Positions 1 to 64,000 of a stretch of 64,000 bases of DNA are shown piece after piece. Position 1 is the stretch's first letter. Every line of letters starts with the position of its first letter. A model generated the notes under the pieces. The model saw only the letters and a list, made by a program, of their open reading frames with translations. It had not been told where the DNA came from and did not search any database. The stretch spans positions 31,432,134 through 31,496,133 of the forward strand of contig NC_089314.1 in assembly GCF_036669915.1 (NCBI RefSeq), in the 5' to 3' direction. This DNA comes from Pocillopora verrucosa (taxonomy: Eukaryota; Cnidaria; Anthozoa; Scleractinia; Pocilloporidae). The position numbers were made by a program, and so were the translations under genes.

Positions 1-1299
1 GTAGCAGTTCCGAGGAAAGTTTTAGTGAAGATGAACCTGACTCTTGACTGTTCAGTGATCAAAGCGATAATAGGCAATAGATTTGACAAGATCGTAGCCC
101 AATTCGAAAAAGCAGTGTTATCTTGCGATCTAGAAAAACGCTCTTCATTTTGTTGCACCCGCTTCTGTTCAATCCTGTGTCGCAAAATTTCCTCTGAGGA
201 CTGTGTGGATGAAGATTATTGAGATGAAGACAACTCGCACACAGCCTGCTCACGCAATTTATTGTTTCCGCGCTCTCCATCACCGCTGGCATTTCACCTC
301 TTCATCGTCTTGAATTTGGTTTCTTTTCATGAAATTTTCTTTAGAGGGGCCAGAATCAGAAGAAGGATGACCTTTCATATCCACAAAAATTAAAAAATAA
401 ATAAATACAGATAAAAATACAACGATGATCTGCACTCCTGCCAATTTTTTCCGCAAGTGTGAACAATTTGCAAAGGATAGTGGGATATATAAGGAAAGGA
501 AGAATTGGAATACTGGAATACAGCAAAAGAAAGGCGGAATTTGCGCACTTTTGATATGAATACGTCCCCGCATAGGGCCGCCATTTTTTTTCTTCTCGTT
601 TCAAGGATCGTATGACCCAAGTGAGCTCGAGTAGCCTATTTTCCGCGAAAAGATAGTCTAAAAATGAACCGTTCTATGAAAACGCCGTGATATAGGCTCA
701 GTATGGGAGTTGAAGGCTCCAAGTGATGGGCTCCTAAGTTAAATGTAAAACTTATAAGGCTTGGGTTGTGGTCTTCATCGATAAAATACCCATGATCCTT
801 GGAATAAAATCTCTCAGAAACTACCCCTCCATCTCCCCCAATATCAGACACTGTGATATTTCATACGACTTAGTGTATAGAAAGAACCAGAGAATGGGAA
901 AACATCCAAAACGAACAGAAAGAAGTCTCTGAATAAAAAAGAGGATTTTGTGAACGTGAACAAAAAGCTGATCATATTAAGGTAATTTGAATTTTACCGA
1001 TGATTTTCGTAGGCTTGATTTTTTTTCCATTAAGATGGCATTAAACCTACACAAAAGTCAAAATAATGGTCACCTTCCGCCTTTTCCTATTCATCCACAA
1101 GGTTAACCACGCACTATATTAGAAAATAGTGTTTAATGAGGAAACAGCTCTTTTTTTACCACCTTTTCCATTAATTTAATCCCAAAGTGTATCTTGTTTT
1201 AAAACTAATGGGTGGTGGGAAATCCTGCACTCTTTCACCTGAACATCTTTAAGGGTTATTTGTGTCCAAATTCAACATTTCCGCTGCGCAGTAAAAAAA
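1..1299. other. Non-coding AT-rich stretch
   Basis: No gene could be supported here. Short open frames lack signal peptides, recognisable motifs and matching splice sites. The stretch lies upstream of the first peptide gene. Confidence 0.4.
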
Positions 1300-1557
1300 G
1301 GAATCTGTTTTACCACCAATGGCTTAAATGGGGCGCAAAGCTTTGAATTACTCAATAATGAAGCCATTTAGTTAAAGTTTGGCGCCAGTGCACTCCCAAT
1401 AAGTCTGTTCGTCAAAAACGCTTCGTAGTGACGAAATAAATCTGTTTTACTACCAATGGCTTCCAAATGGGGCACAAGGCCTTGAATTACTTAAAGATGC
1501 ACCCATTCAGTTAAAGTTTGGCGCCAGAATACTCCCGATAAGACTGTTTGTCAAACC
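1300..1557. repeat. Two-copy direct repeat, about 120 bp each
   Basis: Two diverged copies at about 1300-1418 and 1437-1557. Both contain 'ctgttttac', then 'accaatggctt', 'gaattact' and 'agttaaagtttggcgccag' in the same order, followed by 'actccc' and 'ctgtt'. It is a local tandem duplication with no coding potential that I can see. Confidence 0.8.
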
Positions 1558-2010
1558 GTAAAAAGAAAAGTTGACTAGTTTTCACCTCTTCAACCGCATT
1601 TTCCCCACAAATTCAAGAAGATTTTTTTTTCCAAACTCTTTTCTCTTTCTATCATTAATAAAATTGAGATAATTTTCCCGGTGGTCTTACATGGTAATTA
1701 TTTAAAACATGGAACACGATCACAACTGACACTCATCAACAGTCCAATCACAGGTTTGACTCAGTGTAATTATCACCCGTAAGTACTGTTGTTCCTGTCA
1801 TTAAATGAGGTTAATGGTCCAAAACGATAGCAAGCCAACACAAATCAGAATTTGAAAGACAAAGAAATATTGCTCTACAATGGCGAACATTAATCGCTAA
1901 TTTTCGAGTAGGGTTGTTCTCAAAGACCTCAGTAATGGCTTGGTTATTGTTTCGTCCATCATGTACCCGTAGGAAAATCAAAGGTGAAAAAATATTATAT
2001 CCTATCACCA

Positions 2011-2018
2011 ATATAAAT
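2011..2018 (+). promoter_or_regulatory. TATA-like box of peptide gene 1
   Basis: The sequence 'atataaat' lies 77 bp before the ATG at 2088. Similar boxes lie 75-107 bp before the start codon of every other member of the family, which supports it as the core promoter. Confidence 0.5.
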
Positions 2019-2087
2019 ACCACCATTTAGTCCGTAGTTTCACTGCCCTTAATCTCCTTAGCAGCGTGCTCGGTAGAAGTTCAAAAA

Positions 2088-2896
2088 ATGAACTCAAAAA
2101 TTATTTCGGTATTTCTTTATCTATCGGTGGTTCTGAGCATAGTGGTGCAAAATAATGCGTTTGTTCCCCAGGACGACACTGGTTTCCGAAGACGGGCTGC
2201 TGATATTTCTGGCTGCAAAAAGGTGAGAATATTTTTTATTGCATATACTTTTTGTTATTTTTCAAGTATACTTGTAATTGCCAAACACGGCCGAATCTCT
2301 AATGGTTCGTTTGCTAGTTTTTTAAGGTTAAATGCAATTCATTTGACAAAACAAGTACACAGAAAATTGAAAGTTCCAACTAACAGATCGTAATTGGTAC
2401 AAACTGTTTAGACTTTTAGAACAGTTCTGATTAACTTAAGGCTTCCAGATATACTGAAGTGCTCACAGCCTCTTCCGTGAAGACATCTAGAAAGCCAAAG
2501 CCAAGCCATCATCTCCGCTATAAAATGTTCCAGCATTAACATTTGACTAAAACTTAAATGAAGGGAATCCTCAATTGTACACGGATTTTAATTTTCCCTA
2601 TAAATATTCTCTTTCAGTCATTACATGGAAAAATTGGCCTTATTTCAAGATATTTAATTTACATTTAGGAAGTATAAATTGCTCAAAAATATTTTCAAGG
2701 TTTTCTAGCTAACAATTTGCTTAAAGGCTCAATTATTTGACCATTGACTAATCAATTTGTTCATTTATTTGTGAAATTTGTTGAAAAGCAACAAGCTGTC
2801 ATCAAATCTTTCTGTGAGCAAGTGCTTCCCTGCCCAGGTGAACGTAAACTCAAGGAAGAACTCGACTTCAAGAAGACTGCGGACTATCATCGGTAA
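2088..2896 (+). CDS. Secreted peptide precursor 1 (two exons)
   Basis: Exons are 2088-2222 and 2789-2896; the 566-bp intron is gt..ag, phase 0. The product is 80 aa. Residues 1-24 are a signal peptide ending ...QNNA, and the mature chain starts FVPQDDTGFRRR. The Phe at the cleavage point is the family hallmark, but here the usual T-A/P-G-A-G is only loosely kept. A basic RRR run could be a processing site. Exon 1 has one mature cysteine (SGCKK) and exon 2 has two in the order FCEQVLPC, which aligns with YCDKVRPC of the genes at 6.15 and 8.65 kb. An AATAAA lies at 2983, 87 bp after the stop. The splice pair was chosen because it joins two open frames in phase and places the paired cysteines as in the paralogues. 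Three cysteines is odd and leaves one unpaired or able to dimerise. Receptor, target and tissue are unknown. Confidence 0.78.
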
Positions 2897-2982
2897 CTGC
2901 TGACACCGATACCAGATTGAGAATCAAGGAATGGTCTTTAAAATACTGCGTAATAATATCAAAATAGTTATAGTAAGAAAAA

Positions 2983-2988
2983 AATAAA
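2983..2988 (+). terminator. Polyadenylation signal AATAAA of peptide gene 1
   Basis: A canonical AATAAA 87 bp downstream of the TAA at 2894-2896, the expected position for the end of a short transcript. Confidence 0.5.
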
Positions 2989-4125
2989 CTTGTAGTCGAT
3001 GTTAGCTTCAGATAGAATTAAAAAGACTCTAAATTAAGTTATGTTCAGAGTTTTTATAATTATGGCCATAGAGTTGGCCTCACCCACCAGGGAGGAGAGG
3101 TGGCTCATACTCACAAACTTAAGTTATGTCGTTAGGTTTAAGGAGGGGGGAAAGAGGCGAAGAGAGAAAAGGGCGATAGCGATATTTTACATGGCAAAAA
3201 ATGCCCTATCGTTAACTGATTTCCCTCTTACGCGCACGATCTCGGTTGCAATCAGACCCTGAACGCCATCAAAAGCCAAAGGTGAATTACCTCTGACCTT
3301 TTGTTATAAGATGTAATTGGAGGGTGCAATAAGAGGGATCACTTAGAGGTAACTTTAATTGAGAGGGATCAGAAGTCAATTAAATTGCATATGACACCAA
3401 ATGTTTCTTCCTGGTTTTCGTTTCTTTGATATGTGTAAAAAAAAAACTATTCTGAGGTTACAACAAATTTCTGCAGATTACGTTTAGATAGTAAAAAAGC
3501 AATTATTTTTATTTTATTCACGATCAGCAAAGGCGCCACTTGTAAAATGACTGCATGGTTCGAAATGGAAACCTAATTCAAGTTACTCGCTATATTCTGA
3601 GTCGCTTGGCATTGTGAGTGATAAATTTCAACGCGCAATCGCGGCCAAAATGTGTGAAATGACTCAAATTTTTACAGGAAATTTGCGCGTCGGGCAGTAA
3701 GGAGAATTGCAATTGAGCTAGATAGCAGGAGTGAATGGCTTATGTTTTACAAGCCAGGTGTACCTTTACTGTATGACCTCATCCGGATTTCTGTAGCATG
3801 AGGCGGCTAGGAATATTACCACTTTCCCTTGAGGGAATGCTAGTTTATAACACTCTTGGTGTGTCACGAAATGTTCCCGTCGTCTCCTATATTCCACTGG
3901 TATGCTCTTTACGGCTCGTGTCCACAACCTAGAAAAGACAAGTGACTCGAGGGATTCTATGGTATACTACTCAAAAGCTTTGCAAGACTATAATAAATAT
4001 GTATCATCGAATTAGATTTTTGTTGAAATACAACCGAAGACGTGTGCTTACCACTGGTTGCTAAAGCAATGACTATTGATCACAATGTAACGGAAGTGAG
4101 GGTCTTCAGTAGGTTTCTCAGGATG
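2989..4125. other. Intergenic, no gene seen
   Basis: No supported gene. The open frame at 3041-3262 has a biased basic composition with no motif and no family-like exon structure. Confidence 0.4.
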
Positions 4126-5500
4126 CTGGATTAGGCTCATTTGAAGGCCAGGATCCGGGAATTTATGGCAAGAAGGGAGCGGGAGGCGTGATTGCTATTA
4201 TGAACGGGACGCGGGAATCAGCAATTTTGAAGAGCGGGACTCGGGAAATAATCACTTAAACGAACCGAGAACCGGGATGTCTCCGTCATGAAAAGCACCA
4301 GGCGTACAGGTTCTTTCATTCAAGAGGCAGTCGGGCTGCTCAGCGACACTCTTCAGTTATTGCGTGGGAATGAAAATATGTCATGGGCGAAGTTGCCAAT
4401 TTATCAAAAATCCTCAATGGCCCACAGGGTAACGTGGCATCTAAGACTGCTGCGTCAATTGATATGCTTAACGGCTTTGAAAAACCTCAGAATTATAAAA
4501 GTCTCAGAATTATACCGATATGATGCTCTTAACCTGTTGAGTTACATGACACAAGATGCGAAGAATATTCTCTCTGTTGTGCATCACAAAGATAAACTTT
4601 TCATGGTGTTAGACTACCCAAGTAACTTTGGAAATGTAGCTAAAAGAGGCTTAATGAGGACAACCCATTGGGCGGCGTAATATTTTACAAATCCAAATTC
4701 TTGGTATCTTGTGCCCGAACGTGCCAGGATCCAGTCGACCATACCGGTATATCAACCGTTACCACCTGTGCCGATGGCACCACAGAGCATACGGAAGATG
4801 AGGGACTGGGCGTAAACATTTGTTGCAGCAGTGCGTCAGCTCTCTGTCAGACAGGAAACAACGATGGCAAGAGCTGGAACTTCCCGTCTTACCTCTATCA
4901 GAGAGAAATTCAGCCGGATTCGAACCGGTCAGCCTCGAATGCTCGGGCTCGAGGAGCAGCAAGAAAACGGTGTAAAATAAGACGAAGAGGGAGATGGAAT
5001 ATTGGAGTAAGATTCCCCGAGTGATGATGATGACATTCCATCTTTGGAACAAGAGGCTGATTTATCTCCGTTGTAATGGAACTATGGGATTGCCGTGACC
5101 TTTTGTGTTTTGTGCAGTTGTTAAAAATTGTTATTCGTTTCTTTGATACGGACCTGCCTGTACCAATACGTTTGTCCGTGATCGAAGGTTAATGAAGGGA
5201 GGTCGTTATTGTGACTAGCGTACGTTATTCGTGCAAGACTTTGAAAACTTCAAAAATGAACGTTAACGATATCGTCATTTTGGTAACCTGACGCCTTACG
5301 GTGACCATAGACTTCAACGGATCAATGCTGGTTAAGAAAACCATCACCCACCGGAAGGGCCCTTCTAAGGAAATGGGCTTAGACAAAATTGTACGATCGA
5401 GATCGGGATTGGCCGGTATAGACCGTCGGGATTACGGTTTTGATAAAAAATTTTTGTCGGCATCGCGGGATTGAAGAACCCTATTGGAGACCCTCAGAAG
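4126..5500 (+). mobile_element. Degenerate mobile element, copy A (shortened)
   Basis: It matches the longer copy at 30343-33130 at both ends. The left end carries 'ttgaaggcc' followed by several CGGGA-type motifs, and the right end carries 'cgcgggattgaagaacc' and 'attggagaccctca'. The part matching 30.5-31.6 kb of copy B is absent or unrecognisable, so this copy is probably internally deleted. The remaining reading frame (about 4500-5030) corresponds to the C-terminal part of the copy B protein, including YFTNP.SW, PLPPVPMAPQS and KMRDWA. It is broken by a stop at 4678-4680 and another just after KMRDWA. No transposase or polymerase domain is recognised, so the class is unknown. Confidence 0.75.
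4486..5030 (+). pseudogene. Broken ORF of element copy A
   Basis: The frame reads ELYRYDALNLLSYMTQDAKN, which is parallel to ELYGYDSLNLLSFMTLDVEN of copy B. It continues past two in-frame stops to PLPPVPMAPQS and RQETTMARAG. Because the stops differ from those in copy B, the ancestral protein was evidently intact and each copy decayed on its own. Function unknown. Confidence 0.65.
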
Positions 5501-6151
5501 TGTGGGTGCGTGGGTGTATGTTTGTATGTGTGACTGACCATACAGCATAGACACAAATTTCAATTCTTTTCTTTTTTCCAGATGAGACAGAGCTGGCCAA
5601 AATGAAACTTAATAGGATGTATATATGAATAAAGGAACGCAACTTGATTGCTAGTATAAATATTCTGTGCAATGTTATATTCAGCTGTTTGTAAGTTTCA
5701 TTTGTCATTTCGATAAAATACGTTTTTGACTCTTGTGAAAGAGCTCTTTGGTTTGTAAGCGTACGCAATCCGCTCAAATAATCCAACAACTAACGTAACT
5801 TAACTTAGAGAAGGCAAAACAGTTGGCTATTTAAAAGTAGAGTCGATGGTGGAACGCAAAATCTGGTCAACAAAATAATAGTTAAAAATGCGCTATCCAT
5901 ATATAAGCTTTCGACAATTGATTTGATAAATTTATTCAAGAAATAGAATCGGTCCCTTATTAGATACTCGTGACTAAAGTTTTAAAAAGGATGCTTGGTC
6001 CTCACAATTTACTACCTCACGTTTATAATTACAGACATAAATATTCACATCATCTTTTTTTATCATATACATAAGTTAGAGAAAATATCCAGTCGTCTAA
6101 ATAAATTTCGACCTTCCTCCAACTATAGTGATGGTCATCTTAGCCTCCAGG
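5501..6151. other. Start of the upstream segmental-duplication unit
   Basis: No gene supported. From about 5700 on, the sequence has a diverged counterpart from about 7960: 'gtgaaagagc.cttt', 'gtggaacgcaa' and 'agaaatagaa' occur in the same order in both. Confidence 0.5.
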
Positions 6152-7092
6152 TCAGAGTTGTTTCCGGTCCCTCTCAAGTGGAGCTTCTTCGCGAAGAAGA
6201 CTTCGTTTTCCGTTTGCCATGTTACACGGACGGACTTTGTCACAGTATGCCTTTATAAAATCCTCCTGGTTAAAACAATAATTGATGTAAGTATATATAC
6301 CACATAGATATTTAATGCTTTTAGAGGGCACTGATTGGCTAGCTAGCTCGGAGGTTCGGATCCAAGCCGGCGAGATATTCGTCAGTTTCGTTTTTGTCCA
6401 TATGTGCGAATTTTGCCAGAAATAAAGTAAATTTTAGTCCGTTGTTTATTCAGGGGAATCTGACAGAAAACTAAACCTCTTCACTTTGGCGAACAATTTC
6501 CTAACTAAAAAATATGAGGAGAAAAAATTCGATGAATCTCGACAACGGTCAGGATGTTGATCGACATTATTTAATCAGAGATTCTAAAGTGCTTATAATT
6601 TTCCAAGCCATGGGAATGCTTATATTCTTTTTTTATCGAATGGGCAGGAACTATTTCATTCTGTAAAAAACCTGAATGAACTCTTTGTCCACAAGCGTTT
6701 TCTACGACCCATGAGCCATGATAAAATGATAATTTTCAATAAAAATATACATCGAGCTAAATTGAAACTCGCGGCTTCCAAACGTCTCCCAAGTTACCCA
6801 AAAGGATAAAAATGGTGCGCGTTCAACTTAGCAATTCCTCTTTGCTTGCATAAAATGCAATAAATGCTTCATATGTTTGCTCGCAAAGACGAAACAAACG
6901 AAATAGAATGAGTACTGCGCTGTTGAAGATAAACGTTTAACGTCTTACCTGTTGATCACTGAATTTTCGCGCCACTTTTCGTCTTGGGCACACGTGTGCA
7001 GGACAATTCATGTTGGGTGTGAATGTTCTTCCCCAGCTTACAAAAGACAATAAAACTAGCGCTAGAAACATCAAGGAAAATGTGCTATTCAT
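6152..7092 (-). CDS. Secreted peptide precursor 2 (two exons)
   Basis: Minus strand; exon 1 is 7092-6949 and exon 2 is 6265-6152. The donor is CAG|gtaaga, the acceptor aaccag|GAG, the intron 683 bp in phase 0. The product is 85 aa. A hydrophobic signal peptide (residues 1 to about 22) precedes FTPNMNC. The mature chain has four cysteines: NCPAHVC in exon 1 and YCDKVRPC in exon 2, which could form two disulphides. A GKR site follows in ANGKRS, and the tail is charged. It is the tandem duplicate of the gene at 8651-9516. The start is fixed by the conserved MNST signal peptide and a TATA-like box about 90 bp upstream. A secreted signalling peptide or an antimicrobial or venom-type peptide are both possible; I recognise no named family. 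Confidence 0.85.
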
Positions 7093-7176
7093 ATTTCCAA
7101 ATCAAAAGGAGATTCCAATCGAGCAGTAACTGAGAACAGTTGGTTTGTGTTACATTCTCTTTGACGAGAACACGAT

Positions 7177-7185
7177 CATTTATAT
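7177..7185 (-). promoter_or_regulatory. TATA-like box of peptide gene 2
   Basis: Read on the minus strand the sequence is 'atataaatg', about 90 bp upstream of the ATG. The segment around it is kept in the duplicate at 9609-9616. Confidence 0.55.
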
Positions 7186-7440
7186 CTGCGATTTTCAGGA
7201 GAATCATGACTTAATGAGCGTCTTTGTATAAGTGCGTGGCGTCGGGCAGTGAGATAAAATGCTGCTCTAATGGATGAATTGCGATAGGATCAATTAGTGA
7301 ACAAAAGACAAATGAAAAGTTCCTTAGTACTGTAATCATCCTGTAGTTTTTTTCCCACTCCTAGCATTACTCAGCAGAAAAATAATATCACTTCCTTTAC
7401 ACTGGCACGTGCATCGATCAGGGAAGTGTCCTCGAGGTTT

Positions 7441-8650
7441 CTTTACGATTTTTGTCCATTATGAGTATAATTATGACAGTCAAGAGGAAAATTGTTCTTT
7501 ATCTAAATTATGCAATAGAACAGATGGTTTGTCAGATCAGAGACTCAGCTGTGATTTAAGAATTCAGATTTACTCGTAGGTGTAGTGAGTGGACACATTC
7601 CCCTGACTTCCGGCGTTGCGCAGATTTCTTCATCAAATAATGACCTTTTTAGTCATTAAGCTATCAAATAACACCTTAGTATGAAAACGCTTATCACTGA
7701 TTGCAACAGCACTCAATTTTAATCACAATGTCTACAGCTATAGGTATATCTGTATTACTGGCGATCGAGATAAGGCCACTATAAAATTTTATTTGATCAG
7801 ATGAAACTGCGCTGACTATAGTGAAACTAAATAGGTGTTCTGAATAAAGGACAACTGTTTGGCTGCTTGTGTAAAGATTATTTGCAAGGTAATCCTCATT
7901 AGATCGCGTGGTAACTTAATCCTCTCTTGGTTTTCAGCCACCTCATCGAAGAAAAATTTTATGATTACTGTGAAAGAGCACTTTGGTACTCCAGTAAGTT
8001 TATAAACATTCCACTCAAATGGACTGCACGTAACAGGATTAAAAGGTTAAACCGGCCGGGAGGAGGAAAAAACTGAATAAGCAGTTAGGGTGGAACGCAA
8101 GCACTGGAAAAAAACAAAATAAAATATTTGAAAAATGTATGATCCATAAAAAGGCTCTTAAACAATAGATATGAAAACCATTTTGAGAAATAGAACTGCA
8201 TTTTTATTCGATACTATGTTAATGAAGTCTACACAATTCAGTATCTCGGATTTAAGATTGAAGACCCAAATATACACGTAATATTTTAATTTAATCTTAT
8301 ATCTAAATTTAGTTGGAATACATATTTATGTTCCTTTAGCTAATATCGTAATAATCTTTGCAAGTGGCTAAGGTGGCGAGCGAGCTCTGATAAAAAGAGG
8401 TAAAATATTTAAAAATGTTTAATCCATATAAGGCTTTGATAAACTTATTTTCGTGAATGGAATTGATATTTTACGCGATACTATGTTGATGAAGTCCTAA
8501 TAATAATTCCAAGTCTTCACAATTTATTATCTAAGGTTTATAATTACAGAAATATATATTCATATAATCTTTTCATGGGTTACGGAAAATATGCGGTCGT
8601 CTAAACAATTTTTTTTAAATTACTCTGGCTATGTTATATTGGCTTCCAAG
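7441..8650. other. Spacer between duplicated units and duplicated 3' flank
   Basis: No gene. The first 500 bp look unique; the rest is the 3' flank of unit 2 with its extra partial repeat. Confidence 0.4.
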
Positions 8651-9516
8651 TCAGAAACGTTCCTGGTCCCTCTCCAGTACAGCTTCCTGCCGTGGAAGAG
8701 TTCGTTTTCCGTTTGCCCCAGGACATGGACGAACTTTGTCACAATATGCCTTTATAAAATCCTGCTGGTTAAAACATTATCGAAATGAGTCTAAACCATA
8801 TGGAGAATAGTACTTTTAGAGCGTGCTGATTGGTCAGCCAGTTCGGAGGCTCCAAGCGGCTGATGAATTACTTACTACTTATTTAGGTACGCTCGTTATT
8901 CAGCGTGCCTGATTTTTGACACAACAGTCATTTACCTCCCCTTCGGTGAATAATTTCTCAACTCAGCAAGGAAAAAAAGTTCGACAAACCACGGGTTCGG
9001 TAAAGATCTTGATCGATACACTGTTATCAGCCGTGAAAGAGATTTTAGAGAGCTGTTTGACAAGCTATGGGTACTGGGTTCTAGTTGGCATAAATACCTA
9101 TCAAATGGACAAGAACTACACATTTCACTCTGTAAAAAAATTAATGTACTCTCTGTCAGCATGGACGGGTGTTTTCCACCGCGTATGAGTGATGAAGGAA
9201 TGATAAAATTGAGTTCATGATCTTCATTCAGCCAAATTGAAACTGACTGTAACTAAATTGGATAAGAAAAATTTCCATTGATCAAAACAGAAAACAATGA
9301 ACTTAGCACATCCTCTTGGGTTACATAAAATCATATTTTTGGACTGCTGAGGATGCATTACTAATGAATTACCTGTTGATCGCTGTATTTTCGTACCACC
9401 TGACGTTTCTTGCACTTAGCTATATGACATCCCGCACCGGGTGTGAATGTGCTTCCCAGGCATACAAAAGATAATAAAACTAGAGCTAAAAGCATCCAAA
9501 GAAATGTGCTATTCAT
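8651..9516 (-). CDS. Secreted peptide precursor 3 (two exons)
   Basis: Minus strand; exon 1 is 9516-9373 and exon 2 is 8764-8651. The 608-bp intron is in phase 0 (CAG|gtaatt, aaccag|CAG). The product is 85 aa, the same length as its tandem copy at 6.15 kb. The signal peptide is followed by FTPGAGCHIAKCKKRQ: the family N-terminal motif, a C-x4-C pair and a KKR site. Exon 2 has YCDKVRPCPGANGKR, giving the second cysteine pair and a GKR site. The differences between the two copies leave cysteines, basic sites and splice sites intact, so both are probably functional. TATTATAAA-like sequence (TTTATT on the plus strand) lies about 130 bp past the stop and could serve polyadenylation. A secreted peptide of unknown target. 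Confidence 0.85.
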
Positions 9517-9608
9517 ATTTCCAAATCAAAAAGAGATTTAAATCGAGCCCTAACTGAGAACAATCGGTTTGCTGGAGTGAGTTGTGTTTACTTGTAAAAG
9601 AACACGGT

Positions 9609-9616
9609 CCTTTATA
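9609..9616 (-). promoter_or_regulatory. TATA-like box of peptide gene 3
   Basis: The minus-strand sequence 'tataaagg' lies about 95 bp upstream of the ATG, matching the box of the duplicate gene. Confidence 0.55.
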
Positions 9617-9850
9617 CCTGCGATTGTCAGGATGAGCGTCTCTGTACAAATGCCTGGCGTCGGACGTTGAGATAAAATTCTGCACTAATGGTGAATGGCG
9701 ATAGGATCAATTAGAGAACAAAAGGCAAATGAAAATTTTTAGTATTGCAGACTTCCTGTAGTTGTTTTATGCCCACTCCTGAATATTGCTTAACAGAATA
9801 ATAATATCACTTCCTTTACGTCGGTACGTGCATCCCCCCAAAAATATTAA

Positions 9851-12035
9851 CATGACGATAACTTCGTTCAGATAAATGCTTCAGATAAGTTAGTTTCAAA
9901 GAGAACAAAATCATAAAAACTAGCAGTCTTCGCAGAATAATTTACTAACTGTGCAGTGTTTTATTTTTTATCATAACTGAAAAACTCTTTTGCTATCAAA
10001 GCTAAGATGCAATTTTTTTCTAGCACCCTGGGGTTGAGAGACGTATTTCACTGGCGTTCTCTTTTAAAAGTTTCCCTCAGGATTTTACAACTTTATTTAA
10101 TATCAACACGTTTCTGCCGTAAAAAGCTCAACAAACTCTTCATGAATTCTTGATAGCGTAAGTTCTTAATCGCAATGAAGAAAGAAAAACCGAGAATTCA
10201 TACAAACGGAATTTTATCGCACACGAACCGCGTTAAGGACTGTGCCTTAAAGAGTGTTGACCGAAGTTATCAAGAGTGAGACTAAATTAGCGAAATAGAA
10301 AGTAAAAGTGAACAAATGAAATTTTAAAATGAACACAAATTTACCTAAACGCATGAAAAAAACAGTACAAATCTCCAAAAGCTCTAAAACACCATTTTCA
10401 TTTATTTTCCATTAAGTTGGTGCAAACTTGTACCTTGATAATTAATCATGAAAACGTCTGAGAAAATTTGGTTTGATCGTTGTTCGCTGAGAAAAAAATG
10501 TAGAATCACATCGAACCAGCTAAAAGTTCAGTGTTTGTCAACTGGAGAATTAGTTGACTTAAAAGGGAAACCCAAAACATCAAAACAATTTTCAAGACCT
10601 CAATAACTTTGAAGATATATTTTTTGCAGGTCTGACCGAAAAGTTTTTGATACTGAGAATAGTTGAAAACGTACTGCAGAGAACACAGGGACAAAGTTCA
10701 GGTGCTTAAAATAACCGAGGTCACTCTTTAAATCTCTCGAAAAATGCTTTCCCTTTCCTTAATTCGAGAGGAAATAAATTCAGGAAGACATTAATTTATC
10801 GCACAAGCCGAAGGGAAGCGACAGGAACTAAGGATTTTAATTCGCGTAAGTACTTGTTTGATCAAGATAAATACTTGAAAACTGAGCGCGACACTTTGTC
10901 AAAGGACGTGGGATTGACCTTCAGATGCTGGATATTGATCCGTAATATTGATTTCTTTTTCCTTCTTATTTTGAACATGAAGATAGACATCATTTCCTTC
11001 TTTTCCAGTGCAATATGCTCCATATCCAACAGCAACAGCCAAAATAACTATCGGCCTTTTTAATCGCTGTAAATTGAACAACAGTCTGGGAACTGTGAGC
11101 TCTTGAACAAAACTTGGTCACAAGCAGTGCCGTTTGAATCAACGTGCTCCCTATAAACCATATATTCTTTAAGCCGCTTTTTACCTTCAAAGCGAAACAG
11201 AATGACCTATTCCTTCTGTCGATAAAGTCATCCTAATGAAAGCACAATGAACGTATACAACTTCGCTTCCACGTGCTTATTGTCACTCTCGATGCCTACA
11301 TTAGATATTTCAGAGTGACATCCACTCACACATCATGTGTTTACAATAATCACTCTTAACCCTAATTCTTTGTCATGTTTAATTTAGCATATCATGAGTG
11401 CCTCACGTTATTTTGCGTCTTGTCATACTTCATTTACTATCGCTTCTAAGGTGTATTTCATTTGGTTGCATCCTTCTTTTTTATCCCACGAGGTTAGAGT
11501 TCATTATAAGAAAAAATTTAACCGCACAGATAGAAAAAGCACATGTCCGAGGTTACATCTAATTCCTATGGAATATACCCCCTGGAATTTCATCAAATTT
11601 GAAGTTAATTTTTCTTGGCTGAAAAAAAAAACACCTGGAAAAACGTATCTTTAATACACTATGAAATTAAGGCTCTAGTGCACATTCACGTGTTGGGAAG
11701 CTTTTGGTTATGTTGCGTAACACAGGAGTCAATAATTCCTTCCTTTTTCTTTTAAATTTGGTGATACGACCAACCTGTTAATGAGACTGAACAATCAGAA
11801 ACACAAACGAAGGAATTTTTGTAAAAGTTGTGTCTTGTTGATACAAAGCGATGACAATTCAATTTAGTTATTAAGTGAGCGGGCACTAGGTGGCATATGT
11901 GTTGATGCTGGTATATTTGCCTTTAGTAAAAGTATACATTCACCCTTGACCTTATTCTAGTGGATTTCTCAATCAATCCTGTGCAAGGCTTTCCCAAAAT
12001 AATTTGCCTTCAAAAGGAAACTGTATTGAGCTCGC
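9851..12035. other. Intergenic, no gene seen
   Basis: No supported gene. Short frames on both strands at 10.5-11.2 kb were inspected: none has a signal peptide followed by a phase-0 donor, or the paired-cysteine exon. Confidence 0.4.
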
Positions 12036-13225
12036 ATGAAAGCTGTGACAAGACGCAAAATCATCTGTCTCCTTCATAGTTTATTCATTCCATGTCAGGC
12101 ACGTCAGTGCGTGAGATTATCTGCCTGTCGAGCAGCTCAAACCATATCTGTCCCACTCAGGCGGGTAACTTCTTTGTTCTTCGCAGCCAAGGTTTACTCA
12201 TTTATACCTCTTTATAGGAATATTTATTTCTGTAATTACTTATTTTGGCATGTGGGGATTTTTGATCCCACACAGGGTATGTGTATGGCTACAAGACCGC
12301 ACTCTCTTAAATAGACGTTGTTCTGAAGAGGGTATATTTCAGTTCAGTTTAAGAAACACCAAGCTCAGTTAGGTCTAATGAAAACTCATAGGACAAAACA
12401 TAATAATTTAAATTCAATTGAAAATTATGATTAAGTGTAGACATGAAGTTGAATGAAATAAATTTCGTCGCGACCTTGGTAATGATCATGTCGGGTAGTA
12501 AATTAGTTAGGAATTTGTGTAATCTAGAAGCAAACCTTGGAGTGTTTTGAACAGTTTTCATACACATGTTAAGATAAAATTTCATTTGTTTGTAAATTTT
12601 TTCATGTCAAAGGAATTTGAAAAGCACGTTGAAATTGTTATATTGATGCCCACATTTGAAAAAACTTCCATTCTCGCTATCACCTCAGAGCCTGACAGAA
12701 AAACATGCCTCTTGAGGTAGGAAATTTGAATTGAACACGATCCGTGGTTGCATTGGTGCTATACAAATAACCTTTGAAAATAAAGGGAATCAGTTTTTTT
12801 TTCGGTTCTTGTCCAACATTCAGACAGCCAAGACACAACAGGTGATGCTCTGATCAATTTTAATTTCAATTCATAATGTGATTGGATACTACGATTTATG
12901 AGCTTGGGGAAACGACAAGGGAATAGGGTTGGGGGCAAATTTATCTGATTCAGCTGATTTTAATTGAAAGAGGAATACTGGCCACTGTTTGAGGACTGGC
13001 AACTAAGCTCAGGTTACAAGAAAAACATTGCATTTTTCCCAGCTATCTGTCGATGGAATATGTAGGCACGGTATATTTCAATGCAAGGAGTTAAAGGATT
13101 CAACGCCTACCACAGAAATTTCTTCTAACGACAATGTTTGGATCTTTAACAGGTTGTCACCGTTTTTTCAAATTAAAAAAATTTTTCATAAGCTGTTCAA
13201 GTTTGGAACTCTCCATCCGGGTTAA
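12036..13225 (+). CDS. Possible secreted Cys-pair peptide precursor 4 (tentative)
   Basis: The proposed exons are 12036-12164 and 13043-13225 with an 878-bp phase-0 intron (CGG|gtaact, tttttcccag|CTA). The exon 2 candidate has a good acceptor and encodes GICRHGIFQCKE, a C-x6-C spacing like the other exon 2 sequences. The exon 1 candidate starts MKAVTRRKIICLLHSLFIPC, a possible signal peptide, then RQCVRLSAC, a second cysteine pair placed as in genes 2 and 3. It lacks the Phe-Thr-Ala-Gly start and I see no clear TATA box. The long tail after the cysteine pair is rich in Phe and Lys and unlike the relatives. The exon 2 call is fairer than the exon 1 call; the true first exon could lie elsewhere, or this could be a relic. 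Confidence 0.3.
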
Positions 13226-15450
13226 TTCTCTCGTTTACGGTTTTATATTCAATTTTGATCGTTATCGATCTGCAAGCAACAGCTTAACTAAAAGTTGTGG
13301 CATCCGTCAATTTTGGGCGAATTTTTTCGTATCTCAAGCAAAGAACAATTTTAAATGAACGAAGACACTTCGGGAAGTTTCCGTTATGGCTGCAACCATG
13401 ACTTGGGGACTTAACATGTCAATTTTTGCAGGGGAGAAAAGAATAAAATCCTGTCACATGATCCGCAGTCGTCTTCCTCGAGATCTTCTCTTTCTCCTTA
13501 TCATCGTATTTTCTAAAACTTGCTTTTTTTACAGTAAGCTAAGACCTTGCCATAGGTAAAATCAAGAGATTAAACAAAATTTTTAAAAAGTTCACAATGT
13601 TCTAGTTTTTTTGTGTTTTTTTTTTTTAAACTGGTGAAAAGTGTGACTCTGTGTTTATCTTTATGAGAATCTAGACGACAGTTTTTCGAGAAATAGCCGG
13701 GAAAAGCTTTGTGACTAGCATAACACCGTTTAATCATAACCTCGCCAAGTACAATATAACTAGACTGTGATCATATATTAACGGTGGAACATGCGACAAG
13801 TCGCGTACATACCTCAAGGCTAGTTTCCATTAGGTGTATCTAGTACGTTATTTTCCGGAAAATACTGCCTCAGACAAATGGTCTTACCGATTTAAATTCA
13901 CTTTACATATCTATTTCCGCAAAGCTAGACAGAAAGATTTACTTCATATTTCCAAAGTTTTAGGAGGTGCAGGAGATAAATGATCGCGTAGTTTTCGCAA
14001 ATCCCTTGTGGCCTCAGTAAAAGGTTCTATTTCCTGCAGCATATTCCCTCTTTGTTCAATTAGATGATAAACACATTATAAATATCCTTTGCATTTAAGG
14101 TACAATTGCGTAATAAGCTCTCTTATCCCCTTGAAGTCTCCAAAAAAAAATTAAGCACATGCGCTTGTTCATCTTTTTTTTCAAAAAAAACCCCTCCCGC
14201 TGATCTCACAAATAATTTCGCTCAAACGTGTCATATTTCACAATTTTACGCTAAGTATGGAAACTCGATAACGCTAGCCTTTCAAAATACATAGACTTAA
14301 AATACACAGCACAAAGCTTTCATTAAGAGATAAGGGCGCTTTTTTTAGCTTTACTTTTGCCGGATCTGAACGAAATTAGAAAATTCAGCGACCGGAGATA
14401 CGTGTGTGCTTAAATACAACGGTTGATGTTGTTTTTCAAAATTTGAAAAACATATTTAATGTGCGGTAAACCAATATGAGACTATAACAAAGAAGAACAT
14501 GGGTTTTTCGCTTGAGCGCTCGGGATGTAAAATAATCATTGAATTAAAGCCTTCCTTACACTGGCCCCAACATCTTTTTTTCTTTTACCACGAAAGCCTC
14601 TTTCCGTACCAGTGATTTTTTCGCCGAAGAATCTTTATTTTTACAACTGAGGACTGAACCAACTAGAAATATCGCCAGTGATTGTAAATTTGTCTTACAT
14701 TGAACTTATTTCGTGTTCAATTTTCAGAGAACGTTTTCTTCTATTGCTCTTAAACGGTGCAAGGCATCTTAAAAATTAAATGATTTATAATTGGTGTTCA
14801 GTTGATAGCTTTGCACCGTAACTTTCTCCTTGAAGTGATGTTATAAATAATCGTCGTTGGGGAAAGCTTAATTTCTTGTTTGGGTCGGATGAATAAGCCG
14901 GTGAATCAGAAGATAAACAACATTAATACTTCGAAACGCACATCACAAAAACCACACAGGATAACTGATTAACAGAAAAAAAAAAAAAAAACCTGTCTTG
15001 CAAATTTGCCGATTTTCTTGATATCGTTCTGTTGGCCATTCAGTGCCTTATAGAGTCTATCGGCTGCACAGAACTTGTTTTACCAGGCATTGCTACGTTT
15101 CGTGAAACACAACGAGATAAAAGCCTTAATTTGGCTGATTCGTTTTCTAATTAATGTTTTCATCGCCTAAGTTCCTTTCCTTCTTAAAGGAAGCGTTGCA
15201 ATATTAACAGCAGGAAGAAAACAACAGGAAGAACCGGCCATGATGAATCTTGAACAGAGCGCGGAGACTCTTAGCGAGATAAAACGCTTCCTTAACAAGA
15301 ATTAAGTTCAGCTGTAATCACCTGTTCATTTATGATTTAAATTTTGGAATCAAGTGAATAAAAGGCAGTCATTCAGTGCAATGAAGACATCAAAGACCAG
15401 AAAAGAACCTCTGATCAGACTTCTCGGTACGATCGGTTGGCTAAGGCAGA
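13226..15450. other. Intergenic, no gene seen
   Basis: No gene supported. A poly-A run lies near 14970-14990. The sequence just before 15451 contains the promoter of gene 5. Confidence 0.4.
15356..15365 (+). promoter_or_regulatory. TATA-like box of peptide gene 5
   Basis: 'gaataaaagg' lies about 90 bp before the ATG at 15451, in the usual place for this family. Confidence 0.5.
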
Positions 15451-15817
15451 ATGAACACCAAATTTTCGTGGATTCTTGTGGCTCTTCTTGTAAGTTCGTT
15501 TGTATGTTGGAGTAGCACATTTTCGCCGGGCCAGCATAACCCAAAGATGCGTTATGGCAAACGACATTTTGTCCCACAATCCAACCGTGCAAATGTAAGT
15601 TGATTAATAGCAATGCATGTCGAATCATTTCTTCAAGGACAAAATAATTTTTTTTCCCTCTGATTTACATGGAAGGTCCGCTCTCTTTAGCTTTTTTTTC
15701 CTTGCTTGTTTTCAGTTTCCATATTTGTTTGCATTACAGGAATACCTCCCTCGAGCATGGCTGAAAAAGTCCGTTGAAGATACTGCAAAAAAGCAGTTCA
15801 AGGCACAGCTTGAATGA
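15451..15817 (+). CDS. Secreted peptide precursor 5, predicted RY-amide peptide
   Basis: Exons are 15451-15594 and 15740-15817. The intron is only 145 bp, phase 0, with donor AAT|gtaagt and a pyrimidine-rich acceptor ending gcattacag. The product is 73 aa. The signal peptide (about residues 1-22) is very like those of genes 2 and 3 (MNTKFSW.LVALL.SSFV). The mature chain begins TFSPGQHNPKMRYGKRHF. The GKR triplet is a classic cleavage and amidation site and would give a peptide ending in Met-Arg-Tyr-amide. Exon 2 encodes EYLPRAWLKKSVEDTAKKQF and a short end. It has no cysteines, so the cysteine pair of the family has been lost. Its signal peptide, intron phase and start position place it in the family. 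Of all members it looks most like an amidated neuropeptide precursor. Confidence 0.8.
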
Positions 15818-18800
15818 GGCACGTCATCGGGCGGAGTTCAGCAATCAGTCATGATCGAGTTTAAAAAATTAGGTGAACGATTTAGGTCTTACATATTTCT
15901 TTTAGAGTTATTTTAACGAATTTATTGCGTAAGGTATGAGTTATTTTTGTAAATCAAACAGTTATAATTAAAAGATAAACCCTGTAAGGCTGACATGGAT
16001 CTGATGACATAATCATTCACTCATATCCCAATTTCAAGTGACATCGTCATTAGATTTGGTTAGCTTTGATGTAAAAGAAGCAAGAACTTAACGGAATGTT
16101 ACCTCCGTAAACTAAAAGTATGATCATTGTAATTCTGAAAAATGACTTTCTCAAATATTAAAGGTCATGTTAAAAAAAATACTCTTTAATAGACACAGTT
16201 AGAGCCTAACTCAACAGGGTGATTTTGTTTTACGACTAGACTCTCACTCAACAAAACGAGCACTGTGATTGGTCGATTCGTCTCGGGAAACACCAGGACT
16301 CGAGGGAAAACAAGTGTGCCCTCCCTTAAGTACTTTGTTATATATTTAGGGACCATACATTAAGTGAATATTGGTTCGACTGTACAAAGTACAGAAAGTT
16401 TAACACCTAGCTATTACGCTCCCTATACAACTTGTTGCCCAATTGAGCGGCGGTTTTGTTTTAAGAATGATTCCGTTTGGACTGCACCGTGATTGGGAGA
16501 AAAGTATTCATCCTTACAATAAAAATAACATTATTTACAATAACAAATCCTTATGATGAAAACAATAATAATGATAAAGTTAAAATTTGACTGAAAAATT
16601 ATGTTATTAGGACTGAATCAAGAATAAGATCAAAAAGTAATTTGGCGAATAAATTGAAATTACGAAGACAACCTAACTTAAATTGCACGTAATTAACGGA
16701 ATGAGGTTGATTACATTTCGTTCATTTACCAATTAATTATGTCAATTCCAGAATTCAAGTTAAACTTATCAAAACGATATTCGATGTAGGTACACAATTT
16801 TTGTGTTGTGACGTTCGTGAATAGATCGCACCAATAAGAGCCAATCAGATTGCATTCAGATTGCATCGTCATTTGCTCTGACGAAGGGTTAACGTTCTAA
16901 GCGTCAGCTTTGAAACACTTTATGGTGGCCAATTTACGTCATCAACTCAGTTAGTAATACCAAATTACCCTGCTATACTCTCTCACCGACGAAGCACCAT
17001 TGACAGTTTCTTTAGAACCTCTTGTGTTGTAAGTTTATTGTTTAATCTTATTTATTGGTACACTTCAGCTGTCCGACTGTTTCTGTTGTGTATCTAATTT
17101 ACCAGATCCAGAAAACAGTAGAAACTTAATTAAGATACAAGATAGCAGTACACATTTGTAGACTCAAACCTGAAGCACAAACAAAATATGGAAACCGATC
17201 AAGTAGCATTCGTCTACAAGAAACCCAAACGGGAAAATTTGACAATTTCCTTTCGTTTTAAATCAGTAGTTCCAAACAGCATGTTAAAAGGGCAGGAAAA
17301 CAGCAGATTTTTACCAGTTTATTCTATCATTCTGGTTTTAAACCCGAAGATTGATAATTATTGGTTAGCATGAAATAGATAATTGCTAGGAAGATTTCCT
17401 TCTTTGTCACATCGATTTTGAAATATCTGCTGATCCTTGCAATCTGATTGGCCCTCGTCGATGCGATTTATTCATGAATCGCGCCATTTTTTGCTATAAA
17501 TCTCATCTTATTCCCAGGCAATGAAAAAACTTTACAAAGCACAGCAACCAATCATTTCAAAGCTTGTGTAAAGAAACTAATCAAATTGCAGGAAAATCAG
17601 ACACAACTTTTGCAACATTTTAACAACCAGCTTAGTAATGGCTTAATAAAGTATAGATATCTATAGACATAAGATACTGTTTTTGACCGACTGTGTTTTT
17701 TCCATTTCAAATGGATCATGGTAATAGAGTGGAAATTGATCTTCGTATCAAACTCGAGCTCTTAGACCTTATTGCACTCCATTCAGTTCAGTTATTATCA
17801 TTGATTTCTATTCGCTTTTTAACCTTCCGATTTGGCATGTCTTGTTACAAGCAGATACAAAATTCATTCACCGTGAAAGGTGAGTGACGCAAAAAAACAC
17901 GCAAAAAAGTTATCATGATTTTACAAGTAGACTGTTAGGGCTTTTCTCAGGGCTAGATATCCTCGTAAAACATCGCAGTTTACATAATAAGTATAGGTAA
18001 ACAACGTGATTTCGAGTACAAATTTGTGTTAATTAGTACGGGTAAATTTTTCAAAGACAGAAAAATTGCACGAGCCCGTGAGGCGAATGCAATTTGTAGT
18101 CTAAGAAAAATTTACAAATGCTTGTATACACCAAATTGCACGAGAAATCATATAGCTACTTGTTAATAATTACAAGAAAAACACATCACAGAAAGTCTAG
18201 ACGGATGAAATTTTGGCATCGTGCGCGCCATTTGTAACTTGCACTCGTGTTACAACTTTGCACTCATGTTTCATAAAAAATGCACTCGTTTTCAGCCAAT
18301 CATGTATATTTTTAAAGCATTAATACATACGCGAGTAGATATGGAATTTCTCTCCGAGTGTTCACTCACTCGTTCGCTGCGCTCAATCTTCAGAAATATG
18401 GAGTTGCACCTTTAAAGAGAAATATCTACGAACGCCCATGTATAATTCAATATCAATTACATCTGGCACTGAGCGCAGCTTGACACCACAACTAGTGACG
18501 CTTAACAGAAGACCCCACTTCATTCAAAGCCAATGACTGAATTGAATATTTCAGTCATTCCGCATTGAAATCACCTAGAGCACTATCATTCATTTGTTCA
18601 CGTTTGCGTGTAAGCTATCTTCACTCTCGTCAGTTGATAGGTGTAAGGATTGATAAGGCAAAAATATCAACGACTTCCAACAACATTGTTTCCTATCACG
18701 TAGATTATCGAATCTATAATAAAAAGCTTAAAGTAATTAAATATCACAGTCCTAATATTTCATTGCAAACGCTGAAAATGTCAAAGACTCTTTTTAAGAT

Positions 18801-19494
18801 GGTAAATTGCTCATTTCATTGGTATTGTGAATGCTGTTGGTGTGGTCAAGAAACAGAAATCGGTTGAAAAGACTCGGTGTTTTTGCTTAGACTTTTAATT
18901 ATCCCTAGGCCGTTTGCAAAACAAATACATCCCCTCCAGCAAAGATTATATTCAAACATTTGTAAGAAGATTTCCAAACGTAACAAAGTGCCATGATGAT
19001 GATGCCTTGAGTAGGTAAGGATTCGGGATTTCATCTCGCTACTTTTCGATCGGAGAAGGTTTGGACAAGGATTTTATTAGCGTGTAGATCAAACGGTATA
19101 TAATTTACAAAGGAAAATAAGAAATTATCTGAGTTGAGGGTTCAGTTCATTAGAAACATAAACATCATTGAGAGAATAAAGCAAAGATAACGGTTTGACC
19201 GTTAAAGAGATGAAAAACGCTTCACAGCAAAAACATATCACTAAGCGAAGAGAATTATCCTTAAATTCACATTTGCCATGAATCATTTGACGAGGTAAAA
19301 CGGAGAGTAAAAATTTTTTTACAGTGATTTAAACTGAAACAACAGTTTTAATGAAAGGATGTTGGGCGACATGCAGCCCACAATTTTCGGAAGCGGAAAA
19401 ACTTTTTCTTTGTCTCATAAAAGTCACAACAACAACTGCAGAAGCGATAAAGGTAATTTGAAATTCACCTATTGAAAACCACTGTTCTTCTGAG
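15818..19494. other. Intergenic, repeats but no gene seen
   Basis: No gene supported. It holds a dispersed repeat piece at 16875-16940. At 18040-18160 there is a low-complexity segment with 'aattgcacga' near both ends, which looks repeat-derived. A TATA-like 'gctataaatctc' near 17490 is followed by no convincing coding exon. Confidence 0.4.
16875..16940 (+). repeat. Dispersed repeat piece (copy at 43031-43092, inverted)
   Basis: The order 'gacgaagggttaacg', 'gcgtcagctttgaaac' and 'ggtggccaatt' matches the reverse complement of 43031-43092, which has 'gacgacgggttaacg', 'acgtcagctttagaaac' and 'ggtggtcaatt'. It is a multicopy element of unknown type. Confidence 0.7.
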
Positions 19495-19601
19495 CATAAA
19501 GGGCGAAGTTTAATTGAGCTGTATTCTGTACTAAACTGGATCAGTGCATCATCTCAGAGACAACCTCTGACTCGTGAACTCTAACTCAAACGATAAACGA
19601 C
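19375..19601 (+). promoter_or_regulatory. Conserved promoter of peptide gene 6
   Basis: This aligns with 23630-23862, in front of gene 7. Shared blocks in order: 'cggaagcggaaa', 'aaaagtcacaacarcar', 'atttgaaattcayc', a TATA-like 'cataaa.gg' at 19495, and an A/C-rich leader up to the ATG. The blocks are kept better than the introns, which suggests shared control as well as common origin. Confidence 0.65.
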
Positions 19602-20478
19602 ATGAATTCAAAAGTGGCTGTCTTGATTTTAGTCATTATATCAGCTGCCTTTTTATGCCAGAAAAGTGATGCTTTCGCCGCTGGCTTAGGGAACATGAAA
19701 AAAAGAGAATCGAGGGAGGTAAGTAACCTTCCTCTAGAGTTCAAGATGCTTGTAAAAGCTGTTTAACCAAGCACCATTTTTGAACGGCATTTCGTATAGT
19801 TGTAGAAAAATCCGGTACAGTCAATTTTACAGTTTTGTCTTTCAATTTTCAAGACCTTTATTGCATGAGGTCCAGGCTGAATTGTACTTGGTGATTTGCA
19901 TGGCAATTGAATTTAAATAAACCTCCGATATCATGAAGAACGACTTTTAAGCCTGAATCGTTTAAAAACACTTTAATGAAATATTTAACGAATATAAAAA
20001 GTATAACCGATCTGTACTTCTCTCCCTCTGAAGTAGATATAAGCTGTATCTCTAGGATTAAAAGTGATCTACTGCTTAAGTACAAACAGCTATGACAATC
20101 GTCTTTTAATGACTGGTAGCCGCACCCACGCTGAAAGTTAAGGAAAATACTCCGACGAGCTACATCATCTTAAGTTTTAACACGAGTTTAACAAGACATT
20201 ACATGGAATATAATTTATTTATCGAAATTAAATATTTTCTTTATTTCTCGTTTGGCTCGAGATTCAAATCGGAATCGCAAGGTAATGGTCATATAAATCT
20301 GAGAACTATAATATCACTGCTAAACCATTTTCTTTGTTTACTTTGCTTGTAGCCATATTTCTGCGGAATTCACTTTCTCTTCCAAAAATGTCATAAATCA
20401 TGGTTTAAGTTGAGAACATTACTCGAAGCAGATAAAAATATTCAGTATAAACTTACTACACTCGAAAATGAACATTAA
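19602..20478 (+). CDS. Secreted peptide precursor 6 (two exons)
   Basis: Exons are 19602-19718 and 20353-20478, with a 634-bp phase-0 intron (GAG|gtaagt, gcttgtag|CCA). The product is 80 aa. The signal peptide MNSKVAVLILVIISAAFLCQ..DA is followed by FAAGLGNMKKRESRE, a short N-terminal peptide ended by KKR. Exon 2 starts PYFCGIHFLFQKCHKSWF: a cysteine pair with 8 residues between, wider than in the other members. It ends in a charged tail (TLLEADKN..). The exon 2 assignment rests on the acceptor, 41 open codons in phase and the cysteine pair. The Phe after the signal peptide and the MNSK start tie it to genes 1 and 7. An AATAAA lies at 20762. No named family recognised. Confidence 0.72.
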
Positions 20479-20564
20479 ACAGAAGACCTATTCAAAGGAA
20501 CAAATCTGGCGTTTAGGAGCGCATGAAAAACCATGTAAGATTCGGTTATGCACGGCAAGAGCTG

Positions 20565-20597
20565 GGGAGAGAGAGAGAAAGAGAGAAGAGAAAGGTA
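20565..20597. repeat. GA-rich simple repeat
   Basis: A short imperfect (GA)n / (GAAA) tract. Confidence 0.7.
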
Positions 20598-20994
20598 CCT
20601 CTTCAAGATATCTGAGCCAGCGATGCTATAAAGGTTGCTAAGCTATAGCTAAGAGTCTTGACTTATCACTGATTCTGACACTGGTCTCACTTCTTATTTT
20701 GAAAGCTGCTTTATCAATTTCGTATTGAAAGGGCGAGAACAAAACCCAGCTCTAGATAAAGAATAAAATTATCTTTAAAAAAAAGTTCCAATCAAAAAAA
20801 TGTAGATTTTCACGGGTAGGCGTCAAAGAAATTCAAAGTTAATCTTCCTTGAAATCAAAACAAAGTTTGTCTAGGATTTCATTTTGCTTTTGATTGAATG
20901 TATTCAAAGAAAAGGTGCTTTCTCTTCCTTAGAAACTTTTTGCATTCATTTGAAATATACTAAGAACAAAGAGCAAAAGTGAGAGGGTTTCAGT

Positions 20995-21180
20995 GGGGTT
21001 AACCGCTGGCCGTATAACAGCGACACAATTTATCAGCCGTTAGGCGTAAAAATTGACAAAATTTAACCGTAAGTCATAAAACAAATTAATTGTTACAATT
21101 TTTCTGGTGACAACAATGGAGAGATATTAAGCGTTAGCAGTAAAGTGGCCAAAAGTTTAACCGTTAGCCGAAAAAGCCAT
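20995..21180. repeat. Degenerate short repeats, 'taaccgttagccgtaa' type
   Basis: Five related pieces occur: near 20999, 21036, 21063, 21130 and 21157. Each is a variant of 'ttaaccgttagccgtaaaa'. Spacing is irregular, so it is an old, decayed array. Confidence 0.6.
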
Positions 21181-23629
21181 CACCCCATTGAGACCCTTAA
21201 GTGAAGATGTCACATACTGTCTGATCAAAGCGGTACCCAGTCCCCCCATTTCAACTTGACACGTCTAAAAAATTTTCAAAATCAAAGATCTCCAAGAGAG
21301 ATTTGACTTCAAACTATGAGAGACTAGATTTGCGCGGGTATATTTTATTAACGAAGAGAGAACCCTTTGTATTCGTAATCAAAAGAAAAAAGACTCATTT
21401 TTATGTTTATTGCCGAAGTCCATACTTTTGAAAGACATGGCATGCTGCGGAAAAAAAGTAAAGTTAAATATAACATGTCCTTCTTAGGTAGAGAACTCAA
21501 AATGATAAATTATAAGTATGAGCCGCCATTTCGAAAACGTTTTATCCTCAAGGTGGGAAAAATGGGAAATAGTCCTTAGACTTAACAATATACATAGTTT
21601 TGAGAATTTAATGGCGAAAAAAACCTGTATATGTAGTTACACATTGATAAGACATATAACGGGTAGCTGATATACAGCGTAACATTTTAAACCCAACAAT
21701 CGCAGAATTTTCGTAAAAGTTGCCATTATCATTGTATTGTGTAGATACCCGAGTAAATTCCAAAACCCTGCCCGGGAAAATATGAAAATATCTTATGGAC
21801 AAAAAGATATTTAAACTTAATTTAAGCTATGAAAATGAGAGAGGTTCTTTTGCTTCTAACCAGTTAAGAGCAATTTTAGCCTTTAATTATACAAAAGTGG
21901 AAAAAAGGATGTCAAATCGTAAAGGAAGAAAATGATGATTTTACAGCAATATCACATCATTAAAATGTTAGTAGCTGCTTCTAACACTCCTACGATTCAC
22001 TTATTTGATTGAAACACACCTCTCACTTTTCTAAAGGTTCATATGGTGGGCGAAAATGCGCGGGCACTCTGGAACTTCTTAGCCTTGTTGAGTGATTTTT
22101 ACGAAAGTTCTTGAACTAGATCACCCTGGGGAAAATGAGGAAATACTCACCTAGTCTAGTCGATACTCTGCAAGGCATTTTGATTTTCATTAGCGTGTCG
22201 GCTCGCCTTGCACGCAATGTGGCCTTGTATCAAAAATATGCTGAATCATTTCCTAAAAGGCAACAGCATAATAGCAACCACAGGGAAACAAAGGAAAGAG
22301 AGTCCCTTTGGAAAAAACTCTTTCCGTGATACTTGCCGCATACTTACCCTGTGCGGTAGATATACCAGAACTGCCACCTGATATCGAGGAAGCTGTTTTG
22401 ACTTTTCGTTATCAGTTCATACGGTAAATTTGCTACCACCAACAGTACGTTGTCTGCCTAAAGAGATGTCAGTTCTTCTATTACTACACTTTCCAGCACT
22501 TTTTGACCAATAACTCAAACAAGCCAGCTCTAACTCATTGATTTATAAATTATGAATCAATGGAATGAAATCTAATCTGTGATAAACTATTAGCCGAAAA
22601 AGTATGCACGAGTAATGGTATCTACTCGATTTAAAACTGTCAATGTAATTATAATTATAGCTTACATTTACTGCAACTCCAAAACCCTTTTCCGCAGCAA
22701 GAAATTAACATTTCAGAGCATCATCTGACGCAAACATCACAATTTCATTGTGATTTAAATAGATCTCTCTTCATGCTGATTTTCAAACAACACAAGCTAA
22801 TTACGAGCGTAGTTTCGCGGCGGGATCATTTGTCTTGATCCGTTCAATTATTTCAAAGTTTTCTAAACAGATTCATTACCGCCACACAAGCAGTCATTCA
22901 CTTTGCAAAGCAGGTGTTCCTGTTTACATTATTATTTCGTTCATTACAGCTACAGATATTTCTTACCACATACTCGGGTGATGCAGTAAGTTGAACGGTC
23001 AAAATGATTTTTGAAGATGAAAACTTACCTTAGTTTATGTGAAGTTAATAGAAAACGATAAGATGGCAGTTTGCGTTTAAATCTCCAAGATCAGTGGGCA
23101 ACCTGCAGGATGTATAATTTTGAGGATGAGACAAATAAAATTGAAGATCAAATTTCTTTTTTCGGCAGACCACGAGATACAATAATACAAGTGAGAATGT
23201 GGGAAAAGTGAAATATATTTTCCCGGGGGGCTTCTAGATGATGTGACGGGATTGTTCGTTCAAAATTTTTGAATGTAATTTTTAATTGACATCAATCTTA
23301 GGGTCAAGCTGTCTTTGACCCCTACTACTGACTATCTGACGGCTCAATTTTTATGATGTCGCAGTCTTTAAATGTTACTTAGAATGAATTCTTTGTGATA
23401 GACTTCTATCTAAACAGTATAACGAGGCATGCTTGTCACCCTAAAAGACGCAGTGATGGCTCATAATATAAACGAAACTAGCGCAAAGCTAACATCGGTG
23501 ATTTGCACTTAGCTTTTAAGCGACCTACACAACTAATATCCAGGTTATTGTTGTGACATATCCCCAGGGAATGGCACAACTGGAACAAAAGTGGCCTTTA
23601 ATGGCGTTGACGCGCTGACTTCCCATAGG

Positions 23630-23862
23630 ACACGGAAGCGGAAAGTTTATTTTCGTCACACAAAAGTCACAACAGCAGTTGTGATAGCTATTAAGCAGAT
23701 TTGAAATTCATCGATTAAAAAACGCCGTTTTTAAAGGACTTCCCACACACGACGAAGCATAAAAGGCGACATTTAAGTACAAAGTGGTTCACATTATTCT
23801 GATTTGTGCACCCAAGTCAGTAAACCTGCACTGTGAATCTAGAAACATACGACATAACCAAC
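23630..23862 (+). promoter_or_regulatory. Conserved promoter of peptide gene 7
   Basis: Counterpart of 19375-19601, with the same block order, a TATA-like 'cataaaagg' at 23758-23766 and a leader of about 100 bases. Confidence 0.65.
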
Positions 23863-26800
23863 ATGAATTCAGGAGTTCCCATTCTTCTTGTGGTCTTCGT
23901 TTTAGTGGCTGTTTTTTGTCACAAGTGTGACGCTTTTACGGCAGGAGCAGGAATTTTCAACAAAGGCAGGGACAAGGGAACAATAAGTGAGGTACATAAA
24001 TGTACAGTTTAGAAAAGCTGATGTACATGACAATAATTAATCCTTTTGTCGCTTTTAGTTGGAAGTCTTCTTTGAGCATTGGATCCTTCTTAGATTTAAA
24101 CGTTTTTCACCTATAAGGTTGAGGAATTCGACTGTTGAGTCAGTATCGTTTTAAGCAGAATAATGATATTAAAATGTTTGTCACAGAGCTATGCCAAAAG
24201 GAATTGCTCGTTTTGCTAATGGCCGCGCCCATTCTTATGTTGGAAGTTAGCAGGAATAATATGAATTTAAATATTCAAAGATGTTTTTAATCTGTCCTTT
24301 AGCCCTGGAGTATGGTTTGAATGGAAAAATAACAAGTCCAGATTATGATTCACTTTAAACACCGTTACATTTTTTCAATAATTAGAAATACATTGAACCC
24401 TGACCGTTAAACATGCGACGATTGCAAGTAATGATTAGAAATAAGTTTTACGAAGCATCTCCGTCGAGCCCAAACTGACTGAGACAGTTGATACAACCTG
24501 CGATTGAACTGAAAACGAAACCTTATATTTTTTGACATCATATAAGAAAGAGATTATTCAGTCATCAAAACTATTATTTGAAATTAAAGGGAAGATTCCC
24601 ACTAAGTTTACTCACAAATTGACTTCAAGTTTAACGCTCCATAAACAAGGCAATTGAGACTCGATCTCGAAAGCCCTCCTTGAATAGAAAGAATGGGTGT
24701 TCAGATCTGTGATACTTTTGTAGCCCCCTTCAGAACCTAAGGAGCATTATTCGGTTGGATGGAGTTTGGTTAAGCTAAAGCAAACATTACATTTCTGAAC
24801 CTCTTGAAAACTTTTCAAAAACCCTTTCAGTACAGGAAGTTATTACATTTAGTACTTTATCACCATCGAACTCTTCTTTTTATCGTTTACATCACCTTTA
24901 TAAGGTTGAATAGTGCATTTCTCCAAGCCTACAATATTAAATTTGATCTTGGAGATCTCAAAAAAAAAAACGAAACCAAAAACATTGACAATTCTCGTCA
25001 ACAATTCTCTGAGTTAGCACAAAAATGATAAATTGGTATCATTCAACCAATTTTTTTTTACTTTTTTTAAAGGAAGAACAACCTAATCACTTGCGTTGTT
25101 TCTCTTTAAAATGCAAACATCATATTTACAAGTACAGTGTATTTATATTTCGGTGTCTCTAAACTTTTTCAAGCAGTAATCAATTTAGTGATTTTAGGCA
25201 AAACAGTAGACGTGATTGGGCTTTTGCTGAAATATAAAATCTATGAAAGAATAGTTGATAGAAATCCACACAGTATGGAACAATTCAAACTGTCTGTTTT
25301 TTCGCATTTTGTTTATCTAAACATAAGGAAATGTTGCTCATTTTACAATAACATAAATATTTAAACATTGAAGATGATGAAACATGTGTTTTCCTAATTC
25401 CAAGTAATTAGAAGTTAAATCTGGGTGCTATTGGTGGAGCGGAGACCAGAATCCGGACGTTAAAAATACTTTTCTTCCATCATTTCCTTGATGTGTATTT
25501 CGCCGACGCATTCCTTTCTTAAAGAGACTGTCAGCAAAGCCTGAGGCTTCTTCTTATTGCAATTGAATTCGTGCAAAGAAGCAATAATTCTCAGATTTGA
25601 TGGATAAGTTATCTGACAAATCACAACTTCAATATGACGGATATTCCTAAGATTATTCCCTTGCACGACAATTTCCATATGAAGCAGGTGAATCTGAAAA
25701 AACTCATTGTCACAGCCAAGTAGTGGGAATAAGAAAATAATTTTTCCTTCTTCTTGAGTCAGATTATTGTCACAAAGAACTATATTGCACGCATCACTTT
25801 TCTCCGGACATACTTTGAAATGATTAAAAAATAAAGTAGTCAATTTTATCTCGTTTGTGGCTTAAGGTTTTTCGGCAATCCAATCCTTAAAAACTATTTT
25901 GCAACATTTTTTGATAGACATTACATAGACCTAAAATAACTGCTAATAAGGTTGAAAAACGCGACTCCTCAAAGTCACAGCTTAAGGTCACTGCACGGAA
26001 AAGATCAGGCATTAATTCAGGTGTATACTTGTTATTCTTCTGTTTTTGAGTTCTTTACTTTTCATCATGACACTGATATCGCATCAAATCAAACACTGAA
26101 CAAACAATTTGTGAGACTGACAGTAACACATATATTTCAGAATTAGTTCTAAGAAAGTTAGATTTTTACTTTCTCTACTGATCTGTTTTATTCATCCTTG
26201 GGTAACTGACTTGAAGCGCGTTTGTCAAGAACGATAACAAATGTTGCAAAAACAAATTTGAATATAGAAAAAGTTTAGTGGCTTTAACGATAATTTTTTC
26301 AAATGCAAGTGGTGAGGGAGGAAGGTCAACCAAGTACGTAATTGGTCATAAACTGGGATATTTCTCTCTCACCAGGAGAACATGATTTATGTTCCCTCAA
26401 GAGGATTTAGAGACATGAATCATGAACATGATATGTACTTGAAACCGTATTTATTTCCTCCATAACAGCTTTCCTTCTGTGACATTACTCTACAACAGAT
26501 ATCTACATTTTTGGTTCGGCAAAAAAAAAACAGTCATTATCGGCAAAAGTATGGATTTAAGTTAAAAATATGCATCAGTATTCAGGCAGGAACTGGGGTA
26601 ATTTTGATTGCTTTAATGCATTCTTTCGGCAACTTGAGTCAGGCTAGTTATTCAACATTTGAGAGCAAAAAATTTCAGTCCTCTCATTACGAGCAGAGAT
26701 CAAGTGACTCAGTATTACATGAGTGCCATATGACAATAAGAATTTCCCATTGGCCATTGTTTTGATCTATGGACAGCTATCTCTTCAATCCAAAAAGAAT

Positions 26801-27381
26801 TGTAACGAAAAATTGTTTCAGGAAAAAAAAACCAACTCATAAAATTAGTCTAATCGATCCACAAATCAATTTCTTTACTATGAAACGTTCTGCACTTGGT
26901 TGTATTCGGGTGTAATGGTTCCCATATTCCCAAGAGGCAAGGAAATTGGATATTTTTTATGTGGGAATCGTTGGGACTAATTGTGAGGTCAGTCCATTGG
27001 ACAAAACCCCCTGGCACTTTTTCAGACCTCCCTAACAGTTTGCACGCGATCCGTGGTACATCTTGGGTGGAGAGGGAAACCTTTCCATTTTTTATGTGAA
27101 CTGCCGGCCGCGTTTCCCACCCTCTCAGAAATAAATATCAGTTTAATGTAAGCTTGTATAAGTGATAGGGAAAAGTAACAGGGTCATTGGATTGTTCATG
27201 TAGTGGTTTTTTGTTATAATTTCAGTCCACCTGGCATCTAAAGCAGCTAAAGTACATCTGTGAAGCTGCCAAGGTGAGCTGTTCTGAGGTAAACGTGAGA
27301 AAGGCTACAGAGACCAGGAGTGAGACGAAGGGAGGTGTACCAGAACAAGACCATGGCGGACAGGGGATTGGAGACCAGTGA
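23863..27381 (+). CDS. Secreted peptide precursor 7 (two exons, long intron)
   Basis: Exons are 23863-23991 and 27226-27381. The phase-0 intron is 3,234 bp, much longer than in the relatives (GAG|gtacat; ttataatttcag|TCC). The product is 94 aa. The signal peptide ends at ..KCDA and the mature chain begins FTAGAGIFNKGRDKG, the clean family motif with a GR-type basic site. Exon 2 encodes TWHLKQLKYICEAAKVSCSE, a C-x6-C pair close to that of gene 10 (RVCATAQSAC), then a hydrophilic Glu/Gly/Gln-rich tail. AATAAA signals lie at 27492 and 27527. No other exon 1 lies between the two exons, which supports the long intron; a missed intermediate exon is possible. Confidence 0.75.
25460..25843 (-). CDS. 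Uncertain 127-codon minus-strand ORF inside intron of gene 7
   Basis: A longish open frame for this AT-rich window, with mixed amino-acid composition (EKSDACNIVLCDNNLTQEEG, later RIIASLHEFNCNKKKP). No domain, signal peptide or membrane segment is recognised. It could be an exon of an unseen gene, a gene relic or chance. Confidence 0.2.
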   Translation of the reverse strand: MTTLFFNHFKVCPEKSDACNIVLCDNNLTQEEGKIIFLFPLLGCDNEFFQIHLLHMEIVVQGNNLRNIRHIEVVICQITYPSNLRIIASLHEFNCNKKKPQALLTVSLRKECVGEIHIKEMMEEKYF

Positions 27382-27491
27382 CGCAATGGTTTAGGAACTG
27401 AACGAACCACTCACTCTCAATTGAAGTGAATATGATCTTCTGAGATCTAGTGGAACATTGAGAGAAACAACATTAAAAGTACGATATGTAC

Positions 27492-27532
27492 AATAAATAT
27501 GGATAGTAGGTGTAATTTGAGGAGTAAATAAA
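27492..27532 (+). terminator. Two AATAAA signals after peptide gene 7
   Basis: AATAAA at 27492-27497 and 27527-27532, 111 and 146 bp after the stop. Confidence 0.5.
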
Positions 27533-28973
27533 GCGATTTATGAGCAAGAAATATTTCATTTATTCTGAGTTAAAGACATTAATTAATGGGGCGCACACGG
27601 TTTACGTGACTCCTTGAACAAGAAAAGGTACCAGAAGAATGATAGACAAAAGTATCAATAGGCGATTTGATTAAAACAGAAGTCGCGATCTGTGAAAAAA
27701 TATCATGGGCCAATTTTTGTGACAAGCAAAAGAAAAATCAAGAAGCGTGAAAAGAAGCGAAGAAGATCACGTGTGTACACAAACATTTGTATAATGACGT
27801 GTGCAACTATGACAACCGTAATCCCTCTGGCTTGCCGCCTGGTTGTTCGAAGGCCGATTAACGCTGAATCATTTAATCCAAGTTTCTATATTTCTCTGTT
27901 CAAAAGACCATTAGGGATAATTTTCTATATTCTTTTAAGAGCATCTAATTATCAAATTGTAGACAAAACAAATTTATACTGAGATTTCTTTTAAAAGCTT
28001 TCAGATCTGCAGTACAATTTTACACTAAGCCTGGGTTATCTTAAACCTACTTTGAACAACCTGGCTGGCTGCTGGTTTTGCTTTATTGTCAGAATTAGGA
28101 TATTAGTTAATGAAACGTAAGTGGATTAGTTAATTTCATTCAAAAGGGAGAACAAGCCAAATTCTGGAAGCTTTAGTGAAACACAGTCGATGCCCGTAAG
28201 AAATGATCAATCTGTGGTTACGAGTTATTTTACGTGTAATCTAAGGAAAGTGTTGAGTGCAAACAAAACTCAAAATTGTACCTGGGTTAAGCTGGGGTGT
28301 GGACCCTGGTGTGCCTGTGATCGCCACACCTTCCACCCACTGTGGGATGATTTTTTTGTTTGCATGTTTGTTTTTTAAGTCACCAATATACAATATTTGT
28401 AATTCAGACATTCAAGACACAAGCGAATCCAAACAATCTGCATGGCATTAATTTTTTTTAGTGCTCGTTAGTCCACATGTCCTTCCCGCTCTGTAGATAC
28501 GAGCCCACTGATATACGCGCGTAGTGATTCGTGTTATTATATCGCTTGTAGCGCTCGTGGGCAATACGATTCGAAACCGGTAAGATGGGCCCATACCACC
28601 CGCTCGGGATTGCCTGCTTTGATTCCGCGCCAGAAAAAAATTGAGTCAGTACCAAGTTCGTAATTCGTGGACAATGTCGGTGATGGAGACAAACAAAGTG
28701 GCGGAAGACAATCAAAGTAAACAAAACATAAACGATTCCTATAACTTTATTTTGCTACAAACACAGTTGGCTTTCTTTCACGGCTGTCGATGTAAACAAG
28801 CCATTCTTAATTCTTATTAAGCGAAATCTTTTTGCCATACAATAAATCCTTAATTACCAAGCTTGTTCAATCAAGATGGCAGGACATTGGCTGGACATTG
28901 TCTCTGTCATGAAGCATGACTTCCGCTGTGGAAGCCTTTGTTTTTATAGTGGATATTTAGATCGATGCCAGTA
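27533..28973. other. Intergenic, no gene seen
   Basis: No gene supported. Open frames at 27.7-28.7 kb have no motifs. Confidence 0.35.
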
Positions 28974-29090
28974 TCTGAGTAATTATGTACCTACCTCTCC
29001 CCTAACCCAAGCACGGTCAACTGATGACAATTAAAGGCTAATATTGAGCTAGGGGAGGGGTAGGTGTACAGTTGTTCAGATGCCGACATT
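28974..29090. mobile_element. MITE-like inverted-repeat element, copy 1
   Basis: About 117 bp with terminal inverted repeats of some 44 bp. The left arm has 'gtacctacctctcccctaa'; the right arm has 'aggggaggggtaggtgtac'. A related copy lies at 62341-62470. Too short to encode anything; a non-autonomous DNA element is likely. Confidence 0.75.
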
Positions 29091-29842
29091 TCAATACCTG
29101 AATGACTATGTGAGTACCGTGAGATATTTTGTTCGTGCCATGAGTTTCTCTTTTATACGCCAGTATAAACACAGGCACAGGAAAATACCATTTGTAAGTA
29201 TTTATCCTTGCGGCGGTGCTTTGTACTCGTAATTCTTGAACATAAGCATGCGTAGCATGAAATAGTTATTTTTGTTTTAGCTGGGCAGGTCGAGATGAGA
29301 CACTTTGTGATCCTCGTGTTCTCATCATGACTTTCAAGAGAACGAAAATATCACATTACTTCGCTTTAAGAGAAAGAGAAAAAGCCTAATTTATCTAAAC
29401 CCACACAGTTATTTCGTGGTCTATTGTCTCTACTGTCTAAATGTTGCTGAGCAAAAATAAAGTGCATCGTTGCCACGCAGCCTCTGTTTGGTCTCGTCAC
29501 ACAACGCTCTCTATTCCCCCTTGGAGAGAGAGCCATTACGTGACGGGACAAAGTAACGGTTGCGAATTAGAAAGAGACTACGTTTACAACAATTATAATT
29601 TCCTCTGACAGAGAGAAAGTCAAAATTATTCGTCTATAGTTAGTCGCCTCAGAAATATAATTTCACGTAATTTTACAACGAAAAGCCAACTGAAACTTTC
29701 CTATCTCCAATAGACCCTAACCGAAGATATGTTGTGATCGTGAATAGGCGCAGATACATTGAACAAGAGAAAAGGATAATATTTCAAGTAGGGCACCTTT
29801 TATTGATTGTTGCCAATCTGAACTTTGCCCTCTTTTTGCGAA

Positions 29843-30063
29843 ATACGTGATAAAATGCAGGTTGTTTACAAGGAACTAACAAAACGATTGGGTGAGGTCC
29901 AAGGTAGCTAAAAGTGAATGTTATCTGTAGAAAAGTCAAAACGCGGGAGAATTGCGTGGAAAATTCACTTTCAGAAGCATTAAGTTCCATGTGAATTTTT
30001 TCAGTGGTGTTGGATAATGCGGTTAGAATACGTGATGAAATGCAGGTTGTTTACAAGGAAATG
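29843..30063. repeat. Two direct repeats of about 35 bp
   Basis: 'atacgtgatraaatgcagg' followed by 'ttgtttacaaggaa' occurs at 29843 and 30029. A third, weaker copy lies at 33129, just beyond the right end of the large element. They may be ends of an older repeat into which later elements inserted. Confidence 0.65.
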
Positions 30064-30126
30064 GGATGTGATGGTGCGAAGTCCACTGTGGCAAAATGGA
30101 ATTTGACTGGTAGAATACAGTAGTCC

Positions 30127-30331
30127 ATTTTACAGTTGTGTGCTTGGTTGCCAAGCCTTTGAACAGGAGTGAGGCCAAGGGTGACCTTGTTATGATACAA
30201 ACCTTGCTACTTTTCAAATGCAAATTACTTTGTTATCATGCTAATTGGATACTGGTCTCTATCACAACAGGGTCACCTTCAGCTTCCCTCCAAATCAAAG
30301 GCTTGGCAACTAAGTACACAACTGTAAAATT
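30127..30331. mobile_element. Fold-back (inverted-repeat) element
   Basis: Arms 30127-30196 and 30261-30331 are about 70 bp each and inverted. Both contain 'ttttacagttgtgt' and 'ttgccaagcctttga' in complementary order. The 64-bp loop has no coding content. It lies just left of the large mobile element. Confidence 0.75.
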
Positions 30332-31063
30332 GCCTATTCAGAGGACTGGGCTTACTTGAAGGCCGGGATTCAGGAATTTAAAGAAAGAAGGGAGCGAGAT
30401 GCGGGATTGTTATTATGAACAGGACACGGGAATCGGCAATTTTGAGGGGCGGGACTCGGGAAATAGTCACCTTAACGAACCGAGAATTGGGAAGTCCGTT
30501 GACGCGAATTTATTAAGTCCAAAAAAGCCTAGCCTCCCACGCAGCCGTTTTCAGAGGATCGCGTTTCACTTCTAACCACACAAAGCGAAAGTGAGACTCA
30601 ATCCCCAAAAACGCCTGCGTTGGAGGCTAAAAAGAAAGCCGCACAAACGTTGATATTCTTATCTAAGCACTTGCCAGGTACACAGCCTTTGCCCTTTGCT
30701 GTTGTTTTCTTTGCGACTCCTTGGTGATATCTGGACATTCTTAGCTTTGCCCTGTCCTGTAATAGTGACCTTTGATTTCTTGGTGACCGACCAATTTATT
30801 AATCGGTGCGAAAAAAATAGAGATGTCAGCCACTATCGAGAGCGATGAATCGGACTTCGACATAACGGACGTAGTAAATTGAGTAACAGTCTTTTACGAG
30901 AAGGGGAAGAGCGGAAGAAAAATGTCAGGCTCAGCTTTCACGAAAGGTGGTCTCCTTAAAGGCTCTCAAGGAAATAGTTAGGTAAGTTACGTTTTTTGTA
31001 GTTACCATGTTAGAAAACCCATAGAAGAAACCCAAGAGGGTTATGTAAGATATCCTAGAAGAA

Positions 31064-32268
31064 TTGGAAAAGGGCACAAGAGACCCGTTTTTGTCCTTGG
31101 TTATACCATTAACGGACAGTGTTCATGTCGGCAAAAGTCTCAAAGCTGGTTTTGCTAACTGGTACTTGAAGCTCGAAAATAAGAAGGGCAATCTGGCAAT
31201 TTTGAAAACTTTAAGAAACAAGGCAAGTCCTGAAGTTAGGAAGACAATGCAAAAGTTCCTACACCGAAATGATCATGTACAAAACAAAGACCGCTGGGAT
31301 TCAGCGGCAGTAATCAGGTTGGTTGATGAAAAGCTTATCGAGTACCTCCAGCAGCAGGACTTCGTAAGCCACACAATAATACCAGAAATGGATCACGTTA
31401 CTGAGCACAGCAGGGTGGGAATGTATCTTCATCCCATCAATATCGCTGTGGGTCCTTTCAGTAGCCTGCTGTTTCTCACCCTGAATCAAGAAACGGGTGG
31501 ATCAAATTTGTATATAGCTCAGTTGCACAACCCAGTTCAAAAGGTTGAAGTTCTTAAAGAGTCTGTTGCTGCCAAAGAAGTCCACTTTAAGAACAGTGTC
31601 GTATTTCTAGCTGGCAATGAGTTAAAACGCGATTATGAAGCGAGAGGATTCCAATGCTTAAATACGGCGTTGAAAAACTCCAGCAAGTTTCAGAATTATA
31701 CGGATATGACTCTCTTAACCTGTTAAGTTTTATGACACTAGATGTGGAGAATATTCACTCGGTTGTGCATCACAAAGATCCACTTTGCACAGTGTTGAAC
31801 TACGCGAGAAACTTTGGAAACGCAGCCAAGGAAGGCGTAAAGAAGGCAACCCATCGGGCCGCGTACTATTTTACAAATCCGAAGTCTTGGTAAGCTGTAC
31901 CCGAACGTGCTATGATCCTGTCAGCCATACCAGTAATTCAACCATTACCACCTGTACCGATGGCACCACAGAGTTTACAGAAGATGAGGGACTGGGCGCA
32001 AACATTTGGTGCTGCAGTGCGTCAGCGTTTTGTCAGACAGGAGACAACAATGGCAAGAGCTGGAACTCTCCCATCCTACCTCTACCAGAGAGAAATTCAG
32101 CAGGGTGAACCGGTCAGCCTCGAACGCTCTGACCTCGAGGAGCAGCAGGAAAAAGACGAGGAGGAAGATATGATGTTTAAGTACGATTCCCCAAGCAGTG
32201 ATGAAGAATCGGCCAACGACGAGACCGCGTGTGATGTTGGCGAGATTCCATCTTTACAACGAAGGTGA
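31064..32268 (+). pseudogene. Broken ORF of element copy B
   Basis: The first frame (31064-31726, 220 codons) is coding-like, e.g. HVTEHSRVGMYLHPINIAVG. The continuation is in another frame from about 31654 (ELYGYDSLNLLSFMTLDVEN), so there is a frameshift near 31660. A stop at 31891-31893 breaks that frame, which then runs to 32268 through PLPPVPMAPQSLQKMRDWA and an acidic end with clustered Glu/Asp/Ser. A possible upstream start near 30822 gives an acidic run and then meets a stop. Copy A has a Tyr codon where copy B has the 31891 stop. I do not recognise the protein family; a DNA-element accessory protein is one possibility. Confidence 0.65.
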
Positions 32269-32627
32269 ATTTTCTCCTCGGAAGAGTTCCTCGCTTCGGA
32301 AGAAGTATTCGCTTCAACAGCAGAATTTTGTTCAGTTAATTTTTCTTTATTTTCCTCGTCATGAAACTATGGATTGCCGTCACCTTTTGTTTTTTTTTTA
32401 TACTTTTGTTGACATTGCTGTTCGTTTCTTTGATACTGACCTGTCTCTACTAATACGCTTTTCCATGATCGAAGTTAGACAGAAGGAAGTCGTGACTGCG
32501 ACTAGCGTACGTTATTCGTGCAAAACTTCGAAAACTTCTAAAATGAACAATAACATAGTTTTGGTGAAAAGAAACCAACGTCTGACGGTGAGCAAAGACT
32601 TCAACTGATCAATCCTGGTTGAGAAAA

Positions 32628-32995
32628 GGCCCCTTTAACGACTGCAAATATATGAAAATCATATATATGTAAACTGCGGTTGAAGAAATGATTATGAAAG
32701 CGATCCTCGCAGTTATGAACACTACTTAACTAGTAGTAAATATGAGACCTGAAAAAAATTCAGGCCCGTACGGGATTTGAACCCATCACCTCTGTGATAC
32801 CGGTGGAGTGCTCTATAAACTGAGCTAACAAGCCAACTGAGAGCTGGTCATTATGTTTGTTTTAAATAAACCCCCAAGTGATGAATAAATGACTGCAAAT
32901 GAAAATCATATAAATTTGAACTGCGGTTGAAGAAACGAATATGAAGGCAATCCTCGCAGTTAAGAATGCTACTTCACTAATAGGCCCTTTAAAAT
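32628..32995 (-). mobile_element. tRNA-like SINE-type composite repeat, nested in copy B
   Basis: Minus strand: a tRNA-like core at about 32762-32838 has an A box (TAGCTCAGTTTATAGAGC), an intact B box (GGGTTCAAATCCC) and a seven-pair acceptor-like stem with two G-U pairs. Both sides carry arms with 'aactgcggttgaagaaa' and 'atcctcgcagtta'. It is bounded by 'ggcccctttaa' at 32627 and 'ggccctttaaa' at 32985, which look like a target-site duplication. Copy A of the host element lacks it, so it inserted later. Confidence 0.75.
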
Positions 32996-33130
32996 TGAGG
33001 TGTTGGGCTAAGAAAAAAATTTTATGAACGGGATCGGGATTCGCCGGTATAAACCATCGGGATGACGGGATTAAGAGAAAATTTTATTGAGGATCGCGGG
33101 ATTGAAGAACCTTATTGGAGACCCTCAAAG

Positions 33131-33384
33131 TACGTGATGAAATGTAAGTTGTTTTACATGTACATCATGGGAAAAGAGGCGGAAAAACACATTTTGTCTT
33201 AAAAATGATACCGAATAAAAAAAAATGCGCACCTTAGATATCCCGATAAATCTCGACCGATCTCTGCAAAGGCCACAACCACTCATATGAACCCAAAATA
33301 AGCCCAAAATTTCTGGTTAACGTAATTCTTTGTGCACGGCCCCCAAATTCTATGACTTCATTCACAAGAAACTGAACAATATCC
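33131..33384. other. Short non-coding spacer
   Basis: Nothing beyond the third copy of the 'acgtgatgaaatg' repeat at its left edge. Confidence 0.4.
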
Positions 33385-33548
33385 AAACGCTGTGATTGGT
33401 GCAAGATATCCAATTACGGCGATATGATTGGTGCGAGATACATAACATAATGCAACAATCTGATTGGTGCGAGATACATACTTTAATGCGGCAATCTGAT
33501 TGATGCAAGATACATACCCTAGTGCGGCGATATGATTGGTACGAGCAC
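33385..33548. repeat. Minisatellite, about 38-40 bp unit, about four to five copies
   Basis: Units are built on 'tgattggtgcgagatacata' followed by 'atgcggcaatc' or variants. Copies diverge by several bases and the last is partial. Confidence 0.8.
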
Positions 33549-34309
33549 CATACCACTCTACACGCTAACATAGAGTTATGTTTTTCCCTAAAAAAATATT
33601 CAAAAACGCACACCCTTCAGGGGTTCCTTGGGTATCATTTTTAGAACACGTTATCAAACCCCTGCGGACTTTTGTTTCTATATGGTTGCTGACCATTGAG
33701 ATCCACACAAGTGGAATTTTGCCAGGATCGAAGAGAACTGAGTGATACGGTACGAAATCTTGATGTGTGCAAAAAAAATAAAATCTGTTAATTGTTAAAT
33801 GTTTCTCAAACTTTTGGCGCGCGAGACTACACCGTCTGTTTGTTTTCAAGTTAAAGCCTGCGTATCCCTAAACCAGCCTTTTTGATTGATGTTTCACAAT
33901 CGTGATATTCATTCCTTGTTATCATCACAAAGACTAGCTACCTACGCAATTTTAAAGATATGATAATGGTTTTTAAACATTTGCTTCGAAAAAATTCAAT
34001 TGGCATCGGTTACACATATAAAGTGAACCATCTATCAGACTTCTGTCCGTTCAAGTCGCGACTCAAGTAAGCTACGTTCGTTTAAATAGAGCAGGTCGCG
34101 CGTTATGTAATCATGTGCCGAAACTCCTACTCGTCTGTAGATTGTCCCCTGTTGTGTGATAACGGATGCACAATTTGGTGGATTTACGAGCGTAGAATAG
34201 AATGGACACAATTGTGAACAGCTTTCGTGTACATCTCTTCATTGTTCCAACATCATTGTTATGTGAATGTAAAGGTAGTAAAATGGTCAATCTTCTACGA
34301 AAAGGAAAT

Positions 34310-34625
34310 TTATCTGGAGCTGGAAATAGCTCTTCTCATTATCTTCTCGCGCAAACCTATCATAAAAAAACTGAAATATTCACTTCAAGTCTAAGTGAGT
34401 GATTGAAACGCGGCAGGGCAGTGAAAATAGCGGAGGTACAGACACAAAGGAAACAAGTTGAAGCTGGAAAGAGCTGTTATCATTATCTTCTCGCGCAAAA
34501 TCGAATAAACCTATCATGAAAAACTGACATATTCTCTTCAAGTCTAAGCGAGAGTGATTGAAAAGCGGCAGGTTAGTGAAAATAGCGGAAATGTGGACAC
34601 AGAGGAAACAAGTTGAATTTGGAAA
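34310..34625. repeat. Two-copy tandem duplication, about 150 bp each
   Basis: Both copies run 'gagctggaaa.agct', 'cattatcttctcgcgcaaa', 'ttcaagtctaag.gag', 'gcggcagg', 'agtgaaaatagcgga' and 'ggaaacaagttgaa'. The second copy has a small insertion. No coding function seen. Confidence 0.8.
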
Positions 34626-35474
34626 GAAATTTACATCACTACAGTTATTTAATTAAGACGTGTATTTATTGAAAAAATCTACGTGTGTAGCTTCTAATAT
34701 GGTCTATTCTGTGTTTATTTTGGCAACTTAATGCACGAAACATCGCCTGATTAAACAAAATGGTTTTAAGTTGTATTAAAATGAAATAAGTATGAGAAGA
34801 GTCGTAGAGAAAATTAAGCATCCGGTCAATAAAGGGCATTTGGCACAACACGGCGGCAAAACAGAAACAGACTGTTTAATATTAACCACCACGAAAATCG
34901 CCTTGTTTTGTTACGGAATAGTTTTCGGTATTTTCAGTTTTCAAAGATAATCTTTAATCATTTTTTGAACATAGAAATTCTCACTCTTTTCAGAAATTAA
35001 AAAAGGGGATACGAGAAACTATTGTCAGATTCCTCGATTGAATAAAACGCGTCGTTTCAAAACTGACGACGTAGATAAACTTAAGAAACAAAACGAATTT
35101 TTAAAATTAACTTGATTTTGGCCTGGACTCAGGTATATATATCTGTTGCTGAAAAGGGTTTAACCTTGGCGAAAATTTTTACTTTTCTGCATTGCAAGTT
35201 CAGTTTAAGATATGAACTTAGAAGTAACACAATGATTTTATCCAATTTAATTAAAATTTTAATCTTTCTATTTACTAGAGGGATAAAGTCATTGAATGTT
35301 CCTTAAACATTGATAACAGGAAAAAGTTTGATGACTGAACAATATTTTGCAGCACACCCCAAACCCGACGTAAAAATTTTTTCAAACTGCATTAAAATAA
35401 CGTTTTAGTCTTTGTTACTCCTTTACGAGTCTCGAGTAATGTTTTTTTTATTCGCCCCAAGCAACGATTTCGCT

Positions 35475-35846
35475 TCACGTTGTCGCTAACCCGTACTCGT
35501 TGATGTACCAAATCTCGATTGCTTTTCCTGATTTACAAGTATTCTGTCTGGTCTCTAGCCCACTCGCGCAGTTTATGATGGCAGTATGACAGCTTGAGGT
35601 TTTGATACAATTTCTTTGAGCACCTTGGCCTTCGATAGTCTTTTCATCGAAAAATTCAGGAAACATTGCCTTTGCAAGATGTATTTCCCCGTTAAGACAG
35701 TCCACCTTAGCTGATGAAAGTAATTCCAATGAACCTGAACTAGAACTTGAAGAATCGTCACTGTGTTTGTATAAAACAAACCCTTGCTGAAATGTTTTGA
35801 CAAGACTTTCGCTGATGCTCTGTCGACAAGCCATTTTTGTTCCCAT
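35475..35846 (-). CDS. Uncertain 123-codon ORF, Ser-rich then Cys-containing
   Basis: Minus-strand open frame. It starts MGTKMACRQSISESLVKTFQ, has a run of six serines after DD, then LELLSSAKVDCLNGEIHLAK and a C-terminal part with five more cysteines. No signal peptide, membrane segment or known domain. Its composition is more protein-like than the other frames in this repeat-rich area. It could be a single-exon gene, a retrocopy fragment or an exon of an unseen gene. Confidence 0.28.
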   Translation of the reverse strand: MGTKMACRQSISESLVKTFQQGFVLYKHSDDSSSSSSGSLELLSSAKVDCLNGEIHLAKAMFPEFFDEKTIEGQGAQRNCIKTSSCHTAIINCASGLETRQNTCKSGKAIEIWYINEYGLATT

Positions 35847-37504
35847 GAAGGAAAAAATTTAAGGAACTATTTGTTTGGGCTGTCACCCCAAGTAGGCAGA
35901 AAGCTCGACTGATATTCGGTTTGACAAACATCTCATAAAACTACAATGGTAAGTGAAGTTACGTAACGAACATTGAGCTGTCTGCACGAGGCGAGGCACG
36001 TGAAACTGTGTGCGCGTGATGTGACTTAGATTAAGGTTTTAAATTAGCGGTGCCACAGAGATCTTAGTGCAAAGTGTCAAAAATTTTAAAAAAATCTTAA
36101 AGATTAAGAAATTGAGATATGATGATACAAAGCTCTGAAAATGGCATTGCAAATGAACTTTATTCTGCTTAAGAATAAAACTCGATGAAATCATATCACA
36201 CATCTTGTATGACTATGAATTACCTTCCCCACAAGAATTTGTTTGAAATTTATTTCTCATTTTGTACTCAATCCATTTTTTAAGTAAACTACAAACAATA
36301 GTACAAAGAGTTTCTTTCAAATTAGTTTTTTTTCATAATTTTAATTTCAAGCTGGAATGAAAATTTCAAAGAGATCAGTTGATCCATGGCAAATTGTTTG
36401 AAAAATGATGTTAATGTGATTTCCATTGATCAAGTCAAGGTCAGCTTCTGCGCACATCAAAGTAATTATTATTTTATGTCGGAAGGTGATGTCTGGTCTC
36501 ATTTTAGTGATCATGAGAATTCAAGCGATGCTGGATATAGATGTGTCAGCGTGCTTTCTTGTTTTGTATCAGTATTAGTTTGAATAAGTATTAAAACAGT
36601 TCATGCCAAAAACCAACTTTGATCGCGATTTGAGGGATTTTGCCAGCAGAAGCTTAAGTGCCAACAGATTCGTTCGTTTAATTGATGCTATTATTAATTT
36701 GACTACTGGTATCATGGTGGGACAAGCTAATGGAAGGAGACAAAGAATTATTATTTTTCTCTCTAATTAGCATTCTTGAAGTATAAACTGGGCTCGATTC
36801 AAGGCCCAGATCACATGTATCGTGTTTGAGGGATAATTAGCTTAGCTTTCGCTCGTCCAATTTCTGCTTCTTACTCAACTTATGGCACAACCGGGAAATA
36901 AGAAATGCAAACTCAGGATCGACGTTGGCGACTTTATGTCATCATGACGCACAAGTTCTAGAGAATAACAAGAATGGATCTATTGCTTCCTATTTCTAAA
37001 GGTGACATCACATAGTGTAGTAACAGTCTAAATAAAAAAAAAGCTATTAAATAATAAATGTCGAATAAGTTCGTTTCTTCACAATATCCAACGTAAATGC
37101 CTGCAAAAATAGCTCTGTAATCCTAAAAAACTTACCTTAAAGCAGATTCCTTCTCTGAGTGAAAGTCAAAATTGGATTTTTCCTCCTTAAAGCACTTCCA
37201 TGTTCAACGGAAACTTTAATGACTTTGATATAGTCCTTAAAAATTTATAATCCGTCGTTTTCCAGTGAGACAGCCGCAAAGGTCTCAAGAACTCCACTCT
37301 CACTTCATTTTCAATACGAGCCACTCTAACGATTTCGATTTTTTAACATCCAAGTTAATCGTTATGTTCTTCCTCGCAAAGTAACACTATTGATTCTCGG
37401 AAATAAAAGAGGATACTTTTTTGAAAGGATTATGTAACTCAGAGTCCTGGAAAAACACGTGCAAAGGCAATTGAAGACAACATGGTGTGAAAAGAATTTT
37501 TCTT
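35847..37504. other. Intergenic, no gene seen
   Basis: No supported gene. The frame at 36386-36583 is AT-driven with no motif. Confidence 0.35.
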
Positions 37505-37990
37505 CAATCTAAATTAACATTAAATGAATGTAAATATATGAAAATCATATACATGAACTGCGGTTGAAGAAACGAATATGGAAGCGATCCTCGCAGTTAT
37601 GGACACTACTTAAGTGGCAGTGAAAATAGCGCCTGAAAAAATTCAGGTCTGTAAGGGATTTGTACCCATGACTATTATTTTCACTGCTTGTTGAGTAGTG
37701 TTCATAAATGTGAGGATCGCTTCGGATCCGTATCCGTTTCTTCAACCTCAGTTTACATATATGATTTCATTATATTTACAGTCATTTATTCACCACTTCG
37801 AGGGTTTATTTGGAACCAATATAATGACCAATTCCCAGTTAGCTTGTCAGCTCAGTTGGTAGAGCGCTGCACCAGTATCGCAGAGGTCATGGGTCAAATC
37901 CCGAACGGGCCTGAATCTTTTTCAGGCTTTACTTTCACTACTACTTAAGTAGTATTCATAACTGCGAGTATCGCTTCCATATTCGTAAAT
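37505..37990 (+). mobile_element. tRNA-like SINE-type composite repeat, second locus
   Basis: A plus-strand tRNA-like core at 37842-37913 has 'gctcagttggtagagc' and a B box lacking one T (GGGTCAAATCCC). The right arm continues to 'aactgcgagtatcgcttcc'. Left of it (37540-37680) sits a second piece of the same family in the opposite orientation, with a badly decayed core. The two pieces make an inverted composite. Confidence 0.75.
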
Positions 37991-39776
37991 TAGCATTGTT
38001 CGATTTGCAGAAAATCGCACTTCATGGTGTTATGCTGATCAATTATCGGTGGAATCGACTCGGAACATAATAGCTCATTCTTGGTTTGTTTTACAGTAAT
38101 CCAGACTTGCTCTTTCTTTTAATAAAGGTTATTGAAGTGATATTTTTAAAGTCACTCCATGTCGCTTTTTTCACAGAGGACTTATTTTCAATCAGAGTGG
38201 TAAGGTCTAATTCGATAGCGCCGTCAAGAACGGATTTCTACGAATTTTTAATCGAAAGTTTGTCCGGTCTTTTTCGATATTTGGGTGTTCCGCTGCCCGG
38301 ATATGAGTCATGAAAGACTTTTTCAATTCTTTTGACGAACATGAGCACGATTGTTAAATTCAGGTGAGTGAAGTTGAGTGATTTCCATCGTAATATTCTG
38401 TTTACATTCCCTTCAACATCCACCCTTGAATCCGAAAGAAGAACATTATTACTTGCGGAATATTTATTCTGAATTCATGCCCTTGATTAATGTTTTCCTT
38501 TGCTTCTTTTGTCACAAAAAGAATATCCGGTTCCAATCATATCTATCAATAATCCCCCTCAGACAGACCAAATAATGTCTGCGGTGCACTTTATATCTTG
38601 CTGAAGCTCATTACGTAATCCCCTGAAGCGAATATTTAACGTATAGACGCACTCCCCTGTTAGAAATGAATCTCCGTACGTCACTGCCCGGTTTCTCTGA
38701 TCATCGTTGAGAATAACCTCGCGTTCCCAAATGTTCCGCTCCTCTTATCCCTTGCGAGCGGGAAACGAGGACCACATTAAATCGTGCCGTATGTGTCCAA
38801 TTCTTCCCCACTATCTACTTATTTTGACCTTTTATGATGAAACTAGAGATTATTTCGCAATAAAAGAGAAAAAAAACGTAGCAAGAATAATAAAACATAA
38901 CTCTTCGCTAAGATACATATGTTGTCTGTGATCTGCTGCATTCTCAACTGGTATGGAATAAAATTGAATAAAACATGAACATCCAAATACGGCAGAGATG
39001 AAAGCAGCGAAACTGCGTTGCCGCTGGCTAAAAAAATAACCGTCGCTCTCTAGTAGAGTTGAACAACGAAATGCTATGTCAGAGGCTCAAGCGCACGAGG
39101 CTTAAAATTCAGGGAAATTTGAGAAAAACAAATGGGCTGGCATTTAAAACCAAGGCATGTTGTTGTCGATGAAGGCAATTTCCTATTTGCAGTATTTCTA
39201 GGAAGAAAATTAATGTTTGAAAATATTTAGACGATTCGAAAAATCTGCTTGAATTCAAAACCGCAAAATATCCATGCAATATATAAACGAATTATGTAAT
39301 ATAAAAAAACCTAGTAAAGTAAGAAATGACTTAAAATCATAACATGGATATCTGTTGATTGTTATGGGCACTACTGCCATGGATGACTAGTGAGAGGATA
39401 TTTCACATGAGTACCACTACGTTAAGATATGAAGGGAAATGTGACTCGCATACGGGGTCATTCATTAGAATTGGAATAAGAAATTTCTTTGGTGTTTTCA
39501 TTTAACAGGACATTTCGTCTTTTGTCTCTTTTCACGGATTGAGGAAAAATCCGCAAAAGTTTGTAATGTCAAAAATTCTCATGCCATAATGAATAGCCAC
39601 TGATTGTACGAAGCAAATGACATAAGATATCAGCCAAGAATACACTTTATAAGTGCGTTTTATTACAACATTTTAATAGCCAGTGAAGCAATCGAGTCTG
39701 TCTCGAGTTCCTAAAATTCAATGTTTATCGTCAACGTGCTAACACGAGTTCACCTTTGGATTCATTTCTAGCAGAT
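37991..39776. other. Intergenic, no gene seen
   Basis: No gene supported. The frames at 38086-38313 and 38707-38931 were inspected and show no signal peptide or domain. Confidence 0.35.
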
Positions 39777-41175
39777 CTATGTAAAGTTCCTCTTTTTCGA
39801 CGTGCAGTAAGCTTCTACTGCCCTGCAAAACTCGATTTCTTCTGAAGATAGGGCAAGATTCTGAAATGAAATTTAAATCCGTTTAGAGCAAGAAACTTAA
39901 AATTTATCGAAAAATGCTAAATTTATCCTCAGGACTGTTAATAATCTTCACTGCAATTTACGTCTGAGTTTATCTCGATGAATAATAATCTGACATCCAA
40001 CATCTAAAGGACAGCTTTAAGAATAGTAATCAGACCAGATTTATAAATAATCCATGAAAGGGGAACTGGAAAAATGGCTTCTAAGTAAATCAAGAATCTT
40101 TGGTTTGTATAATTGGACGAAGACACTTCACAGATGGAATTACTCTTTGTTCAGGGAGTTTTTATAAAGTGAGCATATTCCTTAAAAAAACTGTCCAGTA
40201 AATTTTGCGAACTGCGTCAACTAAGTAAGCTTAGAATTAAAAAAAAAATAAAAATGTACAGTTATCCCATCAACCCACTCATTAGTAAAGCTCGGGCTCC
40301 ATTGATTTTCTGAAACCACGCAGGGCCTACGTTACACTTTGCCTAAGTAACCAGCCTTATGATTGTATAACGTTCTATCACGTTGCATAAAAATGATTTT
40401 ATTTATATTTTGCGTCCATTGTCTTTGAAGGGAACTAGTAATTTATGTATTGACGAAACTTCTCACACTCCCTAACTGAATGGAAATGTTCACGAAAAAA
40501 CAACTCGATGGATAAACATCTGCCAAGCGATCGAAAAGAGTCTAAAGAGAGATTGAAACAGTTGCCCGCTATACTAATTTGCTTTCTTGTGCTTTGGCAC
40601 CAACTTAGTTGTTTCTTTCAAGAATCTAATGAACAAAATTTGAATCTAACCAAAGCAAAAATTTCAAAAAATCTTTTTATCAACCACTCTTGTATGAAAT
40701 CCGTAGAAAAAACATGAGTTTAGTTGGTAAAGCAGGTTGGCTGCGAAATCAGAAAATGATTCTGTGGTTGGAGTTTTAACGAAGGGCTCAGATGTTTTCA
40801 ACGAACGACTAAGAAATATTTTTCTTTTTGTTCTGCTCTTGTGTTAAATTTTTAACAATTTTCTTTCTTTCGTTCTTTAACTGATCGTGCTGTTAATATC
40901 AAGTGGTTACGAAAACCGCAAACCTCCGCTGTTCGTTGAACTGTGGTGACTGAGAAGGTCGCGTTTTAAGCGAGACACTCGTCTAAAGTATGAGGAATTT
41001 CAGCTTATCGTATAACATACATAAAAGGTGGCGTATCACCGACCTGCTGCCGTTTTCCTGCTTTTGGTCTTTTTCCCTTTGGGAGTCCACCTGCCCCAGC
41101 TGTAAATGAATCTCCTTCAGGAATACAAACGATAAATACTATCGCCATTGCAACTGTGAAGACTTTGATGTTCAT
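39777..41175 (-). CDS. Secreted peptide precursor 8 (two exons)
   Basis: Minus strand; exon 1 is 41175-41044 and exon 2 is 39860-39777, with a 1,183-bp phase-0 intron. The donor CAG|gtcggt is weaker than in the relatives; the acceptor is ttcatttcag|AAT. The product is 71 aa. The signal peptide ends ..EGDS, then FTAGAGGLPKGKRPKAGKRQ: the family motif and two GKR sites in a row, so two short amidated products are possible. Exon 2 has EIEFCRAVEAYCTSKKRNFT, with a C-x6-C pair and a KKR just before the end. The TATA-like box lies at 41276-41283, about 100 bp upstream. This is the shortest member. The weak donor is the main doubt. Confidence 0.74.
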
Positions 41176-41275
41176 TTTTAGAGCAGCTTACTGATCCCAG
41201 TGTATATTTGCCTTCCTGTTCAAACAAAACGGATAGGTTACTCAAACTGGCTGTTAAACTGTCCCTTAGCTGACT

Positions 41276-41283
41276 CTTATAAG
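41276..41283 (-). promoter_or_regulatory. TATA-like box of peptide gene 8
   Basis: 'cttataag' (the same on both strands), about 100 bp before the ATG at 41175. Confidence 0.45.
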
Positions 41284-42924
41284 CCCAAGGAATTTTCATG
41301 ACAAAGAAATTCTCATAAAGAAGCTTCCTTACTTTGATATTTTCAAACAAAAGCTTATTTGAAAATCTAATTTTGCCGGACACGACTATTTATCACCATT
41401 TAGGCCAGTTATTGACACAATGTCTGCTGAGTTAATCAAGTTAATTTGTATCTCGTTTATCTTTATTGTTTCGTCTAAGTGAAAAACGATTTCACCAGAC
41501 AACGAAGATGCTTTTGATCATTAGTGTTCTCTTTCATGAGAAATTAAACCAATTTAAGTTTTCCCATAACAAGCGTGGCTTTCATGAGAACCTTTAAACC
41601 GGGTAAAAAAATTAACAAAGATTGCCCACAAAATTAGAAAACAGTTTTTTGTCCTCAAATCAACTTCCAGTTCCAATGTCTGGATCCGGCTTTTGTGTTT
41701 GCATCTTCCAGCAGAGTAAGTGGTTTGAGAACGCAATTACAGATAAATCAATCATCAAAGTTTATCATTTATAACTTAAATCAAGTCACTTTGTATAGTT
41801 AACCAATATCATATCGGTGTGAAAGTTTAATTTACTCTTTTGATCGCTTTGCCGGATTTTGTTAGTGATATTGTCACCACTGAGAAAGTAAATCATGATC
41901 AAAAACTGTACCACTCTAAAAGTTGTCGGAAAAAGGTTAAGTAGAGATATTCACTGATCTGATTTACCACCAAATGCAATTGCCTATAGCAAATCATACT
42001 AAAGAAGAAAAAAAAAACAGTTTAAAATATCCATGTTTGTACAGACCAGATGTAAAGAATATCACACCTTAAGAGTCCGGGGAAAAATTGGCGTCGTCTA
42101 TGACACTTCCCCCGAAAGTCATATCGAAATTATTTCATCACACCGTGCACTGAAAATGACATGAAATATGAAACGTGTGTTAGCAAGACTTTGGACTCCT
42201 TATTTTCATTTTGTTTTTTTTCTTTGCGATGGAAAAACTACTAATCTTGAAATAACACCCCTTTTTCTTCAATTTAATTCTGCCTACGATTTGGTTACAA
42301 AAAGGGAGAATTTTCCGTCACGGTGTTGTGCGTTTTCCCCAAGGACCAGAAAGCATGAAAAGGTTAACAGCGGTTAAAGAAAAATTATCTTTTAACAAAT
42401 TGTAGATACTTGAGATGGATAAATTTGGATTCTGCCTAAGATTTGGTTAGAAACTTCGAATAGGTTTCGAAAAAACAAACTTCGTGTTCATTTGTGATGC
42501 AAAAAGAAGACATTTTACACCTTTTTTCACGATGGCCGAGTAGATCAGAAGTTCAAAAATTCCAATTGGTTTATCAGAATACAATGAAACTTACTGAGGA
42601 CGTATGTCTCATGGTATTATCTTCCTTGCAGGCCATTAGCAAAACACTGAAGTTAATAAACAAATGTTTCATCGAGGTAAGATAATATTAATATATCAAT
42701 ATATGAAGTGAATGAATCATCTGTCAACACCAGAAATTTGTAAAGCTTCCGACAGAACAATCAACTCATCCACACCTATATCAGAACCAAAACATATTAC
42801 ATTTCGTCCCAAAAAGATGAAATGAACCTGGCGCAGACACAGAGTTGGAAAAACTTTTCAAAAACTCTGATGCAGTAGAGTAAGACATGTCAATAAAAGA
42901 GGCTAAGCTTCTAAAGAAATTGTG

Positions 42925-42988
42925 GTGCTGCGTCTGTGTGTGGGGGGGGGGGTGTGGTGCTGCGTCTGTGTGGGGGGGGGTTGGGGAT
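42925..42988. repeat. G-rich two-copy repeat
   Basis: 'gtggtgctgcgtctgtgtg' plus a run of G occurs twice in a row, with G runs of ten and nine. Confidence 0.8.
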
Positions 42989-43030
42989 ATTACAAGATAA
43001 TTTAGTTTCATCAACTGAGATAATAACATA

Positions 43031-43092
43031 AATTGACCACCGTAGTTTCTAAAGCTGACGTGTCGAGCGTTAACCCGTCGTCAAACCGACTA
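43031..43092 (-). repeat. Dispersed repeat piece (inverted copy of 16875-16940)
   Basis: Reverse-complement match to 16875-16940; see that entry for the shared blocks. Confidence 0.7.
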
Positions 43093-46000
43093 AGACACAG
43101 ATGTACACGACCCTATCTAATCATCATCAGAAAATATCATGTCAAAATCATGAGTCGAACACTTTTCTAAATGTCTATGCGACACCCTCCTTTTTGGTCA
43201 AAGAACTTCAAGACTCCAGCTTAATTACTGAAGCGATAGACCACAGTTTTATTCGGTTAAACTACACGATGAAAACTTATTTTAAGTCAGTTGTCATCGG
43301 GTGGTGATTTACAAACTTCTGACTTTTCCTCCACGCCACTATGCCGATAAAAAGTTCGGTGTATGGTGTAAAGATATTGATTTTGATAAATTAACCTTAC
43401 GCTATTCTTTAGGAAGCGGCACAACAACAGAAAGACTATTGGCCAATCAGAGCTTGCGTTGTGTCAGTTTGCCATTGTACTAGATCTGCAACAATCAGTT
43501 TGATTATAAAACGCTGCAAGAAAAACTTACGTTTACTCTTTTGCCTCCTTTCGTGAGCGAGATTTTTTAGTCAATAATCTTCATTCCTTCACGTCTTCTG
43601 ACCACTTCACCGTCAAGAGATTACAAACATAATCTCTGGTTATGGTATATATTTCCTAAATCCACTGTTTTGATATAGCTGATGAAACAACGAAAAATTG
43701 AATAACAATGAAGAATAACTGATAACGTCAGTCTAAAGGATTTTTTTCATCAGAAAAAGCTTTTTTTTCTTTCCTTTTTGCCGTTTTTCCCTCCACTATC
43801 ACTTAGAGAAATGCAGAGGCCACCATCTCAGAACACATGCCTACCAGCGATGTTATATGTATATGCAGATTAACCGTCTCATCATAGGTGTCCCTCCATC
43901 ATCATTACGTATCAATGGCGTCAATAACCAGAGTGGACTGTTCTTCGCATCGACTTGTCTCAGAAACGCGCTCGAGAAGAAACAAAATCCTGAAACGAAC
44001 ACTAAACAGGAACATACTTGCTTTGAACTTTGGGTGCCAATATACAAAACACAGAAAACTCAAACACAGATCAGCGGCAAGCTTCAGAGGAAGCTCAGTG
44101 TTTCATTATTAAGCATGCACTTTAGATGCTAAAGAGAATTCTCTACCACAAAGTTCATGAATTATTTGAAGGTTGCCTATTAGACGTTTTCATGCCATTT
44201 TACCCAACTAGCGCCATTTTAGCGGTGGTAATCAAGCATTTATTCACATAATTGTCACCAAAAGACCGGAGTCTATAAGAAACCTGCTATTTATTGTGTT
44301 GATCATCCAATTTATTGAGAAAATTTTCAACGAGACAATCAATATAATGTATGAGTGGAATTTACAGAATACATTACGAAACAGCATAGCAAAATATCTA
44401 TCAAAACCGACCTTTATATGTACTTAAGGAGCGTTAATTAAGCAAGCGTTAACTAAATCTCCAAACTAAATGATGAAAAACTGCAATATTTATTTACGAC
44501 CTCACTCCCGGTTCAACTGAAAGTCCGAGCACTTTTAATTGACTGTATGGAAGTGTTTGGCGACTGTATGAAATGTTTTTCCTATCTCATCTGGCAGAAA
44601 AGACGGTTTTTTCACATGTTATATTTTATTTTGGGTTCTATCAGAGAGTAGAAAATAAAAGCCTCCAGCGAAGCGCTTCGAAAACTTTATTGTCAGTGTT
44701 ATTAACTTGCGATTATATTTTTCTCCAGATAGCAGCAAAGGCTCTGAGACACGTCAGCATGAATTAATGATCTAAATGCAGCCTGGCAATTGTGATAGAA
44801 ATGGAAAAGATTTAAAAGCGTCATAGAAGCAACATACATTCCCTCAGTAATTCTGTGCTTTTATTATCTGATTACAGTGAAGTTCACGAGAAAAGATGTA
44901 GTCGCAAGTCCACAATTTATTTACAAACTCCGGCAATCGAGAACAGGTCAGATCCACATACACTTCTTAACCTTTGCGCGATACACTGAATTTGTCTTTT
45001 TTTCCGACTAAAGAAATAAAGCACAACAAACATGGCGACTCATTCTCCTCGTGTTCGCTCTTAGACTTCTATGCCTTAAGGGAGGCACAGGTATCCCAAC
45101 ACTAGAATAAGAAATCGTTTTACGAGTGAAAATATTCAATAAAAAAGGTAACGACAAAAGGGATGGAAAATTTACCCTCAAACTTAAATACAACCCGTTG
45201 GGTTTGTGTCACAGACGCAAACCAAAGTGGCAAAGAACGTTACTGGCAGGTGACAGAGAAATGTCTTGGATTTATTGCAGTTAACTGATTCCAGATTTAG
45301 AAATGAAACCTCCAGTCCCCAACGAACAGGCATGTATGTATCTGGGTAACAAGCCTGTGAAGTCTTAGAAACTCAGTTTCACCAGCTGAGTTTTAAAACA
45401 CTCCAAAGCATTAACTTGGTGCATTTCAAATAGTTTGGTTCATTTATCTACGATATGAGCTAAAGATCACTTTCATTTGTTTAACTAACAGGAAAACCAG
45501 GATTTTTTTCTTCTTTCGACATTTTTCAAGAGCAAGCCTTTAGCAGAATTTTATGTACAGATTTATTCATGCAACTTGAGTTTTCTTCTATGATCCATTT
45601 TCGCGATCATCAGTTGTTTGAAAATACCTAAAAAGAATGTCACAATTACTAAAACATACTTTTTGTTAAGTCACATTTTTAAATTACAAACAAACTTCAT
45701 GTTCCTCCGAAGTCTTCTGTTCAAGGATTTTTCCACGATCAAACACTAACTCACAGCGAACTCAGCTGCGCAAGCTGGCGGAAATTCAGAAGAAAGCAAG
45801 CCCATTATAATACAAAAGAACCATTTCGTGTTTATACTTGAATTATAGTTTATAATAGTAAAATTAATTGCTTGAAAATTTTGCGCAATTGCTGTTGTCT
45901 TAATGGACCCCTCAAATAATTAAAACCTCCATAAATACCAAAATTAGTAACACAGTTTTCGCTTGAGCCAGAAAAATACTGCGCAAAACATGCAGTCAGC

Positions 46001-47188
46001 GGATTGGTTTTTGTCGGAGTGGTATTTGTCGGTAAATGTAGCTATTTAATGCAATAAGTTTGATTAAATATAATGTCTTGTAGGTGTTGAGATATGAATT
46101 CTAGTCAAGATGAGTTTCTTTTTGTTTTTGGATCATTTAAGATTTGATAAAGAGAGTTTTGTATTTAAGGTTGAATCGCAGTCTTTCGCCTTATGATTGA
46201 ACATATCTAAATACTTCTGGAATGACATGAAAATTTGTTTCAATTTCGTTTTAATTTCGAAAAGCATTGTGTCAAGCTGATCGATGACACGGTTTTCGGG
46301 GGTATACAATTGTATGAAGTCTCATTTTGTCGCTTTTTATTGATTTATAATGTTTAATTCGATTTGCGGCTTCTATACAGTATTTCCTTTGATTTGCACC
46401 TCGCCTAAATCATGTTCATAAAAAGCCAGCTAAATTCAAGTTTATTGAAATTAACTTATTAAAAGGTTAGAGAAGCATTAATTTTAAATAGAGCAAATTG
46501 CATAAAGAAAGGAGAGGAAACTTGGAAGAACTCGTCAACAAACAGGAGACGCAAATTGAATAAAAACGTATTTCCTCTTTGACGGATGTCCAAGGAATAC
46601 GTGAGCATCAGCGCTTTAGTGGCAAAACTCTGCTTTTGACATTGTTCAACGAAACTATACTTCCAAGTATAAGTTTTGTCAAAAACCCTTTTAGCTGTAA
46701 ATCACAACTGAAGGTTTTTAGACTGCAAATCAGACTACGAATTTTTTTACATATTGCAACTTTTGAAGGGAGAACGTGTTTTGAATGAGTTATTTATGTC
46801 TGAAAGGACGGTAACAAATAAACACATTAGGGACTACTATCAAAGCTTACTTTGAAAATACCGCCTAATCGCCAGTAAGGTTCCAATCAATTATACCATC
46901 GCCAAGAGACTGTTTTCATAAACTTCACCCCTTTGCATTAAATGAAATAACGTACATTATTTCCTCGATGTGGGTTTATTAACCCGCAGGTTGTCCATTT
47001 TCTAATTGATTCAGCTTCCTTTCGCTGACAGAAGACAACATCACCATCATTACGGAAAATAAAAGAGAAAGCCACTCTATTCTTTTGAAGAAAGCCATCT
47101 CGTTAGCAGTGTTATTAACTTAACGCCTTGTTCGGTTGTCATTTGGCATCGTTTTGTTATTGACGCAACACAGGTGGTTTAGCAAACC

Positions 47189-47197
47189 ATTTAAAGG
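47189..47197 (+). promoter_or_regulatory. TATA-like box of peptide gene 9
   Basis: 'atttaaagg' lies 92 bp before the ATG. Gene 10 has 'tatttaaaag' 95 bp before its ATG. Both are followed by a 'ttggattaaga'-like block, so the two promoters are related. Confidence 0.5.
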
Positions 47198-47280
47198 TGC
47201 TGCACTATCATGCAGTACTCGCAAGAAAATTTGGTTAGATTCAAGCACGCCTCTTTGCCTTAGGCTAAATTCATCTAAAG

Positions 47281-48522
47281 ATGTGTCCAAGACTCACCGT
47301 CGTGTTTTTGCTCGTTCTTGTTGCCGTCTCCATGTTCCCACAGACGTACGCCTTCACTGCTGGAGCAGGGAATATTGGTAAACGAGGCGAGAATTATTTC
47401 CAGGTAAATTAAACCACTTAAGATATTTCTTTTCTGGCACCTACCACGTTTTCTTCTTCTTGAAAATAATTATTTTATCACACATAACACTTTATCATTT
47501 TTATCTGACTTACGGCAGGCTCACTCTATCAAACATTTAAGCGAAATAACTGATAACGTATGGTCACAATTTAACCCTGATCATTAATAGACAAATATCT
47601 CCGACAGTCAGGCAGCTAACTTTCACCGTTTAGATTGTCCAAGGCATTACAAATTAACAAAAATCCTAGGCCAATTTTTTTCAGTACTCAAGAGACCTAC
47701 ATGAGGCAAATGTTTATGATCGTCACTTATTTTCTCTGAGTCACATCTGTGATAGACAAATAATTTTCATTTCACATATTTGCCATTGTTTTATGTATTT
47801 TTAAAAAAAATTCTAATTTTCCGCTTAGTGCTTTTTCCACAAAATTAAATGTTTAATCCTTTTTAAGTTACATCAGTAAGCTAATATATGTTAACCAACA
47901 GACTGCCAATATTAGCCAATCACATCGCCATGTGCTCTTTTCAATTGAGACATAAAGCTAAAATTCCATAGTCATAAAGCGGGCGAAATGCTTCGAGCCA
48001 TCCATCTCTGACTTCGCTTTCAGAGATAAAAGAAAGAATTCTCAATTTTTTAGCTTTGTCTTTTATCAAAGAACGAAGAAATTAGAGCCACGACAAATTG
48101 ACGTTTCAAACATCTCCCCTGTATTGTTTCATTAAATAAATAAATTTGATTACTATTTCCTTCCATACGTGTCGGTCAGTTTGGCTGACTGAAAATTATA
48201 CAATTTGCCCCTAACGAGATAAACCATCTGGAAAACTCGCTGGTCGTTGAGACCACGGTAACATTCATTAACTTGCTCTGTTTCCAGTGAACGGATAAAT
48301 TACTGAAACTAGCTTTCACTGATGTCAAAATTTAATTGTCACAAAGAAGTGTTAAAAAAGATTGCTTGATATGGTAATGAAAGTCATACATACGTAAACT
48401 GCCGCCTTCTTCGTGTGCAGGAAATGCATCATGCTCTAAGCAATAACTCAGTATTGAACATCGGTGACGGAAAGCGGAAAGTCACAAGATATCTAACCAT
48501 TCAACCAAATTTTGGCTATTAA
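47281..48522 (+). CDS. Secreted peptide precursor 9, FTAGAGNI-GKR type
   Basis: Exons are 47281-47403 and 48421-48522, with a 1,017-bp phase-0 intron (CAG|gtaaat; cgtgtgcag|GAA). The product is 74 aa. The signal peptide ends ..FPQTYA, then FTAGAGNIGKRGENYFQ. Cleavage and amidation at GKR would release an eight-residue peptide. Exon 2 has NSVLNIGDGKRKVTRY, a second GKR site, and ends ..NFGY. It has no cysteines, unlike its near neighbour gene 10, whose exon 1 is very similar. An in-frame stop 15 bases before the ATG fixes the start. The exon 2 choice rests on splice sites, phase, 33 open codons and the GKR, and is less sure than exon 1. Confidence 0.72.
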
Positions 48523-50132
48523 AGCAATACTCAATTAGCTGATTGATAAGTTGTTGATGAATTTTACATGCCTCCGTCTTATTCTTCTGCTGACAGCCTA
48601 GTTTTGCTTACTCTCCAAGAGGAAACTGGGCACGAGCTTGCGTTACCAAGATTTCTTAACCAGAACTATATTAGGAAGTGTATTTGTATGGGAAGGGTTC
48701 CATCGAAAAATAGCAAGAAAACAAAATCGTAATTAACCCTGTCCGTTTTTTTACTTTCTTTAAGAAAATCTTGGCCGCTACCGTTATTTGCATTTTTGGA
48801 AATGGAAAAGAGGTCGATTTAAGGGCGAAATAATTTCAAAAATTGAAAGAGCGTCTCAGAGGTTGTAGCATCGTGTGAAATTCGGTGCTTCATGGGAGTA
48901 AAACTCATTGAGATATTCACCATTGCAAACGGCCAATTTCGTGGCTGGCAAAAGCGCTAGTGAGCCCTTACATTCTTTGTAAAATTTTTGATTTTTAATA
49001 TCGTGTGTTTGCGAGAATTTTACCACTATCGGGCTAAATCTTTGAGAGAAGGGTACGACCTATATTTCGATAACTCAGCACCAAAATGTTTTCAGTTTCC
49101 TGTAACCAATAATTAGTTCGTCAGTTTTTCGATTCGAACAACATCAGCCTCAGGCGTCAAAAGTCATTAAAGTCTCTGCATTTGTCTTGAACGAAGTTCT
49201 TGTAGACAAATCATGATATTTCAGCGATAAAAAATATTTGAAAGCTGAAAAATACGCCCGGAAAAACCTTCGGCATCGTCTTTAAAAGAAAAGTGTTAAT
49301 TCGCAAAAAAATTAGCTCATTTTTCTGGTGTAACAGATGTTTTTTAAGATTTGTTTATTCAAATAAAATGTTCGTTTTGTATCTAAATTGATCAAATTCA
49401 TATCTCAATTTGTGATAAATTGAAAACTGAAAAGTTTTGAATTAAATATTGTCACTAGTGATGTCTAAGCGATGCGTGGGGGACATTTATCACAACCTTG
49501 ATGGCAGAAAACGTAAGCAATATTATAATATGTTAACAGTAATTGACGAAAACACGTTGACTTAATTAATATTTAGACGTATTTAAAATTTAGAGTTACA
49601 TCTGAAGAATTTCTCCTCAAAGAAAATGTGGCAGAGATTTATTAAGGAAGTCATACGTACTTTTCACATATTGGAAATCTGTTTTGAAAAGTTTTCTAAG
49701 ACGTTAGCTGAAATACTTCCCCATAAAATTCACACACTAGAAAGAATGCTCCCTGTCTAAAAACAGATAATTCTATTTGGTGTATTTACAAACGTTTACA
49801 ATTAAATTACTGCTGATATTGTCACGATTCCTTATTCAATTAAACAAAATTATACAAACGGCTCTGGAAATAAGTGAATTAAGAGCGCATATCTACTTTA
49901 CGTGGGATAATTTACAGATGGGTTGCATATTTTGTTAGTTGAATTCACTTCCTTTTTCCTTTTCTTTCTGCTGCTTAAAGAAGAAAACAGGATCATTTTA
50001 TCGAGACTGGGGACAATAATAATCTCGTCAAATGTCGGTTATGCTTAATTACCGGTTTTAATGTGTTATCATTTAGCGTCACTTACTTTCGCCCGCGCGT
50101 TACTATCGGCCGGAAAAATACTAATCATCAAA
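48523..50132. other. Intergenic, no gene seen
   Basis: No supported gene. The end of the stretch holds the gene 10 promoter. Confidence 0.4.
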
Positions 50133-50142
50133 TATTTAAAAG
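50133..50142 (+). promoter_or_regulatory. TATA-like box of peptide gene 10
   Basis: 'tatttaaaag', 95 bp before the ATG at 50228; similar to the box in front of gene 9. Confidence 0.5.
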
Positions 50143-50227
50143 CGGTATGACTAAGAGAGAACCTCAAAGTAGAATTGGATTAAGATACGAAAACTCTGTT
50201 CTCACTGCACCAGCTTTTCAGTCGAAA

Positions 50228-51594
50228 ATGATCTCAAAAGTGCGCGTTTTTTTCTTGCTGGTTCTAATTGCCGTATCTATGTATCCTCGAACGCTCGCAT
50301 TCACAGCCGGAGCAGGCAATATCCGGGGTAAACGAGGTGCCAATAACATCCAGGTAAAATGTTCCTAGTATTTCCCTTCAGCATGCCAACCTTCTTTATC
50401 CACTAGGTCACTTAGCCTCATCAAGCTGAAGATGTATCGATGTGCAAACTTTTAATTGTTCGTGGTTTTGACACTATGCTCAGCAAAAGTGAGATTCGCA
50501 CTTTTCCTATTAAAAAGTCCGAAAAACTTTCTTTTTCAATCATTATTATATTTTTAGATTTATTTTGAATTTAATTACTGTGTGGAAAATATCTATTTTT
50601 TTTTCCGGCTACAATGAAATTGAATCATTTCGCTGATCTCTAGCGATTCCGATGCTCAATTGCAATTTTTGAGCACAGGTTATCAAAATATTACAATCCA
50701 TAGAATAGCCGGTTTTGAGTTGAATTTGATGCAGATATTCAGTATCGGAGCAGTCCACAGATGTACTTTAAAGTAATTTCCCATGAGAATAAACATCTCT
50801 TTGTCTAATTTTGAGCATGCGGTTAAAACATCTTCTCATTCCTTTAGCGGGAAATGTCACTTTCCCGACCCCTTAATCATAAATTGAGCATGTTATAGAC
50901 TTCATGATAGATGTCGTATTTTGAAATATTTCTCGATATATCTACATGAAGTTGACATTAAATTTAGATGCACTTATGTCTATCAGCACTGCAGGCGAAT
51001 TCGATAACATCTTAAACACATTTTATCGCAATTATGAGAAACAGTACTTTTACCATTTGTATTTGTCTTTCTTCTGTTTGAAGTTGAACGAACCGACGGA
51101 TAAATACTGACCGGGTACAACTGATTTAAGGTACTCTAGTCCTACAGCCAATGACATTACGTAAGAAACTAACCTATCAGTTTTCACGATATTAAACTTA
51201 CAATGCTCGACTGAGAAATTAACAGCACTTCACTTGACTTCAATCATTAGTTTTAATCAGGCTGTCGAAACGTCAGTCACTTTTATGTCGACAGTTCCTC
51301 CTGGACGAGCGGACCACTCAACCAACTACAACTCCTTGGTTAAAACGTTTATTGAACCATTCTAATTCAAAACAATTTACCATTATTATCAACTTTTCAG
51401 TGTAGATGATAACTTCTGCTCAGAAGCTTCAAAACATTTACTAAGTATTCGCTGCAGTTCAAGTTCAATTATTTCATTTTTCACAGGCTACCTATCACCT
51501 CCGCCGAGTTTGCGCGACAGCGCAGTCCGCCTGCCAATCCTTGAGAAAAAAAGATACAGCTTTTCACCAGATGGACCAGTCTAACGAACAGTAG
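50228..51594 (+). CDS. Secreted peptide precursor 10, FTAGAGNIR-GKR type
   Basis: Exons are 50228-50353 and 51487-51594, with a 1,133-bp phase-0 intron (CAG|gtaaaa; ttcatttttcacag|GCT). The product is 77 aa. The signal peptide ends ..YPRTLA, followed by FTAGAGNIRGKRGANNIQ, so an amidated nonapeptide is predicted. Exon 2 encodes TYHLRRVCATAQSACQSLRK, with a C-x6-C pair, and a polar Gln/Asp-rich end. An in-frame ATG exists at 50063, but the 50228 start gives a signal peptide matching gene 9 and sits correctly behind the TATA box. AATAAA at 51765. With gene 9 it forms the second recent pair of the family, but only this copy keeps the cysteines. Confidence 0.85.
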
Positions 51595-51764
51595 AAAGTC
51601 ACAGGAGCTTCAATTTGCCTTCTGAGCGAATTTTGTAGAAGACGGCGATAAAACCAGGATCATGAATACTCACCTTTACCGTAATTGTAGTGTTGTAGAA
51701 AGCAAGGACTCTAGATCAGTAACTGATAGATAATTTATTTCACAAACTGTAAAAAGAATACTGA

Positions 51765-51770
51765 AATAAA
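51765..51770 (+). terminator. Polyadenylation signal AATAAA of peptide gene 10
   Basis: Canonical AATAAA 170 bp after the stop codon. Confidence 0.45.
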
Positions 51771-54700
51771 CATTATGAGCACCCGAAAGTTATTCAGTTT
51801 ATGCGAGGAATTTAAATAACAATTTTTGCAGGCAAAAATATAACTATCTGAGAATATTCCTGTTCAGTGCTGGTTCGATTCTCATCGTCGCACAATGTTA
51901 AAAAAAATGAAATTATGACCAGGAGTATTGCTAATCCTCCCGAATTGAAAAATATATCAAGGTAGATAACAAAATCTTCCTTTCCAAGAACACAACAGAA
52001 TGACTCGGCCAGGAAAATAGAATCAACCATACAAAAAATGTTCTGAAGGAAAACTGGGACCGCGATTTTTACGCGGTGGTTGAAGGTACATACATGTATG
52101 GGTTCTAATCAACACAGCGGTCAAAGGTTTTCGCATGCGAAAATGTTGTAAAGATTAGGTGCCTTTAGGCTGTCGGAACAAAGTTAGCTCAGACGAGTTA
52201 AAAACCACCACATAAACCAGTAAGTTACGGTGTTTTAAAACAGTGTAACGTTTTCGTGAAAGCTCAAAACAGAATAGCAAAACAGAACACCTGCAATTGA
52301 ATAGGTTTTGTGTTCAATAAGTTTCCGTTGTTTTTCCGTGTCCCTACTTTTGTTTCCTTTCATTTATTCTAGGAACGTTTCAACTTTCTTTCGCTCGTTT
52401 CGCAAGACAGTAGTGGTCTCTTATGTTTTCCATTCAAATTTTGCGCTGAAAATTGGCGAGCAGCCGCCCAGAATTGATCCCCTCGCGCAAGCTCGATGTT
52501 TGATTGTTGTGTTGTTCTGATCACGGTTTCGGAGGCAGAGAGAAGCATTATGGGCGAAATGCGCCCAGATTTCTAAATTAGAGACCCTTGAAAGCCTCGA
52601 TCTTTTGATAGAGTCGTATTTCACCGATTGTTCGTTTTTCAAGGATCATGTCATAAACAAAATTGATTTTTTTTTTATTTCTTTTGTTCTTTGTTTCTTT
52701 CGCCGGTTCCTCTTACAAGTACCGACGTCTCTAGCTCAATACATGTCAGAAACATCTCACTTGTGAAGTCAATAAAAAACAGACGAAGCGAAGCTTCATG
52801 ATTAATTTTGTGGCTGATATTTCCACCACATTGTTTCAGCGACAGTTTTTAGTCAAAATAGCTATCAATACCCATTGATGGTGAATCCAGCTTAACTCTT
52901 TAAAGTAAACTTTTGTTCAGTTGATTAATGCAGAAAATTTGAAGCAAATTTTTTAAAGAGTTTTTCGTTTTTGAATCGTCGAAAATATTGGCAAACTTGA
53001 GGTGACATCTTTAGGTAACATGAACGCAAAAAACTGACAACTTTAAAAACAACTTGGCACCCTTTACAAAATGAAACCTTTGGTTATTAAATTATTAATT
53101 TTCTTTCCGGATCTTAGTAAATTGGTTATAATGAAAAACAATTTTTTGACGCAATTATTAGGTGTAAAGCGCCATATTTATGAGAAATATTTAAAAAACA
53201 AAGCGAAAAAAAAAAACCATGGTTGTTTTAAATGGCTTTCGGGTCGTAGGAGGGTAAACAGGCAGACATACATAGATCGGTATTCACTCATTATAAAAGG
53301 AATGTTTACTTCACCAGGTTAATAAATCCAGAATTGTGCATCTGTTTGCTTTCCAAGCTATAGTCACATAAAAACCAGAAAGATCCCTTAAAAAAAAAAG
53401 CCATTGGATGTACATTCCCTTCTTCGGAACATTAGCACCTTAACGTGTGAAAATTACTGGTTCTTGAGAATGGTAATTTATCTTAATACGAAACACGCGA
53501 TCAAAGCACAAATCTCAAGCAACAACACGGCATCTTTATTTATTGCCCAATGTCACCTCACTTACATGTTTTTTACATGTACAATTAGAATTTTGGTGGA
53601 AAAATTAAGAAAAGCTCTGTAAAATCTCTGACTTATTTGAAAATATCGCCGGTTAATGCACGCTCGCAACAACAAAAACCCCTTTCCTTTACCTTCCGAC
53701 AAATTACGAAAGAAAAAACGACAAGTGTCGGCAATACTTGTTACGATGTTTACAGTGCGGAGAAAACTCAAGTGTTTTAGGAGGACGCCGCACGAGATAT
53801 TTGTATCTAAACATCTGCTTCTTTTAAAGTGGAAAACGTTTCGGTTTGTTTCGCCAAACAAAAATACGCCCTTGGAAACCACGAAAGAAAAGGTAAGTTG
53901 AATGGGTAACAATTAAATTTCAATGATATTCAAGACAAAATGTCAGATACAGAAAATTCATTTCAATACATCAAGAACCGGCGAGCTGAATTAAGTAAAT
54001 ACCATAATGATAATGAAGAAAAAGATTTATCAATATCTTTAGGCGTACGAACGTATATTACCTTAACCAGATTCAGATTGGAAAACTAGTTAAGGCTGTC
54101 AATGAAGTTGTTAACGAAGGGCGGACTAATGTTATTTTCCCGGTAACTCCAGCACAGTAATTCAGGTATATCATTGTATCACATTGAAACACGCGAACTG
54201 GACAAAGTTACGAATATGAATGCCAAAGCGATAAGGAAAGTATTCACAGCTGTTTGCCGCTTTCATCTTCTACCTTGTCCGATCCGCACAGATATTTGCA
54301 ATTCCTAATGAGGCTCGGTGAAAGACGCAATTACCTACGAATGTTTTCACTATGAAAGACAAAAACTATTACTAATCGCTTTAGTCACATCGAGGATTAA
54401 ACCACAACTCCGCTTACAGCTGAGATCAACGACGGCTAAACTGAAATAAAAGCCGAAACAGACTTGACTTGGTTGAAAGTGCGATCGCCATTTGCCTTCG
54501 TTACCAAAGAAAGGTGAGGTAGGATTCGATACTTAGCTTGTTTTGCTCCTGACTTTCTCTCCAACTGTGATCGCCGAGATCCAATTTAACTTATTGCTTA
54601 AAAGAAACCAGCGTCCAATCCAAACCTCAGAAGCTTGAAACACTCACACGGTGGGGCGAGTTCCATAAAATTGAAAATTTGTAGTAACGGAAAGTGCATC

Positions 54701-57050
54701 ACGCAACTTCACAGCTAGCTTCCACAATAAGAAGGTTTGGTCGCTGTGATAAATGGCAGGTTCAATTTAAGGCAACATTGTAGACGTTTTACCCAGGAGA
54801 GATTATCCTCGAATTCAATTTGAAGAATTGCAAAGGAGATAAAGAAGTCTAATAACCGTCCCTAGCGCACCGAGAAAGGGAAATTGTTTTTTCGACTTTT
54901 ACTGGCCCTTGCTAAATCCTTAGGGAAATGCTGCCGCCAAAAATCAAGGTTTGTCCTTTGCCCGTTGGGAAAATCTAAAAGATCAACTGATATTCTTCAA
55001 TAGCCTGTGAGCGACTTGTCCAGCGTATAAACGGTAGAAGTTATTTGTCCCAAGAACGACAGATTCACATGAGTGAGGTCAATTTTTAAGCATTGTAAAC
55101 CAAATTTTTCTGCTTATCCGATGGATTTCCTCATCTAACTTCGCCACAGGCATCAGTGACCATTTCGGTTGCTTTTAAAGACCAAACTGAGCGTAAAAAA
55201 TTTAATTTACCCAAAAGTCCAACTGGGAATGGTAACAGGAGTGAAAGAAATATTTCACCGCTTTGATTTGATTTGAGGCAAGACGCAGAGGAGAGTTGAA
55301 TAGTAGGTCACTTTTGATCGAGAGTTTGACTCAGGTTGGGAAAGGATTTTGTAATCTAGATCGTTTAAATGAAGGAAGGCTTCTATAGATATAGAAAACA
55401 ATCGGCTTAGAGTTAAGTATGTTTTGTTTTGTCTTGCGGTTTTTTATATTATTTTTACCGATACTTGTGTTGTTAAACAGATCAACACTTTCTTATTTAT
55501 CTTCATCACAACACCTACATCACTCTCCGGCAAAAAAAAAAAATTCGGGTCTGGATGGGGTCTTTCTTTCCGGCGAAACTGATAGATCTCAGTTTTATTA
55601 GAAACCGTTCGTAATGTAAACCGTTCTTTGCTTGAAAAAGATTCAATAACAAGAGGAAATCTGCATGAAAAGAAATACGCTGACGATTATATTTGCGGAC
55701 TGAATTTTCAAAACAAACCAATCGATTTAGGGAAAGTGTGTAATTGCAACGAGAAACAAATCGTGTTCGCCGGAAGATGTCCATCACTTTGATAAATTTT
55801 AATGAAATCAAAGGATTTGGTTGTAATAAAAAACACTTATCAAAATTTCTAACGCACCTTGATGTCTCCTGGCTGTAGGTCATAGTTTTAGTGGTTTGTG
55901 TTGCCAGTTTTTCTATGCTGGAATTGAAAAAGAATGGAGCTGACGTTAAGGTACAAATTAATGTATCAGACATGGATTAAGTCGTGGGAGAAAAAATTAT
56001 ATTAATCGTGGAAACGTAAACATTTTTGGCCTAAATGATTTTGCCTTCATCAAGTTTGTACAGGATAGCGCGAGAACGTCTTCAGTAAACTGTCATCTGA
56101 ACGACGCACACCTCCAATTAAGCTACACAGGTTATCATTCGCCATGTGCCTTGAAGAGGACTTTTTTAATTTTAATCAGAAGTCATCTCAGCCAAGCTGA
56201 AAAGCGGCTGATATGTGCATGGATTAAAAATGTGTTTGCAAAGGATTCTAACCACACACCAAATGATTTGAGCTCATCAGCTCTGTAGGGGGCACTGGTA
56301 CTGAGCTGGCGTGGTTTTTCAATCAAAGTTGACACCATTCTGTGTTGCATGTAAATTTAGGCTAGAATGTTCGAAATCAGCATACAGTAAATAGCCTCAC
56401 GGAAACTTGTAAGAAATTTTCATCTATTTCCATGCGACATCATCGACGAGGAAGATAACTGAGGGTAATTTTAATTTTGTTAGCATTTAAAAGGAAAGAA
56501 GTTGATAATATTTATCATCTCAAAATTTCCGATTTGTTGCCAAATGCACACACCTTTAAAAAGATCGCACTGAATAGACAGATCTAAGAAATTGTTTAAT
56601 TTTTGTTATTATATTACTATGGTTGCAATGCATACAATGTTATTGCTTTTTATTCACCTCTTTCTAATTACCAAACATGATAATTGTTGGTTAGAATTAA
56701 TAATGAACAGACGTATTCAGATATTCCATGAATTTCTCGGCCAGCAAATATTCACTTATTTGAGACTCAAAATTAACTGATTTCCACTGCGATAGGTTAG
56801 TCTTTCTACAGACTTGTTTACAAAGTGTGTCTTTGTGGTATTATGGAACATTCAGAGCCTCTGGCCGAGAAGGATAAAAATGAGAATCAAACGCATGCTG
56901 TTCAGCTATTTACCGTCAGAAAGCTCGTGTTGTTTCGTAGTGATTAATATTGCATGCTATTCAATTCCCGAAAAAGATTTGCAGAAAAGCTCTCTAAGAT
57001 AACTAAAACAATTTCAAACAACGTAATCGTAAATTTTCTTTTAATTGCAG
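51771..57050. other. Long intergenic stretch, likely with 5' untranslated exon of the receptor gene
   Basis: No coding gene supported. A good acceptor (ttcttttaattgcag, ending 57050) means part of this stretch is probably a 5' intron of the receptor gene, but its first exon could not be placed. Minus-strand frames at 53562-53912 and 55515-55973 show no domain. Confidence 0.4.
57036..57050 (+). promoter_or_regulatory. Splice acceptor upstream of receptor start
   Basis: A pyrimidine-rich run ending 'ttaattgcag' 44 bp before the proposed ATG. It implies a spliced 5' leader and argues against the more upstream in-frame ATG at 56954. Confidence 0.5.
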
Positions 57051-57094
57051 GAAAATTTACAGAATCTGGAAGACTTGTACAAGGTTTAGAAGCA

Positions 57095-59755
57095 ATGAAT
57101 TGCACGAGTTGGAATAGGAAAGTTGGTGTTAGTCTCTTGGGTATACTTACAGTGTTTCACGTCTCTGTGCTATTTCTCCCCTTGGCGTCGTGCAATCCTG
57201 ACAGAAGAGCTTACAAGGACGGCCATGTCATCTTGGGAGGTCTATTTAATCTTCACTTTGCCGGAACTGAGGATCATTGCGGTGATCTTTTTACAATGGG
57301 ACTAGGACACGCTGAAGCTATGATATTTGCCATTGAAAGCGTGAACGAAAATCCTCGTCTTCTTTCAAACGTCACACTTGGTTACGATATTCGAGATTAC
57401 TGCGAGAGGACTGCTCTAGCTATGAAAATAACATATGATCTGGTGCGCAGCAGCGACCAAAACTGTATGCCCTCCACAAACCTTTCATCCACGGGCAACG
57501 TCACTGTGGTTACATCAAAACCCATTTCAGCTCTAGTTGGACCGTACAATTCAGGCAGTGCAGTCCTAGTGGGGAGTCTGCTCCAGGTTGCTCCTATTCC
57601 TGCGATAAGTCCAACTGCAACAAGCGTGGAGTTAAGCTCACCATTGTACAATGACTTCTTCAGGACAGTTCCACCAGATAACTGGCAGGCACAAGTCATG
57701 GCTGACATCATTGAGCATTTCAACTGGACATACGTGGCTGCCGTAGGCGTTGATGACTCCTACGGCCGCAATGGTATTTGGGCTCTGGAGCAAGAGTCTT
57801 ATGATAGAAAAAGCTTCTGCGTTGCTTTTTCGGAGTTCATCCCTCGCCTGAAGTTCCAGGAAAAAATAAAGCAAACAGTTTCAAGAATTAAAGCAAAGTC
57901 CAGTATTGGAGTGATCATAGTTTGGCTTTCTGGTGGCAAAGGCAGAGCATTCCTCAATGCGGCAACTGATCAAAACCTTCAAGGAAGAACATTTATACTA
58001 AGCGATGCACTTACTGCTGAAGAAGCGGTGTTTCTGGATCCTCGTTTTACTGTGTTAGATGGTTCTTTGGGGATACAACCACGAGATTACCAAGACCCTG
58101 CTTTTGAAGAACATCTCAAAAGGATTACCCCTGAAAAGAGCTTCGAAAGAGGAATGATGTGGTGGGAAGAATTTTGGAGTTCACATTTCAATTGTTCAGG
58201 AAACAAATCCAGTGATTCTGATATACCAGCTTGTGAGGCAAATCTCACTTTGAATAGCATTGTCACCAAGATCCGAAGCTCATTTGTTTCGTACGTCATT
58301 GATGCGGTATATGCCCTTGCATATGCCGTGGACAGTATCTACAACTGTTCAACAACAAATGACGCTGACTGTCCTTCAGTAAAACCGTTTGTAAAAGGAA
58401 GTGATGTTCAGAAGTCCCTCAGGAATGTCAGTTTCCCCGGAGTGACTGGCAGAATTCGATTTGACAGTTCCGGGGATCCTTTATCCGCCTCGTATGACAT
58501 CATCAGCTTCCAGCGTGTCTCAACCATTGGAACACCTCACAGAAAGGTTTTGGTGGGATGCTGGGACAAAGAAACTACACCAAAGCTCCGTTTGAACGAG
58601 TCCTCTTTGCACTGGGGTTCCCTTCTCAATAATCTTTCCGTTCCAGCCTCATTCTGTGCACGCGAATGTTCCCCTGGCACCATGAAGTCACCCACTACAC
58701 CATGCTGCTGGGAATGCATAACGTGTCCACAGGGAACCATCAGTGCCGGTAACGGATCAAGTTCTTGTACGGAATGTCAGCCGGAGACCAAACCAAATGA
58801 TAAGCGCACAGAATGCGAGGATTTAACGGTCATCAACATCTCACTGATGAGTCCCACTGGAGTCAGTATTATTGCGATAACGTCTATCGGTGTACTCTTC
58901 TTACTTCTTACACTATCGGTCTACGTTAAATTCTATAATACTCCAGTTGTGAAGGCATCTAGCAGAGAAATGAGCTTCCTGTTGCTCTTTGGTATTATGA
59001 CACTTTTTGCCCTCGCTGTCCTTGAGTTGGTAGAGCCGAGTCAAGCATTGTGCTACATCGTGTACGTTGGGCGTTATTTTGCACTGAATCTTTGCGTAAC
59101 AGTACTGTTCTTGAAAACGATGCGAATTACAAGTGTTTTTCAGGTAGACAAAGTAGCAGAACTATTTACACCGTGTTTTAAGACGATACAAAGGCAGACC
59201 ATGACAATCATATTTATGAATTCAGTCGCTTTATCCTTAATAGCACTGTGGATGATGTTTGATCCTCCAAGACGCGAGAAACTCATCCGTCCAGACGAAT
59301 ACATTTTTCTTGTGTGCAAACCTTTTGGCTTTAACACCGGCTTTTCGCTTTTCCTCGCTGTCTGCTCTTACACATCAACCGTGGCTCTCCTCTGCACCTA
59401 TTATGCGTTCAAAGCCAGGGACATCCCCGAGAACTTCAACGAAACAAAGTACATTGGATTCTCCATGTACATTCTCCTGCTTTCATCAATAGCATATTAC
59501 CCTGTGGTGTTCAATTTTGAGAGCTGGTATGTGACTCTAGTGGCATGTTCAACGACGTTAGTAACCTCATTTGGGTTACTGATCTGCATGTACGGTCCCA
59601 AGATGTATATCGTTGTCTTACAACCACAGCGGAATACTCTTGAAAGTGTACGTTCGCAAGTGTCTCAATATTCGTTTCACAAATCGCGATCTCAAATATG
59701 GGCAGCATCCACGTCTGTTGGGAGTTTAAGCAATGTCCTTAGCAAGTCCACATAA
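57095..59755 (+). CDS. Class C G-protein-coupled receptor, metabotropic-glutamate-like
   Basis: A plasma-membrane receptor of 886 aa with the coding region in one exon. The ATG at 57095 was chosen because it starts a signal peptide (..LLGILTVFHVSVLFLPLASC) and lies just inside an exon whose acceptor ends at 57050; the open frame also runs upstream. Residues 40-500 are the bilobed ligand-binding domain. Residues matching the amino-acid pocket of mGluRs are present: Ser153/155 in YNSGSAV, T174-S177 TATS, Asp195 in VPPDNWQAQ, Tyr223 in DDSYGRNG. Residues 521-574 are the nine-cysteine linker domain. Seven membrane segments span about 588-842, with the class C signatures FKARDIPENFNETKYIGF (772-789) and PKMYIVVLQPQRN (835-847). 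The tail is short and Ser-rich. An L-alpha-amino acid ligand is likely; glutamate is unproven. The exact orthologue is unclear. Confidence 0.93.
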   Translation: MNCTSWNRKVGVSLLGILTVFHVSVLFLPLASCNPDRRAYKDGHVILGGLFNLHFAGTEDHCGDLFTMGLGHAEAMIFAIESVNENPRLLSNVTLGYDIRDYCERTALAMKITYDLVRSSDQNCMPSTNLSSTGNVTVVTSKPISALVGPYNSGSAVLVGSLLQVAPIPAISPTATSVELSSPLYNDFFRTVPPDNWQAQVMADIIEHFNWTYVAAVGVDDSYGRNGIWALEQESYDRKSFCVAFSEFIPRLKFQEKIKQTVSRIKAKSSIGVIIVWLSGGKGRAFLNAATDQNLQGRTFILSDALTAEEAVFLDPRFTVLDGSLGIQPRDYQDPAFEEHLKRITPEKSFERGMMWWEEFWSSHFNCSGNKSSDSDIPACEANLTLNSIVTKIRSSFVSYVIDAVYALAYAVDSIYNCSTTNDADCPSVKPFVKGSDVQKSLRNVSFPGVTGRIRFDSSGDPLSASYDIISFQRVSTIGTPHRKVLVGCWDKETTPKLRLNESSLHWGSLLNNLSVPASFCARECSPGTMKSPTTPCCWECITCPQGTISAGNGSSSCTECQPETKPNDKRTECEDLTVINISLMSPTGVSIIAITSIGVLFLLLTLSVYVKFYNTPVVKASSREMSFLLLFGIMTLFALAVLELVEPSQALCYIVYVGRYFALNLCVTVLFLKTMRITSVFQVDKVAELFTPCFKTIQRQTMTIIFMNSVALSLIALWMMFDPPRREKLIRPDEYIFLVCKPFGFNTGFSLFLAVCSYTSTVALLCTYYAFKARDIPENFNETKYIGFSMYILLLSSIAYYPVVFNFESWYVTLVACSTTLVTSFGLLICMYGPKMYIVVLQPQRNTLESVRSQVSQYSFHKSRSQIWAASTSVGSLSNVLSKST

Positions 59756-59943
59756 ATAAATCTCCTACATGTCAACTATTATGGGAGAATCGTAAACGAA
59801 ATAACTAGTGGGTTCAAAAGTCATCTTCATGACAAGAACGGCGTGCGTAAAACTTGACGACTTTGACTAAATCTTCCTAGCACTGGGGCTTCCGAATAAA
59901 TATGAACAGCATGGATCCGTGTGAGTGAGAGTAGGGAAGAGGA

Positions 59944-60255
59944 ATGGCGGACACTGATGACATTTCAGCCTTCATCCATGGTGAACATGTCTGTAAGTGC
60001 CCCTAAGGCACGGGTTTATCCCTTGTTTTGATTTAGTAATCGTTTAATTAATAATCTGTAAAAGTCACACTAGGTGCCTCGTCACGCGTTCCGTAAGTGG
60101 TATCGCATTTCCAAACAGAACGGATCTATTGTGCAATTCAATAATTCGATCGATTTCGCAAGCACTCGTGGTTTAATAGAAAGAAATTGTCTGTCGTTTT
60201 TATCGAAGGAAGGAAAGGTCTTTTTGTGTCAACTCTCGCCAGATCCGGCAACAAT
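59944..60255 (+). other. Possible pair of small exons, gene unknown
   Basis: 59944-59992 starts with a strong context (ggaATGGCGGAC), codes MADTDDISAFIHGEHVC and ends at a perfect gtaagt donor. 60074-60255 begins after a 'cactag' acceptor and ends at another gtaagt donor; its open frame codes RKWYRISKQNGSIVQFNN and FLCQLSPDPA. The phases do not match if the first ATG is used, but do match from the ATG at 59978. It may be the 5' end of a gene whose remaining exons I could not find. Confidence 0.25.
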
Positions 60256-61499
60256 GTAAGTTTAATTTACCTCGAGTGTTTCTATAGCTAATTTCTTGTC
60301 CCTAATTTTGTGAATCAATTATTTTTAGCTTCACGGTCAAATACGACATTTAATAAAGGAGGCGTTCCATGAAAGAAATTGGGGCGATATTTGTTGTGTC
60401 GATCAGTGAGATTCGTACGGTCCAGCTAGCGGCGATCAAGCGTCGCTATAATGTCTGTAGTGAAATGTGTTGCATAACATTAATGCTGTAAAGACATTTC
60501 TTATTATTCAATCGTATTGTAAATTTTATCTTAAGTTATTGTATTGAAAGTGAAAAAAAAAATCACACGGACTTTTTGGTGAAGATACTAGCTTGATGAT
60601 TGAATAAAGGACAGTTGAATTAGACGGAGCAATGAGGGAAGCCAATTGATAAGTGATTATTATACAAACTACGTCTCTCTAGTTACACGGTCACAGTTCA
60701 CTCGAAGAAAGATAACGCATCATAAAATGAGAGTGGATTCCTCAGCAATTCTACTCTGTTTATTTCACTGAAAGACCGGCGAATTTTGTTCTGTTCATGT
60801 CAGCAATTACATTTCTAATTAACACTTAAAAGTTAAGCTGCAAAGTAGTCTTTTTCAGGACTACTGACCTATTTAGCCAATAGGTTCCACGTGGCCGCGT
60901 GTCTGTTAACTAATAGATCACAGATGACGTCAAAATGACGTAAGGTAAAAATAAAACCGTGGCATACAAGGTGCAGCTGAGTGTGTCTCTGATATTCTTA
61001 CCACCTCTTCTGTGATCCGTTAGTGTACAGACCCACGGCAACAAGGAATCAATTTGTTTACATAACAATGGAGTAAAAATTGTGAATGGTGACGTCATCC
61101 GTGCGTCCGTTCTCTAATAGATCATAAGTAAAAGTCCAAATGCGTGTGTTATTCAGCTTATTATACAGATCATCCGACTTCTGACTCAATTACTTACCTT
61201 TTATAAATGAAATATTAAGATTACAAGAGACTGTTTTACATCACTTCAAATGATATCGAAAACTAATATTTGGTCAAATCTATACGACTGATTGCGTATC
61301 CCAATATGAACTTGTATTATCATCATCCTGATTATTGAAACGTTATTTGTTTAACTTAAAATCCAATTGGCTAAGCTTTAAAATGATATCAAAGAAAATT
61401 GTTTCAATTCTATCAGCATCAAAAATGCATCAACTGCATTTCCTTGGTTTCGATGACTGTCCTCTTCATGGGGGCGGCACTTTCTCGAAAAGTGTTCCT
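60256..61499. other. Intergenic, with a repeat-like element
   Basis: No gene supported. It holds the repeat at 60895-61130 and the 3' flank of the esterase gene. Confidence 0.4.
60895..61130. repeat. Repeat-like element with 'ctaatagatca' ends
   Basis: 'gttaactaatagatcacag' and 'atgacgtcaaaatg' on the left are echoed by 'gtgacgtcat' and 'gttctctaatagatcataag' on the right. The ends look related, and the segment resembles a non-autonomous element. Boundaries are uncertain. Confidence 0.45.
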
Positions 61500-63860
61500 T
61501 TAATTAACAGGCGCATTCCACGTGAAAGGAGGTCCCGGTAGGTCATTTTCCTTGCTGTAGACAGCACACTTTTTAAAATCACAAGGCTTTGTGTACCAAG
61601 CATATCGTATTCCTTGCACGGACATCTCCTGGGGGCAGTCCCCAGTTACGTGCACTGAGCTGAAGTCGCTTGAGACAATCTTGGCCTGAGTGATTTCGGA
61701 TTGGCCAGGCAACGCGCAGTAGAACTATAGACAAATAATGTAGTTATGAGTTTGACATGAAAGCACGTTACCAGAATGTACTTACCAATCAAGTGAAGCA
61801 ACACATGGTTAAGGGTGTGGCCAACTTGGTAAACATGATAAATTACTGAACAACTTCGGGAAATAGATTTGACAAGTTACCTCGAATCCGTGGTCTGACC
61901 GCAGTTCAATTCCTCCTAAACCCACACTTTCGTGATGATATTTCACCGTCGCAATCCATGTTGTGTTAGACTTTGCTGGAGCGGTAATTATAACATCAGA
62001 TACAATTGGCCCAGAATAGTACACATCCAGATCCCCGTAGGCAACTGCTCGTCCGGCAAGTGCTAAACGATACCCAACGTCTTGTTTATCATTTGGGTGG
62101 ACACTGCCATATGGTGACGAGGCGTTTCCCAAATCCATCGCCACAGCCATGAATACGTTAGTTTCCCTGAGATTCGGCACATAGCCATAATTGGCAGTTT
62201 GAGCCCATCGAATGACAGGAAATCCATCTGCAATGGTTGAGTCATTTCCATTGGCTGACAACTTGGGGTTTAAAACGAAAAACATTTTTTTCAAACTCTC
62301 TGCAAATGATCCCTCAATTTTAAAAACCAAGCAAAAAAATTGGGATCAATGTCAGCACCTACTCCTCCCTTTAACTAACAACAGTCAACTGATAACAAAG
62401 TAGGGTTAATGTTGGGTCAGGGAAGGGGTAAGTGCACAGTTGTTAAGAGACTTTCATTGATCCAAAAATTGTTTTCATTACTTACTTGAACAAATCCAAA
62501 AGGAAATTCAGGGTCTGTGAGGTCGTCAGTTCCATAGAACCATTTGGATCGCCAGTCATCAATCATTGCAGGAAATGTACAGTTGTAATTATATGGAGCT
62601 CCAGCATTTGCTTCACCTTGATACCAAATTGCTCCATATATGGTCATGTTCAGAAATGGATGGATCATTGCATTGTACAACACAGAGTGTGACTGGGGCC
62701 CCTTGAATGACTCATCTTCAGGCAACAAGTATCTTAAAAAAAAGGCAACATGATTTTTAAAAGGTGATTTTAAAAATGCTACGTTAGTATTGAGTGTTTG
62801 CTTCTAGTAACAAATAATTCCTTTCCCTTTACACTCCCAGGTCCCAGGTCCCTGGCATTTACACCTTTCAGTAGGGCTAATCACAACAGTGAGCACATCA
62901 TATACCTAACCACCTCATCAAAAAATATAGCTTGCCAACCATTAGCATGTGCAAAACCTGATCAGGTTATAAACTGATCTTGCAGTACAAAAGTTTGAAA
63001 ATAAATAAGTTAGAAGTTAGTATGTCAAGGTTGCCAGCACCAATATGTTCAAGAATCCAGGCACAAATCCTCACACAAGAAAAGTAATAGATAGTTAACT
63101 TTTTGTACTATATAAAACTGTTACTAAAAGTATCATCATCTTGGTCCAGCATGCACAGTTAATTCTATGAGTGATTCTTTACCACAACCAAAAGTCTGCA
63201 GCACACTGAAAAACCTATCTCCCAAGGGACTTACAAGTTGTCTACTTTGTTGCCAGTTACATTGCATTTTCGCAAGGCATCTGGTGAGGACCAAGCTTCC
63301 ACTGGCGTGCCTCCCCAGTCAGTGGCAACTAAACCTAATGGTCTCTTAAACTGGTCATAAAGGTTCTTGCCATAAAACCAACAGACAGCTGAGAAATATT
63401 TCCAAGTACCTCCATTGACAGTTTCTTGGAGAAAAAAAAATAGTATGACAATTTACTAAATAAATAATGACGTGTACTCGCTTTCAGAAAAGTGGTTTAA
63501 TGGTTATATTAGTTTAAGTTTTGAACATCAAATTCTGAAACTGGCATCTGGTTTTGTTTTATATCATTTCATGTTTGATTCCCAATCTTAGCATATTGTT
63601 ATTGTTAATACTGTTACTTTATTGCCATTACTGTTACTAGAACCATTTTTGAGATGATTGCCATTTTTTTATTGATTTGATACCAACTAATGCATCACTG
63701 TCAAAATGGAAATTACCTTACCAGATGAAGCAACACTCCATGGCTGTTCAACTTCCTTAAGCTCATATAAAGGCGTTTCAGATTCAATAAGACTTGCAGT
63801 AAATAATCTGATTTCTGGATAATTGTCTGCCTCTTTGGATGCCTCTGAAGCATTGATTGC
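61500..63860 (-). CDS. SIAE: Sialate O-acetylesterase, 3' five exons (partial)
   Basis: An enzyme that removes O-acetyl groups from sialic acids, in lysosome-like or secretory compartments. Minus-strand exons: 63860-63722, 63424-63235, 62732-62486, 62261-61881 and 61724-61500 (stop at 61500). Phases are consistent throughout (1, 2, 0, 0) with gt..ag borders. Recognisable SIAE blocks: LVATDWGGTPVEAWSS; IYGAIWYQGEANAG; DGFPVIRWAQTANYGYVPN; FMAVAMDLGN followed by HPNDKQDVGYRLAL; and IRYAWYTKPCDFKKCAVY near the end. The conserved His of the HPNDKQ block, expected in the catalytic set of this SGNH-type family, is present. The N-terminal part with the signal peptide and the nucleophile-serine block is outside the window. 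The last residues (PPFTWNAPVN) end where the vertebrate proteins carry a short extra tail. The intron at 62262-62485 carries a MITE. Confidence 0.93.
62341..62470. mobile_element. MITE-like element, copy 2, inside an SIAE intron
   Basis: It matches copy 1 (28974-29090) through 'gtcaactgat', 'ggttaatgttg'-type core and 'ggggtaagtgcacagttgtt'. Inverted ends 'gggatcaatg' and 'cattgatcc' flank it. It sits wholly in the intron between 61881-62261 and 62486-62732. Confidence 0.7.
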
Positions 63861-64000
63861 CTAAAATTATTCAGAGACAAGTACACCTAGCATAAAATTT
63901 TACATGATATTTAAACTGAGCATGAACTGATATTTTACTAAGGAGGAAAATCTGCAAACTGGTCATAAAAAAAACTGTGCATGAGCCTTCCATGGCCAAC
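63861..64000. other. SIAE intron sequence running out of the window
   Basis: It lies upstream of the first SIAE exon seen here (acceptor 'aattttag' on the minus strand). No further exon is recognised before the window ends. Confidence 0.6.

Follow-up and report, generated by a model that had tools for sequence, protein, structure and literature searches.

Clustered two-exon genes of the coral Pocillopora verrucosa probably encode a hexacoral family of single-copy peptide prohormones

The window, by which we mean the whole stretch of 64,000 nucleotides of Pocillopora verrucosa DNA that was analyzed, contains nine ATG first exons starting at 2088+, 7092-, 9516-, 15451+, 19602+, 23863+, 41175-, 47281+ and 50228+. 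Each encodes a signal-peptide-like leader followed by Phe and runs into a phase-0 GT, at all of the sites where a first-pass annotation, made from the letters alone, had placed them. The splice donor is GTA or GTG in eight of the nine and GTC in gene 7. Tail exons were placed for genes 1, 2, 3, 4, 6, 7 and 9. The individual exons are listed below.

2088..2222, + strand: gene 1 exon 1, with signal peptide, FVPQDDTGF, RRR and AADISGCKK; intron-free relative P0012
2789..2896, + strand: gene 1 exon 2 with stop, QQAVIKSFCEQVLPC...; junction identical in P0012
6949..7092, - strand: gene 2 exon 1, FTPNMNCPAHVCPRRK...; relatives P0002 and P0004
6152..6265, - strand: gene 2 exon 2 with stop, EDFIKAYCDKVRPC...; junction as in P0002 and Stylophora P0004
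9373..9516, - strand: gene 3 exon 1, FTPGAGCHIAKCKKR...; tandem duplicate of gene 2
8651..8764, - strand: gene 3 exon 2 with stop, QDFIKAYCDKVRPC...; compared with gene 2
15451..15594, + strand: gene 4 exon 1, FSPGQHNPKMRY-GKR; gene models P0001 and P0007
15740..15817, + strand: gene 4 exon 2 with stop, Cys-free; junction as in P. meandrina P0001 and Stylophora P0007
19602..19718, + strand: gene 5 exon 1, FAAGLGNM-KKR; without a convincing tail exon of its own
23863..23991, + strand: gene 6 exon 1, FTAGAGIFN, without a dibasic site
27226..27381, + strand: gene 6 tail exon, possibly common to gene 5, ...YICEAAKVSC...; similar to the tail of Desmophyllum P0047
41044..41175, - strand: gene 7 exon 1, FTAGAGGLPK-GKR
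39777..39860, - strand: gene 7 exon 2 with stop, ...EFCRAVEAYC...
47281..47403, + strand: gene 8 exon 1, FTAGAGNI-GKR
48421..48522, + strand: possible exon 2 with stop for gene 8 alone, Cys-free, judged unlikely; open frame and acceptor only
50228..50353, + strand: gene 9 exon 1, FTAGAGNIR-GKR
51487..51594, + strand: gene 9 tail exon with stop, possibly common to gene 8, ATYHLRRVCATAQSAC...

The exons are short and single motifs arise by chance, so that open frames without meaning, or dead gene copies, have to be considered; we regard the probability of this as practically negligible. A filter for a hydrophobic stretch plus F[TSAV][AP] at residues 20-27, built post hoc from the nine, matches nine times in the window compared to a mean of 0.1 and a maximum of 1 in 60 order-2 Markov simulations of it. 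When a GTA/GTG donor is added, eight matches stand against none in the simulations. The TATA-like box that had been proposed ahead of the ATG lies at -112 to -72 in all nine window genes, and in 14 of the 18 first exons of the complete cluster (see below), compared to 6.5% of 20,000 random positions, the regular expression again being post hoc. A Cys-pair exon follows within 5 kb in 16 of the 18 cases against a background of 0.47 each (p 3e-4), but this generic test is weak and some of its matches are spurious, which speaks for the chance reading. Spliced relatives already contradict it for genes 1, 2 and u3. Furthermore, the observed change is mostly synonymous, both in FTAGAGNI, where genes 8 and 9 differ by four synonymous and no nonsynonymous codon changes, and in the tail core of genes 2 and 3 (dN 0.03, dS 0.55 over the first 14 codons of the tail exon).

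The nine-gene cluster is real and larger than the first-pass annotation had assumed. It extends about 50 kb further upstream of the first window gene and comprises 18 first exons over about 100 kb on both strands, nine in the window and nine upstream; two multi-copy GKR precursors sit within it. Eight sites in the genome match an exact FTAGAG DNA pattern, and four of them belong to window genes. The other four (one on C5, two on C6, one on C7) were rejected as dispersed members, since no signal peptide lies ahead of them. Searching the coral's own genome with exon 1 of gene 4 (E up to 10) returned genes 4, 3 and 2, and with exon 1 of gene 9 genes 9 and 8; the viral contigs held no gene 4 relative.

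Intron-free relatives show the predicted junctions of gene 1 (P0012), gene 2 (P0002, which begins at the second Met) and the upstream first exon u3 (P0032). The same junction is found in gene models for gene 2 (P0004) and gene 4 (P0001 and P0007); in P. damicornis P0005, gene 4 is joined at an earlier acceptor. The two-exon plan is also present in gene models P0033-P0035. Gene model P0003 fuses genes 8 and 9, and P0036 (u6) and P0044 (u5) read the first exon into a different second exon. The proposed two-exon plan is hence supported at the junctions of genes 1, 2, 4 and u3, but we could not confirm tails for genes 5 and 8. Two close cysteines, proposed for seven of nine tails, are present in six of the seven located ones and missing in gene 4. 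Altogether, 12 tail exons contain one C-x5/6-C pair each, and u5 a weak one. A further basic pair follows at most 8 residues later in 10 of the 12, so this part may be cut free and be a joining peptide or a second product. Exon 1 of genes 2 and 3 holds two additional Cys.

We found no convincing Cys-pair tail exon belonging to gene 5 itself (a 16-residue candidate lies at 22194) or to gene 8 (the candidate at 48421), and no good tail-exon candidate for u1. In P0034 (P. meandrina) and P0035 (Stylophora), the counterpart of first exon 31389059- is joined to tail 31385380-, skipping first exon 31386725-; u2's own first exon joined to the shared tail was not found in any sequence recovered. By inference, gene 5 may be spliced to the gene 6 tail and gene 8 to that of gene 9. 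As some tail exons may serve more than one first exon, describing the cluster as a row of separate two-exon genes is only partly right.

A profile search, a check suggested by the first-pass annotation, detected relatives in Pocillopora, Stylophora, Acropora, Desmophyllum and the sea anemone Exaiptasia. The family is hexacoral and spans several coral genera as well as Exaiptasia, which, together with the 18 first exons on both strands, supports the idea of one old family that spread by duplication in mixed orientation. The search assigns to it the coral and Exaiptasia hypothetical proteins SpisGene9299, 9301, 18769 and 18771, pdam_00002510, LOC113674054, OS493_005055, P5673_031727 and AIPGENE19072. 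The hypothetical-protein entries are nameless singles, and their names give neither the cluster nor the common plan nor a peptide-hormone reading. FTAGAGNI is letter-identical across Pocillopora, Desmophyllum and Exaiptasia, and Exaiptasia P0037 and Desmophyllum P0047 each combine it with a Cys-pair tail. The Desmophyllum version, FTAGAGNI-KKR, has no Gly ahead of the basic site; the Acropora P0040 core is FTAGAGGW, with Trp at position 8. The first-pass annotation did not know it as a named family, and we found no name for it either. A Pfam scan of eight family proteins gave no family at its cut-off, none of the papers searched contains the string FTAGAG or any of six gene identifiers, and the Nematostella neuropeptide paper does not have 'FTAG' in its main text.

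All 18 first exons encode a hydrophobic leader, and the (-3,-1) rule before F, I or L fits in 16 of them, checked at a site that we chose ourselves. The first residue after the predicted signal peptide is Phe in 15 cases, Ile in two and Leu in one. Ala or Pro occupies position 3 in 17 of 18, followed by Gly in 13; position 8 is hydrophobic in 11, with Trp in the four members u2, u3, u4 and 31389059. A dibasic site lies downstream of the peptide in 16 of 18 (absent in gene 6 and u5). Gly, an amidation signal, precedes it in seven, and the other 11 have no Gly before a basic site. Short mature peptides without Cys are predicted for all members but genes 2 and 3. A low-confidence structure model (11-row alignment with the Desmophyllum protein first; mean pLDDT 64.5, pTM 0.27) gives a leader helix, a peptide without helix and a helical tail.

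The peptide of gene 1 seems to change very fast, judged from the sequences. Between gene 1 and its upstream copy u8, the signal-peptide and tail DNA is 97-99% identical and the mature peptide unalignable, and 12 sequences with 21 signal-peptide residues in common carry seven mature forms.

We believe that the cluster genes probably encode single-copy peptide prohormones that form a hexacoral family. Anthozoan neuropeptide precursors with a single peptide placed right after the signal sequence are already known (PMC7523074). In the proposed pathway, signal peptidase would expose the N-terminal Phe, rarely Ile or Leu, and a prohormone convertase would cut at the dibasic site just after the peptide. 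Where Gly precedes this site, an amidated peptide such as FTAGAGNI-amide, FTAGAGGLPK-amide or FSPGQHNPKMRY-amide would result. The second exon would supply the C-x5/6-C tail. Once released, the peptide would probably serve neuronal or neurosecretory signaling through a receptor, most likely a GPCR. Duplication of first exons could create new peptides, each duplicate keeping its own promoter and having a phase-0 splice to its own or possibly a neighbor's tail exon. Several observations run counter to this reading: 11 of 18 members have no Gly ahead of the basic site and two have no dibasic site, the gene 4 tail is Cys-free, genes 5, 8 and u1 lack a convincing tail, no recovered sequence links u2 to the shared tail, and the gene models P0003, P0036 and P0044 disagree with it.

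An unlikely alternative is that the products are secreted effectors with antimicrobial or venom-like roles, made in epithelium, mucus or stinging cells and expanded by duplication, in which the basic site only trims a pro-part. Tandem expansion and small secreted Cys-pair products are common among defense and venom peptides, and so is fast change of the kind seen in the mature peptide of gene 1/u8. However, the mostly Cys-free short peptides, the amidation signals in 7 of 18, the constancy of FTAGAGNI in three genera and the peptide-hormone-like precursors in the same cluster argue against effectors. The Cys-rich coral peptides SCRiPs and damicornin have 6-8 Cys; this type is disfavored, as no six-to-eight-Cys framework is present.

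Among known peptide hormones, the phenyllactyl families Antho-RNamide, -RIamide and -KAamide come closest in plan. The phenyllactyl modification itself has so far been reported in sea anemones, with a prediction for one tube anemone. PMC7523074 describes the same layout, one Phe-first peptide right after the signal sequence and then a basic site, often GKR, in paralogous genes as in our cluster, and reports that these precursors were not found in stony corals. The Phe in first position in 15 of 18 fits this layout as well. True membership is nevertheless quite unlikely, and we do not claim it, because the cores differ although the plan matches: LRN, YRI/YRV/YKI and FKA occur in none of the 18. 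Compared with the published description of these families, the coral peptides are also longer and conserved at the N-terminal part, carry an amidation signal in 7 of 18 and are present in stony corals. An FLRN-GK(R) DNA pattern has eleven matches in the genome; the seven inspected show no signal peptide in the preceding 80-100 bases, and the remaining four are letter-identical over the pattern to an inspected one. Antho-RWamide precursors, reported in Scleractinia, likewise hold a single peptide right after the signal sequence, but according to the same paper (PMC7523074) these peptides start mostly with Gln and end in RW-amide, which none of the 18 do. The G-x-R-W-GK(R) pattern has two genome matches, both discarded: one has no signal peptide ahead and the other encodes no RW.

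In AKH/RPCH/GnRH hormones, one amidated peptide follows the signal sequence and a Cys-bearing associated peptide is present. The AKH/RPCH N-terminus is pyroglutamate, and AKH octapeptides have F-[ST]-P-G at positions 4-7 and Trp at position 8. Genes 2-4 contain FSPG, FTPG or FTPN strings, Trp8 is found in the four members named above and in Acropora P0040, and the AKH-type string FTPGWG does occur in published papers. We still consider kinship very improbable: none of the 18 starts with Gln, the F-[ST]-P-G motif sits at positions 1-4 instead of 4-7, string and Trp8 never come together in one member, and no AKH- or GnRH-named protein is among the matches of the profile searches.

One may speculate about a combined reading, which we rate as unlikely, in which prohormone products would be phenyllactyl-blocked coral hormones with the message in an F-x-[AP]-G N-terminus, first exons would be swapped onto shared tails, and gene 1/u8 would encode a hypervariable recognition peptide that varies from copy to copy and perhaps among Pocillopora lineages.

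In summary, our analysis adds to the first-pass annotation the dibasic and amidation signals, the likeness to phenyllactyl precursors, the possible shared tails and the fast gene 1 peptide. Published cnidarian neuropeptide screens (PMC7523074, PMC11087051) rely largely on repeated copies or cleavage sites per precursor, and single-copy precursors were previously found by regular expressions or by BLAST from known ones. Clustered one-peptide genes can escape such screens. The published view that stony corals lack phenyllactyl peptides becomes testable by mass spectrometry, and 18 candidate peptides are now on offer for orphan receptors of corals and anemones. Finally, one and the same cluster holds a peptide that is constant across distant hexacorals and a neighbor that is rewritten between recent copies.

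The first-pass annotation had claimed nine first exons within the window, which spans 31432134–31496133 of NC_089314.1 in a 353-Mb assembly of 52 contigs, and we found all nine where and as it described them (genes 1–9). A filter matched nine times in the window versus a mean of 0.1 (maximum 1) in 60 order-2 Markov simulations; because it was derived after the fact from the nine exons themselves, this result speaks for non-randomness and gives no unbiased p-value. A scan of the surrounding 324 kb, of which 5 kb could not be read, furnished nine additional first exons upstream. Downstream of gene 9, scanned up to 31566133, no clear family member was detected; a doubtful outlier at 31551598 (−), with a leader followed by FHMGNNQVGQPKGK, is excluded from the count.

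First exons upstream of the window, with their tail exons (positions on NC_089314.1)
31383793 (−): u1 first exon, FTAGIGANVPGRKR; no C-x5/6-C tail exon downstream in the same tail search
31386725 (−): u2 first exon, IAAGGSTWKSKR; C-x5/6-C tail exon at 31385380 (−)
31389059 (−): first exon, LTAGGNNWSRR
31393107 (−): u3 first exon, FSYSRQAWKR; C-x5/6-C tail exon at 31392107 (−)
31398416 (+): u4 first exon, ISAGGSTWKR; C-x5/6-C tail exon at 31401335 (+)
31407853 (+): u5 first exon, FSPYMTKPKGDVSG; weak candidate tail exon
31416501 or 31416510 (−): u6 first exon, FTAGSGGYKGKR; C-x5/6-C tail exon at 31415066 (−)
31422590 (−): u7 first exon, FNAGMGGMGGKR; C-x5/6-C tail exon at 31421618 (−)
31429329 (+): u8 first exon, FIPPGATNGNNFRRR; C-x5/6-C tail exon at 31430059 (+)

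The 18 first exons follow one plan. A TATA-like box at −112 to −72, a post hoc pattern, precedes 14 of them versus 6.5% of random positions. The (−3,−1) rule holds before F/I/L in 16 (exceptions: gene 1 and u8), and a dibasic site follows the peptide in 16, in seven as G-dibasic. The first residue of the peptide is F in 15, I in two and L in one, the third is A or P in 17, and the eighth is hydrophobic in 11 and Trp in four, showing that the N-terminus is the constant part of the peptides. Judged by their sequences, several members look like octapeptides. The precursor is most readily read as a prohormone with a single cut after the peptide, which in some members would then be amidated. A second basic pair lies at most eight residues past the second Cys in 10 of 12 Cys-pair tails. 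The structure model was of low confidence.

Of three profile searches, two with E up to 1 recovered 30 and 21 proteins, and a third with E up to 10 recovered 6; proteins named P. meandrina and P. damicornis are almost identical to window genes. P0002, P0012 and P0032 (contigs of 909, 916 and 1160 bases) run intron-free from leader to tail with junctions exactly as predicted for gene 2, gene 1 and u3, respectively. Their source label "lgn" we take to denote assemblies of public reads, so that they are likely transcripts. Gene models back the junction of gene 4 (P. meandrina P0001, Stylophora P0007) and agree for the gene 2 and u6 types (Stylophora P0004 and P0033). In frame, P. damicornis P0005 splices gene 4 to an earlier acceptor and P0031 splices u6 from an earlier donor. 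The disagreeing models, which fuse genes 8 and 9 (P0003) or continue u6 (P0036) and u5 (P0044) into different second exons, may be prediction errors. The identical contig size (9,055,176) of P. meandrina P0001, P0003, P0034 and P0044 suggests that the cluster is retained in this species. Further relatives are Acropora cervicornis P0040 (FTAGAGGW..., tail ICSAARAFC), Desmophyllum pertusum P0047 (FTAGAGNI-KKR, tail ICEAAKKSC) and Exaiptasia diaphana P0037 (FTAGAGNI-GRR, tail LCSALATYC). P0048 (3205-base contig) matches P0037 through GRRGL, then shows V and diverges, as would be expected if a phase-0 donor occupied that same position.

Some tails appear to be shared. The models P0034 (P. meandrina) and P0035 (Stylophora) splice a first exon LTAGGNNW/IAAGGNNW to the tail AKRALESMCR; here its counterpart 31389059 (−) lies upstream of the u2 first exon, and both lie upstream of the single tail at 31385380 (−). 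Genes 5 and 6 before the tail at 27226, and genes 8 and 9 before that at 51487 (window positions), show the same layout. We read these as alternative first exons on a common tail, one from gene models and the remainder from layout; among the sequences found, none shows a junction between a shared tail and u2, gene 5 or gene 8.

The peptides appear to evolve unequally. FTAGAGNI of genes 8 and 9 differs by four synonymous and no nonsynonymous changes. For genes 2 and 3, simple Nei–Gojobori counts over few codons gave dN 0.03 and dS 0.55 (first 14 tail codons), 0.16 and 0.37 (signal peptide), and 0.74 and 0.87 (mature part). Gene 1 and u8 are identical at 70/72 signal-peptide bases, 34/36 bases in the remainder of exon 1, 529/566 aligned intron bases and 107/108 tail bases, while their mature segments give 18 aligned bases and 27 gap columns. 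Gene 1, u8 and 10 database representatives have 21 signal-peptide residues in common and show seven forms of the mature segment, with alleles, paralogs and species pooled; P0012, a thirteenth such sequence, is more diverged along its whole length.

The surroundings hold further features. An open frame of 316 residues upstream of the window (31403510, −) combines a signal-like leader with 11 repeats of [VI]PPNV[FY]RNTG[FY]AG[NK]KAGKR; by its sequence, it resembles a multi-copy precursor of amidated neuropeptides, lying within the cluster. A 115-residue secreted-looking frame (31412444, +) with IPPSIFRTNSWEGKR, IPPSIFKKPGLGKR and IPQSISRMNSWKGKR is apparently related to it. A class C GPCR frame (ANF_receptor, NCD3G, 7tm_3; window 56954–59755, +) adjoins the cluster, and some 45 kb past the last peptide gene, on the downstream side, lies a 347-residue Rhodopsin-family GPCR frame (31528422, −) whose first 90 residues match 7tm_1. 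Two repeat copies between peptide genes (window 4128–5501 and 30343–33131), 77–84% identical in pieces, may have aided duplication; a short repeat recurs in direct and inverted copies (window 32634–32983, 37520–37672, 37677–37986). The frame at window 61809–62285 (−), which presumably resembles a piece of sialate O-acetylesterase, has no Pfam match.

FTAGAG, FTAGAGNI and six gene identifiers gave no match in the open-access papers searched (supplements, subscription papers and preprints, where a listing may exist, lay outside this search), and passages of PMC9545775 and PMC12225738 hold nothing bearing directly on the coral family. A known counterpart is offered by the phenyllactyl neuropeptide precursors, where the Phe that immediately follows the signal sequence is converted to phenyllactyl; the authors' search was negative in Scleractinia, Corallimorpharia and Zoantharia, with one precursor seen in a ceriantharian (PMC7523074). 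Because the peptide cores differ, we call the coral family a likeness. In a Nematostella receptor study, the secretome was screened for repeated cleavage sites, together with BLAST and mass spectrometry (PMC11087051); by such a screen, a single-copy peptide family would be readily overlooked.
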